Origin: Rhodovarius crocodyli
GTDB lineage: Bacteria; Pseudomonadota; Alphaproteobacteria; Acetobacterales; Acetobacteraceae
Length of the DNA: 64,000 bases
NCBI RefSeq assembly: GCF_004005855.1
Contig: NZ_SACL01000009.1
Location: forward strand, 124,001 to 188,000
Direction of reading: 5' to 3'
In this document: piece by piece, positions 1-64,000 of the stretch
Layout: each line of letters opens with the position of its first letter
Numbering within the stretch: the stretch's first letter is position 1
Made by a program: the position numbers and the translations under genes
The notes under the pieces: generated by a model
The model's database searches: none
What the model was told of the DNA's origin: nothing
What the model saw: the letters and a program-made list of their open reading frames with translations, nothing else

Positions 1-1764
1 CAGCCCCGCGACGCGGGACTGCAGCTGGCCCACGGCACCCTCGGGCGAGGCCGCGCGGCCGAGGGCCCCGACCAGGCCGGTGGCGCCCGCCAGCGTCGGC
101 ATCGCCTCCTCGCCGATCAGGCCCGCGTCGCGCAGGCAGCGCGCCAGCGCCAGCACCTCGGCGCTTTCATGCGGCAGGGCGGAACCGCGACGCAGCCGCG
201 CCAGCACGGCCCGGATCAGCCGCGCCGCGCGGTCCAGCCGCTCCACATAGCGCCCGAGCCAGAACAGATTGTCCGCGACGCGGGAGGGCAGGGCGCCCGC
301 GCTGCGGCGGATGGGCAGGGGCGGCAGCGCCTGCGGGCCGGGGCCGCGCAGCGGGGCCTCGTCCTCGGCCAGCACCCAGACATCCTTGGACAGGCCGTAT
401 TGCGGCAGCCGGCCGCTGACGGGGTGATCGGCTTCCAGCGCGCGGGCGAAGCCGCCGGGCAGGGCGTGCCAGTCCTCGCCGTCGCTGATCGCGAACAGGC
501 GCAGCATGACGGGCATGGGCGCCAGTCCCTTCCGGCCGAAGCTCGGCGCCTGGCTGCCGATCGGCCAGCGGGTGGCGGCCAGATTGCCGGGCCGGGCCGC
601 GGCCTCGATGCCCGGCATGGGCAGGGCGCCGGCAGCGCCGTCGGTGGCCGGGCGCAGCAGCCAGTCATCGCCCGAGGCCGCCACCGCATCCCGGGCGCCT
701 GGGGTGGACAGCCAATGGGTCTCCAGGCTTTCCAGCAGCAGTTCCTCGCCCAGCAGGCGGCGGCACAGGGCGGGCAGGAAGGCCATCAGCGCAGGGCTTT
801 CGGCCAGCCCCGCGCCGGGCGCGTTCAGCACCGTCAGCGCGCCGTGGCGGGCGGCGTCCAGCAGGCCGGGAACACCCGCCGTCGCCTGGGCCGCCGGAAA
901 CTCCATGGGGTCAAGCTGCGCGGCCTCGGCCCGGTTCAGCAGCACATCCACCTGCTGCAGCCCGGCGAGCGTCTTGAGGTACAGCCCGCCGCCGCGCACC
1001 GTCAGGTCCCCGGCCTCGACCAGCGCGGCCGAGATCTCCCGGCCCAGCACCACATGCTCGAACCAGTGCGGCTGCATGTGGCCGGGCGAGAGCAGGGCCA
1101 CGGCGGGGGCCGTGCGGCCATGCGGGGCCAGGCGCTGCAGCGATTCCTGCCATAGCTCGAAGAAGCTGCTGAGCGCGCGGGGCTTCACCACCACCAGCGC
1201 CTCGGCCATCGCCTGGTTCATCAGGCGGCGATTTTCCAGCGCGTAGCCCAGCCCGCTAACCATGGCCGTCCGGTCGCTGACGACGCGCCAGATGCCGTCC
1301 GGGCAGCGGATGACGTCCATGCCCGCCAGATGCAGCATGGGCCGGTGGGGCGGGTTGGTCGCGTGCCGCCCGGGGCGCAGGAAATGCGGGTTGGCGAAGA
1401 CCAGCGCCGCCGGCAGCAGCCCTTCCTTCAGAAGATGCTGCGGGCCGTAGATGTCGGCCAGCACAGCCTCCAGCAGCCGCGCGCGCTGGGTCAGCCCGGC
1501 TTCCAGCGCGGCGAATTCACGGGCTGTGATGGGCAGGGGGATGGGGTCGCAGCGCCAGCCGGTCTCGGTGCTGGTGATGCCGGGCAGCAGCGAGGCCACG
1601 CCCTCATCCTCGGCGGCGCGGGCGAGGCGGCCCGCCCGTTCATCGAGCTGCGGCTTGCCCAGCCCGCCCACCGCCCCGATCAGCGCGCGCCAGTGCGGGC
1701 GGATCTGGCCATTGCCATCCACCATTTCGTCCAGCACGGGCGTGTCGCCTGCAGCGGTACGCAC
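1..1764 (-). CDS. Circularly permuted ATP-grasp / alpha-E domain fusion protein (3' end outside window)
   Basis: Translating the minus strand gives one open frame from 1764 to the left edge (588 codons, no stop), so the C-terminus is missing. The N-terminal part matches the circularly permuted ATP-grasp family (COG2308), with PHWRAL near the start and then IRCPDGIWRVVSDR and NRRLMNQAMAEAL. An alpha-E domain (COG2307) begins near nt 285 with the diagnostic DNLFWLGRYVERLDRAAR. Such proteins are known to travel with transglutaminase-like proteins and are predicted to form ATP-dependent amide or peptide bonds; the substrate is unknown. The next gene upstream on this strand is the transglutaminase/DUF2126 gene, 115 bp away, which supports a joint pathway. 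A TAA lies in frame at 1801-1803, so the start must be at or below 1800. GTG 1764 is my choice, TTG 1785 the alternative, and neither has a strong ribosome site. Confidence 0.85.
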   Translation of the reverse strand, partial: MRTAAGDTPVLDEMVDGNGQIRPHWRALIGAVGGLGKPQLDERAGRLARAAEDEGVASLLPGITSTETGWRCDPIPLPITAREFAALEAGLTQRARLLEAVLADIYGPQHLLKEGLLPAALVFANPHFLRPGRHATNPPHRPMLHLAGMDVIRCPDGIWRVVSDRTAMVSGLGYALENRRLMNQAMAEALVVVKPRALSSFFELWQESLQRLAPHGRTAPAVALLSPGHMQPHWFEHVVLGREISAALVEAGDLTVRGGGLYLKTLAGLQQVDVLLNRAEAAQLDPMEFPAAQATAGVPGLLDAARHGALTVLNAPGAGLAESPALMAFLPALCRRLLGEELLLESLETHWLSTPGARDAVAASGDDWLLRPATDGAAGALPMPGIEAAARPGNLAATRWPIGSQAPSFGRKGLAPMPVMLRLFAISDGEDWHALPGGFARALEADHPVSGRLPQYGLSKDVWVLAEDEAPLRGPGPQALPPLPIRRSAGALPSRVADNLFWLGRYVERLDRAARLIRAVLARLRRGSALPHESAEVLALARCLRDAGLIGEEAMPTLAGATGLVGALGRAASPEGAVGQLQSRVAGL

Positions 1765-1846
1765 TGAGATTTTACAGCCCCACAAAATAGAAGCGGTCGT
1801 TTAGCGAAACCGGCCCGGTTCCGCCATCCTCCCTCGATTCGGCATA

Positions 1847-1871
1847 AGAGGCGGCCAGGATAGCCGCCTCT
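1847..1871 (-). terminator. Possible terminator after the transglutaminase/DUF2126 gene
   Basis: A perfect 9-bp stem (AGAGGCGGC / GCCGCCTCT) with a 7-nt loop starts 9 nt past the stop codon of the minus-strand gene. Only a short TT follows on the minus strand, so it may act weakly or only stabilise the mRNA end. If it terminates, the ATP-grasp gene needs its own promoter between 1765 and 1846. Confidence 0.4.
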
Positions 1872-1879
1872 CCGGCTGC

Positions 1880-4800
1880 TCAGGAATAGGCGCGCAGGTC
1901 GAGCGTGAGCGGATGTTCGGCGCTGCGGCTGGAGGGGCGCGGCACCATCGGGCCCGGCGTGTGGCCGAAGGCGAAGAAGCGCGCCCGGCGGCGGGCCTCC
2001 GCCTCATTGGCGTTCACCGGGAAGGTGTCGTAGTTGCGCCCGCCCGGATGGGCCACGTGATGGGTCAGCCCCCCGATGCTGCGGCCGTTCCAGCTGTCGA
2101 TCACGTCCACCACCAGCGGCGTCTGCGGCCGGATGGTGGGATGCAGGGCGGAGTAGGGGCCCCAGGCCTTGAAGCGGATGCCGGCGACGAACTCGCCCAC
2201 CTGCTCGGTGGCCGTCAGCGGCACCTCGATCCCGTTGACCGCCACCTTGTAGCGCTGGTCGGAGAAGTTGCTGAGGCGCAGCTGCACGCGCTCCGCGCTG
2301 CTGTCCACATAGCGCGCGGTGCCGCTGCCGGTGGCTTCCTCACCCAGCACATGCCAGGGTTCGAGGGCCGCGCGCAGCTCCACGCCCATGTCGCGCACCG
2401 TAGTCTCGCCGATCTTGGGGAAGCGGAACTCCACATGCGGCGCGAACCAGGCGGGGTCCAGCCGGAAGCCGAACTGGGCCAGGTCCTCCAGCGCGTCGTG
2501 GAAATCGGCCTCGCAGTAATGCGGCAGCATGAAGCCGTCATGCAGGCGCGTGCCCCAGCGGATCAGCCGCCGCTCATAGGGCTTGTTCCAGAAGGCGGCG
2601 ACGGCGGCACGCGCGATCAGCATCTGGGCCGCGCTCATTTCCGCATGCGGCGGCATCTCGAAGCCGCGGAACTCCACCAGGCCCCGGCGGCCCGAGGATG
2701 AGTCGGGGCTGTAGAGCTTGTCGATGCAGAACTCGGTCCGGTGGGTGTTGCCCGTCATGTCCACCAGGATGTTGCGGAACAGCCGGTCCACCATCCAGGG
2801 CGGCGTGGGGCTGTGCTTGTCCGCCTCGGCGAAGGCGATCTCGAGCTCCCGCACGCTGTCCTGCCGGGCCTCGTCGATGCGCGGGTGCTGGCTGGTGGGG
2901 CCGATGAACAGGCCGGAGAACAGGTAGGAGAAGCTCGGGTGGTTGTGCCAGAAGCCGAGCAGGGACTTCAGCAGGTCCGGACGGCGCAGGAAGGGGCTTT
3001 CGGCCACGCTCTCGCCGCCCATCACCACATGGTTGCCGCCGCCGGTGCCGACATGCTTGCCGTCCAGCATGAACTTCTCGGCCGTCAGCCCCACCTGGCG
3101 CGCTTCCTCGTAGAGCTGGCCGGTGCGGGTGACCATGTCCTCCCATTTGGTGGCGGGATGGATGTTCACCTCGATCACGCCGGGGTCGGGCGTGATGGAG
3201 AAATGCGGCAGGCGCTCGTCATCCGGCGGCAGATAGCCTTCGAGGATGACCTTGCGGCCGGTCTCGGCGGCCGTGCCCTCGATGGCGGCCACCAGGTCCA
3301 GCCAGTCCTCGGCCGCGTAGACCGGCGGCAGGAACAGGTGGATGATGCCGTTGCGGGGTTCGACGCACAGCGCGGTGCGCACCAGCCCGGGGTCCAGCGC
3401 GCCGTCGGGGATGGGCTGGGCCACGGGGCGGAAGCCCTCGATGCTGCCCTGGCCATAGCCTTCGGTCAGCGCGTCGGTCATGGCTTTGCGCAGCGCCATC
3501 TGGCGGCGATGCGTCACTTCGTCGGAGGTCGGGAACTCACCGCGCTTGCCGGCGAGCTCGGCGTCGGAGGGCAGGTCGGCGCGGGGCGCGAAGGGGTCGG
3601 CCTCGCTCTCGGCCTCCAGCGCCAGCAGGGCGGGGTCCACCCAGGGCAGGGAGTTCAGGGGCAGGCGCAGGCCCATCGGGCTGTCGCCCGGGATCAGGAA
3701 CAGAATGTCGTCGCGGAAGAACCAGCGGCCGGACTGCCAGCGCCGCGTGCCGCCTTCCATCACGCGCCGCAGCGGCAAAACCGAGCCGGTGGGGGTGGAC
3801 AGGCCGCCGCGGAACAGCCGCGCCATGCGCGCGCGCTCCAGCTTGTTGCCCAGCTTGCTGTCCTCGGCGACGACATTCGCCGGCAGGCGGTTTTCCTTCC
3901 ACAGATAGTAGTGGATGTCCTCATGCGCCGGGCGCACCAGCCCGGGGTCCACCTGCAGGCGCTCGGCCAGGATCTGCGCGAAGCGGGCCGCATCCTCCTG
4001 CGTCGCGTCGTCGGTGTCGTCGTCGGAGGCCAGCAGCGACTGGTCCTGCCAAACCGGCACGCCATCCGCGCGCCAGTGGCAATACAGCGCGAAGCGCGGC
4101 AGCGGCTCACCGGGGTACTGCTTGCCCTGCGCATAGGTGAAGGCCGCACCCGGCGACCACAGCGGCGCCACCCGGCGCAGCAGCCGCCCGGCATAGGCGC
4201 GCTTGGTGGGGCCGAGGGCGGCGGTGTTCCATTCCGCGGCGTCACGGTCGGTATCGGCCACGAAGGTGGGCTCGCCGCCCATCGTCATGCGCACGTCGCC
4301 CGCCTTCAGCACCTCGTCCACGCGCTGGCCCAGCGCGTCGATCGCGGCCCATTGCTCGGGGGTATAGGGCTTGGTCACGCGCGGGGTCTCGCGCAGGCGC
4401 CTGACCTCCATCTCGAAGCCGAACTCCACCTCGGCCTTTTCCACCAGGCCCGAGATGGGGGCGGCCGATTGCGGCTCCGGGGTTGCGGCCAGGGGGATAT
4501 GGCCTTCGCCCGCCAGCAGGCCGGAGGTGGCGTCGAGTCCCACCCAGCCGGCGCCGGGCAGATAGACCTCGGCCCAGGCGTGCAGGTCCGTGAAGTCGGC
4601 GGCGGGGCCCTCGGGCCCGTCCACCGGCTTCTGGTCGGCCACCAGCTGGATCAGGTAGCCAGACACGAAGCGCGCGGCCAGACCCAGGTTGCGCAGCAGC
4701 TGCACCAGCAGCCAGGCGCTGTCGCGGCAGGAACCCTTGCATTCGGTCAGCGTCTGCTCGGGGGTCCAGACGCCGGGCTCCATGCGCACGATGTAGCCGA

Positions 4801-5266
4801 TGCGCGACTGCACCATCTGGTTGATGGCGACCAGGAAGTTGACGGTGGGCGTTTCCTCGCGCGGGACCTCGGCCAGCAGCGCCTTCAGCAGGGGGCCGGG
4901 TTCCTGGGCCTTGCGGAAGGGGGCCAGTTCCTCATCCAGCACATGGTCGTAGGCGAAGGGGATGTGCTCTGCGTCGGGTTCCAGGAAGAAGTCGAACGGG
5001 TTCTGCGTGGCCATGTCCGCCACCAGGTCCACCTCGACCGAGAACTCCTTCACTTTCTCGGGAAAGACCACCCGCGCCTGGAAGTTGCCCTGCGGGTCCT
5101 GCTGCCAGTTGATGAAGTGCTTGGCCGGCGTGATCTTCAGCGAATAGGCCAGGATCGGCGTGCGCGCATGCGGGGCGGGGCGCAGCCGGATGACCTGCGG
5201 ACCGAGTGCCACCGGCTTCTCATAGGTATAGGTGGTCCGGTGGCGCAGCGCGGCGTGGATGGACAT
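1880..5266 (-). CDS. Transglutaminase family protein with C-terminal DUF2126
   Basis: A 1128-residue cytoplasmic protein with no signal peptide. Residues 1-85 are the bacterial transglutaminase N-terminal beta domain (starts MSIHAALRHRTTYTYEKPV). A transglutaminase core follows with the catalytic triad visible: Cys180 in KGSCRDSAW, His229 in DLHAWAEV and Asp245 in GLDATSGL. The long remainder from about residue 300 is DUF2126 (COG4196), with the conserved TGGGNHVVMGG and GLVEFRGFEMPPH stretches. The family occurs beside ATP-grasp/alpha-E proteins, as here, and is predicted to cleave or form peptide-type bonds in an uncharacterised modification route. I chose ATG 5266 because GGGAAG lies just upstream and the protein then begins at the conserved domain; an in-frame ATG at 5320 would add 18 atypical residues. 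Confidence 0.92.
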   Translation of the reverse strand: MSIHAALRHRTTYTYEKPVALGPQVIRLRPAPHARTPILAYSLKITPAKHFINWQQDPQGNFQARVVFPEKVKEFSVEVDLVADMATQNPFDFFLEPDAEHIPFAYDHVLDEELAPFRKAQEPGPLLKALLAEVPREETPTVNFLVAINQMVQSRIGYIVRMEPGVWTPEQTLTECKGSCRDSAWLLVQLLRNLGLAARFVSGYLIQLVADQKPVDGPEGPAADFTDLHAWAEVYLPGAGWVGLDATSGLLAGEGHIPLAATPEPQSAAPISGLVEKAEVEFGFEMEVRRLRETPRVTKPYTPEQWAAIDALGQRVDEVLKAGDVRMTMGGEPTFVADTDRDAAEWNTAALGPTKRAYAGRLLRRVAPLWSPGAAFTYAQGKQYPGEPLPRFALYCHWRADGVPVWQDQSLLASDDDTDDATQEDAARFAQILAERLQVDPGLVRPAHEDIHYYLWKENRLPANVVAEDSKLGNKLERARMARLFRGGLSTPTGSVLPLRRVMEGGTRRWQSGRWFFRDDILFLIPGDSPMGLRLPLNSLPWVDPALLALEAESEADPFAPRADLPSDAELAGKRGEFPTSDEVTHRRQMALRKAMTDALTEGYGQGSIEGFRPVAQPIPDGALDPGLVRTALCVEPRNGIIHLFLPPVYAAEDWLDLVAAIEGTAAETGRKVILEGYLPPDDERLPHFSITPDPGVIEVNIHPATKWEDMVTRTGQLYEEARQVGLTAEKFMLDGKHVGTGGGNHVVMGGESVAESPFLRRPDLLKSLLGFWHNHPSFSYLFSGLFIGPTSQHPRIDEARQDSVRELEIAFAEADKHSPTPPWMVDRLFRNILVDMTGNTHRTEFCIDKLYSPDSSSGRRGLVEFRGFEMPPHAEMSAAQMLIARAAVAAFWNKPYERRLIRWGTRLHDGFMLPHYCEADFHDALEDLAQFGFRLDPAWFAPHVEFRFPKIGETTVRDMGVELRAALEPWHVLGEEATGSGTARYVDSSAERVQLRLSNFSDQRYKVAVNGIEVPLTATEQVGEFVAGIRFKAWGPYSALHPTIRPQTPLVVDVIDSWNGRSIGGLTHHVAHPGGRNYDTFPVNANEAEARRRARFFAFGHTPGPMVPRPSSRSAEHPLTLDLRAYS

Positions 5267-5465
5267 GAGTTCTTCCCTGGCCCCTGGGCTGTTGCAACGC
5301 AATGCTATACCTGATCCCATGCCTGTCTGGGATAGGACAACGCCTTAAGCTGTTGCGATGAATTGACCCTTTCGCGACTGGCCGCCTAGTTTGCGGGCGG
5401 GCTGCCTCTCCCCCGGCAGGCGGTGCCCATTCTGGTCTGACGAGAACGCTGGAGTTTGCCCCCGC

Positions 5466-6719
5466 ATGCTGTTCGACATCGAGAACGCGACCCGCCAGAC
5501 CCGGTTCAGGGGCCGTTTCGATGCCTTCAGCGACCTGCATCTGGGCGGCTGGGCCATCGATCCGCTGCATCCGACGCGCCGGCGCCGCGTCAGGCTTGAG
5601 ATCGACCGCCAGCCCGTGGTCGAGATCGAGGCGGACCAGTTCCGCCAGGACCTGCTGGATGCGGGGCTGGGGGATGGCCGCTGCGGCTTCACCTTCGTCA
5701 TGCCTGAAGCGGTGCGCGACGGCCGCCAGCATGTGGTGCGCGTGGTGGATGTCGAGCTGGGCCTGGACGTTCCGGGCTCCCCCTACCTGATCGGCACCGC
5801 GCCCTTCCTGGATGCCGCGGGGCTGGAGGAAGGCGGAAGCTGGGTCGATTCCCCCGATGCCGAGGCAGCCATCGATACGGCGCTTGAGATCGGCGAGCTG
5901 AGCGAGCGGCTGGGCATCGCGCTGATGAGCTGGCGGCGCGAGGGCTTCCTGCTGCTGCGTGCTGCCTTCGCCGCGCCGCTGGCGCAGGCGGCGCTGCGGC
6001 ACCTGACCGCGTGCTGGACGCACCGCATGCCCGTGTCGGTGCGCCCGCCGGTGGGGCCCCAGATGCCGCTCTCGGACTGGCTGGCGCGCGGGCCCGCGCA
6101 TGATCTCGCCTTCCGGGACCTGCACGCGGCCTCGGCCGCGGTGGCCGAGATCGCGATGGCCGCCCCCGTCACGCAGTTCCTGCGCCAGCTCTATCAGGAG
6201 GAGGCGGGGCTGCTGGACGCCGAGCTGACCCTGGCGGCGCGCCCGGAAGGGGCAAGGCAGGGCTTTCCCTTCCATCATGGCCCGCGCGCCGGCAGCGTGG
6301 TGCGCGCCTTCGCCGCCCTGCAGGACATGGCGCCCGAGGCCGGCGCGCTGACGATCTTCCCCCGTTCCCACCGGATGGCACCGATCGACCTCGGCCTGCG
6401 CAACCTGCTGGTGCTGGGCGAGGGGCCGCATGTGACCAATTACGGCGAGACGCTGGTCGCGCTGGCCCATGCATCGGGCGCGCAGCGCGCGACCATGACG
6501 CTGTCCTGCGGGGATGTGCTGCTGGTGCACCCCCGGCTCGTGGTCGAGCAGCTGCCGCCTCAGAATCGCGAAGCGCAGCGCGCCCTGCTCACCACCCGCT
6601 TCCTGCCGGCATCCGCCCTGCAGGGCGACGGCGAAGCGGTGCCGGGCCGCAACGGCGCCGTCTTCATCCCGCCCGCCCTGGCGGGCTTCCCGCATTCTCT
6701 CTTTCCGCTCGAAGGCTGA
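5466..6719 (+). CDS. Phytanoyl-CoA dioxygenase-like protein, probably inactive, with N-terminal beta domain
   Basis: A 417-residue protein in two parts. Residues 1-120 (GWAIDPLHP, then RLEIDRQPV and DAGLGDGRCGF) resemble a beta-rich module I associate with glycosyltransferases and surface-sugar proteins of this bacterial group. The rest has the layout of the phytanoyl-CoA dioxygenase (PhyH) family, including ALTIFPRSHR in place of the usual GaLxvxPGSH. The iron-binding HxD motif reads HHG, and the distal His region reads LVVEQLPPQN, so two of the three iron ligands seem to be missing. It may bind rather than oxidise its substrate. ATG 5466 follows GGAG at 5451. The dehydrogenase gene starts 4 nt after the stop, suggesting one operon. 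Function unknown. Confidence 0.6.
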   Translation: MLFDIENATRQTRFRGRFDAFSDLHLGGWAIDPLHPTRRRRVRLEIDRQPVVEIEADQFRQDLLDAGLGDGRCGFTFVMPEAVRDGRQHVVRVVDVELGLDVPGSPYLIGTAPFLDAAGLEEGGSWVDSPDAEAAIDTALEIGELSERLGIALMSWRREGFLLLRAAFAAPLAQAALRHLTACWTHRMPVSVRPPVGPQMPLSDWLARGPAHDLAFRDLHAASAAVAEIAMAAPVTQFLRQLYQEEAGLLDAELTLAARPEGARQGFPFHHGPRAGSVVRAFAALQDMAPEAGALTIFPRSHRMAPIDLGLRNLLVLGEGPHVTNYGETLVALAHASGAQRATMTLSCGDVLLVHPRLVVEQLPPQNREAQRALLTTRFLPASALQGDGEAVPGRNGAVFIPPALAGFPHSLFPLEG

Positions 6720-6723
6720 TCGC

Positions 6724-7779
6724 ATGCCCCGTATCGTCGATGCCGACCTCATCGCCCTGGTTGCCGCCCTGCTGGAAAAGGTGGGCAGCGCGCCCGCCGA
6801 GGCGAAGCAGGTGGCGACGGACCTCGTCGCGGCCAATCTGAAGGGCCATGACAGCCACGGCGTGCAGCTGGTGCCGCGCTACGTGCTGAACACGGAGGCC
6901 GGGGAGATCAACCCCAACGCCACCGTCAGCCGCGCCTTCGGCGAGGGCGCGATCGGCGTGTTCGACGGCCATATGGGCTTCGGCCAGTCCACCGGCCGCC
7001 AGGTCACGGCCTGGGCGATCGAGACGGCCAAGGCCAATGGGATGGCCATGCTCGGCATCCGCAATACCCACCACCTGGGGCGCATCGGCGCCTATGCCGA
7101 ACAGGCGGCGGCCGCCGGGCTGATCTCATTCTTCTTCGTCAATGCGGTCTCCGGCGTGCCGGTCGTGGCCCCCTTCGGCGGCGCGGACGGCCGCATGGGC
7201 ACCAACCCGGTCTGCATCGGCATCCCGAAAGGCGATGCGCCCCTGATCCTGGATTTCGCGACGAGCGCCATCGCCGTGGGCAAGGTGAAGGTGGCCTACA
7301 ACGCCGGCAAGCAGGTGCCCCCGGGCGCGCTGATCACGCATCTGGGTGAGCCCAGCACGGACCCCGCCGTGATCTATGGCGGCGGGCCGCGCGGCGCGCT
7401 CGGCCCCTTCGGCGCGCATAAGGGATACGGCCTCGCGCTGATCTGCGAGATCCTGGGCGGCGTGCTGACCGGCGGCGGCAGCAACCCGCCGGCCGACACG
7501 GCCCGCAAGGCCATCGTGAACGGCATGTTCGGCTTCGTGGTGGACCCCGCGCGGCTCGGCAGCCTGCCGGCCTTCGCTGCCGGGGTGGAGGACATCTGCC
7601 GCTATGTGCAGGACAGCGCCTTCGGCCATGTGCTGCTGCCCGGCGACCCCGAGCGCCGCAGCGCCCACCGCCGCCACGATGACGGCATTCCGCTGGACGA
7701 CGTGACCTGGGGCGACCTGGTCGCCACCGCCGAGCGGCTGGGCGTGCCGGTGCCGGCCGTGACGGAAGGTGTTGCGTGA
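6724..7779 (+). CDS. Ldh_2 family NAD(P)-dependent malate/lactate/ureidoglycolate-type dehydrogenase
   Basis: A 351-residue member of the type-2 malate/L-lactate dehydrogenase family (Ldh_2, YlbC/ComC/AllD fold), which oxidises 2-hydroxyacids with NAD(P) without a Rossmann fold. Typical motifs are LKGHDSHGVQLVPRY (His45), the RNTHHLGRIGAYAEQAA stretch, and the cofactor-binding LDFATSAIAVGKVK and FGAHKGYGLALI regions. Length is normal for the family. A GAAGG site precedes ATG 6724. The gene follows the dioxygenase-like gene by 4 nt and overlaps the aminotransferase gene by 4 nt (GTGA), so the three are probably cotranscribed. The exact substrate cannot be read from sequence. Confidence 0.9.
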   Translation: MPRIVDADLIALVAALLEKVGSAPAEAKQVATDLVAANLKGHDSHGVQLVPRYVLNTEAGEINPNATVSRAFGEGAIGVFDGHMGFGQSTGRQVTAWAIETAKANGMAMLGIRNTHHLGRIGAYAEQAAAAGLISFFFVNAVSGVPVVAPFGGADGRMGTNPVCIGIPKGDAPLILDFATSAIAVGKVKVAYNAGKQVPPGALITHLGEPSTDPAVIYGGGPRGALGPFGAHKGYGLALICEILGGVLTGGGSNPPADTARKAIVNGMFGFVVDPARLGSLPAFAAGVEDICRYVQDSAFGHVLLPGDPERRSAHRRHDDGIPLDDVTWGDLVATAERLGVPVPAVTEGVA

Positions 7780-8858
7780 CGCCGCTCTACCCGCCCGCCG
7801 CCTTCGGCGTGCCCGAGGGCGTGGCGCATCTCTGCGCGGGCGGGGAGCCGCCGTTCCTCGAAAGCCATGCCCAGGCCTTCGCGCTCTACGCGAAGCACAA
7901 ATCCGCGGGCTATGCCGGGCGCGACGCCCAGGGTGAGGAGATCACCCGCGTCCGCCGCCTGCTGGCCGAGGATTGGGCGGTGCCGCTGGAGGAGATCGGC
8001 TTCGTCTCCTCCGTGGCCGAGGGCGTCTCGATGCTGGCCGAGAGCATGGACCTCGCGGGCGGCAATGTGGTCGCGGCCGACATCGAATACCCCTCCATGA
8101 TCGGGCCCTTCGCGCGCCTGCCGGGGGTGGAACTGCGCCTGGCCGACGGGCTGGGCGGCATCGCCCAGATGGTGGACGCCAACACCCGGGTCATCCTGGC
8201 CTCCGACATCTCCAACTTGACAGGCGAGGCCGCGGACCTCGAAGGGCTGCGCGCCCTGGCCGATCGCGTGGGCGCGGCGCTGGTGGTGGACCACACCCAG
8301 GCGGCGGGCTGGAAGCGCATCCGCGCGGACCTGGCCGATTTCGCCTTCAGCGCCTGCTATAAATGGCTGCTGGGTACGACTGGCATCGCGGTGGCCTATT
8401 GGAACCGCCGGCGCCAGCCCGGCTGGGCGCCGCGCACCCAGGGCTGGTTCAGCGTGCAGACCCCCACCGACTGGTCCGCGCCGCAGCTGAAGCCCGACGC
8501 CATGCGCTTCTGCCGGGGCAACCCGTCCTTCCTGCCGCTGTACGTGCTGGGCAACGCGCTGGATTTCGCCCGGGCCTATGACCCCGCGCAGGTCGAGGCC
8601 CATGTGCACCAGCTCTCCGTCGACCTGCGCGAGGGCCTGATCGCCGCCGGCATCACCCCCACCACGCCACCCCATCACGGCGCCAATGTCTGCCTGGCCC
8701 ACCCGGACTCCGACGCCGTCGTGGCCGCCATGGCCGAGGACGGCGTGATGGCCTGGGGCGGCCGAGGCCGGCTGCGCTTCTCGCTGCACGCCTATAATGG
8801 GTCAGCCGACGTGGCCCAGGCCGTGGCGGCGCTGAAGAAGGCATTGGCGCGAGGGTAG
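7776..8858 (+). CDS. Class V aminotransferase-fold PLP enzyme
   Basis: A 360-residue fold-type I PLP enzyme of the class V (cysteine desulfurase / isopenicillin N epimerase / kynureninase-like) group. The PLP lysine is Lys196 in SACYKWLLGTTG, preceded by the PLP-binding Asp in VVDHTQAAGW; FVSSVAEGVSMLAE is the phosphate-binding region. The start is a GTG overlapping the previous stop (GTGA), which indicates translational coupling with the Ldh_2 dehydrogenase. A pathway handling a 2-oxo or 2-hydroxy acid is plausible, but the specific reaction is unknown. The stop codon abuts a 261-bp hairpin-rich repeat. Confidence 0.88.
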   Translation: MTPLYPPAAFGVPEGVAHLCAGGEPPFLESHAQAFALYAKHKSAGYAGRDAQGEEITRVRRLLAEDWAVPLEEIGFVSSVAEGVSMLAESMDLAGGNVVAADIEYPSMIGPFARLPGVELRLADGLGGIAQMVDANTRVILASDISNLTGEAADLEGLRALADRVGAALVVDHTQAAGWKRIRADLADFAFSACYKWLLGTTGIAVAYWNRRRQPGWAPRTQGWFSVQTPTDWSAPQLKPDAMRFCRGNPSFLPLYVLGNALDFARAYDPAQVEAHVHQLSVDLREGLIAAGITPTTPPHHGANVCLAHPDSDAVVAAMAEDGVMAWGGRGRLRFSLHAYNGSADVAQAVAALKKALARG

Positions 8859-9119
8859 GGGGAGCCGGGGGTTTCACCCCCGGACCCCTGACCGGGGCTT
8901 TGCCCCTGGACCCCACCAAAGGCCGGGAGGCCTTTGGAAACCGGGAGCTGAAAGTGTGGGGAAGGGGCACCAAGCACGCTCTTGGCCCGAAGCGCCTTTT
9001 CAGCCCCTTCCCCACACTTTCAGAAGACTCGAGGGGGTCCAGGGGCCACAGGCTCCTGGCGGGGTGCAGGGGCAGCGCCCCTGCCCGGGTCCGGGGCGGA
9101 GCCCCGGCCCGCCTCACCC
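8859..9119. repeat. Convergent-gene intergenic repeat, family A copy 1 (hairpin chain)
   Basis: This 261-bp region fills the whole gap between two convergent stop codons. It is a chain of inverted repeats: a GGGGGT/ACCCCC hairpin right after the first stop, GGGGC/GCCCC, CCAAAGGCC/GGCCTTTGG, then a 21-bp perfect stem with arms at 8948-8968 and 9003-9023, then a CCAGG-type hairpin, a CAGGGGC/GCCCCTG hairpin and CCGGGG/CCCCGG near the second stop. It is the reverse orientation of copies at 36421 and 50406. No open frame here looks coding. Confidence 0.85.
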
Positions 9120-11105
9120 TCACGCCATCGCCTGCTCCGGTGCTGCCCCGGCCAGGGTCGGCAGTGGTTCCAGGCGCACGCGGGTGTCGCCATAGGCGGC
9201 CATCTGGCCGAAGTTGCTCATCACGTCCTCGGTCAGCACGTTGGCGCCGCCGCCGCGCTTGATCCAGGTGCCCACGGGCATCAGCACGATGCCGGGACCG
9301 ATGCGGTGGTCGATCTTCACCTCTACTTCCAGTGTGCCGACGGCCGAGCGCAGCAGGGCGTGCTGGCCGTCCGCGATGCCGGCCTCGGCGGCGGAGGCAG
9401 GGTCAACGCGCACGGTGGCGGAGGCGGGGTGTTCGTCCTGTGTCATCTGCGACAGCAGCCATCGCTTGCTGAAATTGGTGACGAAGGTCAGCGGGTAGTC
9501 GGGGTTGCCGGCGGGCGGGCGGGCCATGGCGGTGATGAACTCGAAGCGGCCGGAGGCGGTGGGAAACTTCCGATCCGCGAAGGGCACCATGGGCGCGATG
9601 GGGCAGCGGACGGGGCCCGCCATCACCTGGTCCAGCGTCACGCCGTGCCGGGCGAGGGGCGCCATCAGCCGTTCCAGCCATTCGCGCGGGGTGCCGGCCA
9701 TCTCGGCGCCGATGCCCAGCCGCCCGGCCAGCTGCTGGAAGATCCAGAGGTCCGAGCGTGCCTCGCCCACCGGCGGGATGGCCTGGTTCACCCCGCCCAC
9801 GATGTTGTGGCCCCAGGAGACGAGGACGTCCTCCTCCTCAAGGAAGGTGGTCGTGGGCAGGAACAGGTGGGCGTAATCGGCCGTGTCGGTCATGAAGGCA
9901 TCGACGAGCACGGTGAAGTCCAGCCGGCGGAAGGCCTCGGCCACCAGAAGGGAGTTGGGCGACTGGTTGATGGGGTTGCCGCCGGTGACGAACATCATCC
10001 GCACGGGCGGGTCCTGCGCCTCCAGCAGGCCGCGCCCCAGCATGGGCTCGGGGATGGAGCGGCGATGGGTCGCGCGGTCCGCGGCCTCGACGGATTTGTC
10101 GAACAGGCGCTGGGTGTTGAAGCCGTGGCTGGCCCCGCCGCCTGGAATGCCGATCTGGCCCGTGAGTGCCGCCAGCGCATCCACGCAGCGAAAGATCTCG
10201 GCGCTGTGGCGGTACTTGTTCAGGCCCCAGCCGAACAGGATCGCGGCCGGGCCCTGGGTGGCATAGGCGCGGGCGAGGCGGCGGATATCTTCCTCCGCGA
10301 TGCCGCAGGCCGCACTCAGGGCGGGCAGGGAATGGCCTTCCAGCATCGCCAGGAAGCCGGCGAGGCCATGGGTGTGGCTGTCCAGGAAGTCCTGGTCCTG
10401 CAGCCCTTCCTCCAGGATCACCTTGGCCATTGCCATGGCCAGTTCCGCATCGGCGGCGACGCGGGGCTGGATGTGTTCGTCGCAGACGGTGGCTGATTCG
10501 CTGCGCACGGGGTCGATCAGGACGACGCGGCCGCCGTCGGCGCGCAACTGCTTCAGCAGCGGCACCAGGTGCAGGTTGGTCGCCATGGGGTTGCGCCCCC
10601 ACAGCAGCACCAGCCGGCTGTTCAGCAGGTCCATCGGGTCATGCCCGTTGCGGGTGCCGAAATCCATCGTCTGCCCGGCACGCGAGGCGCCGCTGCACAG
10701 GGAGCCCGAGGGCGTCGTGACACCGCCCAGCAGGTTCCAGAAGCGGTGGTTCAGCTTCTTGCTGGCCCCCCAGGAGCCGGTGCGCTGGTAGTGCATGATG
10801 GAGAGCGGGCCCTCCGCCTCCAGCCGCTCCCGGATCCTGGCGGCGGCCAGGTCCAGCGCCTCCTCCCAGCCGATGCGCGTCCAGGCGCCGGCCAGCGTGC
10901 CGCCCTCGCGCTTCATCGGGTGCAGGATGCGCTCCGCGCTGTAGAGCCGGTTCGGGAAGCGATAGGTCTTGGCGCAGAGGTAGCCCCGGGTGAACTCGTG
11001 TTCCGCATGGCCCTCCAGCCGCGTGATGCGGCCGTCCACCACCTCGGCGACGATGCCGCAGCCATCGGGACAGTCGAGCGTGCAGGAGGTGTAGATCCGG
11101 GTCAT
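9120..11105 (-). CDS. Molybdopterin-dependent oxidoreductase (formate dehydrogenase / DMSO reductase superfamily)
   Basis: A 661-residue catalytic subunit of the Mo/W-bis-MGD family. It starts with a 4Fe-4S motif, C8-x3-C12-x3-C16-x27-C44, in TSCTLDCPDGCGIVAEVVDG. The likely metal-ligand region is GSLCSGASRAG (Cys137), and the C-terminus carries the cofactor-binding domain (ASATVRVDPASAAEAGIADG). There is no twin-arginine signal, so it should work in the cytoplasm. No electron-transfer or membrane subunit gene is adjacent, so its partner is encoded elsewhere or it uses a soluble carrier. Substrate unknown. ATG 11105 was chosen because the 4Fe-4S domain starts there, but no clear ribosome site precedes it. 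It is divergent from the flavin oxidoreductase, sharing a 123-bp control region. Confidence 0.88.
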   Translation of the reverse strand: MTRIYTSCTLDCPDGCGIVAEVVDGRITRLEGHAEHEFTRGYLCAKTYRFPNRLYSAERILHPMKREGGTLAGAWTRIGWEEALDLAAARIRERLEAEGPLSIMHYQRTGSWGASKKLNHRFWNLLGGVTTPSGSLCSGASRAGQTMDFGTRNGHDPMDLLNSRLVLLWGRNPMATNLHLVPLLKQLRADGGRVVLIDPVRSESATVCDEHIQPRVAADAELAMAMAKVILEEGLQDQDFLDSHTHGLAGFLAMLEGHSLPALSAACGIAEEDIRRLARAYATQGPAAILFGWGLNKYRHSAEIFRCVDALAALTGQIGIPGGGASHGFNTQRLFDKSVEAADRATHRRSIPEPMLGRGLLEAQDPPVRMMFVTGGNPINQSPNSLLVAEAFRRLDFTVLVDAFMTDTADYAHLFLPTTTFLEEEDVLVSWGHNIVGGVNQAIPPVGEARSDLWIFQQLAGRLGIGAEMAGTPREWLERLMAPLARHGVTLDQVMAGPVRCPIAPMVPFADRKFPTASGRFEFITAMARPPAGNPDYPLTFVTNFSKRWLLSQMTQDEHPASATVRVDPASAAEAGIADGQHALLRSAVGTLEVEVKIDHRIGPGIVLMPVGTWIKRGGGANVLTEDVMSNFGQMAAYGDTRVRLEPLPTLAGAAPEQAMA

Positions 11106-11175
11106 CGGGGGAGGATGCTGGCTGCAAATCTTGGATGCAAGATGGAAATATCCGAGTCCAAGAAGCGCGACTTGA

Positions 11176-11187
11176 CCGACCGGTCGG
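11176..11187. promoter_or_regulatory. Palindromic operator candidate (TetR type)
   Basis: A perfect 12-bp palindrome CCGACCGGTCGG lies 41 bp before the flavin oxidoreductase start, between two divergent genes. Its core GACCGGTC is identical to the core of the two operators beside the TetR gene at 14110, so the same repressor may act here. Protein identity at this site is inference. Confidence 0.55.
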
Positions 11188-11228
11188 GTCATTCCACGCT
11201 CGGTCATATAACGTGAGAGCGTTTCACC

Positions 11229-12413
11229 ATGCCGCATGCCGGGCTGCGTTTCGGGATTTTCCTCGCCCCCTTCCACCGCGTGGGCGACAACCCGACGCTG
11301 GCGATCCACCGCGACATCGAGCTGATCGAGCATCTCGACCGGCTTGGCTATGACGAGGCCTGGGTCGGTGAGCATCACTCGGCCGGGTGGGAGATCATCG
11401 CCTCGCCCGAACTCATCATCGCGGCCGCGATCGAGCGCACCCGGCACATCCGCATCGGCACGGGTGTGACGAGCCTGCCCTATCATCACCCCCTGCTGGT
11501 GGCGCAGCGTTTCGTGCAGCTGGACCACATGTCGCGCGGGCGCACCATGCTGGGCTGCGGCCCCGGCGCGCTGGCTTCCGATGCCTATATGATGGGCATC
11601 CCGGCCGAGGCGCAGCGCCGGCGGATGGATGAATCGCTCTCGGCCATCATGGCGTTGCTGGCCTGCGACGCGCCGGTGACGATGGAGACCGACTGGTTCA
11701 CCCTGCGCGACGCGCGGCTGCACCTGGCCCCCTACACCCATCCGCATTTCCCGATCGCGGTCGCCACTTCCACCACGCCTTCCGGCGTCATGGCCGCGGC
11801 CAAGCAGGGTGTGGGGATGCTGTCGCTCGGCGCGGGCCTGCCGGGCGGGCCGCAGAAGCTGGCCGAGCAATGGCGCCTGGCCGAGGAGGTCTCGGCGCAG
11901 AACGGCAAGACCATGAACCGCTCCGACTGGCGGCTGGTGGTCAACATGCACTGCGCCGACACCGATGAGCGCGCGATCGAGGACGTGAAGCGCGGCGAGC
12001 GGATGGAGACCGAGGACTATTTCGGCGAGGTCCTGGCCCGCCCGCCCACGCGCAGCGAGGACCCGCTGGGCGACGGCCTGCGCGCCGGCACCACGCTGGT
12101 GGGCTCGCCCGAGACGGTGGCCCACGGCATCGAGCGCCTGCTGGGCTTCACCGAGGGGGGCGCGGGGGCCGTGCTGTTCCGCGCCCATGAATGGGCCGAC
12201 CGCGAGGCCACCTGGCGCAGCTTCGAGCTGTTCGCGCGCTGGGTGATGCCGCGCTTCCAGGGCAGCCTGGTGATGCCGCAGCGCAGCCGCGACTGGTGCG
12301 TGGAAAACCGCGCCGGCATCTTCGCGCCCAACATGGCGGCGCTGCACAAGGCCTTCACCGATGCCGGCCAGGCGGTGCCCGAGAGCCCGCGCCTCAAGAT
12401 CAGGGAAAAATGA
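11229..12413 (+). CDS. Luciferase-like (LLM) flavin-dependent monooxygenase, limonene-monooxygenase-like
   Basis: A 394-residue member of the bacterial luciferase-like family, which uses reduced FMN and O2 to oxidise small molecules. The N-terminus (FGIFLAPFHRVGDNPTLA, then DEAWVGEHHSAGWEI and RIGTGVTSLPYHHP) is very like limonene 1,2-monooxygenase and alkanal monooxygenase alpha-type proteins. The natural substrate cannot be named from sequence. ATG 11229 places the conserved first strand at residue 7. A TetR-type palindrome sits 41 bp upstream, suggesting induction by a small molecule. It is divergent from the molybdopterin oxidoreductase; an 81-bp gap separates it from the downstream ABC exporter. 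Confidence 0.9.
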   Translation: MPHAGLRFGIFLAPFHRVGDNPTLAIHRDIELIEHLDRLGYDEAWVGEHHSAGWEIIASPELIIAAAIERTRHIRIGTGVTSLPYHHPLLVAQRFVQLDHMSRGRTMLGCGPGALASDAYMMGIPAEAQRRRMDESLSAIMALLACDAPVTMETDWFTLRDARLHLAPYTHPHFPIAVATSTTPSGVMAAAKQGVGMLSLGAGLPGGPQKLAEQWRLAEEVSAQNGKTMNRSDWRLVVNMHCADTDERAIEDVKRGERMETEDYFGEVLARPPTRSEDPLGDGLRAGTTLVGSPETVAHGIERLLGFTEGGAGAVLFRAHEWADREATWRSFELFARWVMPRFQGSLVMPQRSRDWCVENRAGIFAPNMAALHKAFTDAGQAVPESPRLKIREK

Positions 12414-12494
12414 GAGCGGTTCTCAGCATCATCACAATTCGTTAAGTGACGTGCTGTGGCGTAACGCACACCGGACCGCTAAAGCCAGCCCAGC

Positions 12495-13328
12495 ATGTTC
12501 ACTTCCCATCAGGCTCCCGCCGTGCGGGACGCCGCCGACCCGCGCCATCTGGCGCGGGCGCTCGATGATCTCGCACTCGGTTTCTCCCGCTGGCGGCTGC
12601 CGCTGGGGCTGGCGCGGCTCGACCTGCGCAACCGGTACCGGGGCAGCGTGCTGGGCCCGTTCTGGATCACGCTTTCCACCTCCATCATGCTGGCGGCGCT
12701 GGGCTTTCTCTATGCCCGGCTGTTCCGCATCGATGTGGCGGACTACCTGCCGTTCCTGGCGACCAGCCTGGTGTTGTGGAACCTGATCTCGGGGCTGGTG
12801 AATGACGGCACGCAATGCCTGACCGACCGTGAGGATGTGATCAGGCAGATGCCGCAGCCCTATTCGGTGCATGTGCTGCGCTGCGTGCTGCGCCACGCGC
12901 TGGCGGCGGCCCATGTGCTGCCGCTGGTGCCGATCGTGTTCCTGCTCTGCGGGCGCTGGCCGGGCTGGGGCTTGCTCGGCACCATCCCCGGCCTGTTCCT
13001 GTTTCTGGTCAACGGTGTGTTCGTCTGCACGCTGCTGGGCATGGTCGCCGCCCGCTTCCGGGACATGGGGCCGATCATGCAGTCGGGCATGCAACTGCTG
13101 TTCTTCGTCACCCCCATCATCTGGAAGCCCGAATTGCTGGGCGACCGGGTGGGCTTCCTGGCGCTGAACCCCGTTTATGCCATGATCGAACTGGTCCGCG
13201 CGCCCATGCTGGGGCAGATGCCCGGCCTGCTGATCATGGCCGCGGCGCTGTTCTACACGGCCGTTCTCGGCGGGCTCGCCTTCACCATCTTCGTCCGCTG
13301 GCGCGGGCGCATCGCGTTCTGGGTCTAG
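12495..13328 (+). CDS. ABC-2 type polysaccharide export permease (Wzm/KpsM-like)
   Basis: A 277-residue inner-membrane protein with about six hydrophobic segments (for example SIMLAALGFLYARLFRI, YLPFLATSLVLWNLISGL and IPGLFLFLVNGVFVCTLLGM). RYRGSVLGPFWITLSTSIM and the later MQLLFFVTPIIWKPELL are signatures of O-antigen and capsule exporters. With the ATPase 4 nt downstream it forms an exporter for a lipid-linked or capsule-type glycan. No glycosyltransferases are adjacent, so the glycan itself cannot be named. Confidence 0.93.
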   Translation: MFTSHQAPAVRDAADPRHLARALDDLALGFSRWRLPLGLARLDLRNRYRGSVLGPFWITLSTSIMLAALGFLYARLFRIDVADYLPFLATSLVLWNLISGLVNDGTQCLTDREDVIRQMPQPYSVHVLRCVLRHALAAAHVLPLVPIVFLLCGRWPGWGLLGTIPGLFLFLVNGVFVCTLLGMVAARFRDMGPIMQSGMQLLFFVTPIIWKPELLGDRVGFLALNPVYAMIELVRAPMLGQMPGLLIMAAALFYTAVLGGLAFTIFVRWRGRIAFWV

Positions 13329-13332
13329 TCGC

Positions 13333-14109
13333 ATGGCAGAGATCATCGCCGATGCGCTGACCATCGAGTTCCCGCTCTATCACCTGGGCGCGCGCAGCCT
13401 GAAGAAGCGGCTGATGGCGCAGGCGCTGCGCCGCATCCGCGAGGATTCCGACAGCCGCGTCGTCGTCTCGGCCCTCAGGGACCTGACCTTCCGCATCGGC
13501 AGCGGTGAGCGCGTGGCGCTGATCGGGCGCAATGGCGCGGGCAAGTCGACCCTGCTGCGCACCCTGGCCGGCATCTATGACCCCGTGGGCGGCCGGCTGT
13601 CGGTGCAGGGCACGGTGGGCAGCCTGATCGACCCCGGTGCGGGGATGGATTTCTGGGCCACGGGGCGCGAGAACATCCGCCTGCGCGCCTGGTATGCCGG
13701 GCTGAACGAGGCCCAGGCCCAGGCGCTGAGCGAGGCGGTCACCAGCTTCTCGGGGCTGGGCGAGTTCCTGGAACTGCCGGTGCGCAACTATTCCTCGGGC
13801 ATGCAGCTGCGCCTGGCCTTCGCGATGGCCACCGCCTCGCGCCCCGACATCCTGCTGATGGACGAGTGGTTCTTCACCGCCGATGCCAGCTTCATGGCCC
13901 AGGCCGAGGCCCGTCTTCAGGAAATGGTGGCCAGCGCCAAGATCCTGGTCATCGCGACCCATTCCATGCGGGTGGTGCGGCGGCTTTGCAACCGGGTGAT
14001 CCGGCTTGAGGCCGGGCGCGTCGTGGATGACGGCCCGACCGAGGAAGTGCTCTCCCGCCTGCCGGAGGAAATGCGGCTGGAACTGGAGACGCTGCAGCCG
14101 GGCGGCTGA
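13333..14109 (+). CDS. ABC transporter ATP-binding protein for polysaccharide export (Wzt/KpsT-like)
   Basis: A 258-residue ATPase. The Walker A motif is GRNGAGKSTLLR, the ABC signature is NYSSGMQLRLAFAMA and Walker B is DILLMDEWFFTAD; the tryptophan after DE is typical of O-antigen and capsule exporters. The N-terminal FPLYHLGARSLKKRLM is also a KpsT/Wzt trait. It lacks the long C-terminal carbohydrate-binding domain of some Wzt proteins, so it is the KpsT-size form. It starts 4 nt after the permease stop. Its own stop codon directly abuts the stop of the convergent TetR gene. Confidence 0.93.
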   Translation: MAEIIADALTIEFPLYHLGARSLKKRLMAQALRRIREDSDSRVVVSALRDLTFRIGSGERVALIGRNGAGKSTLLRTLAGIYDPVGGRLSVQGTVGSLIDPGAGMDFWATGRENIRLRAWYAGLNEAQAQALSEAVTSFSGLGEFLELPVRNYSSGMQLRLAFAMATASRPDILLMDEWFFTADASFMAQAEARLQEMVASAKILVIATHSMRVVRRLCNRVIRLEAGRVVDDGPTEEVLSRLPEEMRLELETLQPGG

Positions 14110-14715
14110 TCAGTCCGGCAGATGGGCCTTGAACAGCGCGGCCGCGGCCGCGCGCAGCCCGGCCTCCGTGCGTTCCGCGCCCATGAAGGGCAGGGTGAAC
14201 CAGGCGCCTTCCATCATGATGCCCAGCGCATCGGCGAACACCACGGGTTCCTGCGCGCCGGCATCGGCGGCCATCTGGGCCATGCGGGCGCGCTTGCGGG
14301 CCTTCACATCCGCGACGATCCGGTGGGCGGGGTGATGGGGCTCGGGGAATTCGGATTGGGCCAGCAGCAGCGGGCAGCCGCGCTGGCCGGGCTGGCGCGC
14401 CATGTCGCACACCATGTCGATCATCCGCTCCAGCTTCTGGCGGGGCGTGGCGTTGCACTGACAGACATCGTCCATCAGGCACTCCATCTCCTGGCCGTCT
14501 TCTTCCAGGATGGCGGCGATCAGCGCGTCCTTGCTTGAAAAGGCGCGATACAGGCTCATCTTGGTCGCATCCGCCGCACGGCAGACTTCCTCGATGCCCG
14601 TGGCCCTGATGCCGTTCTTGTAGAAAAGCTCCTTGGCCGCCTCCTGGATGCGCTGGGCGGCACGGGGGCGTTTTTCCCGGCTCTCCGTGGCTTCCGTTTC
14701 GACTGAGGCGGACAT
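14110..14715 (-). CDS. TetR/AcrR family repressor of the divergent RND efflux genes
   Basis: A 201-residue regulator. The N-terminal helix-turn-helix (RIQEAAKELFYKNGIRATGIEEV, then ADATKMSLYRAFSSKDAL) is typical TetR. The C-terminal half is the ligand-binding and dimerisation domain; it holds Cys residues in MDDVCQCNAT and QRGCPLLL. The gene is divergent from the RND membrane-fusion gene across a 144-bp gap carrying two identical TGACCGGTCA palindromes, so it very probably represses the pump and perhaps itself. The same GACCGGTC core appears before the flavin monooxygenase at 11229, suggesting a wider regulon. Confidence 0.92.
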   Translation of the reverse strand: MSASVETEATESREKRPRAAQRIQEAAKELFYKNGIRATGIEEVCRAADATKMSLYRAFSSKDALIAAILEEDGQEMECLMDDVCQCNATPRQKLERMIDMVCDMARQPGQRGCPLLLAQSEFPEPHHPAHRIVADVKARKRARMAQMAADAGAQEPVVFADALGIMMEGAWFTLPFMGAERTEAGLRAAAAALFKAHLPD

Positions 14716-14797
14716 GGCTGGCTCCTTCAGGTTGGCGAACTCTCAACGCCGTGACGATAAAACGGTTCGCGGCTGCAAAAAACCCACTTGATGTTAC

Positions 14798-14807
14798 TGA
14801 CCGGTCA
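14798..14807. promoter_or_regulatory. TetR operator, copy 1 (TGACCGGTCA)
   Basis: A perfect 10-bp palindrome between the TetR gene and the divergent efflux operon. A second identical site starts 31 bp downstream, about three helical turns, consistent with paired dimer binding on one face of the DNA. Confidence 0.75.
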
Positions 14808-14828
14808 CTCTACATGGCGTTTTGTGAC

Positions 14829-14838
14829 TGACCGGTCA
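14829..14838. promoter_or_regulatory. TetR operator, copy 2 (TGACCGGTCA)
   Basis: The second identical palindrome, ending 21 bp before the membrane-fusion gene start, where a bound repressor would block transcription or clearance of the efflux promoter. Confidence 0.75.
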
Positions 14839-14859
14839 CATCCTGTCCCGGAGATAATC

Positions 14860-16023
14860 ATGCCGACCGCGAATCGCAAGCCTCTTGAGGGCTTCTGGAC
14901 CGAATGGCTGTCGCGCCTCGGCGGCGTATCCGTGCCCGTGCTGGCCGCCAGCCTGCTGGCCGGTAACGTCCATGCCCAGACGCCCCCCGCCCCCGCCGTG
15001 ACCGTCGCCACCCCGCTGTCGCGCGAAGTGCCGGACAGCATGGAGCACACGGCCCGCATCCTTCCTTCCGCCCGTGTCGAGATCCGCCCCCGCGTGTCGG
15101 GGCAGGTGGCCCAGGTGCACTTCACCGACGGCGCGCTGGTGCGCCCTGGCGACCTGCTCTTCACCATCGACCAGCGCCCCTTCCGCATCGCCGTGGAGCA
15201 GGCGCGCGCCGAGCTGGGCCGCGCCGAGGCCCGGCTGACCCTCGCGGGCCAGCAGCTGGCCCGCTCGGCACCCCTGGTGCGCGAACGCTATGCCCCCGAG
15301 GCCGAGCTCGACACCCGCCGCAGCGCCCGGCAGGAAGCCGAGGCCGGCCTGGCCGGCGCCCGCGCCGCCCTGCGCCAGGCTGAGCTGTCGCTGGAATGGA
15401 CCGAGATCCGCGCGCCCCGCGCGGGCCGGGTTTCCGACCGCCGCGTGGATGCCGGCAACCTGGTGCGGGAGGGCGACACGCTGCTGACGACCCTGCTGGC
15501 GCTGGACCCGATCTACATCTCCTTCGACATGAGCGAGGCGGAGCAGCTTCGCCTCGCCCGCCGTGGGCAGGGCCGGGCAGGGGGGCTCCAGGCCAATCTG
15601 CGCCTGCTGGACGAGAACGAGTTCAGCCGCGAGGGCACCGTCGACTTCACCGACAGCGCCTTCGACAACCGCTCCGGCACCATCCGCGCCCGCGCGGTGT
15701 TCCCGAACGCCGACCTGTTCCTGACCCCCGGCGCCTTCGCCCGGCTGCGGGTGACGACCGGCGGCAGCCCCGCGCTGCTGATCCCGGACGCGGCCGTGGT
15801 GGCCGACCAGGCGGGCCGCGTGGTGCTGACGGTGCAGGCCGACGGCACGGTGGTGCCCAAGCCCGTGCGCCTCGGCCCGCTGGTGGATGGGCTGCGTGTG
15901 GTGCAGTCGGGCCTGGCCCCGGATGAGCGCGTGATCATCGCGGGCCTGCATCGGGCACGCCCCGGCGCGCGGGTCACGGCCGAGCCCGGCCGGATCGGTC
16001 CCTCGCCCTTCGCCGCCCGCTGA
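14860..16023 (+). CDS. RND efflux periplasmic adaptor (membrane fusion) protein
   Basis: A 387-residue adaptor linking an RND pump to an outer-membrane channel. It has an N-terminal export segment (VSVPVLAASLLAGNVHAQ), the biotinyl-lipoyl half-motifs (RVSGQVAQVHFTDGALVRPGD and WTEIRAPRAGRVSDRRVDAG) flanking an alpha-hairpin rich in Ala/Arg/Glu, and a beta-barrel ending in VIIAGLHRARPGARV. This is the AcrA/MexE layout. ATG 14860 follows GGAG with a 6-nt gap; the in-frame ATG at 14788 lies upstream of both operators and is rejected. It is cotranscribed with the RND pump 81 bp downstream. No outer-membrane channel gene is present, so a shared TolC-like protein is expected. Confidence 0.93.
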   Translation: MPTANRKPLEGFWTEWLSRLGGVSVPVLAASLLAGNVHAQTPPAPAVTVATPLSREVPDSMEHTARILPSARVEIRPRVSGQVAQVHFTDGALVRPGDLLFTIDQRPFRIAVEQARAELGRAEARLTLAGQQLARSAPLVRERYAPEAELDTRRSARQEAEAGLAGARAALRQAELSLEWTEIRAPRAGRVSDRRVDAGNLVREGDTLLTTLLALDPIYISFDMSEAEQLRLARRGQGRAGGLQANLRLLDENEFSREGTVDFTDSAFDNRSGTIRARAVFPNADLFLTPGAFARLRVTTGGSPALLIPDAAVVADQAGRVVLTVQADGTVVPKPVRLGPLVDGLRVVQSGLAPDERVIIAGLHRARPGARVTAEPGRIGPSPFAAR

Positions 16024-16104
16024 TCCTCCTTTCTTTCTGAAACCTGCCGCCGGACGGGCCATTCGCCCCGTCCGAACGGCGTCCCCAACCCGGAGACCGG
16101 GCCC

Positions 16105-19100
16105 ATGAAGCTCGCACGCTTCTTCATCGACAGGCCCGTCTTCGCGGCTGTCATCTCCATCGCGATCACGCTGGTGGGCGCCATCGCCGCCTTCCGCCTG
16201 CCGATCGCGGAATACCCCGACATCGCGCCGCCCACGGTGCAGATCACCGCCAACTACCCCGGCGCCTCCGCCGACACGGTGGCCGAGACTGTCGCCGGCC
16301 CCATCGAGCAGGAGGTGAACGGCGTCGACGGCATGCTGTACCTGTCCTCCCAGGCGACGGGCGACGGGCGCGTGACCATCAGCGTGGTGTTCCGCCAGGG
16401 CATCAACGTGGATCAGGCACAGGTGCTGGTGCAGAACCGCGTGGCGGTGGCCGAGCCCCGCCTGCCGGAGGAAGTCCGGCGCCTGGGCATCACGGTCCGC
16501 AAGGCCAGCCCCGACCTGCTGATGGTGGTTCACATGTCCTCGCCGGACGGCTCGCGTTCGGGCGAATACGTGTCCAACTACGCCACGCTGAACATCAAGG
16601 ACCGCCTCGCCCGCCTGGAAGGGCTGGGCGACGTGCAGATCTTCGGTGGCCGAGACTACGCCATGCGCATCTGGCTCGACCCCGACCGCGTCGCGGCCCG
16701 CGGCCTGACGGCGGGTGAGGTGGTGCAGGCGTTGCAGCGCGCCAACGTCCAGGTCGCCGCCGGCGCCGTGGGCCAGGCCCCCCGCCTTGCCGAGGCCGGC
16801 GCCTTCGAGCTGACGGTGCGCGCGCTCGGCCGCCTGACCACGCCCGAGCAGTTCGACGAGCAGATCATCGCCACCGGCACCGACGGCGCGCCGATCCGTC
16901 TGCGCGACGTGGCCCGCACCGAGATCGGCGCCGCCGACTATACGGTGAACGCGCTGCTGAACGGCGATACCGCGACGGCCCTCGCGCTGTTCCAGCGCCC
17001 TGGCTCCAACGCGCTGGACACGGCCGCCGGCGTGCGCGCGGTGATGGAGGATGCGTCCCGGCAATTCCCGCCCGGCATCGCCTACAGCATTGTCTACGAC
17101 CCGACGCGCTTCATCGCGCAGTCCATGGATGCGGTGGCGCATACCTTCATCGAGGCCGTGGTCCTCGTTGTGCTGGTGGTGATCCTGTTCCTGCAGAGCT
17201 GGCGCGCGGCCATCATCCCGCTGCTGGCCATCCCGGTCTCCATCATCGGCACTTTCGCGCTGCTGCTGGCGATGGGCTTCACGCTGAACACGCTGACCAT
17301 GTTCGGCCTGATCCTGGCCATCGGCATCGTGGTGGATGACGCCATCGTGGTGGTCGAGAACGTGGAACGCCACATGGCCGCCGGCATGTCCGCCAAGGAG
17401 GCCGCGCGGCGCACCATGGATGAGGTGGGCTTCGCGCTGATCGCCATCGCCCTGGTGCTGGTCGCGGTGTTCGTGCCGACGGCGATGATCTCGGGCCTGG
17501 CGGGCGCCTTCTACCGGCAGTTCGCCGTGACCATCGCGGTGGCGACGCTGCTCTCGGCGCTGGTGTCTCTGACGCTGTCGCCGGCCCTGGCCGCGCTGCT
17601 GCTGAAGCCTCACGCCCATGCACATGGCAAGAAGGGCTTCATCCTGTTCCGCCCGATCGGTGCCTTCTTCCGCGGCTTCAACTGGATCTTCGACAGGCTC
17701 TCCATCGGCTATGGCGCGGTCACGCGCCGGCTGCTGCGGGTCGGCGCGCTGATGCTGGTGCTCTATGCCGGGCTGCTGGCGGGCACGGGCTGGATGGTGA
17801 ACTCCACCCCCACCGGCCTGATCCCGCCGCTGGACCGCGGCTATCTGATCGTGGCCTTCCAGCTGCCGCCGGGTGCCAGCCTGTCGCGCACCGATGAGGT
17901 GATCCGTCGTGCCTCCGAGACCATCCGGGCCACGCCGGGGGTGCAGGACGCCATCGCCTTCGTGGGCTTCGATGGCGCCACCTTCACCAATGCGCCCAAC
18001 AGCGGCGTGATCTTCGCTGGCCTGAAGCCCTTCGAGGAGCGCATCGCCACCGGCCGCAGCATGTTCGCCATCCTGGGCGACCTGCAGGCGCGCCTGTCGG
18101 CCGACCGCGAGGCCAATGTGCTCGTCATCCCGCCGCCGCCGGTTCCCGGCATCGGCACGGGCGGCGGCTTCAAGCTGATGCTCCAGGACCGCGCGGGCCG
18201 TGGCCCGCAGGAGCTGGAGCGCGTGCTGCACCAGGTGCTGGGCCGGGCCAACGGCACGCCGGGCATCGCCTTCGCCTTCAGCCTGTTCAATACCTCCACC
18301 CCGCAGATCCGCGCCGACATCGACCGCAACCGCGCCGAGATGCTGGGCGTGCCGGTCAGCCGCGTGCATGAGGCGCTGAGCATCTACCTGGGCTCCGCCT
18401 TCGTGAATGACTTCAACCTGCTGGGTCGCACCTGGCGCGTGACGGCGCAGGCCGACATGAGCCACCGCGCGACGCTGGACGATATCGCCCGCCTGCGCAC
18501 GCGCTCCGACGAGGGCGGCATGGTGCCGATCGGCACGCTGGCCACCTTCCGTGAGAGTGCCGGCCCCTATCGCGTGCCGCGCTACAACCTGTTCCCCGCC
18601 GCCGAGGTGCAGGGCGCGGCTGCCCCGGGTGTCTCCACCGGCCAGGCCATCGCCGCCATGCAGGCCGTGCTGGGCGAGGTGCTGACCGATGGCTGGGGCT
18701 ATGAGTGGACGGAACTCGCGCTGCAGGAGACGACGCAGGGCAACACCGCGCCCATCGCCTTCGGCCTGGCGGTCGTGTTCGTCTTCCTGCTGCTGGCGGC
18801 CATGTATGAAAGCTGGCTGCTGCCACTGGCCGTGGTGCTGATCGCGCCGATGTCGGTATTGGCCGCGCTGTGGGGCGTGCGGCATGCCGGGCTCGACAAC
18901 AACATCCTGGTCCAGGTGGGCCTGGTGGTGCTGGTGGGCCTGGCAGCGAAGAACGCGATCCTGATCGTGGAATTCGCCCGCGCCGCCGAGGATGAAGGGA
19001 TGAGCCGGCGCGACGCCGCCATCGCCGCCGCCAAGACCCGGCTGCGCCCCATCCTGATGACGAGCCTGGCCTTCATCCTGGGCGTGCTGCCACTGACGGT

Positions 19101-19278
19101 GGCCACCGGCGCCGGCGCCGAGATGCGCCAGAGCCTGGGCACCGCGGTGTTCTGGGGCATGCTGGGGGTGACGGTGTTCGGCCTGCTGTTCACGCCGGTG
19201 TTCTACGTCGCGGCACGCTGGTTGGCGGGGCTGGGGCGCAGGAAGGCGCAGGTAGTCAGGGCGGTGGAGGCGGATTGA
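16105..19278 (+). CDS. RND multidrug efflux permease (HAE-1 family, MexF-like)
   Basis: A 1057-residue inner-membrane proton antiporter of normal family length. It starts with ARFFIDRPVFAAVISIAI followed by LPIAEYPDIAPPTVQI, the hydrophobe/amphiphile efflux-1 signature. The proton-relay aspartates are Asp411-Asp412 in GIVVDDAIVVVEN, and the TM10 lysine is in LVGLAAKNAILIVEFARAAED. Periplasmic porter domains occupy the two large loops. It expels drugs, solvents or toxic metabolites with the adaptor upstream, under control of the divergent TetR. ATG 16105 follows GGAGA. The 3' end runs into a 256-bp hairpin repeat. Confidence 0.95.
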   Translation: MKLARFFIDRPVFAAVISIAITLVGAIAAFRLPIAEYPDIAPPTVQITANYPGASADTVAETVAGPIEQEVNGVDGMLYLSSQATGDGRVTISVVFRQGINVDQAQVLVQNRVAVAEPRLPEEVRRLGITVRKASPDLLMVVHMSSPDGSRSGEYVSNYATLNIKDRLARLEGLGDVQIFGGRDYAMRIWLDPDRVAARGLTAGEVVQALQRANVQVAAGAVGQAPRLAEAGAFELTVRALGRLTTPEQFDEQIIATGTDGAPIRLRDVARTEIGAADYTVNALLNGDTATALALFQRPGSNALDTAAGVRAVMEDASRQFPPGIAYSIVYDPTRFIAQSMDAVAHTFIEAVVLVVLVVILFLQSWRAAIIPLLAIPVSIIGTFALLLAMGFTLNTLTMFGLILAIGIVVDDAIVVVENVERHMAAGMSAKEAARRTMDEVGFALIAIALVLVAVFVPTAMISGLAGAFYRQFAVTIAVATLLSALVSLTLSPALAALLLKPHAHAHGKKGFILFRPIGAFFRGFNWIFDRLSIGYGAVTRRLLRVGALMLVLYAGLLAGTGWMVNSTPTGLIPPLDRGYLIVAFQLPPGASLSRTDEVIRRASETIRATPGVQDAIAFVGFDGATFTNAPNSGVIFAGLKPFEERIATGRSMFAILGDLQARLSADREANVLVIPPPPVPGIGTGGGFKLMLQDRAGRGPQELERVLHQVLGRANGTPGIAFAFSLFNTSTPQIRADIDRNRAEMLGVPVSRVHEALSIYLGSAFVNDFNLLGRTWRVTAQADMSHRATLDDIARLRTRSDEGGMVPIGTLATFRESAGPYRVPRYNLFPAAEVQGAAAPGVSTGQAIAAMQAVLGEVLTDGWGYEWTELALQETTQGNTAPIAFGLAVVFVFLLLAAMYESWLLPLAVVLIAPMSVLAALWGVRHAGLDNNILVQVGLVVLVGLAAKNAILIVEFARAAEDEGMSRRDAAIAAAKTRLRPILMTSLAFILGVLPLTVATGAGAEMRQSLGTAVFWGMLGVTVFGLLFTPVFYVAARWLAGLGRRKAQVVRAVEAD

Positions 19279-19534
19279 ACGGGGGCGTTGCCCCCGGAGA
19301 CCCCCAGCAAGAGGCTCTGCCCCTTGCATCCCCGCCAGGACCGTAGCGGCCCTGGACCCCGGGGAGTTGGCACTGACCTTGACGATGCTTATCTAATTGA
19401 TTTTAAAAATAAAAATGGCGCCCCGCTTATCCAGCGTGGGCGCCAAACTTCTATCAGGTCCAGGAGATATTATCTCCTGGCGGGGAGCCGAGGGGCAGGG
19501 CCCCTCGGTGGGGTCTGGCGCAACGCCCCGGCCT
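19279..19534. repeat. Convergent-gene intergenic repeat, family B copy 1
   Basis: A 256-bp region filling the gap between convergent stop codons. It opens with a CGGGGGC/GCCCCCG hairpin and includes a CCAGGACCG..CGGCCCTGG hairpin, an AT-rich block near 19390-19420, a GGCGCC-flanked hairpin and a near-perfect palindrome at 19460-19480 with arms CCAGGAGATA and TATCTCCTGG. The segment from the GGCGCC through AACTTCTATCAGGTCCAGG recurs inverted in the copy at 43723. No coding frame is credible. Confidence 0.8.
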
Positions 19535-19981
19535 TTACTGCCCCAGCGCGCGCCGTGCGTTATCCGCGCGCTCGGCCAGCGCCTGGCCTTCGGCGCCGTT
19601 CAGGAAGGTATCGGCGCGTTCCACGTCCAGCCGTTTCTGGCCGCAATACTGCGACCGGTCCTGCCCGCGCCGGGCCGGGTCGAAGGCCGGCGGCTGGACG
19701 GAGGCGAGGTACTGGTTGCGCGCCGCCTCGCCGCCCTGGCGGGCGAAGGCTAGCAGGGCGCCGGCCTCGATGCGGGCCGCGCGGTCCTGCGCGGTCAGCG
19801 AGACGGGCATCTGGCAGACCGCGGCCGCCCGGATGATCTCACCGAAGATGGGGGAGCTGACCGTCAGCTCCTGAAGGTCATACCCCCGCGCGCCGGAGGA
19901 CCGCCCCGGCATCAGCGAGGAGACACGGGAGCAGCCCGCGAGGGCCGGCAGGATCAGCAGCAGGGGCAGGATGCGACGCAT
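19535..19981 (-). CDS. Small lipoprotein of unknown function
   Basis: A 148-residue protein with a lipoprotein signal: MRRILPLLLILPALAGC, lipobox LAGC with lipidated Cys17. The mature part has two further cysteines (AAVCQMP and SQYCGQKR) that could form a disulfide, and a helical C-terminus rich in Ala, Arg and Glu. I do not recognise a named family. It is probably anchored in the outer or inner membrane facing the periplasm. It is monocistronic and convergent with the RND pump gene. Confidence 0.75.
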   Translation of the reverse strand: MRRILPLLLILPALAGCSRVSSLMPGRSSGARGYDLQELTVSSPIFGEIIRAAAVCQMPVSLTAQDRAARIEAGALLAFARQGGEAARNQYLASVQPPAFDPARRGQDRSQYCGQKRLDVERADTFLNGAEGQALAERADNARRALGQ

Positions 19982-20077
19982 GCCGCAACCTAGCTGAGCG
20001 TTTCGCGCAACGGAATGTCCCTTGCGCCAATTCGGTGCGAAGTTTTCGGGATACTTCGCAATAAATGCGACGTCTGC

Positions 20078-20350
20078 TCAGTGCTTGGTCATGTCGCAGT
20101 TGCGCATGACCTCCAGCGCCGTCTCATGCGCGTCCTGCACGTCCAGGGCCAGATTGTCGAGCGAGCCGCGATAATCCTCGAGGCTGCCCTGCAGCCCGTT
20201 CACCGCCGTGCCCAGCACGGCCATGTTGGCACGGAATTCCTGGAAGGCGAGGGCCTGTTCCTCCAGCGCGCGCTCCAGCTCGCGCAGGGCGACCCGCAGG
20301 CGGTCCTCGGGACGCTGGGGGAAGGGGACGAGGGTCGGATCTTCGGTCAT
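20078..20350 (-). CDS. Small helical protein of unknown function
   Basis: A 90-residue soluble protein starting MTEDPTLVPFPQRPEDRL. From residue 14 to the end it is almost continuous amphipathic helix (RVALRELERALEEQALAF, then GLQGSLEDYRGSLDNLALDV), suggesting a coiled coil or helical bundle that oligomerises. ATG 20350 has AGGAG with a 5-nt spacing, better than an in-frame ATG at 20371. No family was recognised. It is divergent from the CBS-domain membrane protein across a 163-bp gap with AT-rich stretches that could hold promoters for both. Confidence 0.65.
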   Translation of the reverse strand: MTEDPTLVPFPQRPEDRLRVALRELERALEEQALAFQEFRANMAVLGTAVNGLQGSLEDYRGSLDNLALDVQDAHETALEVMRNCDMTKH

Positions 20351-20513
20351 GTGCGCTCCTGATGCCTGCACCGTCGCGGTTAGCGAAGTGTTAACGCCGT
20401 GGCCGATTCCTACGCTGTCTCAAAAACTGATACAAGTATAAAAAATGGTTAACGGCGCAGGGCGCCTCACGCCAGGGGGTGCCTTTCCGGCCGCCTCACC
20501 TTACAAGACGGCC

Positions 20514-21830
20514 ATGGGCATGAGCTTCGAAATCGGCGTCATCCTTTTCCTCGTGGCGCTGAACGGCGTCTTCGCCATGACGGAACTGGCCATCGTTTCC
20601 TCACGGCGGATCAGGCTGCAGGCGATCGAGAAACGGGGCAGCCCCGGAGCTGCCGCCGCGCTCGCCCTGCAGGAAGACCCCGAGCGCTTCCTGCCCACCG
20701 TCCAGGTGGGCATCACCATGGTGGGCATCATCTCGGGCATGTTCTCGGGGGCGGCGCTCGCGGGGCCTTTGGGCGCCCAGCTCGCGCAGATCCCCGGCCT
20801 GAAGCCGTTTTCCGAGGAAGTGGCCTTCACCCTGGTGGTGCTGATCGTCACCATCCTCAACATCGTCCTCGGTGAGCTGGTGCCCAAGCGCCTGGCCCTG
20901 CGGGAGCCTGAGCGCATCGCGGTGCTGATGTCGCGGCCCATCACCTGGCTCTCACGCGCGACCACGCCGCTGGTCTGGGTGCTGTCCTCGCTCACCTCCG
21001 CCATGCTGAAGCTGCTGCGCCTGGACACGCCGGTCGAAAGCGGCGTGACCGAGGAGGAGGTGAAGGCGATGGTCGCCGAGGGCACCGAGGCCGGCGCCCT
21101 CGTGGTCGAGGAACGCCACATGATCGAGCGCGTGCTGCGCCTGGCCGACAAGCCGGTGCGCGCGCTGATGACCCCCCGGCCCGAGGTTGCCTGGATCGAC
21201 CGCAACGCCGCCCCTGCGGATATCGCGGCCGCCCTGCGCGCCGACGGCGTGACGCGATTCGTGGTCTGCGACGGCTCCGTCGACCAGGTGGTGGGCGTGG
21301 TCGCCGTGAAGGACCTGCTGGACCAGATGCTGGGCGGCGCGCCGCTTGTGCTGGCGCCGCTGCTGCGCCAGCCCCTGGTCCTGCCCGACAGCATCACCGC
21401 CCTGGACGCCATGGAGCGCCTGCGCGCCGACACCATCGGCCTGGCGCTGGTGCTGGATGAATACGGCAGCTTCGAGGGGGTGGTCACGGCCTCCGACGTG
21501 CTGGAGGCCATCGTGGGTGAGCTGGGCCCGGCGCCCGAGAGCCCCAAGCCCGGCGTGGCGACCCGCAGCGACGGCTCGCTGCTGCTGGACGGCATGATGG
21601 CCAGCGACGAGCTGCGCGCGCGCCTGGACCTGCCGGAGCTGCCGCACCCCGGCACCTATCACACGGTGGGCGGGCTGATGCTGTCGCTGCTCGGCCGAGT
21701 CCCGCGCGAGGGCGACCGGATCGTCTGGGGCGGCTGGCGATTCGAGGTGCTGGACATGGATGGAAGGCGCGTGGACAAGGTGCTGGCCACCAAGGAAGAC
21801 CCCGCCATGCCGCCGGCTGCCAATATATAA
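20514..21830 (+). CDS. Hemolysin/CorC (HlyC)-family CNNM + CBS domain membrane protein
   Basis: A protein of about 438 residues. The N-terminal CNNM (DUF21) domain has three or four membrane segments (IGVILFLVALNGVFAMTELAIVSSRR and AFTLVVLIVTILNIVLGELVPKRLAL). Next come two CBS domains (RALMTPRPEVAWIDR to VAVKDLLDQ, then LVLDEYGSFEGVVTASDVLEAI) and a C-terminal CorC/transporter-associated domain (TYHTVGGLMLSLLGRVP). The family is linked to Mg2+/Co2+ efflux and stress, with CBS domains sensing nucleotides. The start is uncertain: ATG 20514 or 20520 puts the first membrane helix at the N-terminus, while ATG 20445 would add an unlikely 23-residue extension. Confidence 0.88.
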   Translation: MGMSFEIGVILFLVALNGVFAMTELAIVSSRRIRLQAIEKRGSPGAAAALALQEDPERFLPTVQVGITMVGIISGMFSGAALAGPLGAQLAQIPGLKPFSEEVAFTLVVLIVTILNIVLGELVPKRLALREPERIAVLMSRPITWLSRATTPLVWVLSSLTSAMLKLLRLDTPVESGVTEEEVKAMVAEGTEAGALVVEERHMIERVLRLADKPVRALMTPRPEVAWIDRNAAPADIAAALRADGVTRFVVCDGSVDQVVGVVAVKDLLDQMLGGAPLVLAPLLRQPLVLPDSITALDAMERLRADTIGLALVLDEYGSFEGVVTASDVLEAIVGELGPAPESPKPGVATRSDGSLLLDGMMASDELRARLDLPELPHPGTYHTVGGLMLSLLGRVPREGDRIVWGGWRFEVLDMDGRRVDKVLATKEDPAMPPAANI

Positions 21831-21954
21831 GGATGCGCCGGCGCCGACCTGCTATTCGTGGGTTGACCTGACCGGCGGGCTGGGCCAAAAGCGCGGCTCT
21901 TGAATTAACTTGCCTGGGCCATCCGGCTCGGCGTCGTCGTTTGAGGTTATGATC

Positions 21955-22257
21955 ATGGCTCGCCGCTGCAGCATTACCGGCAAGGGCGTTCTGACGGGCA
22001 ACAACGTCAGCCACGCGAACAACAAGTCCCGCCGTCGCTACCTGCCGAACCTGCAGGAGCAGTCCTTCTTCTCCGACGTTCTGGGCACCTCGATCCAGAT
22101 CCGCCTGACGACGAACGGCATCCGCACCATTGAGCACAATGGCGGCCTGGACTCCTTCCTGCTCGGCACGCCCGACCGTCGCCTGCCGGAGCCCGCGATG
22201 GTTCTGAAGCGCCGCATCCTGCGCGCCAAGGCCAAGAAGGAAGCCGCCGCGGCCTGA
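21955..22257 (+). CDS. rpmB: 50S ribosomal protein L28
   Basis: A 100-residue ribosomal protein, basic throughout, with the L28 signature [20 protein letters not shown] and [12 protein letters not shown] at the start. It is part of the large subunit near the exit site. ATG 21955 follows GAGG with an 8-nt gap. It is monocistronic, ending 23 nt before a strong intrinsic terminator. Length is normal for alphaproteobacteria. Confidence 0.97.
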
Positions 22258-22280
22258 GGCCACGGTAGCACCGACAAATC

Positions 22281-22311
22281 AGCGCCGCGCGGACCCCGCG
22301 CGGCGCTTTTT
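22281..22311 (+). terminator. Rho-independent terminator of rpmB
   Basis: A perfect 12-bp stem AGCGCCGCGCGG / CCGCGCGGCGCT with a 3-nt loop, followed by TTTTT. It is a textbook intrinsic terminator 23 nt after the rpmB stop. It contrasts with the other large convergent gaps in the window, which carry 260-bp hairpin chains instead. Confidence 0.92.
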
Positions 22312-22356
22312 GCGTTTCCGGTTGCAGGGGCGGGTGGTGCCCACCCCATGCCGCCC

Positions 22357-23859
22357 TCACCAGATCAGCACGGCCAGCACCGTCGATACCGCGAGCCCCG
22401 CCAGCACGGGCAGCATCATCAGCTGCACCAGCTTCAGCACCGGCACGCGGGCGAATCCGGCCACGGCGATCAGTGATGACCAGGCGATCAGCGTGCCGCC
22501 GCCGGTCCAGACAGCGCCCATCTGGCCGATGGCAGCTAGCGTCGCCGGGTCCAGCCCCACCTGCGCCCCCAGCGCCCCCGACAGCGCGCCCGTCAGCGGC
22601 AGGCCCGAGAAGCCCGAGCCGTCGATGCCCGTGACCATGCCCACGATCAGCACGCCGAAGCCCACCAGGATGTGGTTGTGCGGAATCCAGGACTCGGCCG
22701 CCCGCACCAGGTCGAACAGCAGGGAAGGGGTGCTGGCGGCGCTGCCACCGAACACGGAGGCCGCCGTCTCGCCCGCGCCCAGGAAGAAGAAGCCCGCGAT
22801 GGGCAGCACGCTGCCCATGGCGCGGAAGGCGAAGACGAAGCCGTCCGTCACATGGTCGGCCGAGGTCTCCAGCATCTGGCGCGCGCCGCATTTGGCCAGC
22901 GTCGCCCCCAGCATCAGCAGGGCGGCGGCACCGCCGATCAGCGCCGCCGCGTCGCCGCCGCGCAGCGTGGGCAGCGGCAGGCCCAGGCGCGGCAGCACCA
23001 TCAGCGCCACCACGATGCCGAAGACGATGGGCGTCAGGATGGCGAACAGCCGCCCGGCGCTGCCCACCGTCACGGGTTCCGGCTCCTCATGCAGCGTGCC
23101 GCGCGCCAGTTCCGCCTTGTCGAAGCTGCCCTGTTCCTCGATGGCATGCAGTTCCGCGTCGTTGGAGGCGCGGGCCTGCCAGCGCACCAGATGCAGGGAG
23201 GAAGGCGGCATGATGGTGCCGCGGATCTTCCAGTAGGTCAGCGCCAGCGCGATCAGGCCGGTGACGAGAGACAGCACCAGGGCGCGGTCCGCGACGGTCG
23301 CGGCCTGTACCGCGGCACCGGCCGCGCGCGCGCTGATGCCGGGCGCCACGCCGATCACGTAATCCGAGGACAGCGCCATGCCCTGGCCCGCGATCGCGAT
23401 GACGGCGGCCGAGGCCAATGGCGGCAGGCCCGCCGCGATCGCCGCCGGCAGCAGCACTGCCGAGACCAACGGGATGGCGGGCGTCGGCCAGAAGAACAGC
23501 GAGATCAGGTAGGTGACCAGCGCCAGCACCAGGAAGCCGCTGCGCCCGTCCTTCATCACGGCCTTGAAGGGCCGCACCATCAGGATGTCGGCCTCCAGCA
23601 CTTTCAACGAGTTGAGTAGCGCGGTCATCAGCGCGATGACGAGGAAGATGTTGAACAGCTCCTTCGCGGCCACGAAGCTCGCGTTGAACACGCTGCTGAC
23701 GGCGCCGATGCCGCTGCCGGTCCAGGCCAGCCCTACCAGGAAGGTGGCCAGGATGGAGGGCACCACCACATTGGCGCGGAAGATCATGGTCACGATGATG
23801 GCCGCGACGCCCAGAAGGTACATCCAATGGGCGGCGGTGAGGGTGACGGCCTGGCTCAT
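22357..23859 (-). CDS. Multi-spanning membrane permease, substrate unknown
   Basis: A 500-residue polytopic protein with about 12 hydrophobic segments (YLLGVAAIIVTMIF; LFNIFLVIALMTALLNSL; FLVLALVTYLISLFFW; a second set from LFAILTPIVFGIVVALMVL on) and a hydrophilic loop around residues 225-270. The re-entrant-like WPTPAIPLVSAVLLPAAIAAGLP and GIDGSGFSGLPLTGAL recall dicarboxylate/ion-transporter superfamily carriers, but I cannot assign a family firmly. The GlcG/HbpS gene lies 30 nt upstream on the same strand and a GntR gene is divergent, suggesting regulated uptake of an organic acid. Confidence 0.75.
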   Translation of the reverse strand: MSQAVTLTAAHWMYLLGVAAIIVTMIFRANVVVPSILATFLVGLAWTGSGIGAVSSVFNASFVAAKELFNIFLVIALMTALLNSLKVLEADILMVRPFKAVMKDGRSGFLVLALVTYLISLFFWPTPAIPLVSAVLLPAAIAAGLPPLASAAVIAIAGQGMALSSDYVIGVAPGISARAAGAAVQAATVADRALVLSLVTGLIALALTYWKIRGTIMPPSSLHLVRWQARASNDAELHAIEEQGSFDKAELARGTLHEEPEPVTVGSAGRLFAILTPIVFGIVVALMVLPRLGLPLPTLRGGDAAALIGGAAALLMLGATLAKCGARQMLETSADHVTDGFVFAFRAMGSVLPIAGFFFLGAGETAASVFGGSAASTPSLLFDLVRAAESWIPHNHILVGFGVLIVGMVTGIDGSGFSGLPLTGALSGALGAQVGLDPATLAAIGQMGAVWTGGGTLIAWSSLIAVAGFARVPVLKLVQLMMLPVLAGLAVSTVLAVLIW

Positions 23860-23889
23860 GCGGGCTGGGTCTCTCTTCCGGTTGAAGGG

Positions 23890-24369
23890 CTATTTCTTGA
23901 TGTCGGCGGCGACCAGCACCTGGCGGCCCGTGGGGGCCAGCAGGTCGGCCAGCGCCTGGAGGGCGGCCACGCCGCAGACGGTGTCCTGCTCGCCATTGCC
24001 GCCCGAGAGGCCCACGCCGCCCACCACCTCCCCATCCACCACGATGGGGAAGCCGCCGACGAAGACGGCGAATTTCCCCTCGAAGCTCCATTGGATGCCG
24101 AAGGCCTCGTTGCCGGGCAGGGCGGGGCCGTTGGGGGGCGTGTTGAACAGGTGGGTGGACCGCTTGTGGCCGGCGGCGGTGAAGGCCTTGTTCCAGGCGA
24201 TCTGCGGGCCGGTCACGCGCGCGCCGTCCATGCGCTCGATGATGAGGGGAAAGCCGCCCTCGTCACTGATGCAGCAGGTCTCGGGCACGTTCAACTCGGC
24301 GGCCTTCCTGAGCGCGGCGTCGATCATCGCCCGCGCCTCCGTCAGTTCGAGCTTGAGGGCAGTCTTCAT
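23890..24369 (-). CDS. GlcG/HbpS family protein
   Basis: A 159-residue protein of the GlcG/HbpS family (DUF336), alpha/beta fold. The N-terminal LELTEARAMIDAALRKAAEL and the strand-rich GGFPIVVDGEVVGGVGLSGG are typical, as is the spacing to QDTVCGVAALQALADLL. Members occur in glycolate operons (GlcG) or bind haem extracellularly (HbpS); no signal peptide is visible, so a cytoplasmic role with the neighbouring permease is more likely. ATG 24369 begins at the conserved domain. It is divergent from the GntR gene over 68 bp. Confidence 0.85.
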   Translation of the reverse strand: MKTALKLELTEARAMIDAALRKAAELNVPETCCISDEGGFPLIIERMDGARVTGPQIAWNKAFTAAGHKRSTHLFNTPPNGPALPGNEAFGIQWSFEGKFAVFVGGFPIVVDGEVVGGVGLSGGNGEQDTVCGVAALQALADLLAPTGRQVLVAADIKK

Positions 24370-24437
24370 GGGATCAGTCCGTCTGAGTGGCAGTGAGGCG
24401 CTGGCGCGCGGCTTTGCTTGGGTTTAGGAAGCCGGGC

Positions 24438-25094
24438 GTGACGCAAGACAGCAGCAAACCTTTGCCTCTCGGCGCCGCCCACCTGCCCCTGGGGGAGATG
24501 GTGCGGCAGGCGCTGCAACGGGAAATCACCTCGGGCGCGCTGCGCGCGGGCGATCGTCTGGTCGAGGAGGAGCTGGCCAAGCGCTACGGCGTGTCGCGCA
24601 GCCCGATCCGAGAGGCGATCCGGGCCCTGGCCTCCGAGGGGCTGGTCGAGGTCAATGCGCGCCGCGGGGCCATGGTGGCCGGCGTCAGCGCGGATGAGGC
24701 ACGGGAATTCGTCGAGGTTCGCGCGCTGCTCGAAGGCTACAATGCGCGGCTGGCGGCGCGTTACCGCAGGCCCGATGTGCTGAGCCGCGCCGAGGCGATC
24801 CTGCGTGAGGGCTCGACCGGGCAGGGCAGCCCGGAGCGCCTGCTGGAGCTGAACGCCCGCTTCCATGACACGCTGGCCGAGGCCGGCGGCAACCGCACCC
24901 TGCGGGAGATGATGGACGGGCTGCGCAAGCGCACCGCGAGCATCTTCACCGCCGAGGGCGAGGAGGCGAGCCGCGCCACCTGGCGCGAGCATGCCTCGAT
25001 CCTGGAGGCGGTGCTGGCGGGTGACGAGACGCGCGCAGCCGAGCTGGCCGAGGCGCATGTGCGTCGTGCCGGCGCCAACGCCCTGGCCCGCTGA
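24438..25094 (+). CDS. GntR family transcriptional regulator (FadR subfamily)
   Basis: A 218-residue regulator. The winged helix (LREITSGALRAGD-like spacing: QREITSGALRAGDRLVEEEL, then RYGVSRSPIREAIRALASEGL) precedes an all-helical FCD effector domain with acid/His metal-site candidates (LNARFHDTLAEAGGN and WREHASILEAVLAGD). Start GTG 24438 has AGGAA with a 7-nt spacing. It is divergent from the GlcG/HbpS-permease pair and probably controls it in response to an organic acid. Confidence 0.92.
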   Translation: MTQDSSKPLPLGAAHLPLGEMVRQALQREITSGALRAGDRLVEEELAKRYGVSRSPIREAIRALASEGLVEVNARRGAMVAGVSADEAREFVEVRALLEGYNARLAARYRRPDVLSRAEAILREGSTGQGSPERLLELNARFHDTLAEAGGNRTLREMMDGLRKRTASIFTAEGEEASRATWREHASILEAVLAGDETRAAELAEAHVRRAGANALAR

Positions 25095-25191
25095 TAACGG
25101 GCGCCTGGCACCCCTCATTGCCCCATCTGCCTTCCCGATCGGCCTTGTGGGGCTGCCCCGGCGGCCGCCCCGGGGCCTTCTGATGGCCCAT

Positions 25192-25205
25192 ATTGTGTAC
25201 AGTAT
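25192..25205. promoter_or_regulatory. Possible GntR-type operator before rpiB
   Basis: ATTGTGTACAGTAT contains the symmetric core TGTACA with outer AT pairs, resembling FadR/VanR-type GntR sites. It lies in the 233-bp gap between the GntR gene and rpiB, which otherwise holds only GC-rich sequence with no visible gene. The regulator is unproven. Confidence 0.25.
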
Positions 25206-25327
25206 GCTGTGCGCGGATTTCGTCGCAATCGAAATGACAGGCCGATGCACGCAGCGCCGCCCAGCCCTGCCCAGGATTTGGGCGATGCGCGGTTTTGCGG
25301 GGTGAACAACCGTGCTATGCGCCGCCC

Positions 25328-25774
25328 ATGACGGAACTGCGCATCGCCATCGGCGCCGATCACGGCGGCGTCGAGCTGAAATCCCAACTGATCGCCGCCA
25401 TGCAGGCAGCGGGTCACCAGGTGCGGGATTTCGGCACCGACGGCACCGCCAGCGTCGATTACCCCGATTACGCCGCCCCGGTGACATCCGCGGTGCTGGC
25501 CGGTGAGGCCGATTTCGGCGTGCTGGTCTGCGGCAGCGGCATCGGCATGCAGATCTCGGCCAACCGCCGCCCCGGCATCCGCGCCACCGTGCTGCACAAC
25601 GGCACCGAGGCCCGCCTGACCCGCGCGCACAACAACGCCAATGTCGCCTGCTTCGGCGGCCGCACCATCGGTGTGGAAGTGGCGCTGGATGCGTTGAAAC
25701 TGTTCCTCAGCACTCCTTATGAGGGGGGCCGGCACGACCGGCGCCTCGAGAAGATCGAAAGGCCCGTCGCATGA
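25328..25774 (+). CDS. rpiB: Ribose-5-phosphate isomerase B
   Basis: A 148-residue enzyme interconverting ribose 5-phosphate and ribulose 5-phosphate in the pentose phosphate pathway. Motifs are [11 protein letters not shown] at the N-terminus, DYPDYA, the catalytic Cys region [22 protein letters not shown], and [18 protein letters not shown] 25328 begins at the conserved strand. It overlaps glyA by 4 nt (ATGA), a coupling common in alphaproteobacteria. Confidence 0.96.
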
Positions 25775-27069
25775 ACGAATCCACGCAACGCTTCGTCCCG
25801 GCGCGATTCTTCCAGGCGGGCCTGGCCGAATCCGATCCCGCCATCGCGGAGGCCATCGGCAAGGAGCTGGTCCGTCAGCAGGACGGCATCGAACTGATCG
25901 CGAGCGAGAACATCGTCTCCCGCGCGGTGCTGGAGGCCCAGGGCTCCGTGCTGACCAACAAGTACGCGGAAGGCTATCCGGGCCGCCGCTACTATGGCGG
26001 CTGCGAGTACGTGGACGTGGCCGAGGCGCTGGCGATCGAGCGCGCGAAGGAGCTGTTCGGCGCCCAGTTCGCCAATGTGCAGGCCCATTCCGGCGCCAGC
26101 GCGAACATGGCGGTGTTCTTCGCCCTGCTGCAGCCGGGCGACACCTTCATGGGCCTGGATCTGGCGGCCGGTGGCCACCTGACCCACGGCGCGACGGTCA
26201 ATTACTCCGGCAAGTGGTTCAAGGTGGCGCCCTATACGGTGCGCCGCGAGGACCAGATGATCGACATGGAGGAAGTGGCCCGCATCGCGCGTGAGACCCG
26301 CCCCAAGCTGATCGTGGCCGGCGGTTCCGCCTATGCCCGCTTCTGGGATTTCGCCCGTTTCCGTGAGATCGCGGACGAGGTCGGCGCCTATTTCATGGTC
26401 GACATGGCGCATTTCGCCGGGCTGGTCGCCGGTGGCGTGCACCCCTCGCCGGTGCCGCATGCCCATGTGACCACCAGCACCACCCACAAGACCCTGCGCG
26501 GCCCGCGCGGCGGCCTGATCCTCACGAACGACGAGGCGATCGCGAAGAAGATCAACTCCGCGATCTTCCCCGGCCTGCAGGGCGGCCCGCTGATGCATGT
26601 CGTCGCGGCCAAGGCCGTCGCCTTTGGTGAGGCGCTGCGCCCTGAGTTCCGTGCCTACGCCAAGCAGGTGGTGCTCAACGCCGCCGCCCTGTCCGACACA
26701 CTGAAGGGCCTGGGCTTCGGCATCGTCACCGGCGGCACCGACAACCACCTGATGCTGGTGGACCTGCGCCCCAAATCCGTGACCGGCAAGGCCGCCGAGG
26801 GCGCGCTGGGCCGCGCCCACCTGACCTGCAACAAGAACGCCATCCCCTTCGACCCCGAGAAGCCGATGGTGACGTCGGGCATCCGCCTGGGCAGCCCCGC
26901 CGCCACCACGCGCGGCTTCGGTGAGGCCGAGTTCGTCCAGATCGGCCAGATGATCGGCCGCGTGCTGGAGGGCCTGGCGGGCGCGAACAATCCCGAGGGC
27001 AATTCCGCCATCGAGGCCACGGTGGGCGCCGAGGTTCAGGAGCTCTGCCGGCGTTTTCCGGTTTATTGA
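25771..27069 (+). CDS. glyA: Serine hydroxymethyltransferase
   Basis: A 432-residue PLP enzyme converting serine and tetrahydrofolate to glycine and 5,10-methylene-THF, the main one-carbon source. The N-terminus [14 protein letters not shown], substrate region [17 protein letters not shown], and PLP Lys240 in [15 protein letters not shown] are all present. Length is standard. It is translationally coupled to rpiB; nrdR follows after 125 bp that contain GC hairpins but no T-run. Confidence 0.98.
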
Positions 27070-27194
27070 TAGCTTAAGCGCCGGCGGCGGCATCCGCCGC
27101 CATGGCTTGCGCCGCGCCGCTGGTGCGCCCGGCCAACAAGCCTTATGGGCGGCGGGGGCGGCCTTGCCGCCCCGAGAATCCAGAAAGGTGATGA

Positions 27195-27647
27195 ATGCGC
27201 TGCCCCTATTGCGGCCATGATGAGACCCAGGTGAAGGACAGCCGCCCGGCCGAGGACGCAGCCGCGATCCGCCGCCGCCGCTTCTGCCCGTCCTGCGGCG
27301 CGCGCTTCACCACCTTCGAGCGCGTTCAGCTGCGCGAGATCACCATCGTCAAGACCGATGGCCGGCGCGTGCCCTTCGACCGCGACAAGCTCGCGCGCTC
27401 CATCCGCATCGCCATGCGCAAGCGCCCGGTCGATGAGGACCGGATCGAGCGCATCGTGAACGGCATCCAGCGCCGGCTGGAGACGGAGGCCGAGGCCGAG
27501 ATCTCCTCTCGCCGCGTGGGTGAGATCGTGATGGAGACGCTGCGCAGCATCGACGAGATCGCTTACGTCCGCTTCGCCTCGGTCTATCGCAACTTCACCG
27601 AGGCGAAGGACTTCCAGGCCTTCCTCGGGCAGATGGAAAAGCCGTGA
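27195..27647 (+). CDS. nrdR: Transcriptional repressor NrdR
   Basis: A 150-residue repressor of ribonucleotide reductase genes. It has an N-terminal zinc ribbon with Cys3, Cys6, Cys31 and Cys34 ([11 protein letters not shown] and [13 protein letters not shown]), followed by an ATP-cone domain ([18 protein letters not shown]) that senses ATP/dATP. AAAGGTGATGA gives a strong ribosome site before ATG 27195. It leads directly into ribD, an arrangement seen widely in alphaproteobacteria. Confidence 0.97.
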
Positions 27648-27653
27648 CTTCCG

Positions 27654-28754
27654 GTGCCGGACGCAGCTGATCTCGCCCATATGCGGGCGGCACTTCAGAT
27701 GGCGTCCCGCGGCCTTGGCCGTACCTGGCCCAACCCCGCCGTCGGCTGCGTGCTGGTCAAGGACGGCCAGGTGGTGGGCCGGGGCTTCACCCAGCCGGGC
27801 GGCCGCCCCCATGCGGAGGTGGATGCGCTGGCCCGCGCGGGCCAGGCGGCCCAGGGCGCCACCGCCTATGTCACTCTCGAACCCTGCAGCCATTGGGGCC
27901 GCACGCCGCCCTGCTGCGACGCGCTGATCCGGGCCGGCGTCTCCCGCGTCGTGGTCGCCATGCGCGACCCCGACAAGCGAGTGGACGGGCGCGGCTTCCA
28001 GCGCCTGCGCGATGCCGGGATCGTGGTCGAGGAAGGGCTGCTGGAGGCCGAGGCCCGTGCCTTCCAGGAAGGCTTCCTGCGCCGCGTCACGCGCGGTCTG
28101 CCGCTGGTCACGCTCAAGCTGGCGGGCACGCTCGACGGACGCATCGCGACCGCCCGCGGCGAAAGCCGCTGGATCACCGGCCCGGCGGCCCGGCGGGAGG
28201 TGCATGCCGCCCGCGCCCGGCATGACGTGATGCTGGTGGGCAGCGGCACCGTGCTGGCCGATGACCCGGAGCTGACCATCCGCGACCTCGGCCTGCCGAG
28301 CATTCCCCGCGTGGTGTTCGATGCCCGGCTGCGCACGCCGCTCGGCGCGCGGCTGGTGCGCACGGCGCGCGAGACCCCCACCTGGATCGTCACCCGCACC
28401 GGCCATCGGCCCGATGCGCTGACGCCCTTTCTGGAGGCGGGTGTGGAGATCATCCAGAGCCCGGCCAGGCCGGGCAGGGGGCTTGAGCCCCGCGCCGCCC
28501 TGGGCGCCCTGGCGCAGCGCGGCGTGACGCGCGTGTTCTGCGAGGGCGGCGCGAGCCTCGCCGGCGCCCTGCTGGGGGCGGGGCTGGTGCAGCGGGTGAT
28601 GTGGTTCCAGGCTCCGGGGATCATGGGCGGCGACGGATTGCCGGCCGTGTCCGGGTTCGGGGTGGAAGCGCTGGCCGCCATGCCCAGATACAGGCGGGCA
28701 AGCACCCGTGTTCTTGGTCCAGATGTGTTGAGCGAGTTCGAGGAGATGCCCTGA
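27654..28754 (+). CDS. ribD: Bifunctional riboflavin biosynthesis deaminase/reductase
   Basis: A 366-residue enzyme for two riboflavin steps. The N-terminal deaminase domain binds zinc with HAE (His53, Glu55) and PCSHWGRTPPCC (Cys78, Cys87). The C-terminal reductase domain begins near TLKLAGTLDGRIATARGESRWITG and has the NADPH-binding VFCEGGASLAGALL. GTG 27654 lies 6 nt after the nrdR stop; ATG 27681 is an alternative that still keeps the whole deaminase. Its stop overlaps the ribE start (TGATG). Confidence 0.95.
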   Translation: MPDAADLAHMRAALQMASRGLGRTWPNPAVGCVLVKDGQVVGRGFTQPGGRPHAEVDALARAGQAAQGATAYVTLEPCSHWGRTPPCCDALIRAGVSRVVVAMRDPDKRVDGRGFQRLRDAGIVVEEGLLEAEARAFQEGFLRRVTRGLPLVTLKLAGTLDGRIATARGESRWITGPAARREVHAARARHDVMLVGSGTVLADDPELTIRDLGLPSIPRVVFDARLRTPLGARLVRTARETPTWIVTRTGHRPDALTPFLEAGVEIIQSPARPGRGLEPRAALGALAQRGVTRVFCEGGASLAGALLGAGLVQRVMWFQAPGIMGGDGLPAVSGFGVEALAAMPRYRRASTRVLGPDVLSEFEEMP

Positions 28755-29362
28755 TGTTCACCGGGATCGTCACCGCCCTGGGCACGGTGCGGGAAGTGCA
28801 GCCCATCGGCGGCGGGCACGACATGCGGGTCGTGATCGGGGTGGCCCCCGAATTCCTGGCCCAGCCCGAGACCGCGCTCGGCGCCTCCATCTGCTGTTCG
28901 GGCGTGTGCCTGACGGTGGTTCGGCTGGCCGATGACGAGTTCCTGGTCGATGCCAGCGCCGAGACGCTGTCCAAGACCAGCCTGGGGCGCTGGCGCCAGG
29001 GCAGCCGGGTGAACCTGGAACGCAGCCTGCGCCTGGGCGACGAGCTGGGCGGGCATATTGTCAGCGGCCATGTCGATGGCCTGGCGAAGGTCATCTCGGC
29101 GACGCCCGAGAATGCCTCTGTCCGCTGGCGGTTCCGCGCGCCGGAAGGCTTCGAGAAATACGTAGCTCAGAAAGGCAGTGTTGCGCTCGACGGCGTTTCC
29201 CTTACGGTGAACGAGGTGGAGGGCTGCGAATTCGGGGTGAACATCATTCCCCATACCGCCGCCCACACCACATTCGGGATGTTGCAGCCGGGTGATCCGG
29301 TGAATTTCGAGGCCGATACGCTGGCGCGCTATGTCGCCCGGCAACTGGAGTTCCGCGTATGA
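28754..29362 (+). CDS. ribE: Riboflavin synthase alpha subunit
   Basis: A 202-residue enzyme that dismutates two lumazine molecules to riboflavin. It has the usual internal duplication: MFTGIVTALGTVREVQ with GASICCSGVCLTVV in the first barrel, and HIVSGHVDGLAKV with GSVALDGVSLTVN in the second. AGGAG at 28741 gives an 8-nt spacing. It overlaps ribD and ribB at its two ends, so the three are translated together. Confidence 0.96.
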   Translation: MFTGIVTALGTVREVQPIGGGHDMRVVIGVAPEFLAQPETALGASICCSGVCLTVVRLADDEFLVDASAETLSKTSLGRWRQGSRVNLERSLRLGDELGGHIVSGHVDGLAKVISATPENASVRWRFRAPEGFEKYVAQKGSVALDGVSLTVNEVEGCEFGVNIIPHTAAHTTFGMLQPGDPVNFEADTLARYVARQLEFRV

Positions 29363-30480
29363 AGACCGTCACGAGCAGCCTGCAGGAATTCCTGGCGCCG
29401 ACCGAGGAACTGCTCGACGAGGCCCGCCAGGGCCGCATGTTCATCCTGGTGGATGACGAGGACCGCGAGAATGAGGGTGACCTAGTCATCCCCGCGCAGT
29501 TCGCCACGCCGGACGCCATCAACTTCATGGCCAAGCACGCGCGCGGCCTGATCTGCCTGGCCATGACGCGCCAGCGCGTGGACCAGCTGGGCCTGCCCCT
29601 GATGGCCCAGCGCAACGGCACCCGCCACCAGACCGCCTTCACCGTCTCGATCGAGGCGCGCGAGGGTGTCACCACCGGCATCTCCGCCGCCGACCGCGCC
29701 AAGACCGTCGCCGTGGCCGTGAACCCCGAGGCCGGGCGCGACGACATCGTGACCCCGGGCCATGTCTTCCCGCTGGTCGCGCGTGAGGGCGGCACGCTGG
29801 TGCGCGCCGGCCATACCGAGGCCGCGGTGGATTTCGCCCGCCTCGCGGGCCTCAACCCCTCCGGCGTGATCTGTGAGATCATGAACGAGGACGGCACCAT
29901 GGCCCGCCTGCCGGACCTGGTGAGCTTCGCGCAGAAGCACGGCCTCAAGCTCGGCACCATCGCGGACCTCATCGGCTATCGCCGCCGCACGGAACGGCTG
30001 GTGACGCGCGTGGAGGAGGGCGAGATCGCCCATGCCGTGGGCGGGGCCTGGAAGGTCATCGTTTATTCCACCAAGCTGGAGCCGGGTGAGCATGTGGCGC
30101 TCGTGAAGGGCGACATCTCGGGCCCCGAGCCGGTGCTGACCCGCATGCACGCGGCCAATCTGCTGCATGATTCGGTGGAAGGCGCTGGAAGCCGCGAACT
30201 GCACGCCGCCATGCGCGTGATCGAGGCCGAGGGGCGCGGCGTGGTGGTGCTGCTGCGCGACTATCGCCCCGACGGCATCAGCCAGCAGATCCGCGGCCGG
30301 CGGGAGCGGGTGCCCAGCCCCTCCCTGCGCGACTACGGCATCGGTGCCCAGATCCTGGCCGATCTGGGGCTGAAGGACATCATCCGCCTGTCCAACAACC
30401 CGCGCCCCGTGGTGGGGCTTGAGGGCTATGGGCTGAAGGTGCTGGAGACCCGGCCGGTGGCGCCGGAAGGCAAGCCCTGA
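29359..30480 (+). CDS. ribB: 3,4-dihydroxy-2-butanone 4-phosphate synthase with degenerate GTP cyclohydrolase II domain
   Basis: A 373-residue protein. Residues 1-205 are a complete RibB: FILVDDEDRENEGDL acidic motif, HTEAAVDFARLAG and ICEIMNEDGTMAR. The second half aligns with GTP cyclohydrolase II (RibA) in order and length, but the zinc-binding CxxGDxxxSxRCDC motif is replaced by HDSVEGAGSRELHAAMRV, so no zinc cysteines remain. This is the RibBX type of fusion described in alphaproteobacteria, making only the butanone phosphate; a genuine RibA must be encoded elsewhere. It overlaps ribE by 4 nt and ends before a strong terminator. ribH and nusB are not here. Confidence 0.93.
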   Translation: MKTVTSSLQEFLAPTEELLDEARQGRMFILVDDEDRENEGDLVIPAQFATPDAINFMAKHARGLICLAMTRQRVDQLGLPLMAQRNGTRHQTAFTVSIEAREGVTTGISAADRAKTVAVAVNPEAGRDDIVTPGHVFPLVAREGGTLVRAGHTEAAVDFARLAGLNPSGVICEIMNEDGTMARLPDLVSFAQKHGLKLGTIADLIGYRRRTERLVTRVEEGEIAHAVGGAWKVIVYSTKLEPGEHVALVKGDISGPEPVLTRMHAANLLHDSVEGAGSRELHAAMRVIEAEGRGVVVLLRDYRPDGISQQIRGRRERVPSPSLRDYGIGAQILADLGLKDIIRLSNNPRPVVGLEGYGLKVLETRPVAPEGKP

Positions 30481-30517
30481 GCGGCGCCTGAGGGCCCATC
30501 CGATCACCGATCCTGAC

Positions 30518-30548
30518 ACGGCGCGTCCCTCGCGGGGCGCGCCGTTTC
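30518..30548 (+). terminator. Rho-independent terminator of the rib operon
   Basis: A 12-bp stem (ACGGCGCGTCCC / GGGGCGCGCCGT, one G-T pair) with loop TCGC, ending in TTTCTGTGT, 37 nt past the ribB stop. The rest of the 229-bp gap to the next gene shows nothing coding. Confidence 0.8.
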
Positions 30549-30709
30549 TGTGTCGTGCGTGACGTAAAAAATTACAATCCAGAACGTGGACAAAAGATTA
30601 CGGAAAAGCCATGTATCCCGTCGTGCCGGTTGGACGAAAGCCAAAGCAGAGATCGAGCGGTGCCACGGGGCACCGCGCTGCCGGATCTGAATGCATGAAG
30701 GATACAAAG

Positions 30710-30997
30710 ATGAAGAATATCGTCAGGGTTTCTCTGGTCGCCGCTGCGGTGGCCATTGTCGGTTTCACGGGCAATGCTCGTGCCGAGGGTGAGTATGTGA
30801 ACGATTACCCGCGCGTGACCAGCAACAACCTGGTGGGCGGTGGTCCTGTACTGGTGCTGAACACCGGCAACAGCGGCATGCCGACCGAGACGCGCGCGCT
30901 GAGCAACGTTCCGCTGCATGCCCAGGCAGAGCCTGGCCCCGCCGTGCAGGCCGCGCACAGCCCGGCCACCCTCGGTTCCCAGTCCGCCGGCGGTTGA
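30710..30997 (+). CDS. Small secreted protein of unknown function
   Basis: A 95-residue protein with a clear Sec signal peptide, MKNIVRVSLVAAAVAIV followed by GFTGNARAEG, probably cleaved after ARA. The mature chain of about 70 residues is Gly/Pro/Ser/Ala-rich and lacks cysteines. I recognise no family. ATG 30710 has AAGGA with a 7-nt spacing; an ATG at 30695 in frame lacks a site. It has its own terminator, so it is a single-gene unit. Confidence 0.65.
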   Translation: MKNIVRVSLVAAAVAIVGFTGNARAEGEYVNDYPRVTSNNLVGGGPVLVLNTGNSGMPTETRALSNVPLHAQAEPGPAVQAAHSPATLGSQSAGG

Positions 30998-31018
30998 TCC
31001 TGCCGCGTGACTGAACGG

Positions 31019-31054
31019 AGGCGGCAAGGGGGTTCCATGCCCCCCTTGCCGCCT
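31019..31054 (+). terminator. Rho-independent terminator after the small secreted protein
   Basis: A 14-bp perfect stem (AGGCGGCAAGGGGG and its complement) with an 8-nt loop, ending 11 bases before a TTTT. It lies 21 nt after the stop codon. Confidence 0.75.
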
Positions 31055-31105
31055 TCTGTCGTTTTGGGTCCTATGGACGGCAAGAAATCCAGAGAGACGT
31101 CCGAT

Positions 31106-32323
31106 ATGACCCTTGGGACCATTCCCGCCCTGAACCTGGAACTGCGCGCCCGCGCGGCGGAATTCGCCCGCACCCATGTGGCGCCGCGTTCGGCCGAGAT
31201 CGACCAGAGCCGCGAATACCCCTGGGACATCGTGGAGAAGCTGGCCGAGGCGGGCTTCATGGGCATGTCCATTCCCACCGAATGGGGCGGCAAGGGCGCC
31301 AGCTTCCTCGACGTGTGCCTGGTGGTCGAGGAAATGGCCAAGGCCTGCACCGTGACCGCGCGCATCGTGGTCGAGGGCAATATGGGCGCCATCTCCACCA
31401 TCATGGCCTATGGCAGCGACGCCCAGAAGGCCTGGGCCTCGAAGCTGGTCCTGGCCGGCGACAAGCCTGCCATCTGCATCACGGAGCCCGAGGCCGGCAG
31501 CGACGCCACCGGCATGCACACCCGCGCCGACAAGCGCGGCGACCGCTGGGTGGTGAACGGCGTGAAGCACTGGATCACCGGCGCCTCCGTCTCCAAGGTT
31601 CATCTGATCTTTGCCCGCGCGCATGATGAGCGCGGCAATTTCCTGGGCATCGGCGGCTTCCTGGCGGAGCGTGGCCAGAAGGGCCTGGAGATGACCCGCC
31701 GTGAGCCCACCATGGGCCTGTGCGGCATCCCGGAGGGGGAGCTGACCTTCACCAACCTCGAAGTGCCCGACGACATGGTGCTGCGTGCGCCGGGCGGCTT
31801 CGAGCGCGGCTTCGCGCAGCTGATCAACGCCTACAACTCCCAGCGCGTGGGCGCCGGCACGGTGGCCATGGGCATTGCCGCCGGCGCGCTGGACCATGCG
31901 CTGGCCTGGGTGAAGGAACGCGAGCAGTTCGGCCGCCCGATCGCCGAGTTCCAGGGCCTGCAATGGATGCTGGCGGATATGGGCACGCAGCTGACCGCCG
32001 CCCGGCTGATGCTGCATGCCGCTGCTTCCTCACGCGGGCCGAACGGCAGCCTGTTCCCTGACCCGGAGCTGGCGGCGCAGGCCAAGATCTTTGCCTCGGA
32101 GGCGTCGATCAAGATCGTGAACGACGCCCTGCAGCTGTTCGGCGCGCGCGGCTATTCGCGGAACTGCCCGGTGGAGCGCATGGCGCGCGACGTGCGCATG
32201 TTCACCATCGGCGGCGGCACGGCGCAGGTGCTGCGCACGCTGGTGGCCAGCAAGCTGCTGGGGTGGAAGCTGCCGCAGACGCGCGGGGAAGCGCCGCTCG
32301 CGCCGCGTGCGGCGGCGGAGTGA
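31106..32323 (+). CDS. Acyl-CoA dehydrogenase family protein
   Basis: A 405-residue FAD flavoprotein of normal family length that would introduce an alpha-beta double bond into an acyl-CoA. FAD-binding CITEPEAGSDATGMHT and WVVNGVKHWITGAS are present, as are REQFGRPIAEFQGLQWMLADM and QLFGARGYSRNCPVERMARD. At the place where many members carry the catalytic Glu (YEGT), this one reads FTIGGGTAQVLR, so the base must sit elsewhere, as in other GGGT-type members, or the reaction differs. ATG 31106 was chosen at the domain start; upstream in-frame ATGs overlap the terminator hairpin. No electron-transfer flavoprotein genes are nearby. Confidence 0.92.
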   Translation: MTLGTIPALNLELRARAAEFARTHVAPRSAEIDQSREYPWDIVEKLAEAGFMGMSIPTEWGGKGASFLDVCLVVEEMAKACTVTARIVVEGNMGAISTIMAYGSDAQKAWASKLVLAGDKPAICITEPEAGSDATGMHTRADKRGDRWVVNGVKHWITGASVSKVHLIFARAHDERGNFLGIGGFLAERGQKGLEMTRREPTMGLCGIPEGELTFTNLEVPDDMVLRAPGGFERGFAQLINAYNSQRVGAGTVAMGIAAGALDHALAWVKEREQFGRPIAEFQGLQWMLADMGTQLTAARLMLHAAASSRGPNGSLFPDPELAAQAKIFASEASIKIVNDALQLFGARGYSRNCPVERMARDVRMFTIGGGTAQVLRTLVASKLLGWKLPQTRGEAPLAPRAAAE

Positions 32324-32456
32324 TTCTTCTTTTTCTGAAGAAAAAGAAGCAAAAAGACTTTCTCCGTTAGTGATGGTCTGATCGATGTATGGCGTCCTCC
32401 AAGGCGCCATACAGAACAGACAAAAATTTTTTGGTTCTTTTTTATAAAAAAGAACA
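32324..32456. repeat. AT-rich intergenic element with two palindromes
   Basis: An AT-rich block in otherwise very GC-rich DNA. It holds a 10-bp stem CTTCTTTTTC/GAAAAAGAAG (32326-32349), an ATGGCG/CGCCAT pair, and a perfect palindrome with arms GTTCTTTTTT and AAAAAAGAAC separated by AT (32434-32455). It lies between two plus-strand genes and could end the dehydrogenase transcript or act as a control element for the ABC gene. The remaining bases to 32528 show nothing recognisable. Confidence 0.5.
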
Positions 32457-32528
32457 ATGACTTTTTCGATGCCTTCGGCTGCCTCCATGGGCTGGCGCTC
32501 ACCGCCCCGCTGGGCGACAAGCGCATCC

Positions 32529-33587
32529 ATGGCGCTTCTTCTTGAGGACATTCACCACGCCTTCGGGGCCAGGCAGATCCTGCGCGGCATCTCGCTGGAG
32601 GTCCGCCCGGGCGAGATCCTCTGCATCCTGGGCCCTTCGGGTGACGGCAAGACCACGCTGCTGCGCCTGGTGGCGGGGCTGGAAGCCGTGCAGGCGGGGC
32701 GGATCAGCCTCGACGGCCGGCTGCTGGCCGAGGCAGGGCGCGAAGCCCCGCCCGAGCAGCGCCGCGTCGGCTTCGTCTTCCAGGACTACGCGCTGTTTCC
32801 CCACCTGACGGTGGCCGAGAATGTCGGCTTCGGCCTCAACGGCCTGTCGCGGGCCGAGCGCGACGCCCGCGTGGCTGAGGCGCTGGGCCGGGTCAGGCTG
32901 GCCGAGAAGGCGGGGGCCTGGCCGCATCAGCTCTCGGGCGGGCAGCAGCAGCGCGTGGCGCTGGCCCGCGCGCTGGCGCCGCGCCCGGCCGTGCTGCTGC
33001 TGGACGAGGCCTTCGCCAGCCTGGATGCCCGGCTGCGTGAGGAAGTGCGCGACGACACGCTGCATGTCCTGCAGGAGGCAGGCATCCCGGCGCTGATCGT
33101 CACCCATGATGCGGAGGAAGCCATGTTCATGGCCGACCGCATCGCCCTGATGAAGGATGGCCTGGTCGAGCAGCTGGGCCCACCCGAGACGCTGTACCTG
33201 CGCCCGCGCACGCCCTTCGTCGCGCGATTCCTGGGCGAGGTGAACCAACTGCCGGCCGAGGTGTCGGGCGGCGTCGCGCGCAGCGCGCTGGGTGAAATGC
33301 AGGCCGGCCTGCCGGATGGCCCGGCCATGCTGCTGATCCGCCCCGAGGGGCTTCGCCTGGCGCCCCTGGGCACGCCGGGCGGCGTGCCCGCCTGCGTGGA
33401 GGCAAGCAGATTGCTGGGCGCGACCTCGCTCGTGCATCTCTCGCTGACCGAGGCGGGGGGCATGCACCTGCACGCCCGGCTGCCGCCCGGCGCCCGGCTG
33501 TCGCGCGGTGAGATGGTGGCCGTCATTCCGGACCCGGAGCGCGCTTTCCTCTTTCCGCCCGAACAGCCCCCTCCGAGCGCGGGGTGA
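32529..33587 (+). CDS. ABC transporter ATP-binding protein (Fe3+/spermidine/sulfate-import type), orphan
   Basis: A 352-residue ATPase resembling FbpC/PotA. Walker A reads GPSGDGKTTLLR, with Asp where Ser/Cys is usual; the signature is LSGGQQQRVALARAL, Walker B is AVLLLDEAFASLD, and the switch His is in IVTHDAEEAMFMADRI. A TOBE-like regulatory domain fills residues 240-345. No permease or binding-protein gene is adjacent, so its partners are elsewhere. ATG 32529 begins at the domain, although the open frame continues upstream into the AT-rich element. Confidence 0.88.
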   Translation: MALLLEDIHHAFGARQILRGISLEVRPGEILCILGPSGDGKTTLLRLVAGLEAVQAGRISLDGRLLAEAGREAPPEQRRVGFVFQDYALFPHLTVAENVGFGLNGLSRAERDARVAEALGRVRLAEKAGAWPHQLSGGQQQRVALARALAPRPAVLLLDEAFASLDARLREEVRDDTLHVLQEAGIPALIVTHDAEEAMFMADRIALMKDGLVEQLGPPETLYLRPRTPFVARFLGEVNQLPAEVSGGVARSALGEMQAGLPDGPAMLLIRPEGLRLAPLGTPGGVPACVEASRLLGATSLVHLSLTEAGGMHLHARLPPGARLSRGEMVAVIPDPERAFLFPPEQPPPSAG

Positions 33588-33674
33588 CTTCCGGCCGAAG
33601 GCTTCCTAGATCACAGGCTTGCTGCTAACCAAACCATTCCGGAGAAAGCGGGGTTTCCCGCCGCGAGAGGGACA

Positions 33675-34349
33675 ATGTTATTCGACCTGGCTTGGTCCGA
33701 GATCGCGCTGATCGGGGTGGTGGCGGTTGTCGTCATCGGCCCCAAGGAATTGCCGAACGCCATCAAGGGCATCGCCTCCGGCATCAATAAGGCCAAGAAG
33801 TCGCTGCGCGATTTCCAGTCCCAGGCCGATGAGCTGGTGCGCGAGGCGAACCTGACGGATGTGCGCGACAAGATCCACGAGGTCCGCAACACCATCAGCG
33901 ATATCCGCCGCTTCGATATCAAGGGCATGGTGGAGAAGACCGTCGATGGCGACGGCACCATCCGCAATGCCATGGACGGCATGTCCGGCAGCAGCAGCAC
34001 GCCTTCCTGGACGCCGCCTGCCACCGCCGCCACCACGCCGGGCGCGCCCGACTGCATCCCGCCCGCGACGCTCGCCCCCTATATCCCGCCGCCGCCGCCC
34101 GCCACCGCCGCCACCACGGACAACGCGCCCGAGTTCCTGCCGCCGACGACCCTGACGCCGCAGGAATGGCTGGCGCCCAAGGAGGAAGCGAAGGCCGAGG
34201 AGCCCGCGCCCGAAGTGACCTCCACCGAGGCTACGCCCGCCGGCGCGACTCCGGCCGCGGAAGCGCCCTCGGTCATTCCGCCTGACGCGGCCGTCCCCGA
34301 AGTCGTGGCCCAGCCGGCGGAAACCCGCCCGGCCAACACCCAAGCCTGA
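33675..34349 (+). CDS. tatB: Sec-independent protein translocase TatB
   Basis: A 224-residue protein. One N-terminal membrane helix (LAWSEIALIGVVAVVVIGPKELPNAI) with Glu at position 9 and the GPKELP hinge is diagnostic of TatB, not TatA. It is followed by an amphipathic helix (KKSLRDFQSQADELVREAN) and a long Pro/Ala/Thr-rich tail from about residue 110. It recognises twin-arginine precursors with TatC, 12 nt downstream. No tatA lies upstream, where alphaproteobacteria often carry it. Confidence 0.94.
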   Translation: MLFDLAWSEIALIGVVAVVVIGPKELPNAIKGIASGINKAKKSLRDFQSQADELVREANLTDVRDKIHEVRNTISDIRRFDIKGMVEKTVDGDGTIRNAMDGMSGSSSTPSWTPPATAATTPGAPDCIPPATLAPYIPPPPPATAATTDNAPEFLPPTTLTPQEWLAPKEEAKAEEPAPEVTSTEATPAGATPAAEAPSVIPPDAAVPEVVAQPAETRPANTQA

Positions 34350-34361
34350 GAAGAGATCATC

Positions 34362-35171
34362 GTGGCCACCGAGCAGGTTGAAGACCCGATCGACGACAAG
34401 CCCATGCCGCTGATGGACCACCTGATGGAGCTGCGCACGCGGCTTCTCTGGTCGGTGGTCACCTTCGGTATCGCCTTCGGCATCTGCTATTATTTCTCCG
34501 GGAAGATCTACGGCTTCCTGGCGCAGCCGCTGGCCGACATCCTGGCCGAGCAGGCGCGCGAGCACGGCACCGCCGGCGTCGACCGCCGCATGATCTTCAC
34601 CCAGCTGTACGAGGCCTTCTTCACCTATCTGAAGGTGGCGTTCTTCGGCGCGGTGTTCTTCAGCTTCCCGATGTGGGCCACGCAGCTGTGGCTGTTCATC
34701 GCCCCCGGCCTGTACCGCAGCGAGAAGCGGGCCATCCGGCCCTTCCTGCTGGCATCCCCCGTGTTGTTCGTGGCGGGTGCGGCGCTGGCCTACTACTTCA
34801 TCTTCCCGCTGGCCTGGAAGTTCTTCATCAGCTTCGAGACGCCCCCGGGCTCCGGCGGCATTCCGATCCAGCTGGAAGCCAAGGTCAGCGAATACCTGTC
34901 CCTGGTCATGCAGATGATCCTGGCCTTCGGTCTGGCCTTCCAGATGCCGGTGGCGCTGACCCTGCTGTGCAAGGTGGGCATCCTGCAGGTGTCCTCCCTG
35001 CGCAAGGGCCGTCGCTATGCCATCGTCGGCATGTTCGTGGTGGCCGCCGTCATCACGCCGCCCGACATCATCAGCCAGGTCGGTTTGGCCCTGCCGCTGA
35101 TCCTGCTCTATGAGCTGTCGATCATCGCGGCCAGCATCATGGCGCCCAAGCCCGACCCCGTGGAAGAGTAA
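34362..35171 (+). CDS. tatC: Sec-independent protein translocase TatC
   Basis: A 269-residue inner-membrane protein with six hydrophobic segments, the receptor core of the twin-arginine pathway. The cytoplasmic N-terminus [17 protein letters not shown] and the later [24 protein letters not shown] are family signatures. The start is GTG 34362, 12 nt after tatB. serS follows after 1 nt, an arrangement common in alphaproteobacteria. Confidence 0.96.
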
Positions 35172-35172
35172 G

Positions 35173-36420
35173 ATGCACGACATCCGCGCCATCCGCGCCA
35201 ACCCGGCCGATTTCGACGCCGCGTTGGCCCGCCGGGGCATGGCCCCCGTCACGGCCGATATCCTGGCGCTCGACGCCGAGCGCCGCGCCTTCCAGACCCG
35301 CCAGCAGGAAGCCCTGTCCCGCCGCAACGCCCTGGCCAAGGAGATCGGCCAGAAGAAGCGCGGCGGCGAGGACACCACCGCACTCGAGAACGAGGCGCGC
35401 GACCTGCGCAACCTGATCGAGGCCACGGACGAGCTGGGCCCGAAGCTGGAAGACCTGCTCGCCCGCCTGCCCAACATCCTGGACGCCGAGGTACCCGACG
35501 GCGCCGACGAGACCGCCAATGTCGTGCTGAAGCAGCATGGCGAGGCGATCGAGCTGCCCGGCGCCCGCGAGCATTACGAGCTGGGCGAGGCGCTCGGCCT
35601 GATGGATTTCGAGGCCGCGGCCCGTGTGGCGGGCTCTCGATTCGTGATCCTGAAGGGCGCGCTGGCGCGGCTGGAACGCGCGCTCGGCCAGTTCATGCTG
35701 AACCTGCACACCACCGAGCACGGCTACACCGAATGCGCCGTGCCGCTGATGGTGAACGACGCGGCTGCCTATGGCACCGACAAGCTGCCGAAATTCTCGG
35801 AAGACCTGTTCCGCACGACCGACGGCCGCTGGCTGATCCCGACCGCCGAAGTGCCGCTGACGGCCCTCTCCCTCGGCGAGATCATCCCCGAGCCCACGGA
35901 GCCGCTGCGCTACACGGCGCTGACCCCCTGCTTCCGCTCCGAGGCCGGCAGCGCCGGGCGCGACACGCGCGGCATGCTGCGCCAGCACCAGTTCCAGAAG
36001 GTCGAGATGGTCTCCATCTGCCGGCCCGAGGACAGCGCCGCCGAGCATGAGCGCATGACCGGCTGCGCCGAACGCGTGCTGACCGAACTCGGCCTGAACT
36101 GGCGCCGCGTCTTCCTGTGCAGCGGCGACACCGGCTTCGGCGCCGCCCGCACCTATGACCTGGAAGTCTGGCTGCCCGGGCAGAAGGCCTGGCGCGAAAT
36201 CTCCTCCTGCTCCAACACCCGGGACTTCCAGGGGCGGCGCATGAACACCCGCTTCAAGCGCGGCAAGGAAACGGTGTTCATCCACTCCCTCAACGGTTCC
36301 GGCACGGCCGTCGGCCGTGCCCTGATCGCGGTGATGGAAACCTGGCAGCAGCCGGACGGCTCCATCACCATCCCGCCCGTGCTGCGCCCGTATATGGGCG
36401 GGGCTGAGACGATCGGGTAG
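35173..36420 (+). CDS. serS: Seryl-tRNA synthetase
   Basis: A 415-residue class II synthetase. The N-terminal coiled-coil arm (residues 25-105, [20 protein letters not shown]) binds the tRNA long arm. Motif 2 is [25 protein letters not shown] and motif 3 is [22 protein letters not shown] 35173 follows GGAAGAG inside the tatC end and starts with the typical [11 protein letters not shown]. The gene is cotranscribed with tatBC and ends at a 263-bp hairpin repeat. Confidence 0.97.
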
Positions 36421-36683
36421 GGCGCGCTTCGGGGGCCTTGCCCCCGAACCCCCGCGCAGGGGCGCCGCCCCTGCACCCCGCCAGGAGCCTGTGGCCCCTG
36501 GACCCCCACGAGTCTTCTGAAAGTTTGAGGAAGGGGCGCCGAGCGCGCCTCGGGCCAGGGGACCGTCACAGCCCCTTCCTCAAACTTTCAGCCCCCGGTT
36601 TCCAAAGGCCTTTCGGCCTTTGGCGGGGTCCAAGGGCAGAGCCCTTGGTCGGGGTCCGGGGGTGAAACCCCCGGAGTGCAACC
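36421..36683. repeat. Convergent-gene intergenic repeat, family A copy 2
   Basis: A 263-bp hairpin chain filling the stop-to-stop gap between serS and the M20 hydrolase gene. In order: CGGGGGC/GCCCCCG, CAGGGGC/GCCCCTG, a CCAGG..CCTGG hairpin, a 21-bp perfect stem (arms 36517-36537 and 36571-36591), CCAAAGGCC/GGCCTTTGG, CCAAGGGC/GCCCTTGG and CCGGGGGT/ACCCCCGG just before the second stop. Same orientation as the copy at 50406, inverse of the copy at 8859. Confidence 0.87.
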
Positions 36684-37967
36684 TTACCCGTTCGCCAGCT
36701 CCGCCAATACCTGCGCCAGCACGCGCGTGCCGGCGGCGAGTTGCGGTGCCGTCGAGTATTCGGCCGGGTTGTGGGAGACGCCGTTGCGGCAGGGCACGAA
36801 GATCATGCCGGTCGGGCAGAGCGGCACCATGAACTGGGCGTCGTGGAAGGCGCCGGAGGGCATGCGCAGCCAGCCCAGCCCCTGCGCTTCGGCCGCGCGT
36901 TGCACGGCATCCGTTACCAGCGGCGCGAACTGCGCGGGTGTCGCGTGGAAGCGTTCGGAAAGCGTGGCGGTGCAGGTGGTCAGTGCCGCCTGGATCACGC
37001 CCTCGATGGCATTGCCGCGCGCCTGCAGCACCGCGTTGTCCGGATGGCGGAAGTCGATGGAGAAGCGCACGAGGTCGGCGACCGAGTTGGAGGCGTTGGG
37101 GAACACCTCCATGCGGGCCACGGTGAAGCGCAGCACGTCGGTCGGGTCGCGCATCAGCGTGTTCAGCGCGGTGATGGCGCGGATGGCGTCCTGCATGGCG
37201 TCGCGGCGCACCGACAGCGGCGTGGTGCCCGCGTGGTCCGAGCGGCCGCGGATCTCGACCGAGAACCAGCGGCTGCCCTGAATGCCGGTGACGACGCCGA
37301 CGTCCAGGCCCTTCTGTTCCAGCACGGGGCCCTGCTCGATGTGCGCTTCGACATAGGCATGGGGCGTCTGGCCTTCGACCACGCCGAGCGGCCGGCGGGT
37401 GATGTCGGCCTCGGCGGCCTGGTGTTCGGCCAGCGCGTCGGCCCAGCTGATGCCGGCATTGTCGCGGATGCCGTCCCAGGTATTGGGGGGCGCGTAGCCG
37501 GCATAGGCCATGCTGCCCATGCAGCCGGGGGCGAAGCGGCCGCCTTCCTCATTGGTCCAGGCCACGACCTCGATGGGGCGCCTGGTGGCCACGCCGGCCT
37601 CACGCAGGGCCTGCACCGCCTCGAAGGCCGCGATCACGCCGTAGATGCCGTCGAAGCGGCCGCCCTTGGGCTGGCTGTCCATGTGGCTGCCGGAGACGAC
37701 GGGGGCGGCGCCGGCCTCGGTGCCTTCATGGCGGAAGAACAAATTGCCCAGCTGGTCGACGCTGACGGCCAGGCCGATCTGTTCCGCCCAGCCGATGATC
37801 AGGCGGCGGGCCTGGCGGTCCTCCGGGCTCAGGCAGGGGCGGTTCACGCCGCGGTCCTCCGGGCTGTCGCCGGGGATGGCGCCGATGGCTGCCATTTCCA
37901 TCAGCCTGTCCCATTGCCGGGCCTCGCTCACCGCCGCGACCAGATTGGGGGCAACCGCCTGCACCAT
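36684..37967 (-). CDS. M20 family Zn-dependent amidohydrolase (allantoate amidohydrolase / N-carbamoyl-amino acid hydrolase type)
   Basis: A 427-residue binuclear metal hydrolase. Metal ligands lie in VVSGSHMDSQPKGGRFDG (His, Asp), in WTNEEGGRFAPGC (Glu pair) and AHIEQGPVLE (His), with the C-terminal His in NGVSHNPAEYS. The dimerisation domain holds RGRSDHAGTTPLSVRRDA. The family includes allantoate amidohydrolase (AllC) and N-carbamoyl-L-amino acid hydrolase. Because hiuH and puuD are divergent 112 bp away, an allantoate or other ureide substrate is the better guess. Confidence 0.88.
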   Translation of the reverse strand: MVQAVAPNLVAAVSEARQWDRLMEMAAIGAIPGDSPEDRGVNRPCLSPEDRQARRLIIGWAEQIGLAVSVDQLGNLFFRHEGTEAGAAPVVSGSHMDSQPKGGRFDGIYGVIAAFEAVQALREAGVATRRPIEVVAWTNEEGGRFAPGCMGSMAYAGYAPPNTWDGIRDNAGISWADALAEHQAAEADITRRPLGVVEGQTPHAYVEAHIEQGPVLEQKGLDVGVVTGIQGSRWFSVEIRGRSDHAGTTPLSVRRDAMQDAIRAITALNTLMRDPTDVLRFTVARMEVFPNASNSVADLVRFSIDFRHPDNAVLQARGNAIEGVIQAALTTCTATLSERFHATPAQFAPLVTDAVQRAAEAQGLGWLRMPSGAFHDAQFMVPLCPTGMIFVPCRNGVSHNPAEYSTAPQLAAGTRVLAQVLAELANG

Positions 37968-38079
37968 CGCCAGTACCTTTCCTGCTGGTTCCAGGCGTTA
38001 CGGCCAATGAGGGGTTGGATCAAGGCTTGCCCGGCGACGGCTGCTTCGGGAATCCTGGGCACGGCAAGGGGGCAATCCG

Positions 38080-38436
38080 ATGGGTCTTTCCACACATGTG
38101 CTGGACACGGCGCGGGGCTGCCCGGCGGCGGGCATGGGCTGGGCGCTGTACCGGCTGGGCGCCGACGGCGCGCGCGGCCTGCTGAAGCAGGGCACCACCA
38201 ACGCCGACGGCCGGAATGGCGACGGCCATCTGCTGTCCTATGAGGAGCTGGAGGTCGGGCGCTATCAGCTCGTCTACCAGGTGGCGGCCTATTACCGCGC
38301 GGCCGGGGTGGAACTGCCTGAGCCGCCCTTCCTGGATGAGGTGACGCTCGCCTTCGGCATCTGGGACGTGACGAAGCACTACCATGTGCCGCTGCTGTGC
38401 TCGCCCTATGGCTACACCACCTATCGGGGCAGCTGA
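38080..38436 (+). CDS. hiuH: 5-hydroxyisourate hydrolase (transthyretin-like)
   Basis: A 118-residue enzyme opening 5-hydroxyisourate, the product of urate oxidase. Diagnostic features are the N-terminal LSTHVLDTARGCPAAGM (His6), HYHVPLLCSPYGYTTYRGS with the C-terminal YRGS tetrapeptide, and normal length. No signal peptide. Its stop overlaps the puuD start (TGATG), so product and enzyme levels are coupled to urate oxidation. Confidence 0.96.
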   Translation: MGLSTHVLDTARGCPAAGMGWALYRLGADGARGLLKQGTTNADGRNGDGHLLSYEELEVGRYQLVYQVAAYYRAAGVELPEPPFLDEVTLAFGIWDVTKHYHVPLLCSPYGYTTYRGS

Positions 38437-39614
38437 TGGACACCGCCTATCTGGCTGAATGGGCAGCACTTCTGCTGCGCTGGCTGCATGTCTTGACGGC
38501 CATGTGCTGGATCGGCGCCAGTTTCTACTTCATGGGCCTGGACCAGTCCCTGCGGCCGCCCGCGGATAAGGACCCGCTGGTGCGCGGCGAGCAATGGGCG
38601 GTGCATGGCGGCGGCTTCTATCACAAGCGCAAGTTCCTGGGCGGGCCGGGCTTCGTGCCGGAGCCCCTGCACTGGTCCAAGTGGGAAGCCTACTGGACCT
38701 GGATCAGCGGCTTCTCGCTGTTCTTGCTGCTGTACTGGATGCAGGCCGACACCTACCTGATCGATCCCGATGTGATGGAGCTGGCGCCCTGGCAGGCCAT
38801 CTGCATCTCCATCGGCCTGATTTTGCTGGCCTGGGGTGTCTATGACCTGCTGTGCCGCCTGCCGGTGGGCGAGAACGGCCAGGCCATGGCGGTGCTGGGC
38901 GTGATCGGGCTCGCTGCCTCGGCCTGGGTCTGCACGCATGTGTTTTCGGGGCGCGGTGCCTATCTGCAGGTCGGCGCCATGATCGGCACCATCATGGCGG
39001 CGAACGTCATGGCGGTGATCATTCCCGGCCAGAAGAAGATGGTGGCGGCGGTGGCCGAGGGCCGCGAGATCGACCCGCGCTGGGGCGGTTGGGGCAAGCA
39101 GCGCAGCGTTCACAACAACTACATGACGCTGCCGGTCATCTTCCTGATGATCAGCCCGCATTACCCGATGTTCTGGCAGCACCCGCAGGCCTGGGCGTTG
39201 CTGGTGGCGATGGCGCTGGCGGGCGCGCTGGTGCGGCAGTTCTTCAACCTGCGGCACCAGGGCCTGTCGGTCTATGATTTCTGGCTGTTCGGCATCGTCA
39301 TCGTCTGTGTGGTCGCAGCCTTCATCGCGCCACCGCATCGGGCCGTGACGGCAGAGGTGCCGAGCTTCGCCCGCGTGCAGCAGATCACGGCCGAGCGCTG
39401 TGCCGAATGCCATGCGCCGCGCCCGAGCAATGCGGCTTTCCCCGCCCCGCCCAAGGGCATCCTGCTGCACAGCCCCGCGCAGCTGCGCCGCAACGCCCGC
39501 CTGATGGAGCCGCAATTGCGCAGCGAGGCCATGCCGCCGGGCAATGCCACCGGGCTGACGCCCGAGGAACGCGCGGCCCTTCTGGCCTGGATCGGCGCGG
39601 GCGCCCCCCGGTGA
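38436..39614 (+). CDS. puuD: Membrane urate hydroxylase with C-terminal cytochrome c domain
   Basis: A 392-residue PuuD-type urate oxidase. Eight or so membrane segments (LLLRWLHVLTAMCWIGASFYFMGLD, then FSLFLLLYWMQADTYLI and more) precede a periplasmic cytochrome c domain with the haem motif Cys322-x2-Cys325-His326 (RCAECHAPRPS) and the distal EAMPPGNATGLTPEER region. It oxidises urate to 5-hydroxyisourate using the respiratory chain rather than O2 directly. Several WxxG and His residues in the membrane part are typical. It is translationally coupled to hiuH before and to the YcaO gene after it. Confidence 0.95.
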   Translation: MDTAYLAEWAALLLRWLHVLTAMCWIGASFYFMGLDQSLRPPADKDPLVRGEQWAVHGGGFYHKRKFLGGPGFVPEPLHWSKWEAYWTWISGFSLFLLLYWMQADTYLIDPDVMELAPWQAICISIGLILLAWGVYDLLCRLPVGENGQAMAVLGVIGLAASAWVCTHVFSGRGAYLQVGAMIGTIMAANVMAVIIPGQKKMVAAVAEGREIDPRWGGWGKQRSVHNNYMTLPVIFLMISPHYPMFWQHPQAWALLVAMALAGALVRQFFNLRHQGLSVYDFWLFGIVIVCVVAAFIAPPHRAVTAEVPSFARVQQITAERCAECHAPRPSNAAFPAPPKGILLHSPAQLRRNARLMEPQLRSEAMPPGNATGLTPEERAALLAWIGAGAPR

Positions 39615-40765
39615 TCCCGCCCGAGATCCTGCTCGATGCCGCGCTGGCGCTGGAAGGCGAGCGCATGCCAGGCCCCGACGCGGCGGAGCTGCTGGGCTTC
39701 CTGGGCGGTGAGGCCGCGCTCGCGCCCTTCCTGCGCCATGCAGCGACCCTGCGCCGGATCTTCGCGCTGGCCTCGCCCTGGGCGCCCGGCCTGTGTGCCT
39801 GGGGGGCGGAGGTCGAGACGCCCCTGGGCTTTTCCTTTGCCTCCGGCGTGGGCACGGCGCATGGGCCCGCCTTCATGGCCTGCGTGGCGGAGGCGATGGA
39901 GCGCGCGGCGCTCGCCGCCGCCCCGCCCGTGGCGCTGCGCGGCGCGGCCCCGGACTGGGCGCCCCGCCTGCCTGGAATGCCGGCCGAGGTCGATTGCGTG
40001 GCCCCGGGCCTGCCGCTGGACCTGACGCATCGCCGGGCGTCGCCCGAGTTCCGCCCGCCCTGGCCGCTCTCGGCCGGCTGCGCGGTGGCCGGCGACGCTG
40101 CCGGCGCCTGCCTCTCGGCCCTGATGGAGCTGCTGGAGCGCGACGCGCTGGCGCGCTGGTATGAGGGGGGCAGGCCGCCCGCGCCGCTGGCGCTGGAACA
40201 CGCGGCCGGCGCCGCGAGCGCCCTGGCGGAACTGCGCGAGGGCTCGACCGCCCGCTCCACCTGGCTGCTGGACGTGACGACGGAGCTCGGCATTCCGGTC
40301 GTGGTGGCGGCATCAGCCGACAGCGTAACGAGCGGACGGGTGTGCCTGGGTTTCGCGGCCCGCGCGACTCCGGCCGCCGCCGCACGCGCCGCCGTGCTCG
40401 AAATGGCCCAGATGGAGCTGGCCCTGGCCGTCATCGGGCGCAAGGCGGATGAGAAAGGGCAGGGGGGGCTCAACCCCTCGGACCGGGCGCATCTGGCGCG
40501 GGCTGACGCCCTGCGGGCCGGCATGCCGGGGCTGGTCCCGCAGGGGGGCGCACGCCCGCACCTGCCGCCGCTGGAATTGGCTAGCATCCTCAAGGTGCTG
40601 GAAACGCAACATATTCGTGTGAAATTTCTGCCACTGACTGTTTCGGCCGAGGGCCTGGTCGTCATGCGCGCGCTCTCGCCAGACCTCGATCAGCCCGGGG
40701 CTTCGCCGCGTTCCGCCCGTTTCGTCACGCAGGGCCCGCCGGTCGCGACGGTATCTCTCCTGTAA
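39611..40765 (+). CDS. YcaO-like ATP-dependent enzyme
   Basis: A 384-residue protein of the YcaO superfamily, ATP-using enzymes that activate backbone amides or related groups. Both ATP/Mg motifs are intact: EAMER (Glu94, Glu97) and ELLERDALARWYEGG (Glu173, Glu176, Arg177, Asp178), after the typical SAGCAVAGDAAGACLSALM helix. The PxPxP C-terminus of azoline-forming YcaO cyclodehydratases is absent (it ends VATVSLL). GTG 39611 overlaps the puuD stop (GTGA), so it is translated with the urate pathway. No precursor peptide, dehydrogenase or docking protein is adjacent. Target unknown. Confidence 0.82.
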   Translation: MIPPEILLDAALALEGERMPGPDAAELLGFLGGEAALAPFLRHAATLRRIFALASPWAPGLCAWGAEVETPLGFSFASGVGTAHGPAFMACVAEAMERAALAAAPPVALRGAAPDWAPRLPGMPAEVDCVAPGLPLDLTHRRASPEFRPPWPLSAGCAVAGDAAGACLSALMELLERDALARWYEGGRPPAPLALEHAAGAASALAELREGSTARSTWLLDVTTELGIPVVVAASADSVTSGRVCLGFAARATPAAAARAAVLEMAQMELALAVIGRKADEKGQGGLNPSDRAHLARADALRAGMPGLVPQGGARPHLPPLELASILKVLETQHIRVKFLPLTVSAEGLVVMRALSPDLDQPGASPRSARFVTQGPPVATVSLL

Positions 40766-40808
40766 CAGCGGCACTTAACAGCCGTGCAGGGCGTGATAGA
40801 GAACGCGC

Positions 40809-42818
40809 ATGCCCGACGGTCCGGAACGCAGAGGACAGGCGGCGCAGCAGGGTGGCATGTCCTTCCGCCTGCTGGGCAATTTCGATGCCCAGGTGAACGG
40901 CCAGGAACTGCGCCTGCGCGGCCGCAAGACGCAGGCGCTGCTGGCCGTGCTGGCCATGGCCGGCCAGGCGGGTGAGCTGCGCGCGCGCGTCGCGGGGCTG
41001 CTCTGGAGCGAATCCGACGAGGACCGCGCGCGCGGCACGCTGCGGCAGTCGCTGTTCGAACTGCGGGGCGCCTTGTCCGAGCTGGGCGGGGCCGAGGCCT
41101 TCGCCGCCGAGCGCGACACGCTGCGCCTGTATCCGGTGGAAACCGACCTGCGCGCCGTGCAGGACGCGCTGGCGGAGGACCGCATCCACCCCCTGCTGAT
41201 CGAACGCACCGCCCTGGCCCAATCGCTGCTGGAGGGGTTCGAGGATATTGACCCCGCCATCCGCACCTGGCTGCTGGGCCTGCGCCGGGGGCTGACGCGG
41301 CAGTGGTCGCGCGCGCTTGAGGCGCTGATGCAGCGCACGGACCTGACTGCCTCGCACAGGCTTGAGGCCGCGCAGGCCCTGCTGCGCCTCGACGCCACCC
41401 ATGAGGCCGCCTGCCGCGAGGTGATGCGCGCCGCCCATGCCGGGGGCGACACGGCGGGCGCCCTGCGTGCCTATGAGACGCTGTGGGACGCGCTGGCCCT
41501 CGAACATGACATGGAGCCTTCGGCCCAGACCCAGGCGCTGGTGGCCGAGATCAAGGCGGGCACCGCGCCCGCGCCTGCCCCGGTCGCCAAGGAGAGAACG
41601 CCGGTCCGCCTCGCCATCCTGGTCCCGCCCTTCATGGCGCTCGGCGTCAGCCAGGAACGCTCGCATCTGGTGGATGGCTTCCGGCATGAGCTGATCGCCT
41701 GCCTGACGCGGTTCCGCGAATGGTTCGTCGTGGATGGGCCGGTGCTGCCGCAGATCACCTCGGAGATGGTGCGCGTCGGCACGCAGATGACGCTGGAGGT
41801 GCGGGCCGAGGAGGCGGGCGGGCAGCTCGGCCTGGTGCTGCTGCTGCGCGACGAGGCGAGCCGGGTCATGGTCTGGTCGGACCGCTACACCCTCACGCTC
41901 GAGGACTGGTTCGAGACCCGGCGCAAGATCGTCTCCAACATCGCCGTCTCGCTGCTGGGCTCCATCGCGACCGCGCGGCTGGCGGAGACCAATACCATCC
42001 CTGATGTCAGCCTGGCCGCCCATGACAAATGGCTGCGCGGCCAGAAGATCATCAACATGTTCCGCCCCGAGGACTGGCGCCGGGCCGAAGCCCTGTTCAC
42101 CGAGGCGATCGGCGAGGCGCCCGCCTATTCGCCGCCCTATTCGTCGCTGGCCCAGATGGACAACGCGGTCCACATCGCGCATCCCGGCCTGCGCCGCACC
42201 CGCGCGCGGGAGATCCAGGCGATCCAGCGCGCGGAGCAGGCCGTGCTGCTGGACCCCGTGGACAGCCGGGCGCATCTCTGCCTCGGCTGGTCGCTATCCA
42301 TGGCCAAGCGCTATGACCGCGCCTCCACCCACATGAACGAGGCGGTGAAGCTGAACCCCCTCGACCCCTGGACGCTGATGGCCGCCGCCCTGTTCAACGC
42401 CTATGGCGGGGAGCACGACAACGCGGCGGAACTGGCGAAGGAAAGCCTGAAGCTCTCGGCCGCACCCAATGCGGCGCATTGGGTCTATCAGAGCGCCATT
42501 GCCTATCTGCGCGGTGACGACGTGCTGGCGGCCGAGGCTGCCGGGCGCACCCTGAACGCGGCCCTGCCCAGCCGCGCCTGGCATGCGGCGGCCCTGTTCA
42601 ACCTTGGCCGCGAGGAGGAGGCGCGCGAGATCGCACGCGGTTTTCTGGCGGCTGCCCGGATGCAGTGGTATGGTACGGAGGAGCCGACGGACGAAGCGAT
42701 CGGCTCCTGGTTCCTGCATCTGTTTCCCATCGCCAAGGAACGGGACTGGTCCCGCCTGCGCCAGGGAATAGCGGGGGCCGGCATACCATCGGCAGGGGCA
42801 AGGCATCATGGATGGTGA
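40809..42818 (+). CDS. SARP-like transcriptional activator with C-terminal repeat domain
   Basis: A 669-residue regulator. Residues 17-110 are an OmpR-type winged helix (FRLLGNFDAQVNGQELRLRG, KTQALLAVLAMAGQ, GLLWSESDEDRARGTLRQSLFELR); the BTAD helical domain follows (ALMQRTDLTASHRLEAAQALLRLD, then GALRAYETLWDALA). A middle alpha/beta region (RLAILVPPFMALGVSQERSHLVDGF) resembles those of adenylate-cyclase-associated regulators. The C-terminal 260 residues are TPR-like repeats. The start is ATG 40809 or 40857 (AGGGTGGC before it). It sits 43 bp after the YcaO gene, and may control this cluster. SARP proteins are mainly actinobacterial, though relatives with this layout occur in proteobacteria. 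Confidence 0.85.
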   Translation: MPDGPERRGQAAQQGGMSFRLLGNFDAQVNGQELRLRGRKTQALLAVLAMAGQAGELRARVAGLLWSESDEDRARGTLRQSLFELRGALSELGGAEAFAAERDTLRLYPVETDLRAVQDALAEDRIHPLLIERTALAQSLLEGFEDIDPAIRTWLLGLRRGLTRQWSRALEALMQRTDLTASHRLEAAQALLRLDATHEAACREVMRAAHAGGDTAGALRAYETLWDALALEHDMEPSAQTQALVAEIKAGTAPAPAPVAKERTPVRLAILVPPFMALGVSQERSHLVDGFRHELIACLTRFREWFVVDGPVLPQITSEMVRVGTQMTLEVRAEEAGGQLGLVLLLRDEASRVMVWSDRYTLTLEDWFETRRKIVSNIAVSLLGSIATARLAETNTIPDVSLAAHDKWLRGQKIINMFRPEDWRRAEALFTEAIGEAPAYSPPYSSLAQMDNAVHIAHPGLRRTRAREIQAIQRAEQAVLLDPVDSRAHLCLGWSLSMAKRYDRASTHMNEAVKLNPLDPWTLMAAALFNAYGGEHDNAAELAKESLKLSAAPNAAHWVYQSAIAYLRGDDVLAAEAAGRTLNAALPSRAWHAAALFNLGREEEAREIARGFLAAARMQWYGTEEPTDEAIGSWFLHLFPIAKERDWSRLRQGIAGAGIPSAGARHHGW

Positions 42819-43722
42819 GGAGGCCGGCGCCACGCTGGCCGCGTTGGGTATGGCGCCGCCGGCTCGGGCGGCCTTTATCGGGCTCGGCGTCATGGGGCGG
42901 GCCATGGCCGCCAATCTGGTCAAGGCGGGCTATCGCCTGACAGTGAGCAGCCGCACCCGCAAGGATGTGGAAGGCGCGGTCTGGGCCGACAGCGCGGCGG
43001 CCGCCGCGTCCGAAGCCAGCATCATCGGCATCTGCGTGCCCGACACCCCCGATGTGGAGCGCGTGCTGTTCGGCGCGGGCGGCGTCGCGGAGACAGTGGC
43101 CGAGGGCACGGTGGTGATCGACTTCTCCACCATTTCCGCCGAGGCGACGCGCAACTTCGCGCTCAGGCTCAAAAGCGAGACCGGCGCGATCCTGCTCGAT
43201 TCCCCCGTCTCGGGCGGGCCGCAGGGCGCCATCGACGGCACGCTGACCTGCATGGTGGGCGGCGAGGCCGCGGCCTTCGAGGCGGCGCGCCCCTTCCTGA
43301 CGGCGGTGGGCGGCACGATCACGCGCCTGGGCGCCAGCGGGGCCGGGCAGATCTGCAAATCCGCCAACCAGATGATCATCTCCTCCACCATGCATGCGGT
43401 GTTCGAGGCGCTGGTGCTGGGCCGCAAGGCGGGGCTGGACCCCAAGGTGATGCGCGAGGCGCTGCTGGGCGGGTCCGCCAGGTCCTTCGTGCTGGAGAAC
43501 CACGCGCTGCGATGGCTGGAGGGGCGCCTCACGCCCGGTTTCCGGGCGGAGCTGATGCTGAAGGACATGAAGCTGGCGAGTGCCGCACTGGCGGCGAACG
43601 GCGTCTATGCGCCGGTGGCAGCGAGTGCCACGCGCACCCTGGGCGTGATGGTCGAGACCGGCCATGGCGGGCTGGATGTGGCGGCGCTGGGGCAGGAAAT
43701 CGCGGAGCGGTCGGGGCTGTAG
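42808..43722 (+). CDS. Beta-hydroxyacid dehydrogenase (3-hydroxyisobutyrate dehydrogenase family)
   Basis: A 304-residue NAD(P)-dependent dehydrogenase. Rossmann motif AAFIGLGVMGRAMAANLVKAGY, substrate-binding DSPVSGGPQGAIDGTLTCMVGG and catalytic Lys in GAGQICKSANQMII are all present. Family members reduce or oxidise 3-hydroxyisobutyrate, tartronate semialdehyde or related acids. ATG 42808 overlaps the SARP gene end by 11 nt and has AAGG upstream; ATG 42850 would be a shorter start. Tartronate semialdehyde is a downstream product of ureide breakdown, so a role with hiuH-puuD is possible but unproven. Confidence 0.88.
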   Translation: MDGEEAGATLAALGMAPPARAAFIGLGVMGRAMAANLVKAGYRLTVSSRTRKDVEGAVWADSAAAAASEASIIGICVPDTPDVERVLFGAGGVAETVAEGTVVIDFSTISAEATRNFALRLKSETGAILLDSPVSGGPQGAIDGTLTCMVGGEAAAFEAARPFLTAVGGTITRLGASGAGQICKSANQMIISSTMHAVFEALVLGRKAGLDPKVMREALLGGSARSFVLENHALRWLEGRLTPGFRAELMLKDMKLASAALAANGVYAPVAASATRTLGVMVETGHGGLDVAALGQEIAERSGL

Positions 43723-43979
43723 GCAGCGGCTTTGCCTTTCCCCCGCCAAGGGGCGCTGCCCCTTGGAACCCCGCCAGGAGATAATATCTCCTGGACCTGA
43801 TAGAAGTTTGGCGCCCGGCTTTCGCAGGCCGGGCGCCATTTTCATTATAATATTCAATGAGAAAAACTTGGCAGGGTCTGGTGCCAACTGCTCTAGCTCC
43901 AGGACCGAGCACGGTCCTGGCGGGGTTCCAAGGGGCAGCGCCCCTTGGTGGTGGTGGGCGGGGGCAAAGCCCCCGGCGA
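43723..43979. repeat. Convergent-gene intergenic repeat, family B copy 2
   Basis: A 257-bp hairpin chain between convergent stops. It holds CCAAGGGGC/GCCCCTTGG, a near-perfect palindrome at 43774-43794 (arms CCAGGAGATA and TATCTCCTGG), TGGCGCCCGG/CCGGGCGCCA, an AT-rich block near 43845, a CCAGGACCG/CGGTCCTGG hairpin, a second CCAAGGGGC/GCCCCTTGG and CGGGGGC/GCCCCCG before the last stop. It is inverted relative to the copy at 19279. Confidence 0.83.
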
Positions 43980-44405
43980 TTACTCGCAGTAGCTGATCGT
44001 GTAGTCGCCGATGCGGCTGGCGTGGAACTTCATGCGGTCCGCCGGGTCCACCGCCGGGGTCGCGCCGCCGAAGGCCAAGTCGCCGTAGAAGCTCGGCACG
44101 TTGTAGCTGCCGCCGGCGGCGAACTTGCCTTCGCTGGCCAGCACGCGCTCCTTGGGCGGGATGCGGATGTAGACGGTGTTGTTGTCGAACATCGACACCG
44201 AGAAGCCGGTCAGGAAGTCCGGCAGGGAGAGGCCGACACCCGCCTCGGCGCACTGGGCCTTGAATTCCTCCAGGCTGCGGGGCACCGGATAGACCTTGCC
44301 GAGATACTTGGCGTCCTGGGTGGACCAAGTCTTCACCAGCTTACCGAAGGCCTCGTAGTCGTCGATCTTCATGCGGGGCGGGTTCAACGGATCGAAAGCG
44401 GGCAT
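43980..44405 (-). CDS. Conserved-looking hypothetical protein, partner of haem peroxidase gene
   Basis: A 141-residue soluble protein (starts MPAFDPLNPPRMKIDDYEAF) with no signal peptide, no membrane helix and two Cys residues (KAQCAEAG and the penultimate YCE). I do not recognise the family. It starts 14 nt after the haem peroxidase gene with AGGAGCACCCC as ribosome site, so it is the second gene of that operon and may be a maturation or substrate-delivery factor. It is followed by a 257-bp hairpin repeat. Confidence 0.65.
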   Translation of the reverse strand: MPAFDPLNPPRMKIDDYEAFGKLVKTWSTQDAKYLGKVYPVPRSLEEFKAQCAEAGVGLSLPDFLTGFSVSMFDNNTVYIRIPPKERVLASEGKFAAGGSYNVPSFYGDLAFGGATPAVDPADRMKFHASRIGDYTISYCE

Positions 44406-44419
44406 GGGGTGCTCCTGTC

Positions 44420-46000
44420 TCAGATGAAGGGAGGGGTCGCGCCCTGCAGCCCGGGTTGGGCGGCAAGGAATTGGATCAGCCCGGCCATGTCATGGATGGC
44501 GCCGAGCGGGCTGCCGGCCAGGGCTGCCTCGTCGGCGGCCTGGGCGTCGTTGAGGTTCGGGTAGAAGGTCTCGGCCAGGATGATGGAGCCGAGCGGGCCG
44601 AGCCGCGTGCCGCCGCCCGCGACCAGCCCCTCCAGCATCAGCCAGAAGGGCATCGGCGGGTCGGCCGCGATGCGTGCCGCGTCCTCGCTGTCCAGGGCGC
44701 CCGGCCTGCCGTCGTTCAGCAGCCAGTCGAGCATGGCCTTGCGCCGGGCGTCGGGCGTGCCGAGCGGCCCCGCGTTCAGCGCCTTGCTGCGCGGGTCGTC
44801 CTTGCCGAAATGGTGGCCGACCATGTCCTCGATCAGGTCCTCGAGCGACCACAGGCTGCCGGCCTCGGCGCTCAGCATGTCGCGGTAATGCAGGCCGGCG
44901 CGGCCGGTCGCGTCCACGGCGGGGAAGAAGCTCGCGGTCTGCAGCGGGGGCGCATAGCAGGGGGCGAAGCGCATGGCGCGCTGCGCGGGCCGGCCCAGCC
45001 CGTCGAAGAAGTTCGACCAGCGCGCGATCCAGGTCGCGGGCATGGGCAGCAGCTTCGGATAGCGCGCGGCGCTGTGGCGCAGGGATTCGGCGAGCGGCAG
45101 CCCCTCGGCGGGCGCCGGTTCATTCACGTTGTAGGTCTCGCGCACCATGGCATGGGCCACGCGGAACACGCCGTGGCTGGCCTCGATCGGCACTTCCTCG
45201 CTGTGCGCCTCGTTCAGCGTGGCGCCCCCGCCCTGGTAATAGGCCAGGATCTCGGGCGCCAGGATGCGCGGCATCAGGTCCTCGCGGATCAGCCGGCGGT
45301 ACAACGCACGCAGACGGGCACGGGCCGGTGCGAACAGCCCGCCCTCCAGCCCCACCACCACATTGTGGGCGATGTGGAACAGCACCGTCATCTGGCCGAG
45401 CAGCGCGTTGTCGTCATTGCGCGGGTCGGCCAGCAGCGTGTCGGTCAGCGGCCCGCCGGATTCAGGGGAGATGCGCGGCACGTCCCGCGCCGCGGTCGCA
45501 GCAGGGCAGCCCAGACGCATCAGCGCCCGGTCCCGCGCCGGCACATAGGCATGCGGGCATGAGGTGGGGCCGCCGCCATGCAGCGTGTCCAGGTTCAGCG
45601 CGCGCAGGCGCTCATTGCCCGGGGGCTCGCCCGCGGCCTCGGCTGCCCAGAAGGGGATGTCGGTGAACACGCAGTCATGCGTCACGAACTGCAGGAAATA
45701 GGTGTAGCCGGCAGGGATGTCGGGGTTCTCGCGCTGGCGCTCCACGCTGATGCGGGTGGCCAGCCGGGCCAGGCGGTCAGAGGGGTGGCGTTCCTGGGCG
45801 AGGTTGGGCCCATGCGGCAGGATGTGCCGGTAGCCCGGGGGCATGCGGTCCAGCCGCCCCGGCGTAGCACCCCCGGCCGGCGGCGCGCCGCCATGAAGCC
45901 CCTGCATCACCCCGCTCAAACCGTTCCGCCTTTCCAACGCATGCGCGGGAGTGGGCCGTCGGAACGGGTTCACGTCAACGTCAGAATGGGGGATGGACAA
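44420..46000 (-). CDS. Animal-type haem peroxidase family protein
   Basis: A 526-residue bacterial member of the animal haem peroxidase superfamily (peroxicin/cyclooxygenase fold). FLQFVTHDCVFTD holds the distal Asp/His area, DPRNDDNALLGQMTVLFHIAHN corresponds to the proximal-His helix and the DPRxNE motif, and GGATLNEAHSEEVPIEASHGVFRVAHAMVRE is also typical. There is no signal peptide, so it seems cytoplasmic, unlike many peroxicins. Substrate unknown: halide, thiocyanate or lipid oxidation are known in the family. It is cotranscribed with the 141-residue partner. Confidence 0.87.
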   Translation of the reverse strand: MSIPHSDVDVNPFRRPTPAHALERRNGLSGVMQGLHGGAPPAGGATPGRLDRMPPGYRHILPHGPNLAQERHPSDRLARLATRISVERQRENPDIPAGYTYFLQFVTHDCVFTDIPFWAAEAAGEPPGNERLRALNLDTLHGGGPTSCPHAYVPARDRALMRLGCPAATAARDVPRISPESGGPLTDTLLADPRNDDNALLGQMTVLFHIAHNVVVGLEGGLFAPARARLRALYRRLIREDLMPRILAPEILAYYQGGGATLNEAHSEEVPIEASHGVFRVAHAMVRETYNVNEPAPAEGLPLAESLRHSAARYPKLLPMPATWIARWSNFFDGLGRPAQRAMRFAPCYAPPLQTASFFPAVDATGRAGLHYRDMLSAEAGSLWSLEDLIEDMVGHHFGKDDPRSKALNAGPLGTPDARRKAMLDWLLNDGRPGALDSEDAARIAADPPMPFWLMLEGLVAGGGTRLGPLGSIILAETFYPNLNDAQAADEAALAGSPLGAIHDMAGLIQFLAAQPGLQGATPPFI

Positions 46001-46015
46001 CCATCCCGCGAGTAA

Positions 46016-47113
46016 TCAGGCCTTCTTCTTCTCTGCCGCGTGGCGCAGCAGCGACAGGCCGCGATACACGCCATGCACCATCTTGCTGTAGGGCATCAGC
46101 AGGAAGAAGCTGAACACCAGCCCCAGATGCAGCGCCAGCATCATGCCCATGGCCCCGGTGTGGCGCAGCGCCAGCAGCAGCAGCCCGGTGGCCGCGATCA
46201 GGAACAGCAGGCCGAGGATGGCGAACTCACCGCCCAGCAGGCGGCGCGCCACCGGCACGGGGTCGGTGATGATCTTGATGCGCGTCAGGCCGATGGCGCC
46301 CACGCACATGAACAGCCCGCCCCAGAAGCCCAGCTGCACCGGCAGGCTGAGGAAGGCGTGCGGCGACTTCCAGCCGAAGAAGTAGTGATAGATCGTGCCC
46401 ACGCAGGTGGCCGCGAAGCACAGCATGAAGCCGCCGAACAGCGCCTGGTGGAACAGCCGCTTCTGCATCGAGAAGCTGTCATCCACATCGTTGCAGCCAT
46501 GCCCGCCGCCGCCCAGGTTGCGCAGCGTCGCGATGTCATGCGCCGCCACCGCCGCCGCATAGGGGCCGGGCTGCGAAGCCGAGGCGCCGGTCGCGCGCCA
46601 GTAGCGGATGCCGCCCATCACCATGGCCAGGATGGCCCAGCCGAAGGTGCCGAGGCCCAGCAGGATCATCAGCCAGTGCGGCACCACGCGGAAGAAGGCG
46701 CCCGGCCCGCGCTGGGCGCTGGTCAGCACCGAGGGATCGACCAGCAGCACCGACAGCAGCATGGCCAGCGTCGCGCCGAACACGGCGACCGCCGTGACCA
46801 GCGTGCCGTTCTTCTCGAACAACCGCCCCGCGCCCTCGGGCCAGGCATGGGCCGCGTAGCTTTCCTGCCGCACCTCCGCGAAGACCTGCGGGATGTTCAC
46901 CCCGAAGGCATGCGGCGGCGCGTACTGGCAGGCGTGGTAGCAGCCCTTGCAGCCGTGGCAGAGGTTCGCCAGGTGGGTGATGTCGCCCAGCGAGAAATCG
47001 CGGCGCATCGTCATGGCGGGGAACACCGCGCAGTAGCTTTCGCAGTACCGGCAGGCGTTGCAGATTTCCATCATCCGACGGGCGTCGGCGGTGGCTTCGG
47101 TCTCGGCGTTCAT
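46016..47113 (-). CDS. tcuB: Tricarballylate utilisation 4Fe-4S membrane protein TcuB (CitB-like)
   Basis: A 365-residue inner-membrane electron carrier. Two 4Fe-4S clusters are encoded at the N-terminus (CNACRYCESYCAVFP and CHGCKGCYHACQYAPP), followed by six membrane helices with several His residues likely to bind haem. It reoxidises the flavin of TcuA and passes electrons to the quinone pool. It lies 13 nt after tcuA on the same strand. The substrate may be tricarballylate or a related tricarboxylate; tcuC-type transport is not adjacent. Confidence 0.92.
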   Translation of the reverse strand: MNAETEATADARRMMEICNACRYCESYCAVFPAMTMRRDFSLGDITHLANLCHGCKGCYHACQYAPPHAFGVNIPQVFAEVRQESYAAHAWPEGAGRLFEKNGTLVTAVAVFGATLAMLLSVLLVDPSVLTSAQRGPGAFFRVVPHWLMILLGLGTFGWAILAMVMGGIRYWRATGASASQPGPYAAAVAAHDIATLRNLGGGGHGCNDVDDSFSMQKRLFHQALFGGFMLCFAATCVGTIYHYFFGWKSPHAFLSLPVQLGFWGGLFMCVGAIGLTRIKIITDPVPVARRLLGGEFAILGLLFLIAATGLLLLALRHTGAMGMMLALHLGLVFSFFLLMPYSKMVHGVYRGLSLLRHAAEKKKA

Positions 47114-47126
47114 CGGAAGCCCCCCT

Positions 47127-48524
47127 TCAGTTCAGCACGGTCTTGGCGGCTTCTTCGCCGGCGATGCGGCCGAAGCTGGTGCCGATCGCCATGCCGAAGC
47201 CGGCCAGATACCCCTGGCCCAGGATGTTGCCCGACATGATCTCCCCGCAGGCGAGCAGGTTGCTGGCCAGCGTTCCGTCGGCCATCACCACCCGCGCGCG
47301 GTCGTTCACCTTCACCGACAGGAAGGTGAAGGTGATGCCCGGACGCAGCGGGTGCGCGTGGAAGGGCGGCGTGTCGATGCGCCGTGCCCAATGGGATTTC
47401 GGCGGCGTCAGCCCCTCGGTCGAGCAATCGTCCAGCTTCTGGCCATTGAAGGTGCCGGGCCGGACGGCGGCGTTGTAGTCGGCGACCACCGCCTCCAACT
47501 TCGCGACATCCAGGCCGAGCTTCTGCGCCAGCTCCCCGATCGTGTCCGCGCGGATCGGCGGGAAGACGCTGGGCAGGTAGTCGTTGATCGCCTTCACGTC
47601 GGAAATCGCGAAGGCGCGCTGGTTGGGCTGCTGCGCGATCAGCCGCCCCCAGATGGCATAGCGCTTGGGCCAGGTGTCCTCGCCCTCATCGTAAAAGCGC
47701 TCGACATTCTCGTTCACCACGACGGAGAACGGCACGCAGTCCAGGCGCATGGCCAGCCCGCCATCTTCCATCGGCGCGCGGGCATCATTGGCCACGGCGT
47801 GGAACTGGGTGGGGTCGCCGACCTCCTGGATGCCCTGTGCCAGCAGGTCCTTCAGGATCTTGCCCTGGGCATAGGGGGTGCCGCGGATCTGGAAGTTGTC
47901 GGCCGCATCGCCCCAGTATTTGCGCAGCCAGTCGCGGTTGGCCTGGAAGCCGCCGGACGCCGCGATCACCGCCTTGAAGCGGATGCGCTGCGGGAAGCCC
48001 TTGTGGTTCACGATGGCTTCGGTGGCGTGCCCGCCCTCCATGTGGATGTGCTGGACCTCGCAGTCATACAGCAGTTCCACGCCGAGCGATTCGGCCGTGC
48101 GATAGACCGCATTCACCAGCGCCTTGCCCCCGCCCAGGAAGAAGGCGTTGGTGCGGCTGAGCGACAGCGTGCCCGACAGCGAGGGCTGGAACACCACGCC
48201 GCAGCTCTGCAGGAATTCCGGCGCGTATTGGCTGGCGCGGATGCAGGTGCGGGCCAGATGCTCATCCGTGCGGCCCTTGGTGACGCGCAGCAGGTCGTCC
48301 CAATACTCGTCTTCCAGATAGCTCTCGGTCAGCACGTCGGTCGGTGCCGGGTGCAGGGAGCGCACGTTGCGGGTGTGGCGCGAATTGCCGCCGCGCATGT
48401 GCTTGGGCGCGTGTTCCGCGACGATGACGGAGGCACCGGCGCGGCGCGCGGTGATCGCGGCACACAGCGCCGCGTTGCCGCCACCCACCACCAGAACGTC
48501 CCACAGTTTGTCGAAATCGGGCAT
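47127..48524 (-). CDS. tcuA: FAD-dependent tricarballylate dehydrogenase TcuA
   Basis: A 465-residue flavoprotein of the fumarate reductase/succinate dehydrogenase flavoprotein type. FAD-binding VLVVGGGNAALCAAITARRAG is at the N-terminus, with RGGNSRHTRNVRS and the C-terminal LACGEIMSGNILGQGYLAGFGMAIG completing the cofactor site. It oxidises tricarballylate to cis-aconitate in the known TcuABC pathway. ATG 48524 was chosen because the Rossmann motif begins at residue 11. A tandem 10-bp repeat sits immediately upstream and a GntR gene is divergent. Confidence 0.93.
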   Translation of the reverse strand: MPDFDKLWDVLVVGGGNAALCAAITARRAGASVIVAEHAPKHMRGGNSRHTRNVRSLHPAPTDVLTESYLEDEYWDDLLRVTKGRTDEHLARTCIRASQYAPEFLQSCGVVFQPSLSGTLSLSRTNAFFLGGGKALVNAVYRTAESLGVELLYDCEVQHIHMEGGHATEAIVNHKGFPQRIRFKAVIAASGGFQANRDWLRKYWGDAADNFQIRGTPYAQGKILKDLLAQGIQEVGDPTQFHAVANDARAPMEDGGLAMRLDCVPFSVVVNENVERFYDEGEDTWPKRYAIWGRLIAQQPNQRAFAISDVKAINDYLPSVFPPIRADTIGELAQKLGLDVAKLEAVVADYNAAVRPGTFNGQKLDDCSTEGLTPPKSHWARRIDTPPFHAHPLRPGITFTFLSVKVNDRARVVMADGTLASNLLACGEIMSGNILGQGYLAGFGMAIGTSFGRIAGEEAAKTVLN

Positions 48525-48530
48525 GGGCTT

Positions 48531-48560
48531 GTTGTATCCAGTTGTATCCAGCCCTGTCCA
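48531..48560. promoter_or_regulatory. Tandem direct repeats between tcuA and the GntR gene
   Basis: GTTGTATCCA occurs twice exactly head to tail (48531-48540, 48541-48550), followed by a weaker copy GCCCTGTCCA. It lies in the 53-bp divergent gap, so it is the likely operator of the neighbouring GntR regulator, though direct rather than inverted symmetry is unusual for GntR. Confidence 0.55.
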
Positions 48561-48577
48561 GATGGCAAAAGCCCAGC

Positions 48578-49240
48578 ATGAGCTCAGATCTCGCCGAACA
48601 GACCTACACGCTGCTGCGCGCGGCACTGGCCAGCGGCAGCCTCAGCCCCGGCCTGCGCGTGACGGAGATGGAGCTGGCGGCGCGCTTCGGCGTCTCCCGC
48701 ACGCCGATCCGCCGCGCCATCGCCCGGCTCGAGGCCGAGGGGCTGCTGAGCCGGGAAGGCGGCGCGCTGGCCGTCACGCGGCCGGACCACGCGGGCGTCG
48801 TGGAACTCTATGTGATGCGCGAGATCCTGGAGGGTGCGGCCGCCCGCCTCGCGGCCCAGCACGCCAGCGCCACGGAACTGGCGGCGATGGAGGAGGTGGT
48901 GGCCGGCGAGCCCGCCGTCTTCAACGATGCCCCCCGCCTGGCCGCCATCAACCAGCGCCTGCACGGGCTGATGTATCTGTCCGCGCACAACCGCTACCTG
49001 CTGAAATCGCTGGAGCAGCTGGGCGCCACCATGGCGCTGCTGCCCTCTCTGCTGACCCGGGGCGGCCGTGCCGAACAGGCGCATGCGGAGCATCAGGCGC
49101 TGGTCCAGGCCTTGGCCCGCCGCGACCAGCCCGCCGCCGAGGAAGCCGCCCGTGCCCATGCCCGCGCCGCGCTGCGCCATCGGCTGGCCTGGCTGGCGGA
49201 GCAGGGCGGGCTGCCGATAGCAGCGCCCGGTAATGCCTGA
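48578..49240 (+). CDS. GntR family regulator divergent from tcuAB
   Basis: A 220-residue regulator with an N-terminal winged helix (LASGSLSPGLRVTEMELAARF, then GVSRTPIRRAIARLEAEGLL) and a helical FCD domain (LYVMREILEGAAARLAAQHA; HAEHQALVQALARRDQP). It is divergent from tcuAB across 53 bp and probably controls it; in enterobacteria this role is filled by the LysR-type TcuR, so regulator type has changed. ATG 48578 begins at the domain. Confidence 0.9.
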   Translation: MSSDLAEQTYTLLRAALASGSLSPGLRVTEMELAARFGVSRTPIRRAIARLEAEGLLSREGGALAVTRPDHAGVVELYVMREILEGAAARLAAQHASATELAAMEEVVAGEPAVFNDAPRLAAINQRLHGLMYLSAHNRYLLKSLEQLGATMALLPSLLTRGGRAEQAHAEHQALVQALARRDQPAAEEAARAHARAALRHRLAWLAEQGGLPIAAPGNA

Positions 49241-49355
49241 ACGGCAGGGCCGGCCATGCCTCCGGAGGCATAGCGGCTAGGCCGGTTTTCCGTCATGCCC
49301 GCGCCGCGCGGCCGTCATACTCTTCGCTGCCGCAGCAAAGCCCGGGGACCTGCCG

Positions 49356-50405
49356 ATGGAATTCGCCCTTTTCAACCTGATGTCGCTGAACAATGCGGAG
49401 GAAACCCCGGCCCATGTGTTCAGCCTGACCAGCGCCGCCGTGCCGCTGGCCGAGAAGCTGGGCTTCGACGGTGCCTGGTTCGCCGAGCATCACTTCACCT
49501 CGGCCTCTGTCTGCGCCTCGCCGCTGATGATGGTGGCCCACGCGGCCGCCCTCACGAAGCGCATCAAGCTCGGCCCCGCCGTGCTGGTCACGCCGCTGCA
49601 CAACCCGATCCGCATGGTCCAGGAAGTGGGCATGGCGATCGAGCTGACCCAGGGCCGCTTCTGGCTGGGCATCGGCACCGGCCACCAGCCGCATGAATTC
49701 ACCAGCTATGGCGTGCCGCTGGCCCAGCGCACCGAGATCATGCAGGAACAGTGGGACATCCTGGAGCAGGGCCTGACCACCGGCCGCATCAAGCTGGACG
49801 GCAAGCATTTCCAGGTGCCCGACAGCCCCATCTGCATCCACGGCCACCCGATGCCGCCGATCTTCATCCCCGGCACTGAACCCGCGCTGCTGGCCCGTGC
49901 CGCCCGCACCGGCAACGCCACCGCCTTCGTCAGCCAGGGCTTCCGCCGCGCGGAGGACACGCTGGCGCTGAAGGCGAAGTCCGAGAAGCCCTGGCGCGAC
50001 GCGGGCTTCACCGGCCGCGACCTGCCGCTCGGCCTGCAGCGCTATGTCTTCGTGACCGACGATGCCGCCGAGCAGCGCCGCGCCGCCGAGGGGCTGCTGC
50101 GCCTGGCCCGCACCACGCTCTCCCTGCGCGACCCCGTGCCGCCGCGCGACGGCGTGCTGATGCGCTCCATCCCCTATGAAGGGGAGCCCAGCATCGACTG
50201 GCTGCTGGAGAACGCGCCGATCGGCTCCGCCGAGAAGGTGGCCCGCATCCTGGCCAATGACATGGCCGTGCTGCGCCCCAGCCATTTCAGCATCTACTCG
50301 GGCTTCACCGGCCTGGAACAGGGCAAGGTGCTGGCCGCCATCGAACGCTTCGGCCGCGACGTGCTGCCGCGGCTGCGCCAGGAAGGCGCGGCGCTGGCGG
50401 CTTGA
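49356..50405 (+). CDS. Luciferase-like (LLM) flavin-dependent oxidoreductase
   Basis: A 349-residue flavoprotein of the bacterial luciferase-like family. FDGAWFAEHHFTSASVCASPL and KLGPAVLVTPLHNPIRMVQEV are characteristic, as is GRFWLGIGTGHQPHEF. Substrate unknown. It differs clearly from the limonene-type protein at 11229 (different length and N-terminus), so it is not a duplicate. It is a single gene; the upstream 115-bp gap from the GntR gene shows no hairpin. The stop abuts a 263-bp hairpin repeat. Confidence 0.9.
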   Translation: MEFALFNLMSLNNAEETPAHVFSLTSAAVPLAEKLGFDGAWFAEHHFTSASVCASPLMMVAHAAALTKRIKLGPAVLVTPLHNPIRMVQEVGMAIELTQGRFWLGIGTGHQPHEFTSYGVPLAQRTEIMQEQWDILEQGLTTGRIKLDGKHFQVPDSPICIHGHPMPPIFIPGTEPALLARAARTGNATAFVSQGFRRAEDTLALKAKSEKPWRDAGFTGRDLPLGLQRYVFVTDDAAEQRRAAEGLLRLARTTLSLRDPVPPRDGVLMRSIPYEGEPSIDWLLENAPIGSAEKVARILANDMAVLRPSHFSIYSGFTGLEQGKVLAAIERFGRDVLPRLRQEGAALAA

Positions 50406-50668
50406 GGGCGCGCTCCGGGGGCTTCGCCCCCGGGCCCCCAGCCAGGGGCGCTGCCCCCGGCACCCCCGCCAGGAGCCTGTGGCCCCTGGACCCCCTTGAG
50501 TATTCTGAAAGTTTGGGAAGGGGCAGCGAACGCGCTCTGGCCCCACGCGCCCACGCGGCCCCTTCCCGAACTTTCAGCTCCCGGTTTCCAAAGGCCTCTC
50601 GGCCTTTGGCGGGTTCCAAGGGCAGAGCCCTTGGTCGGGGTCTGGGGGGCAAAGCCCCCAGCGCGCCC
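50406..50668. repeat. Convergent-gene intergenic repeat, family A copy 3
   Basis: A 263-bp hairpin chain filling the gap between convergent genes. It begins CCGGGGGC/GCCCCCGG, then CAGGGGC-type and CCAGG..CCTGG hairpins, a 20-bp stem (arms 50505-50524 and 50558-50577, with one T-G pair), CCAAAGGCC/GGCCTTTGG, CCAAGGGC/GCCCTTGG, and CTGGGGGGC/GCCCCCAG at the far stop. Same orientation as the copy at 36421. Confidence 0.87.
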
Positions 50669-51625
50669 CTAGGCGCTGCCTATCAGCACGCCCACGGCGA
50701 AGACCAGCACGCCGCCCAGCACCACCTGCACCAGCGTGGGCAGCAGGGGCGTGTGCATGTAGCGGTTCCTGATCCAGGCGATGGCGATCAGTTCCGCGAT
50801 CACGACCAGGAAGGCCAGGATGGTGGCTGCCGTGAAGCTCGGCAGCAGATAGGGCAGGGCGTGACCCAGCCCGCCCACGGTCGTCATCACCCCGCACACG
50901 CCGCCGCGCATCCAGGGGCTGCCGCGTCCGGTCAATGAGCCGTCGTCGGACAGCGCCTCCGCGAAGCCCATGCTGATGCCGGCGCCCAGTGAGGCGGCGA
51001 TGCCGACCAGGAAGGTCTCCCACGAGGAATGGGTGGCGAAGGCCGCTGCGAACAGGGGCGCGAGGGTGGAGACCGAGCCGTCCATCAGCCCCGCCAGCCC
51101 GGGCTGGACATAGCGCAGGACGAACAGGCGGCGGCTCGTCTCGGCCTCGTCCTGGGCCACATGCTCGGGCACCAGCTCCGATTCCAGTCGCTCCACCTTT
51201 GCCTCGTGGCGGCCTTCCTCGGCGGCCAGGTCGCCCAGCAGCTGGCGGGTGCCGGCATCGGTGCTGCGTCCCGCGGCTTCCAGGTAGAAGCGCCGGGTCT
51301 CCGCCTCCATGATGGCGGCGCGCTGGCGGGCCTCATCCGGGGCGATGCGCTTGGCGCTGCGGACGGGCTCGCGGTGGACGAAGCCCTTGATATCGGCGCG
51401 GCGCAACAGCGGGATGTGGTCGCCGAAGCGCTGGCGATACAGGGTCAGCAGGCGGTGGCGGTGGCCGTCCTCCTCCTCCGCCACGGCGTCGAACATCTGC
51501 GCGCTGGCGGGGTGGTCTTCCCGCAGGACCTCGGCGATGTCGCGATAGAAGCGGGCGTCGTCTTCCTCAAGGGAGACGGCTAGCGCCAGCACCTCACGTT
51601 CGTTCAGCTCGGAGAAGTTCAGCAT
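50669..51625 (-). CDS. mbfA: Membrane-bound ferritin MbfA (rubrerythrin domain + VIT1/CCC1 domain)
   Basis: A 318-residue iron exporter. The N-terminal ferritin-like diiron domain has repeated Glu/His ligands ([61 protein letters not shown]). The C-terminal half is a VIT1/CCC1-type membrane domain ([33 protein letters not shown]). In Agrobacterium and Bradyrhizobium MbfA exports iron and protects from peroxide under Irr control; I see no clear iron-control element upstream here. ATG 51625 has AGGAGG with a 6-nt gap. Confidence 0.94.
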
Positions 51626-51685
51626 CCATGCCTCCTGTGCTGACACACAGAGTGGGCGCTCGGACGCAGTTACGGAAGGGTACTT

Positions 51686-52939
51686 CTACCCATTTTTTCC
51701 AATTAATGCAAGGCCTTCTGCAACTGAGACGAATTCTCCACCAGCGACCACGCGCTCCTCTCCGAAGCGGTCGGTGAACAGCCGGCGCACGGCCGGCACC
51801 AGGGAGGTGCCGCCGGTGAGGAACACCCGGTCTACCTGGCCGGCGTCCAGCCCGGAATCCGTCAGCGCCGCGTCCACCGCGCCGCCGATGCGGCTCAGTT
51901 CCGGCCTGATCCAGCTCTCGAAATCCGCGCGCCGGATCGGCTCGTCGATCACGAAGCCATCATGGCTGAACTGCAGCCGGGCTTCCTCCGCGCGTGAGAG
52001 TGCCGCCTTCACGCCCGAGACCGCGCGATACAGCGCATAGCCCACCTCATCCTCGATCAGCCGCACCAGATGCGCGAGCTTCTCGGGGTGTTCGGCGGTG
52101 CGCATCACATCCGCGATCTCCCGCATGGTGCGCGGCGCGCGCATCAGGGAAAGCAGGTGCCAGCGCGCGAAGCTGGCATACCAGTTCACCGGCACCGGCA
52201 GCGGATTGCGCATGACGGTGTAGCTGTCGCCCTTGCCCAGCAGCGGCGAGACCACATTGTCGATGATGCGGTAGTCGAACGCATCGCCCGCGATGCCGAC
52301 GCCCGAATGGCCGAGCGCGGTCACCCGGCGCGGTGGCCCAGGCTCGAACCGCATGACCGAGAAGTCGCTGGTGCCGCCGCCGAAATCGGCGACCAGCACG
52401 GTGGCGGGTGCATCCAGCGTGCTGGCGAAGCGGTGGCCGGCGGCCGCGGGTTCGAGGGCCACCTGCACGTCATGCAGCCCCGCCTGGCCCATGCCGCCCT
52501 TCAGCCGCGCCTCGGCCAGCGCGTCGTCGGCATTGTCGCCCACGAAGCGCACGGGCCGGCCCACCACCACCCGCGCGCCCGCGATGCGGTCCCGGAACGG
52601 CTTCAGCAGCTCGGAGATGAACAGGCCGACCAGCCCCTCCAGGCTCCAGGGGCGGTTGAAGATGCGCGTCTCGGTGAAGCTGCGGCTGCCCAGATAGCTC
52701 TTGATGGACATGATCAGCCGGCTTTCCAGCGGATCCTCCACATAGGCCTCGATGGCGGCGGGGCCGGCGGCATGCTCCACCCGCCCGGTCTCGCCGAGCC
52801 AGAAGCACAGCACGGTGCGGAACACCTCCGCCGTGTCGTGCTTCAGCACCTCGACCCCGCCATCGGGCATGATGGCGGTGACGACGCTGTTGGTGGTGCC
52901 GAAATCGATACCGATGATGGGGGCGTTGGGCGTGCTCAT
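51686..52939 (-). CDS. Short Hsp70-like protein (YegD type)
   Basis: A 417-residue protein with the actin-like ATPase fold of Hsp70 but no substrate-binding or lid domain. Phosphate motifs are IIGIDFGTTNSVVTAIMPDG, VLVADFGGGTSDFSVMRFEP and FLTGGTSLVPAVRRLFTDRFG. E. coli YegD has the same reduced layout; its cellular role is not settled. ATG 52939 begins at the first motif. It lies 43 nt downstream of the alpha/beta hydrolase gene and 60 nt upstream of mbfA on the same strand, possibly one transcript. Confidence 0.9.
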   Translation of the reverse strand: MSTPNAPIIGIDFGTTNSVVTAIMPDGGVEVLKHDTAEVFRTVLCFWLGETGRVEHAAGPAAIEAYVEDPLESRLIMSIKSYLGSRSFTETRIFNRPWSLEGLVGLFISELLKPFRDRIAGARVVVGRPVRFVGDNADDALAEARLKGGMGQAGLHDVQVALEPAAAGHRFASTLDAPATVLVADFGGGTSDFSVMRFEPGPPRRVTALGHSGVGIAGDAFDYRIIDNVVSPLLGKGDSYTVMRNPLPVPVNWYASFARWHLLSLMRAPRTMREIADVMRTAEHPEKLAHLVRLIEDEVGYALYRAVSGVKAALSRAEEARLQFSHDGFVIDEPIRRADFESWIRPELSRIGGAVDAALTDSGLDAGQVDRVFLTGGTSLVPAVRRLFTDRFGEERVVAGGEFVSVAEGLALIGKNG

Positions 52940-52982
52940 GAGGGGGCGCCTTGAACAGTGCGCACGCCGGTTTGGCAAGCCC

Positions 52983-53720
52983 TCAGAGCGCGGAGATTTC
53001 CGCCTCCAGCAATGCCAGGTCCTGCGGGCGCGACAGGCGGTGGTCGCCGTGCTTGATCAGCGTGAGGCGCACGTCCTCTCCGGTGATGTGCTCGGCCAGG
53101 CGCACGGCATGGCGCCAGGGCACGTCCAGATCGGCCATGCCCTGCAAGATGCGCACCGGGAAGGGCGCCTCCAGCGCCTCCTTCATCACCAGGTTCTTGC
53201 GGCCGTCCTCGATCAACTGGCGGGTGATGGCATAGGCATCGCCGTATTCGCTGGGGCGGTACCACACGCCTTCCCGCGCGATGGTGGTGCGGATCTCGGG
53301 CGGGAACTGGGCCCACATCAGGTCCTCGGTGAAATCAGGCGCGGGGGCGATGCCCACCAGCGCGTGGATGCGCTCCGGCCGTGCCTTGGCCAGCAGGCAG
53401 GCGATCCAGCCGCCCATGGAGGAACCGACCAGGATCTGCGGCCCCTCGGTCAGCGTATCCAGCACCATCAGCGCATCGCCGGCCCAGCGGGAGATGCAGC
53501 CTTCCTCGAACTTGCCGCCGGATTCACCGTGGCCCGCGTAGTCGAAGCGGCAGAAGGCGCGCCCGGTGCGGATGGCGAAGGCGGCCAGGGCCTCGGCCTT
53601 GGTGCCTGCCATGTCGGATTTGAACCCGCCCAGGAACAGGATTCCCGGCCCTTTGCCGGCGACGCGGCGATAGGCGATGGGCGTGCCGTCTGCGGCGATG
53701 GTGCTGGCGATTTCTTCCAT
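52983..53720 (-). CDS. Alpha/beta hydrolase (ABHD10-like)
   Basis: A 245-residue serine hydrolase. Nucleophile Ser101 lies in GSSMGGW; the acid is probably the Asp in GMADLDVPW and the His is in KHGDHRLSR. The start PGILFLGGFKSDMAGTKAEAL resembles the ABHD10 group, known acyl-protein thioesterases and esterases. No signal peptide. A perfect 11-bp inverted repeat (C/GGGGCGGTGG type, about 53857-53889) lies in the 174-bp upstream gap, which holds no gene. Confidence 0.88.
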   Translation of the reverse strand: MEEIASTIAADGTPIAYRRVAGKGPGILFLGGFKSDMAGTKAEALAAFAIRTGRAFCRFDYAGHGESGGKFEEGCISRWAGDALMVLDTLTEGPQILVGSSMGGWIACLLAKARPERIHALVGIAPAPDFTEDLMWAQFPPEIRTTIAREGVWYRPSEYGDAYAITRQLIEDGRKNLVMKEALEAPFPVRILQGMADLDVPWRHAVRLAEHITGEDVRLTLIKHGDHRLSRPQDLALLEAEISAL

Positions 53721-53894
53721 GGCCGCATTCTAGGCCGGGTTGGGCGGGTGGTCACGCGACGCGATGATGTCGGTCGGGGATGCCCAGGGGCAACCGGCGC
53801 CGGTCTCGGCGGTTGGAACAGGTGCCGGCGGTTCCATGCCTGCCGGCGCTGACAGGCGGGGCGGTGGACTGGCAGGGCCCACCGCCCCGTTGTC

Positions 53895-54872
53895 TCATTC
53901 GGCGGTGATGCCGATCTCCCGGATCAGCCGGCCGAAGCGCCCGGCTTCCTCATTCAGCTCAGCGCGGGTTTCCTCGGCGGTGCCGCCCGCGGCCTTGCCG
54001 CCCGCATCCTGGATGCGCGCCTGCAGGGCCGGGTCGGCCAGCGCCGTGGTGAAGGCCGCGTTCAGCCGCGCCAGGATGGCGGCAGGCGTGCCGGCGGGCG
54101 CCACGACACGCAGCCGCGGCGAGGGGAAGTCGAAGCCCTGCACCCCGGCCTCACCCATGGTCGGCACATCGGGCAGCTGCGGCACGCGGGCGGTGCCCGT
54201 CACGCCCAGCGCCACCACCTCTCCGGCGCGGATCTGCGCGAGCGCGCTCGCCACCGTGTCGAAATAGAAATCCACCCGGCCGGCCACGATGTCGGTCAGC
54301 GCGGCGGCACCCGAACGATAGGGCACATGCACCATCTGCGTGCCGCTGGCGCGGTGGAACACCTCGGCTGCCAGATGGCCCGAGGAACCCGCACCCGGCG
54401 AGGCGAAGGAAAGCCCGCCCTGGCGTACGCGTGCGGCCGCCAGCAGGCCGCGCGCATCCGTCACGTTCAGGCTGCGCGGCACCACCAGCACCAGCGGCAG
54501 CTCCGCCGGGGAGGTGACGGGGGCCAGGTCGCGCTCCGCGTTGAAGGGGGGCGGGTTGTATAGGCTCTGCGCCGTCGCGCAGATCGGCGGGCAGACGGCC
54601 AGGGTGTAGCCGTCGGGGCGCGACTGCACGAGGGCGACGATCCCCACCGTGGCGCCGCCGCCGGGGCGGTTCTCCACCACCATCTGTTGGCCCAGCGCCG
54701 CACCGGCCCGCTCGGCAACGATCCGCGCGATCAGGTCGGTGCCGCCGCCAGGCCCGAAGGGGACGATCAGCCTGATGGGCCGATCGGGGAAGTTCTGTGC
54801 GGCTGCCGGCAGGGCGGCGGCACAAGCCAGGGCAAGCCCGCCGAGCAGCGAGCGAAAACGATGTGCGGTCAC
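53895..54872 (-). CDS. Tripartite tricarboxylate transporter substrate-binding protein (TctC/Bug family)
   Basis: A 325-residue periplasmic binding protein with a signal peptide (SLLGGLALACAAALPAAAQ, cleaved after AAA). The Bug signature FPDRPIRLIVPFGPGGGTDLIAR and the QMVVENRPGGGATVG region are present, as are HVPYRSGAAALTDIVAGRVD and DVPTMGEAGVQGFDF. It captures a carboxylate for a TctAB-type permease, which is not encoded here. As last gene of the minus-strand catabolic cluster it may import that cluster's substrate. Confidence 0.93.
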   Translation of the reverse strand: MTAHRFRSLLGGLALACAAALPAAAQNFPDRPIRLIVPFGPGGGTDLIARIVAERAGAALGQQMVVENRPGGGATVGIVALVQSRPDGYTLAVCPPICATAQSLYNPPPFNAERDLAPVTSPAELPLVLVVPRSLNVTDARGLLAAARVRQGGLSFASPGAGSSGHLAAEVFHRASGTQMVHVPYRSGAAALTDIVAGRVDFYFDTVASALAQIRAGEVVALGVTGTARVPQLPDVPTMGEAGVQGFDFPSPRLRVVAPAGTPAAILARLNAAFTTALADPALQARIQDAGGKAAGGTAEETRAELNEEAGRFGRLIREIGITAE

Positions 54873-54962
54873 GCGATAACTCCTGTTGAGTGCAGGCTTT
54901 CCCTGTGGACGGGTGGCGGCGGTTCCCCGCCCGGCTTTGCCCCTACCCGGTGCGGCGGCCGT

Positions 54963-55808
54963 TCAGGCCGCCACGAAACGAACCAGCACATTGCCGGCCG
55001 AGGCGATGTCGGGCACCGCGAGCCCGCCCGGCGTCGCGATGGTGGCCACGGCGGCGACCTTCGACAGGTCGGGCACGGCGAAATCGATGTTCACGGCGGC
55101 AGGGCCCACCACATTCGGGCGCGGGGCATCGCCGAATTCGGGTGCCCAGTCGGTCAGCACGCGGAACACGCCCTGGCCGGTCTGCACGGCATGGCCGCCG
55201 GGCACCGCCACGGCGGGGCCGAACATCGCCGTCAGGCGGTTCAGCGCCGCCTCGGGCTGGGGCGCCCAATAGGTGACGGCTGCGATATGCGTGGCACCAT
55301 TGGCGTGCTGCATCCATTCCGGCACCCACAGCAATTCGGGCTTGTGCTGCTGCGCCACGAAGTGAGAGACGCGCGGCAGGGCCGGGTCCACCAGCATGCC
55401 GAGCGACACCACCGCCTCATCCCAGTCGCGGCCCGGCGGCTTCACCTTGCGGCGGAAGCCCAGGTGGCCCTGATAGGGCAGGCCGTGCGCGGCCATCGCC
55501 TCGCCGTCCTCGGCGGCACCCTGGCCCGGGTGCAGGGCGATGAGGGCGATGCCCTCACGCTCGGCCAGCGCGTCGCGCATGTGGCGGCCGAACTTGAAGC
55601 CGCCGACATCCATCGCGTCGATCAGGCTCTCGTCATAGATGCCCATGAGCTCCAGCGCGGAGCGTTCCAGCACCGCCAGGCTGGTGCTGGTGCCCCAGGG
55701 GTGCTTGCCCACCGGCGTCAGCGTGAAGCCGAGCGAGGCATAGAAGGCGCGCCCCGCCTCGATGTCGCGCAGCAGCACGAGCGGGTGGTCGATGCCGGGA
55801 AGCTTCAT
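54963..55808 (-). CDS. VOC (glyoxalase-fold) family protein
   Basis: A 281-residue protein of the vicinal-oxygen-chelate fold. The N-terminal GIDHPLVLLRDIEAGRAFYASLGFTLTPVGKHPWGTST is a typical start of glyoxalase/dioxygenase-like domains; a second half-domain begins around HIAAVTYWAPQPEAALNRL, giving the usual double-module layout. Substrate unknown. Its start overlaps the acetyltransferase stop by 3 nt, so the pair is coupled. It belongs to the ALDH operon. Confidence 0.82.
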   Translation of the reverse strand: MKLPGIDHPLVLLRDIEAGRAFYASLGFTLTPVGKHPWGTSTSLAVLERSALELMGIYDESLIDAMDVGGFKFGRHMRDALAEREGIALIALHPGQGAAEDGEAMAAHGLPYQGHLGFRRKVKPPGRDWDEAVVSLGMLVDPALPRVSHFVAQQHKPELLWVPEWMQHANGATHIAAVTYWAPQPEAALNRLTAMFGPAVAVPGGHAVQTGQGVFRVLTDWAPEFGDAPRPNVVGPAAVNIDFAVPDLSKVAAVATIATPGGLAVPDIASAGNVLVRFVAA

Positions 55809-56545
55809 GCGGTGAATCCGTATGGGTGGCGATAGCGGGAGGTGGCGCGGGCCGGGTTGCCCGCGACGGTGGTGAAGGGCGGGACGGAGGCCAGCACGAC
55901 GCTGCCCGAGGCAACCACCGCGCCCAGCCCGACCTCGATATTGCCCAGCAGCGTGGCACCCGCGCCGATCACGGCTCCGCGCCTGATCTTGGGGTGGCGG
56001 TCCGCGCCCCCCTGCATCAGCGTCGAGCCGAGCGTCACGCCGTGCCAGATGCTGCAATCATCCTCGATCACCGCGGTCTCGCCCACCACGACGCCGATGC
56101 CGTGGTCGAGGAAGATGCGCGAACCGATGCGCGCGGCGGGGTGGATATCCGCCCCCAGCGCGGCGGATGCCGTCTTCCAGGCCATGGCCAGGTCATGCCG
56201 GCCCATCAGCCACAGCCGATGCGCCACGCGATGCGCGGCCAGCATGTGAAAACCCCGCCCGCCGATCCAGGTGCCCGCGAGGCCACCGGGTTCGAAATTG
56301 CGGGTGGTGATCGCGTCGAGATCCGCGAGTGCCGCCGCCGTGTCCTCCGGCGTCAGGGCTTCCCGCGCGAGCCTTTCGGCCGCGCAGGCTTCCATGAACA
56401 CCGGGCGGATCAGCCGCGCGAGCAGGGCCGCGATCCCGGCCGCCGGGGTGGCGGCGCCGGCGGTGGCCGCAAGTGCCGGGGCCAGCAGCGGTTCGGCGAT
56501 GCCGCCCGCCGCCTCGCCCAGCCGGTGCCAGATCTCAGCCGACAT
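55805..56545 (-). CDS. Serine O-acetyltransferase (CysE-like)
   Basis: A 246-residue left-handed beta-helix acetyltransferase. ADIHPAARIGSRIFLDHGIG, VVVGETAVIEDDCSIWHGVTLG, DRHPKIRRGAVIGAGATLLG and VPPFTTVAGNPAR are close to the CysE consensus, including His of LDHG and His of DRHPK. It makes O-acetylserine for cysteine synthesis in known relatives. The gene overlaps the aldehyde dehydrogenase start by 11 nt and the VOC gene by 4 nt, an odd place for a cysteine gene, so an alternative acetyl acceptor is possible. Confidence 0.88.
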   Translation of the reverse strand: MSAEIWHRLGEAAGGIAEPLLAPALAATAGAATPAAGIAALLARLIRPVFMEACAAERLAREALTPEDTAAALADLDAITTRNFEPGGLAGTWIGGRGFHMLAAHRVAHRLWLMGRHDLAMAWKTASAALGADIHPAARIGSRIFLDHGIGVVVGETAVIEDDCSIWHGVTLGSTLMQGGADRHPKIRRGAVIGAGATLLGNIEVGLGAVVASGSVVLASVPPFTTVAGNPARATSRYRHPYGFTA

Positions 56546-58049
56546 AGCCGAAGGCCACGGCCGGGGCGGCGGCGGTTTCCACCCACACGCTCTTGGTCTG
56601 GGTATAGGCGGCCAGGGCCTCGCGCCCCGAGGAACGGCCGAAGCCCGAACGCCCGAACCCGCCGAAGGGCGAGGCGACGTTGATGGTCTTGTAGCTGTTC
56701 ACCCAGAAGGTGCCGGCGCGCACCGCACCCGCCACGCGGTGGGCGCGGGCGACATCCTGCGTCCAGACCGCGCCCGCCAGGCCGAAGGGCGTGGAATTGG
56801 CGATCGCAACCGCCTCTTCCTCGGTGTCGAAGGGCAGCACGGCCAGCACCGGGCCGAACACTTCCTCCCGCGCGATGGCCGCGTCGGGGGCCACGCTGTC
56901 CAGGATGGTGGGCGCGAAGAAGAAGCCGCCGGTGGACTGGAATTCCACCGGGCAGCCGCCGCCCGCGGCCAGCGACGCGCCGGCGGCCGTGGCTTCCTTC
57001 ACCATCGCCCCGATCTTGTCGAACTGGCGGCGGTTGTTGATGGGCCCGATCTGGGTCGCGGGGTCGGTCGGCAGGCCGAAGGGGATGCGATTGGTGGCGT
57101 TGGCCAGCCGGGCGACGAATTCGGCATGCGCCGAACGCTGCACCAGCAGGCGCGAACCCGCCACGCAGCTCTGCCCCGCGCCGCCGAAGATGGCGGCCTG
57201 CGCGCCGGCCACGGCCCGCGACAGGTCGGCATCGGCAAAGACGATATTGGCCGATTTGCCGCCGAGTTCGAGGAGGCTGGGCACGATGTTGCGCGCGGCG
57301 GCGGCGGCGATCTGCGCGCCAGCCTCGGCCGAGCCCACGAACACCACCAGCCGGGTGTCAGGGTGAGAGACGGCGGCAGCACCCGTCGTCGGCCCGCCGC
57401 CTGCGAGGATGGAGATGAGGCCGCGGGGAATGCCCTCCGCCTTGTCGCAGATGGCCCCGAGCGCGAGGGAGGTGAGCGGCGTCAGCTCCGACGGCTTCAG
57501 CACCACCGCATTGCCCGCGCAGATGGCGGGCGCGATCTGCCAGCCGGCGGTGAAGATCGGGGCGTTCCAGGGCGTGATCTGCACCACCGTACCGAAGGGC
57601 TCGGGGCGGGTGTAGTTCAGGTGGGTGGTGGGGACGGGGATCACCTCCCCATGCAGCTTGTCGGCCCAGCCCGCGTAATATTCGAACATCTCGGCGACCT
57701 TGCCGACCTCACCCATCGTGTCGCGGATGGGCTTGCCGGCGGACAGGGTCTCGAGCTCGGCCAGTTCCTTCACATGGGCGCGGACCAGACGGGCCACCTC
57801 CCACATCGCGCGGCCGCGCGCGGCGGCGGACATCGCCATCCAGGCGCGCTGGGCGGGGCGGGCGGCCTCCATCGCGGCCTGCACCACGGGCGCGCCGGCA
57901 TCGGCGAAGGACAGGAAGACCTGGCCGTTGGCCGGGTTCACCAGATCGAGCTGGGCGCCGGTGCCGGGCAGGATCTCACCCGCCACATAGCTGCCGACCT
58001 TGCCGCCGGGCAGCAGGGAGGAAAGGAGTTCGGCGATACGGTCGGTCAT
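56535..58049 (-). CDS. Aldehyde dehydrogenase family protein
   Basis: A 504-residue NAD(P)-dependent aldehyde dehydrogenase. The nucleophile is in GAGQSCVAGSRLLVQ, the general base Glu is in LELGGKSANIVFADAD, and PWNAPIFTAGWQIAPAICAGN holds the oxyanion Asn. Length and motif order are normal. Substrate unknown. It starts 1 nt after the beta-hydroxyacid dehydrogenase stop and overlaps the acetyltransferase gene, marking one operon that probably turns a hydroxyacid or aldehyde into a carboxylate. Confidence 0.94.
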   Translation of the reverse strand: MTDRIAELLSSLLPGGKVGSYVAGEILPGTGAQLDLVNPANGQVFLSFADAGAPVVQAAMEAARPAQRAWMAMSAAARGRAMWEVARLVRAHVKELAELETLSAGKPIRDTMGEVGKVAEMFEYYAGWADKLHGEVIPVPTTHLNYTRPEPFGTVVQITPWNAPIFTAGWQIAPAICAGNAVVLKPSELTPLTSLALGAICDKAEGIPRGLISILAGGGPTTGAAAVSHPDTRLVVFVGSAEAGAQIAAAAARNIVPSLLELGGKSANIVFADADLSRAVAGAQAAIFGGAGQSCVAGSRLLVQRSAHAEFVARLANATNRIPFGLPTDPATQIGPINNRRQFDKIGAMVKEATAAGASLAAGGGCPVEFQSTGGFFFAPTILDSVAPDAAIAREEVFGPVLAVLPFDTEEEAVAIANSTPFGLAGAVWTQDVARAHRVAGAVRAGTFWVNSYKTINVASPFGGFGRSGFGRSSGREALAAYTQTKSVWVETAAAPAVAFGYVG

Positions 58050-58050
58050 C

Positions 58051-58923
58051 TTACTTGCTCCGGTAATCAGCCATCAGGGTGAAGTCGGCGGTGTCGGGGA
58101 TGCGGCCCTGGCGGGCTTCTTCCCAGATCTCGCCCGCGCGGCTGCACAGCGGCGTGGGGGAGCCGGTCTCGGCCGCCAGTTCCAGCGCCAGGCGCAAGTC
58201 CTTGCGCATCAGGCCTGCGGAAAAGCCGCTGTCGAAGGTGGCGGGGATGACCCAGCGCGGCACCATCGCCTCGCTGATCGCGCTGCGGCCGGTGGCGGCG
58301 TTCACCACCTTCAGCGCTTCCTCGGCCGACAGCCCGGCGGATTCGGAAAGCTTCAGCGCCTCACCGGTCGTGACCAGATGGGCCGCGACCAGCATGTTGT
58401 TCACCAGCTTGGCGATGTTGCCCGCACCCGACGCACCCACATGCACGGCCTTGGCCGAGAGTGCCGCGATGACGCCCTGGGCGAGTTCCATATCGGCCGC
58501 CTCGCCGCCGATCATCATGGTCAGGCTGCCGGTCTCAGCACCCGAGGGGCCGCCCGAGACGGGCGCATCCAGCAGCCCGTGCCCGGTTTCGGCCAGGCGG
58601 GTGGCCAGGCGGCGGGTGGTGCCGGGGTCGGAGGTCGAGGTGTCGATCACGACCACCTTGCGGTCGGAACGCGAGAGCAGCCCGCCCGGGGCGGTCACCA
58701 CCGCCTCCACATCCTTGGCGAAGGGCAGGGAGAACACCAGCGCGTCGGCACCGTTCAGCACCTCGGCCAGCGGCAGGAAGCGCACGCCCTCGGCCTCGAC
58801 CTGCGCGCGGCGCGCGTCGGAGATGTCATACCCGATCACGCTGAACCCGGCGCGGACCAGGCTTTTCGCCATGCCGAGCCCCATATTGCCCAGGCCAACG
58901 ACGCCGACTGTGGAAATGCTCAT
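58051..58923 (-). CDS. Beta-hydroxyacid dehydrogenase (3-hydroxyisobutyrate / tartronate-semialdehyde reductase family)
   Basis: A 290-residue enzyme with TVGVVGLGNMGLGMAKSLVRA (Rossmann), DAPVSGGPSGAETGSLTMMIGG (substrate) and the catalytic Lys in GAGNIAKLVNNMLVAAH. It is a paralogue of the protein at 42808 but not a close copy. ATG 58923 has GGAGG with a 6-nt gap. It leads the operon continuing with ALDH; a LysR gene lies 94 bp upstream on the same strand. Confidence 0.92.
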   Translation of the reverse strand: MSISTVGVVGLGNMGLGMAKSLVRAGFSVIGYDISDARRAQVEAEGVRFLPLAEVLNGADALVFSLPFAKDVEAVVTAPGGLLSRSDRKVVVIDTSTSDPGTTRRLATRLAETGHGLLDAPVSGGPSGAETGSLTMMIGGEAADMELAQGVIAALSAKAVHVGASGAGNIAKLVNNMLVAAHLVTTGEALKLSESAGLSAEEALKVVNAATGRSAISEAMVPRWVIPATFDSGFSAGLMRKDLRLALELAAETGSPTPLCSRAGEIWEEARQGRIPDTADFTLMADYRSK

Positions 58924-59017
58924 CTGATACCTCCGATGCGCGGGAGGATCAGATGACAGGATTGTTGCCACAAGCAGAGCTTTGCGAACGGAGTGTTCGC
59001 AATCAGGCAACGCTGCT

Positions 59018-59911
59018 TCAGCCGGCGAAGACAGGCATCTCCCGCCGCAGCCAGTGCAGCAGCTGGGCGACGGCCACCGGCAGGCGCCGCCCCGCGCGGA
59101 CCAGCAGATGGGCGCTGGCCTCGGCCAGCAGCGGGTCGCGCAGGGGCAGGGCGACGAGGCCGCTGCCGGCCAGATCCGCCGCGAAGCCCGGCATGAAGGT
59201 CACCCCCAGCCCCGCCATGGCGAAGCGCCGCTGCAACTCGAATGAGGCCGTCTCCATCCGCTGCGTCAGGCGGAAGCCGCCATCGGCCTCGACGCGGCCC
59301 AGCAGCTGCCGCACCCCGTGGTCGGGCGGGGTCAGCGCGGCGGGCACCTGGGCGAAGTCGCGCAGATGCGGCGCGCCGAGGCTCGCCAGCGGATGGTCCG
59401 GGCGCAGGATGGCGGCCACCGGCTGGCGGGAAATCGCCACCGCCTCCAGCGCCGCATGGGCGGGCGGGTTGTAGGCCAGGCCGATATCGGCATCGCCATC
59501 GGCCACCGCCGCCAGGATGCCCGCCGTCGTGCCCATCGCCACGCTGGTGCCGATACCCGGATGCGCGCGGGAGAAGCCGGCAATCCCCTGGTCGATCAGC
59601 ACGGGCAGGAAACCCGCGCCGACCGAAAGCCGCACCACCCCTTCCTGCCCGCCGCGCAGCCGGGCCAGGCGGTCCTCCAGCAGCTGGGCCTCCTCCTCCT
59701 GCCGTTGCGCGTGCTCGGCCAGGATGCGCCCGGCCTCGGTGGGGGACACGCCGCGGGGCAGGCGCTCCAGCAGGGCCTCGCCCAGCTCGGCTTCCAGCTC
59801 GGCGACCTGCCGGCTGATCGCGGAGGCCGCGACATGCAGCGCCTCCGCCGCGCCGCGGATGGAACCGGCACGCACCACGGCCAGGAAATAGCGCAGGGCG
59901 CGGTCGGTCAC
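59018..59911 (-). CDS. LysR family transcriptional regulator
   Basis: A 297-residue regulator with N-terminal helix-turn-helix (LRYFLAVVRAGSIRGAAEALHVAASAISRQVAELE) and a periplasmic-binding-like effector domain (VVRLSVGAGFLPVLIDQGI to the end). It is on the same strand as, and just upstream of, the dehydrogenase-ALDH operon rather than divergent from it, so it may be read as the first gene and control its own operon. Confidence 0.92.
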   Translation of the reverse strand: MTDRALRYFLAVVRAGSIRGAAEALHVAASAISRQVAELEAELGEALLERLPRGVSPTEAGRILAEHAQRQEEEAQLLEDRLARLRGGQEGVVRLSVGAGFLPVLIDQGIAGFSRAHPGIGTSVAMGTTAGILAAVADGDADIGLAYNPPAHAALEAVAISRQPVAAILRPDHPLASLGAPHLRDFAQVPAALTPPDHGVRQLLGRVEADGGFRLTQRMETASFELQRRFAMAGLGVTFMPGFAADLAGSGLVALPLRDPLLAEASAHLLVRAGRRLPVAVAQLLHWLRREMPVFAG

Positions 59912-59991
59912 GGGGCCTCCGGTTCGGAAAGCATTAACTGCTGCGGCGGACAGTCGGCTGGAAGCAGCAGCGCCCCCGCGCCGGAGAAGTC

Positions 59992-60741
59992 ATGCCCAGC
60001 ACTCTCAGTTCCGCCAATTCCTATACGTCGACCAGCGGCAACACCAGCGTGCCCGTGATGTCGAGTTCGCTGACGAGCGGCTTCATCCCCTCTTCCTCCT
60101 CCTCGCAGGAATTGCTGTCGCGGCAGAAGAAACTGGGGGGCAAGCTGGCGCCGCTGGTAGCGGGCTTGCCGCTCTACACGAGGAGCATGTCCAGGCCCGG
60201 CGACGTCTTCTTCCATGCGAACGGCGGCGCCATCGGCCATACCAACATCGTCTCCTCCGATGTCAGCATGAAGGTGGATTCGGTGGATGGTGTCGGTGTC
60301 CGCAAGATGCCCATGGCGCGGGACAACAACAGCGCCATCGTCTTCCGGTTCTACAATGCGGATTTGGCGTTGAGGGCCGCCCTGGTCGTGGAGGAATGGG
60401 CCAACAACTACGACAACGGCACTTATGCCAGGAACGGCGTCGGCTATTCCGGCGGCCCGACGGCGGGTATCGGCATCACCGGCCGCGTGATCGGGGCGCT
60501 GCTCGGCTCGTCCAAATTCGGCACCGGGGCGCGGGCACGGCTGCTGAAATACCGCAACCGCACCGGCATGATGCCCAAGCACGTCATCTGCTCGGAGATG
60601 TGCACCCTGGCCTTCCAGCTCTGCATGGCCGAGACCGAGGAGGGTTTCATCAAGCTGGACGCCAAGCACACGCTGCCGTCCAACCTGTGCAACTACTTCC
60701 TCAAGCACACGGCCCATTGGTCCCTGGTGGGCTGGCGATAG
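59992..60741 (+). CDS. YiiX/LRAT-like permuted papain-fold protein (putative peptidase or acyltransferase)
   Basis: A 249-residue protein. After a Ser/Thr-rich N-terminal 40 residues it has RPGDVFFHANGGAIGHTNIVSSD (catalytic-type His83) and later MMPKHVICSEMCTLAFQL (Cys200) with PSNLCNYF. This order, His before Cys, is that of the circularly permuted NlpC/P60 group (YiiX, YebB, LRAT). Members cleave peptides or move acyl groups. No signal peptide or membrane helix. The assignment rests on motif order only. It is a single gene, convergent with the enoyl-CoA hydratase gene 9 bp away, with no room for a repeat element. Confidence 0.5.
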   Translation: MPSTLSSANSYTSTSGNTSVPVMSSSLTSGFIPSSSSSQELLSRQKKLGGKLAPLVAGLPLYTRSMSRPGDVFFHANGGAIGHTNIVSSDVSMKVDSVDGVGVRKMPMARDNNSAIVFRFYNADLALRAALVVEEWANNYDNGTYARNGVGYSGGPTAGIGITGRVIGALLGSSKFGTGARARLLKYRNRTGMMPKHVICSEMCTLAFQLCMAETEEGFIKLDAKHTLPSNLCNYFLKHTAHWSLVGWR

Positions 60742-60750
60742 GCAGGGCGC

Positions 60751-61536
60751 CTATCGGCCGTGAAAGACCGGCGCGCGTTTCTCGCGGAACGCGGCCAACC
60801 CTTCCTGCAGGTCCGCGCTTTTCTGGCTGGCCTTGGCGCGGGTGGCGCAGGCATCCGCGTCGAACTCCCCGCGCGCGATCTCATTGAGCGCGATCTTCAT
60901 GCCCTGCACCGCCAGCGGCGCCATGGCGGCCAGCCGCGTGGCCAGCGCATCCACCGCCTCGTCCAGCTTCTCGGGGGCGACGATCTCGGTGATGTAGCCG
61001 ATGCGGAACAGCTCGGCCGCATCCAGCTTCTCGGCGGTCAGGAACAGGCGCTTGGCGGCGTTCAGCCCCAGCCGCGAGACGTAGCGCACCATGCCCGAGG
61101 GGTAGTAGTGCACGCCGAGCCGGGCGGCCGGCATGAACATCTCCATGGTATCGATGCCGATGCGGAAGTCGCAGCACAGCGCGAGGTCGGTGGAGCCGCC
61201 ATACACCCCGCCGTTCAGCCGGCAGATCACCGGCACGCGGCAATTCTCCAGCTTGCTGCCCACATCCTCGAAGGACAGCTGCGGCCCGCCCTTGGCGACC
61301 GCCGCATCCGGGCTGCTGGCCAGATCCCCCAGGTGATAGCCGGCCGAGAAGGCGCGCCCGGTGCCGGTGAAGACCAGCACGCGGATGGCGGGGTCGGCAT
61401 TGACCTCGTCGATGGCGGCCGCGATCGCGGCCAGGTCGGGCGGCTCGATCCGGTTCAGGTGGCGCGGGCGGTTCAGCCGCAGGGTGGCGACGGCGCCCTC
61501 GCGCGTCAGGATGGGGGTGCTGGCTTCTTCGGTCAT
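60751..61536 (-). CDS. Enoyl-CoA hydratase/isomerase family protein
   Basis: A 261-residue crotonase-fold enzyme. The oxyanion-hole segments are RAFSAGYHLGDLA and CRLNGGVYGGSTDLALCCDFRIG. The usual catalytic Glu pair near residues 110-135 is not obvious (NGGVYGGSTD, then MPAARLGVHYYPSG), so it may be an isomerase, hydrolase or other crotonase-like enzyme rather than a hydratase. Single gene on this strand. Confidence 0.88.
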   Translation of the reverse strand: MTEEASTPILTREGAVATLRLNRPRHLNRIEPPDLAAIAAAIDEVNADPAIRVLVFTGTGRAFSAGYHLGDLASSPDAAVAKGGPQLSFEDVGSKLENCRVPVICRLNGGVYGGSTDLALCCDFRIGIDTMEMFMPAARLGVHYYPSGMVRYVSRLGLNAAKRLFLTAEKLDAAELFRIGYITEIVAPEKLDEAVDALATRLAAMAPLAVQGMKIALNEIARGEFDADACATRAKASQKSADLQEGLAAFREKRAPVFHGR

Positions 61537-61640
61537 GCTGGGTTCCGTTTCCGGCTTTTAACATGAACGGGGCCGCAGGGACCGACAAGCGGCCAGGTCC
61601 TCCGCTTGGCGCGGCGCCGCTTCGGCTGCAGTTTGATGAC

Positions 61641-62159
61641 ATGATCATCCGGATGTCTGAACTAAGCGACCTGCCCGCCATCACCGCCATCTACGGCCAT
61701 TGGGTGGCCCATGGCCTGGCGAGCTTCGAACTGGAGCCGCCCGACGGCGAGGAGATGGCCCGCAGGCGGGATGCCGTGCTGGCCGGCGGCTACCCTTATC
61801 TGGTGGCCGAGGATGAGGGGCGGCTGCTCGGCTATGCCTATGCCGGGCCCTATCGCACCCGCCCCGGCTATCGCTTCACGGTCGAGAACAGCATCTATGT
61901 CTCGCCCGATGCGCATCGCGGCGGGGTCGCGCGCGCGCTGCTGGCGCGGCTGATCGAGGAATGCACCGCCCGCGGCTTCCGCCTGATGGTCGCGGTGATC
62001 GGCGACAGCGGGAATGCCGCCTCCATCGGCCTGCACCGTTCCCAGGGCTTCAGCATGGTCGGCACCATCCCCGCCATCGGCTGGAAGCATGGCCGCTGGG
62101 TGGACAGCGTGCTGATGAGCCTGCCGCTGGGCGAGGGCGCCGAAAGCCCGCCGGCATGA
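61641..62159 (+). CDS. GNAT N-acetyltransferase (phosphinothricin/methionine-sulfoximine type)
   Basis: A 172-residue acetyltransferase. It begins IIRMSELSDLPAITAIYGHWV, with acetyl-CoA motif SPDAHRGGVARALLARLIEEC and SGNAASIGLHRSQGFSMVG, and ends GRWVDSVLMSLPL, the order of the Pat/Bar (MddA) branch that acetylates toxic amino-acid analogues. ATG 61641 begins at the domain; an earlier ATG at 61563 adds 26 poorly conserved residues. It overlaps the MFS gene by 4 nt (ATGA). Confidence 0.88.
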   Translation: MIIRMSELSDLPAITAIYGHWVAHGLASFELEPPDGEEMARRRDAVLAGGYPYLVAEDEGRLLGYAYAGPYRTRPGYRFTVENSIYVSPDAHRGGVARALLARLIEECTARGFRLMVAVIGDSGNAASIGLHRSQGFSMVGTIPAIGWKHGRWVDSVLMSLPLGEGAESPPA

Positions 62160-63271
62160 GCACGCCCGACCGGGACAACCGCAACGCCGCCATCACCCTG
62201 GCGCTGACCCTGCCCACCGACACGGTGCTGTATCTGCTGCTGCCGCTGCATGCCGCCGAGTTCGGCGTGACCCTGGCCGAGGCCGGGCTGCTGCTGGCCG
62301 CCAACCGCCTGGTGCGGATCGTGGGCTATGGCTGGGTGGCGCGGCTGTATGCGGGGCGGGGAACGCGCGCGGCCTGCCTGATGGCGGTGGCGGCGTCCGT
62401 CGCTTCCTCGCTGGGCTATGCGCTGGCGCCGGGGGTGGTGATGCTGCTGGCCGCGCGGCTGGCCTGGGGGCTGGCCTTCGCCGCGCTGAACATCGCCACG
62501 CAGGACATGGCGACCCGCTTGCCCCAAGGTGCGGCCCGGCGCAGCGGCACGTCGCGCGCCATCGTGGCGGCGGGGCCGATGCTGTGCCTGGTGGCCGGTG
62601 CGCTGGCCACGCGATGGGTACCGGCACCCATGGTGTTCCTGGGCCTGGCGGCGCTGGCCGCCTGCGCGCTGCCCTTCGCGGCCGGCCTGCCGGCGGGGCA
62701 GGGCACGGATGCGCTGGGCAAGGGCGGTCCGCGCTTCTCGCTGCCCGGGCGGATGGATGTGTGGGGGCTGATCCAGGGCATCACGCTGGAGGGGCTCTAT
62801 GTGTTCGCGCTGGCCATCCTGGCCGCCGCCGCCTGGCCCGAGGCCGGGGCGCTGGCCGCCGGCGCCGCGCTGGCCAGCCGCTATCTGGCCGAGATCCTGC
62901 TGGGCCGCCCGGCAGGCGCCCTGGCCGAGCGTTTCGGCGCGCTGCGCGTGCTGATCGTGGTGTCGCTCGGTTCGGCGGCGGCGCTGGCGGCGATCGGACT
63001 TGGGGCGCTGTGGCTGGGTGTGGCGGTGGTGGTGGTGCTGCGCGGCATCCTGCAGCCGCTGCCGCCGCCGGTGATCGCGGCCGCCAATCCCGGGCCGGCG
63101 CGGGTGCCGGCCCTTGCGCGGCAGGCGACGTGGCGGGACATCGGCGCGGGGCTGGGCCCCTTGCTGGCCGGCATGCTGCTGCCGGTGGTCCCGGTGCCGG
63201 CGCTGTTCCTGGGGGCGGCGGGCGTGCTGGCGCTGGCCTCGCTGGGGCTGGCCCGGCCTAGCCGCCCATAG
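62156..63271 (+). CDS. MFS family transporter
   Basis: A 371-residue polytopic protein with about 11-12 membrane helices, short for the family. The loop motif between helices 2 and 3 is VARLYAGRGTRAACLMAVA, and helix 4-5 holds ARLAWGLAFAALNIATQDM. Coupling with the Pat-type acetyltransferase suggests export of an acetylated or toxic metabolite. The 3' end overlaps the convergent glpD by 14 nt. Confidence 0.85.
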   Translation: MSTPDRDNRNAAITLALTLPTDTVLYLLLPLHAAEFGVTLAEAGLLLAANRLVRIVGYGWVARLYAGRGTRAACLMAVAASVASSLGYALAPGVVMLLAARLAWGLAFAALNIATQDMATRLPQGAARRSGTSRAIVAAGPMLCLVAGALATRWVPAPMVFLGLAALAACALPFAAGLPAGQGTDALGKGGPRFSLPGRMDVWGLIQGITLEGLYVFALAILAAAAWPEAGALAAGAALASRYLAEILLGRPAGALAERFGALRVLIVVSLGSAAALAAIGLGALWLGVAVVVVLRGILQPLPPPVIAAANPGPARVPALARQATWRDIGAGLGPLLAGMLLPVVPVPALFLGAAGVLALASLGLARPSRP

Positions 63272-64000
63272 CCTCGCGCACCGTTTCCCGCTCGGCCTCG
63301 CTCATGTGCAGGCCGAGCTTGGTGCGACGCCACAGGATGTCCTGGGCGGTGAAGGCCCATTCATGGTCGCGCATCCAGTCGATCTCGCGCTGCGTCAGTC
63401 CGGCGCCGAAGTGCCGGCCCATATCGGCCAGGCTGCCGGCATCACCGATGACGGCGGGCAGTTCCGCGCCATGGGTGCGCACCAGCCTCTCCATGCCCGG
63501 CATCCAGGGATAGCGGCGGGTCATCCCGGCCAGGAAGGCATCCCGGCCCAGCCCGCCCAGATCGCCCCCGGGCAGCATCGCGCCCGCCGTCCAGGGCGTG
63601 CCCACATGGCCCAGCGCGCGGCCGATCATGGTCGTCGCGTCCTGCGCCAGATGGCGGAAGGTGGTGATCTTGCCGCCATAGACCGACAGCAGCGGCGGGC
63701 CTTCCTCATCCAGCTTCAGCACATAGTCGCGCGTGACGGCGGAAGGATCATCCGCGCCGTCGTCGAACAGCGGCCGCACACCCGAGTAGCGCCAGACGAT
63801 GTCGGCCATCGACAGCTGGCGGCGGAACTGCCGGTTCACGGCCTCGATCAGATAGGCCGCTTCCTCCTCGGTGCAGCGGGCGGCGGCGGGGTCGCCCTCA
63901 TGCGGGATGTCGGTGGTGCCGATCAGGGAGAACTCGCCCTCATACGGGATCACGAACACCACGCGCCGGTCGTCGTTCTGCAGGATATAGGCCTGGGCGC
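63258..64000 (-). CDS. glpD: Glycerol-3-phosphate dehydrogenase, C-terminal part (5' end outside window)
   Basis: About 247 residues of the aerobic FAD-dependent dehydrogenase GlpD, with the N-terminus beyond the right edge; the frame is open from 63258 to 64000. FVIPYEGEFSLIGTTDIPHEGD, VRPLFDDGADDPSAVTRDYVL and LLSVYGGKITTFRHLAQDA are family signatures, and the C-terminal DUF-like cap ends WRRTKLGLHMSEAE. It oxidises glycerol 3-phosphate to DHAP and feeds the quinone pool. It overlaps the convergent MFS gene. Confidence 0.95.
   Translation of the reverse strand, partial: AQAYILQNDDRRVVFVIPYEGEFSLIGTTDIPHEGDPAAARCTEEEAAYLIEAVNRQFRRQLSMADIVWRYSGVRPLFDDGADDPSAVTRDYVLKLDEEGPPLLSVYGGKITTFRHLAQDATTMIGRALGHVGTPWTAGAMLPGGDLGGLGRDAFLAGMTRRYPWMPGMERLVRTHGAELPAVIGDAGSLADMGRHFGAGLTQREIDWMRDHEWAFTAQDILWRRTKLGLHMSEAERETVREAMGG

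Follow-up and report, generated by a model that had tools for sequence, protein, structure and literature searches.

Dispersed hairpin-chain repeats fitted between convergent stop codons in Rhodovarius crocodyli, candidate two-way modules at gene 3' ends

Introduction

MITEs are non-autonomous elements with inverted-repeat ends that are present or absent at given sites in related genomes, and an ordinary terminator consists of one short hairpin rather than of a dispersed 250-bp repeat. For ERIC, NEMIS, Ype and Efa, we know of no stop-to-stop fit and of no plan in which paired arms enclose a swappable core. According to excerpts of a published study, these four are repeats of intergenic regions whose RNA folds into hairpins and which could influence mRNA stability; the study also reports that, among the bacteria it covered, stem-loops are preferentially located in convergent rather than divergent gaps (PMC1590033). 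REP, BIME and REPIN sequences are presented in extracts of another study as dispersed palindromes, forming composite arrays, that are located downstream of coding regions, whether the ORFs on either side converge or point the same way; according to the same extracts, GTAG REP ends often supply the stop codon and CGTC repeats are missing from the Acetobacteraceae (PMC3733652).

We have analyzed a window, that is, a stretch of 64,000 nucleotides from the acetobacteracean Rhodovarius crocodyli, in which five gaps between convergent genes are filled by chains of hairpins belonging to two families, A and B. Like REP/BIME sequences, A/B elements are found between convergent but also tandem genes, downstream of coding regions. 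They differ, however, in that the unit is far longer (median of 242 bp, with up to seven hairpins and a swappable core), has no tag (GTAG or CGTC) at the foot of its hairpins, and resides in a genome without a Y1/RAYT gene. With ERIC, NEMIS, Ype and Efa, families A and B and the third family C described below share an intergenic location and the ability to form hairpins. As in MITEs, the A/B units appear to be non-autonomous and occupy sites that differ between relatives. Their arms are inverted copies with variable outermost sequences, and neither a parent transposase (in a search confined to Y1_Tnp) nor a target-site duplication was found. Finally, the B cores resemble bidirectional intrinsic terminators since they combine a stem and a U-tract, on each strand in 5 of 37 copies.

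Results

Five gaps of the window are exactly filled by elements of two families

A sequence-only reading of the window had singled out five gaps of 261, 256, 263, 257 and 263 bp, and both these lengths and the coordinates proved exact (Table 1). A codon-usage gene caller places convergent stops at 8858/9120, 19278/19535, 36420/36684, 43722/43980 and 50405/50669, each pair exactly bounding its gap, while the genes that flank the elements are mutually unrelated. Alignment bears out the division into two families present in either orientation, A (8859, 36421 and 50406) and B (19279 and 43723), the first copy of each within the window (8859 and 19279) being inverted relative to the other window copies of that family. 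The GGGGG/CCCCC ends attributed to every element are not universal: at 43723 the left end reads as a degenerate GGCTTTGCC, and ends with four G also occur. As for the proposal that no other type of gap harbors such an element, it holds for A and B inside the window but not for family C, a copy of which occupies a tandem gap, and it fails elsewhere in the genome, where 19 of 70 A/B copies are tandem. All five gaps fold with z scores of -7.0 to -13.5 on both strands when compared with 60 dinucleotide shuffles; the rpmB gap, in the same test, scores -3.5 and -3.3 on its two strands.

Table 1. Positions of the elements and of their terminator-like sites in the window
Feature	Coordinates	Strand	Remarks
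Family A element, reference orientation, stop to stop	8859..9119	+	Core helix formed by arms at 8948-8968 / 9003-9023
Family B element, stop to stop	19279..19534	+	Site empty in sister species G005, 3 bp between stops
Terminator-like hairpin and T-rich tract in B core	19407..19446	-	Fold-based scan; coordinates read from the sequence
Family C (AT-rich) hairpin chain, tandem gap	32324..32457	.	Overlooked by the sequence-only reading; none seen at the G005 site
Family A element, inverted, stop to stop	36421..36683	-	Core helix formed by arms at 36517-36537 / 36571-36591
Family B element, inverted, stop to stop	43723..43979	-	G005 site has a B element in the opposite orientation
Terminator-like site in B core	43809..43848	+	13-bp stem, then TTTTCATTAT
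Additional, weaker terminator-like site of this B core	43858..43887	-	6-bp stem 43887-43868, tail GTTTTTCTCA; no report from the fold-based terminator scan
Family A element, inverted, stop to stop	50406..50668	-	G005 site has a 28-bp spacer with one hairpin

The elements are dispersed through the genome and follow gene orientation

The genome contains, on both strands, 76 matches to an A query and 92 to a B query, with 40 places scored per query. Of 70 non-redundant A/B copies from this genome, 49 are convergent, 19 tandem and 2 divergent, the last two being the arms of one locus. Far from ignoring gene orientation, A/B elements occur in 15/118 convergent gaps of an 864-kb sample, against 6/559 tandem (Fisher p = 4e-8) and 1/118 divergent ones (p = 3e-4), the 23 clusters of that sample comprising 15 convergent, 6 tandem and two arms that flank one ORF in a divergent gap. 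The elements therefore lie between convergent and unidirectional ORFs, and rarely between divergent ones. The median convergent gap of the genome measures 9.5 bp and most convergent gaps of the sample (103/118) are devoid of A or B; among those of at least 80 bp, 15/35 contain A or B, and 22/35 when C is included. Copies at unrelated loci are ~75-90% identical in the full-length matches listed, and mean column identity is 76% in the A alignment and 71% in the B alignment. Together with the fit to stops described below, copy number and location support the earlier view of a defined repeated element of fixed size and position.

Paired arms enclose an exchangeable core, and stems covary

In a full A/B unit, hairpins 1, 2 and 3 lead to the core, which is followed by hairpins 3', 2' and 1', the two arms being roughly inverted copies of each other. 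The core between them may be a GC hairpin, a terminator or occasionally an ORF, and the outermost sequence differs from copy to copy. In 30 aligned copies of family A, 98.3% of the cells pair in the four helices that could be scored, out of seven hairpin positions, the others being misaligned and left out. Both sides have changed in 82 cells, compared with 20.9 in shuffles and 3-12 when the helices are slid, while one of five covariation measures, the number of pair types, is barely above shuffles (9/500 reached the value). Similarly, the third flanking position pairs in 244 of 270 GGGC-GCCC hairpins, where 140 are expected. The A/B stems tested thus show strong compensatory change, which can also arise without selection on RNA, by template switching in palindromes or by gene conversion between copies.

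Family B has the anatomy of a terminator

A fold-based scan detects a U-tailed hairpin in 32/37 B copies, compared with 4/33 A copies, 2/12 C copies and 28/120 control stretches. By our own reading, the hairpin lies inside the core in 30 of the 32 positive B copies; terminator-like sites are found on both strands in five of the 37. A stricter scan for perfect stems only, which scores 16/37 B, 0/33 A and 2/12 C copies, misses imperfect stems and was replaced by the fold-based one. As a family trait, a GC hairpin directly followed by a U-tract is thus seen in B only. Because family A is without a U-tract, the case for it as a terminator is weak, and the suggestion of a two-way terminator agrees with the anatomy of B but not with that of A.

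Orthologous sites differ in a sister species

We compared element-bearing sites with those of the sister species G005. An orthologous-site search starting from 84 clusters of R. crocodyli yielded nine comparable sites, 34 others being one-sided or inconsistent and 41 unplaced; site L013 proved to be a paralogue (67% identity) and was left out, and a gene-order comparison contributed L327:18965. Five of the nine sites have no element in G005. The four occupied ones comprise two in which the element is inverted, one with a different family (A there, B here) and one that is the same; at site L011 the element runs in the same direction in both genomes. At two of the empty sites just 3 bp separate the stops, and no target-site duplication is visible by eye at these two sites. 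These comparisons show that the element turns over quickly, and the sites that differ would be gains rather than losses.

Could these structures be ordinary terminators that evolved in place by duplication of hairpins, without movement? The 28-bp spacer of G005, a single GC hairpin where R. crocodyli has a full A element, speaks for this, but high identity between copies at unrelated loci largely refutes an in-place origin, and the two sister sites with 3 bp also speak against it, which makes it very improbable. Hardly credible, too, is the idea that the elements are recombination hot spots that reshape gene order, and we rejected it. Over 1.16 Mb of G005, gene order differs at 14/20 element-bearing convergent junctions with at least one flank placed, and within one 20-kb stretch three neighboring elements each mark a breakpoint. 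However, element-free convergent junctions differ equally often (13/18), so any link is with convergent junctions, not with the element, and G005 has an element at only 3/15 assessable broken edges. For other junctions the figures are 33/107 (tandem) and 7/26 (divergent) without an element, and 2/4 for tandem junctions with one; 46 and 102 convergent junctions were unplaceable, and all these rates are overstated since flanks placed on one side only were counted as broken.

Elements sit flush with stop codons

The fit seen in the window extends to the genome. In 42/49 convergent A/B copies, neither edge is more than 15 nt away from a stop, while 11.7% would be flush if insertion points were distributed across 56 element-free convergent gaps of 0-300 bp. 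Among tandem copies, 14/19 have one edge within 15 nt of a stop, although only 2/6 tandem A copies do. Where an element end lies within 20 nt of a stop, the base that follows the stop is G for 86% of A ends (n = 49) and 58% of B ends (n = 55). The corresponding values are 39% for element-free convergent ends (n = 192) and 32% for other gene ends (n = 746).

This fit could alternatively stem from purifying selection acting on a gene-dense genome. A selfish REP/MITE-like element with no host function might insert widely and survive only at stop-stop junctions or right after stops, because elsewhere it would break a gene, promoter or operon. This is a possible, if unlikely, reading. It would account for sites that differ between sister species, for an A query closer to its best match in its own genome (90%) than in G005 (82%), for near absence from divergent gaps in a gene-dense genome with short convergent gaps, and for the locus whose arms flank an ORF. 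Neutral insertion, however, should have scattered copies across the larger convergent gaps, leaving 12% of them flush rather than the 42/49 seen, and the terminator-like site kept in 32/37 B copies would be unneeded in a purely selfish element.

Placement might instead result from targeting rather than selection, by a site-specific mobile element that recognizes the stop-stop junction or a zone of collision or supercoiling. The sister sites with 3 bp between stops, the tendency of the element sequence to start at the base after the stop and the exchange of B for A at one site point that way. We nevertheless consider it improbable: the search for an enzyme, confined to Y1_Tnp, found none, no target-site duplication was found, more than a quarter of A/B copies (19/70) are tandem with only 2/6 of the tandem A copies close to a stop, and the sister comparison does not separate insertion from loss.

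Discussion

Our preferred reading, to which we assign a probability of roughly 0.55, is that the five gaps contain a dispersed, non-autonomous, structurally conserved, REP/MITE-like mobile repeat of the Acetobacteraceae that is restricted to gene 3' ends and serves as a two-way 3'-end module. A and B copies would become established flush with stops, chiefly in the few bp between two convergent stops. A transcript arriving from either side would encounter stable hairpins, joined in B by a U-tailed terminator, so that RNA polymerase would stop, or the 3' end would be protected, ahead of any antisense transcription of the opposite gene. The elements are probably movable, presumably through a mobilizing enzyme, and may help to end transcription from both sides, which would be of benefit to the host.

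A bolder proposal, which we regard as doubtful, sees in them site-specific mobile DNA of a new class, which targets convergent stop-stop junctions, carries swappable cores between its paired arms and has spread through the Acetobacteraceae as portable two-way boundaries. It overlaps with our preferred reading, which does not commit on targeting.

These repeats touch on the question of how the transcripts of tightly spaced convergent genes are kept apart. Such a repeat closely fits tight slots and exists in several designs that can replace one another. A junction that it occupies in one genome may be vacant in a close relative, and occupied and empty junctions thus offer a natural experiment on antisense read-through. 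They also raise the question of how a dispersed repeat is precisely placed without a known transposase.

Comparison with known repeats and distribution beyond the host

No Rfam family matches the window at gathering score, and permissive scans of two elements give five and seven matches, all far below gathering (best E of 0.0014, 27.3 vs. 47 bits). Our literature searches found no description of these A, B or C elements. Profile PF01797 (Y1_Tnp) has no match in the genome of R. crocodyli (99.5% complete, 48 contigs), while 5 of 14 control genomes are positive, and an REP driven by a RAYT was ruled out on that basis. In 87 A/B elements, CGTC occurs 43 times, compared with 82 in shuffles, and GTAG 76 times, compared with 54; by eye, the GTAG seen in the alignment falls within the loop of one hairpin allele and not at a foot.

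Plasmid records contain no match to B, and match A in four Streptomyces plasmids over 52-77 bp only; phage records searched with A gave no match. Among 80 loci of named relatives with a homologue of a 1057-aa protein of the window, the A and B profiles match one only, in Neoroseomonas eburnea. This match is weak (33 bits) and reads as a pair of arms with a B-like core.

Copies of A and B lie chiefly between convergent stop codons

The source genome (5.27 Mb, 48 contigs, with the window on contig C48) probably belongs to a Roseomonas-like member of the Acetobacteraceae, since proteins with ~80% identity to a 1057-aa protein of the window occur in Neoroseomonas, Falsiroseomonas, Roseococcus, and Belnapia. 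Gene calls bore out the sequence-only reading that five gaps of the window run from stop to stop between convergent genes, and the hairpin chains described there were confirmed by folding, with z scores of -7.0 to -13.5 on both strands against 60 dinucleotide shuffles. The rpmB gap (22258-22356) gave z = -3.5 and -3.3 on its two strands with dinucleotide shuffles. A Pfam scan of nine of the ten genes flanking the five gaps, leaving out the tenth (16105-19278), identified among others a class V aminotransferase, a molybdopterin oxidoreductase, a seryl-tRNA synthetase, an M20 peptidase, a rubrerythrin-like protein, a hydroxyisobutyrate-dehydrogenase-like protein, and a luciferase-like monooxygenase; two of the nine had no Pfam match.

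We sampled 864 kb of the genome (contigs C11 and C33, 1-400 kb each, and the window), in which genes called with a codon model delimit 118 convergent, 559 tandem, and 118 divergent gaps. A profile search found 23 A/B clusters, 15 in convergent and six in tandem gaps (one a 77-bp fragment distant from any stop), the other two being arms of a single locus in a divergent gap. Scaled from this sample, which includes a window chosen for its elements, the whole genome would carry ~130-140 A/B loci. The profile of the shorter family C adds seven convergent and five tandem clusters; it was seeded from those seven convergent gaps, so that only the five tandem clusters are independent finds, and C is therefore unfit for judging orientation preference. 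When the sample clusters were pooled with the top 30 similarity matches each for A and B, 49 of 70 nonredundant copies were convergent, 19 tandem, and two divergent. A or B occupies 15 of the 35 sampled convergent gaps of at least 80 bp (22 with C) and 13 of the 17 of at least 200 bp; the four large A/B-free gaps (390-1045 bp) may conceal missed genes.

The fit to the stop codons is close. Of the 49 convergent A/B copies, 42 have a stop no more than 15 nt away at each of their two edges (A 22/26, B 20/23; 49/56 including C seeds), against 11.7% expected for even insertion into element-free convergent gaps (n = 56, 0-300 bp), or 5.3% if longer ones are included. In tandem gaps, 12 of 13 B copies but only two of six A copies have an edge this near a stop. 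Among element ends within 20 nt of a stop, G directly follows the stop codon at 86% of A ends (n = 49) and 58% of B ends (n = 55), compared with 39% of C ends (n = 18), 32% of other gene ends (n = 746), and 39% of element-free convergent ends (n = 192). Thus, the A sequence, and less strongly that of B, tends to start directly at the stop. The outer flank itself is conserved only loosely, since GGCGC[GA]C occurs within 16 nt 3' of the stop at just 9 of 49 A ends.

Architecture and stem conservation

In a full A/B element, the arm holds, from its outer end inward, hairpins 1, 2, and 3, hairpin 1 being built around GGGGC-GCCCC and hairpin 2 around GGGC-GCCC. A linker of GGACCCC type separates hairpins 1 and 2, and another linker separates hairpins 2 and 3; after the core, the arm parts repeat in reversed order. 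The 70 copies have a median length of 242 bp and range from 77 bp, in a fragment, to 254 bp. The core of A consists of a helix of 21 bp with one purine-rich strand and a loop of ~34 variable bases. The B core is AT-rich, and its GGCGCC...GGCGCC helix gives way on one strand to a tract resembling ATTTTTATTATAAT. Copies of family C (n = 12) are smaller, at 80-161 bp, with AT-rich outer hairpins and an often GC-rich core. Hairpin 3 exists as several alleles, common to A and B, such as an AAAGGCC hairpin in two B copies, so modules seem to recombine.

Stem pairing is conserved. In an alignment of 30 of the 33 A copies (the other three are fragments), 98.3% of cells pair across 43 pairs in four helices of a structure derived by RNAalifold from that same alignment; the poorly aligned hairpins 1, 3', and 1' were excluded. 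Changes on both sides affect 16 pairs and 82 cells, compared with 7.9 and 20.9 in shuffles and with 3-6 pairs and 3-12 cells under slid structures. Further pair types number 28, against 24.4 in shuffles, 9 of 500 of which reach 28. Across 270 GGGC-GCCC hairpins from 87 A/B elements of the source genome and its sister species G005, flanking-stem position 3 is paired in 244 (140 expected), chiefly as C-G (163), A-T (53), or G-C (22); positions 1, 2, 4, and 5 also exceed expectation, and position 6 falls below it (85 vs. 106). Paired changes of this kind could likewise arise by palindrome-templated repair or by gene conversion.

Terminator-like sites and classification

A fold-based scan of both strands for hairpins of -12 kcal/mol or lower that adjoin a T-rich tract, one strand sufficing, was positive in 32 of 37 B, 4 of 33 A, and 2 of 12 C copies, and in 28 of 120 control stretches 3' of random stops, whose composition is unmatched to the elements. 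Five positive B copies have sites on both strands and two, by our own reading, have the site in an arm and not in the core. In G005, 10 of 12 B and one of five A copies were positive. A stricter, mismatch-free scan of the source genome was positive in 16 of 37 B copies. For B copy 43723, a simple scan gave one site per strand (2 vs. 0.4 in shuffles) and the fold-based scan a + strand site only. The elements, most securely B, seem likelier to act at transcript 3' ends than not.

REP-type elements favor convergent and unidirectional gaps and can provide stop codons (PMC3733652), and stem-loops are generally commoner in convergent than in divergent gaps (PMC1590033). A and B resemble REPs in position and repetition, but show neither REP feature examined, tag or RAYT, and so are termed REP-like or MITE-like here, not REPs.

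Distribution beyond the source genome

With 12 places scored per genome, an A query gave matches in seven of eight further congeneric genomes, in 14 of 27 other Acetobacteraceae genera, and in none of 24 genomes from elsewhere in the class; among the matches listed, those outside the genus are mostly arm pieces of 30-90 bp. Several loci in relatives, inspected by eye, have the complete chain around another core (e.g., L183, L193, and L205). The 28 loci from this search, two of them from G005, comprise seven convergent, 13 tandem, and no divergent positions, plus eight contig ends. Hence, the convergent preference is established for the source species only, and what extends to relatives is absence from divergent gaps. 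Two IMG/VR contigs carry one A-like and one B-like copy, so viral or proviral DNA may be a carrier. Hairpin chains in two Streptomyces plasmids match the building style of A/B despite the distant phylum. In the source genome, the divergent-gap locus encloses a 154-aa ORF without Pfam match, whose pattern EL..RG....P...G.DLLV..VQVKT is reminiscent of a PD-(D/E)XK nuclease.

Turnover relative to a sister species

G005 is a congener, 84-91% identical across the longest aligned blocks. When 84 clusters were compared with its examined part, 41 were unplaced, 34 one-sided or inconsistent, and nine gave sites; L013 was removed as a paralogue and L327:18965 added separately. The differences may reflect insertion in the source genome or loss in G005.

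Element loci, with the corresponding site in G005 where compared
Locus	Family	Observation	Site in G005
8859	A		gene order differs
36421	A		gene order differs
50406	A		unoccupied; single hairpin, 28 bp
19279	B		no element, stops 3 bp apart
43723	B		B, inverted
32324	C		unoccupied, gap 15 or 63 bp depending on alignment (two)
L327:18965	B	partial copy, 134-bp gap	stops 3 bp apart
L021			unoccupied, 72 bp; flank match weaker
L037	B		B, inverted
L011	A		A, same direction
C11:263916	B		A
C11:211609, C11:274160	B	AAAGGCC hairpin 3	
C33:246679-247402 (L093:6679-7402)	A-like, B-like	arms flank 154-aa ORF, divergent gap	
L313:~600-870		IMG/VR; convergent gap	
L314:~5245-5520		IMG/VR; begins right after stop	
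L209:1990-2165, L210:1935-2110		Streptomyces plasmids; noncoding GC-hairpin chains, GGACCCC-type linkers; alike downstream too (by eye)	
G005:C4:1-243		apparent transposase gene end beside remnant arm	adjoins orthologue of 36684-37967

By eye, the left stop codons at 19279 and 50406 match between the two species and the right stops are at the corresponding place; in the source genome, the left gene at L327:18965 has one extra codon. With one-sided placements scored as broken, gene order differs most frequently at convergent junctions, element or not (27 of 38 placed), compared with 33 of 107 tandem and 7 of 26 divergent element-free junctions. The apparent transposase gene end in G005 may be IS1595-like.
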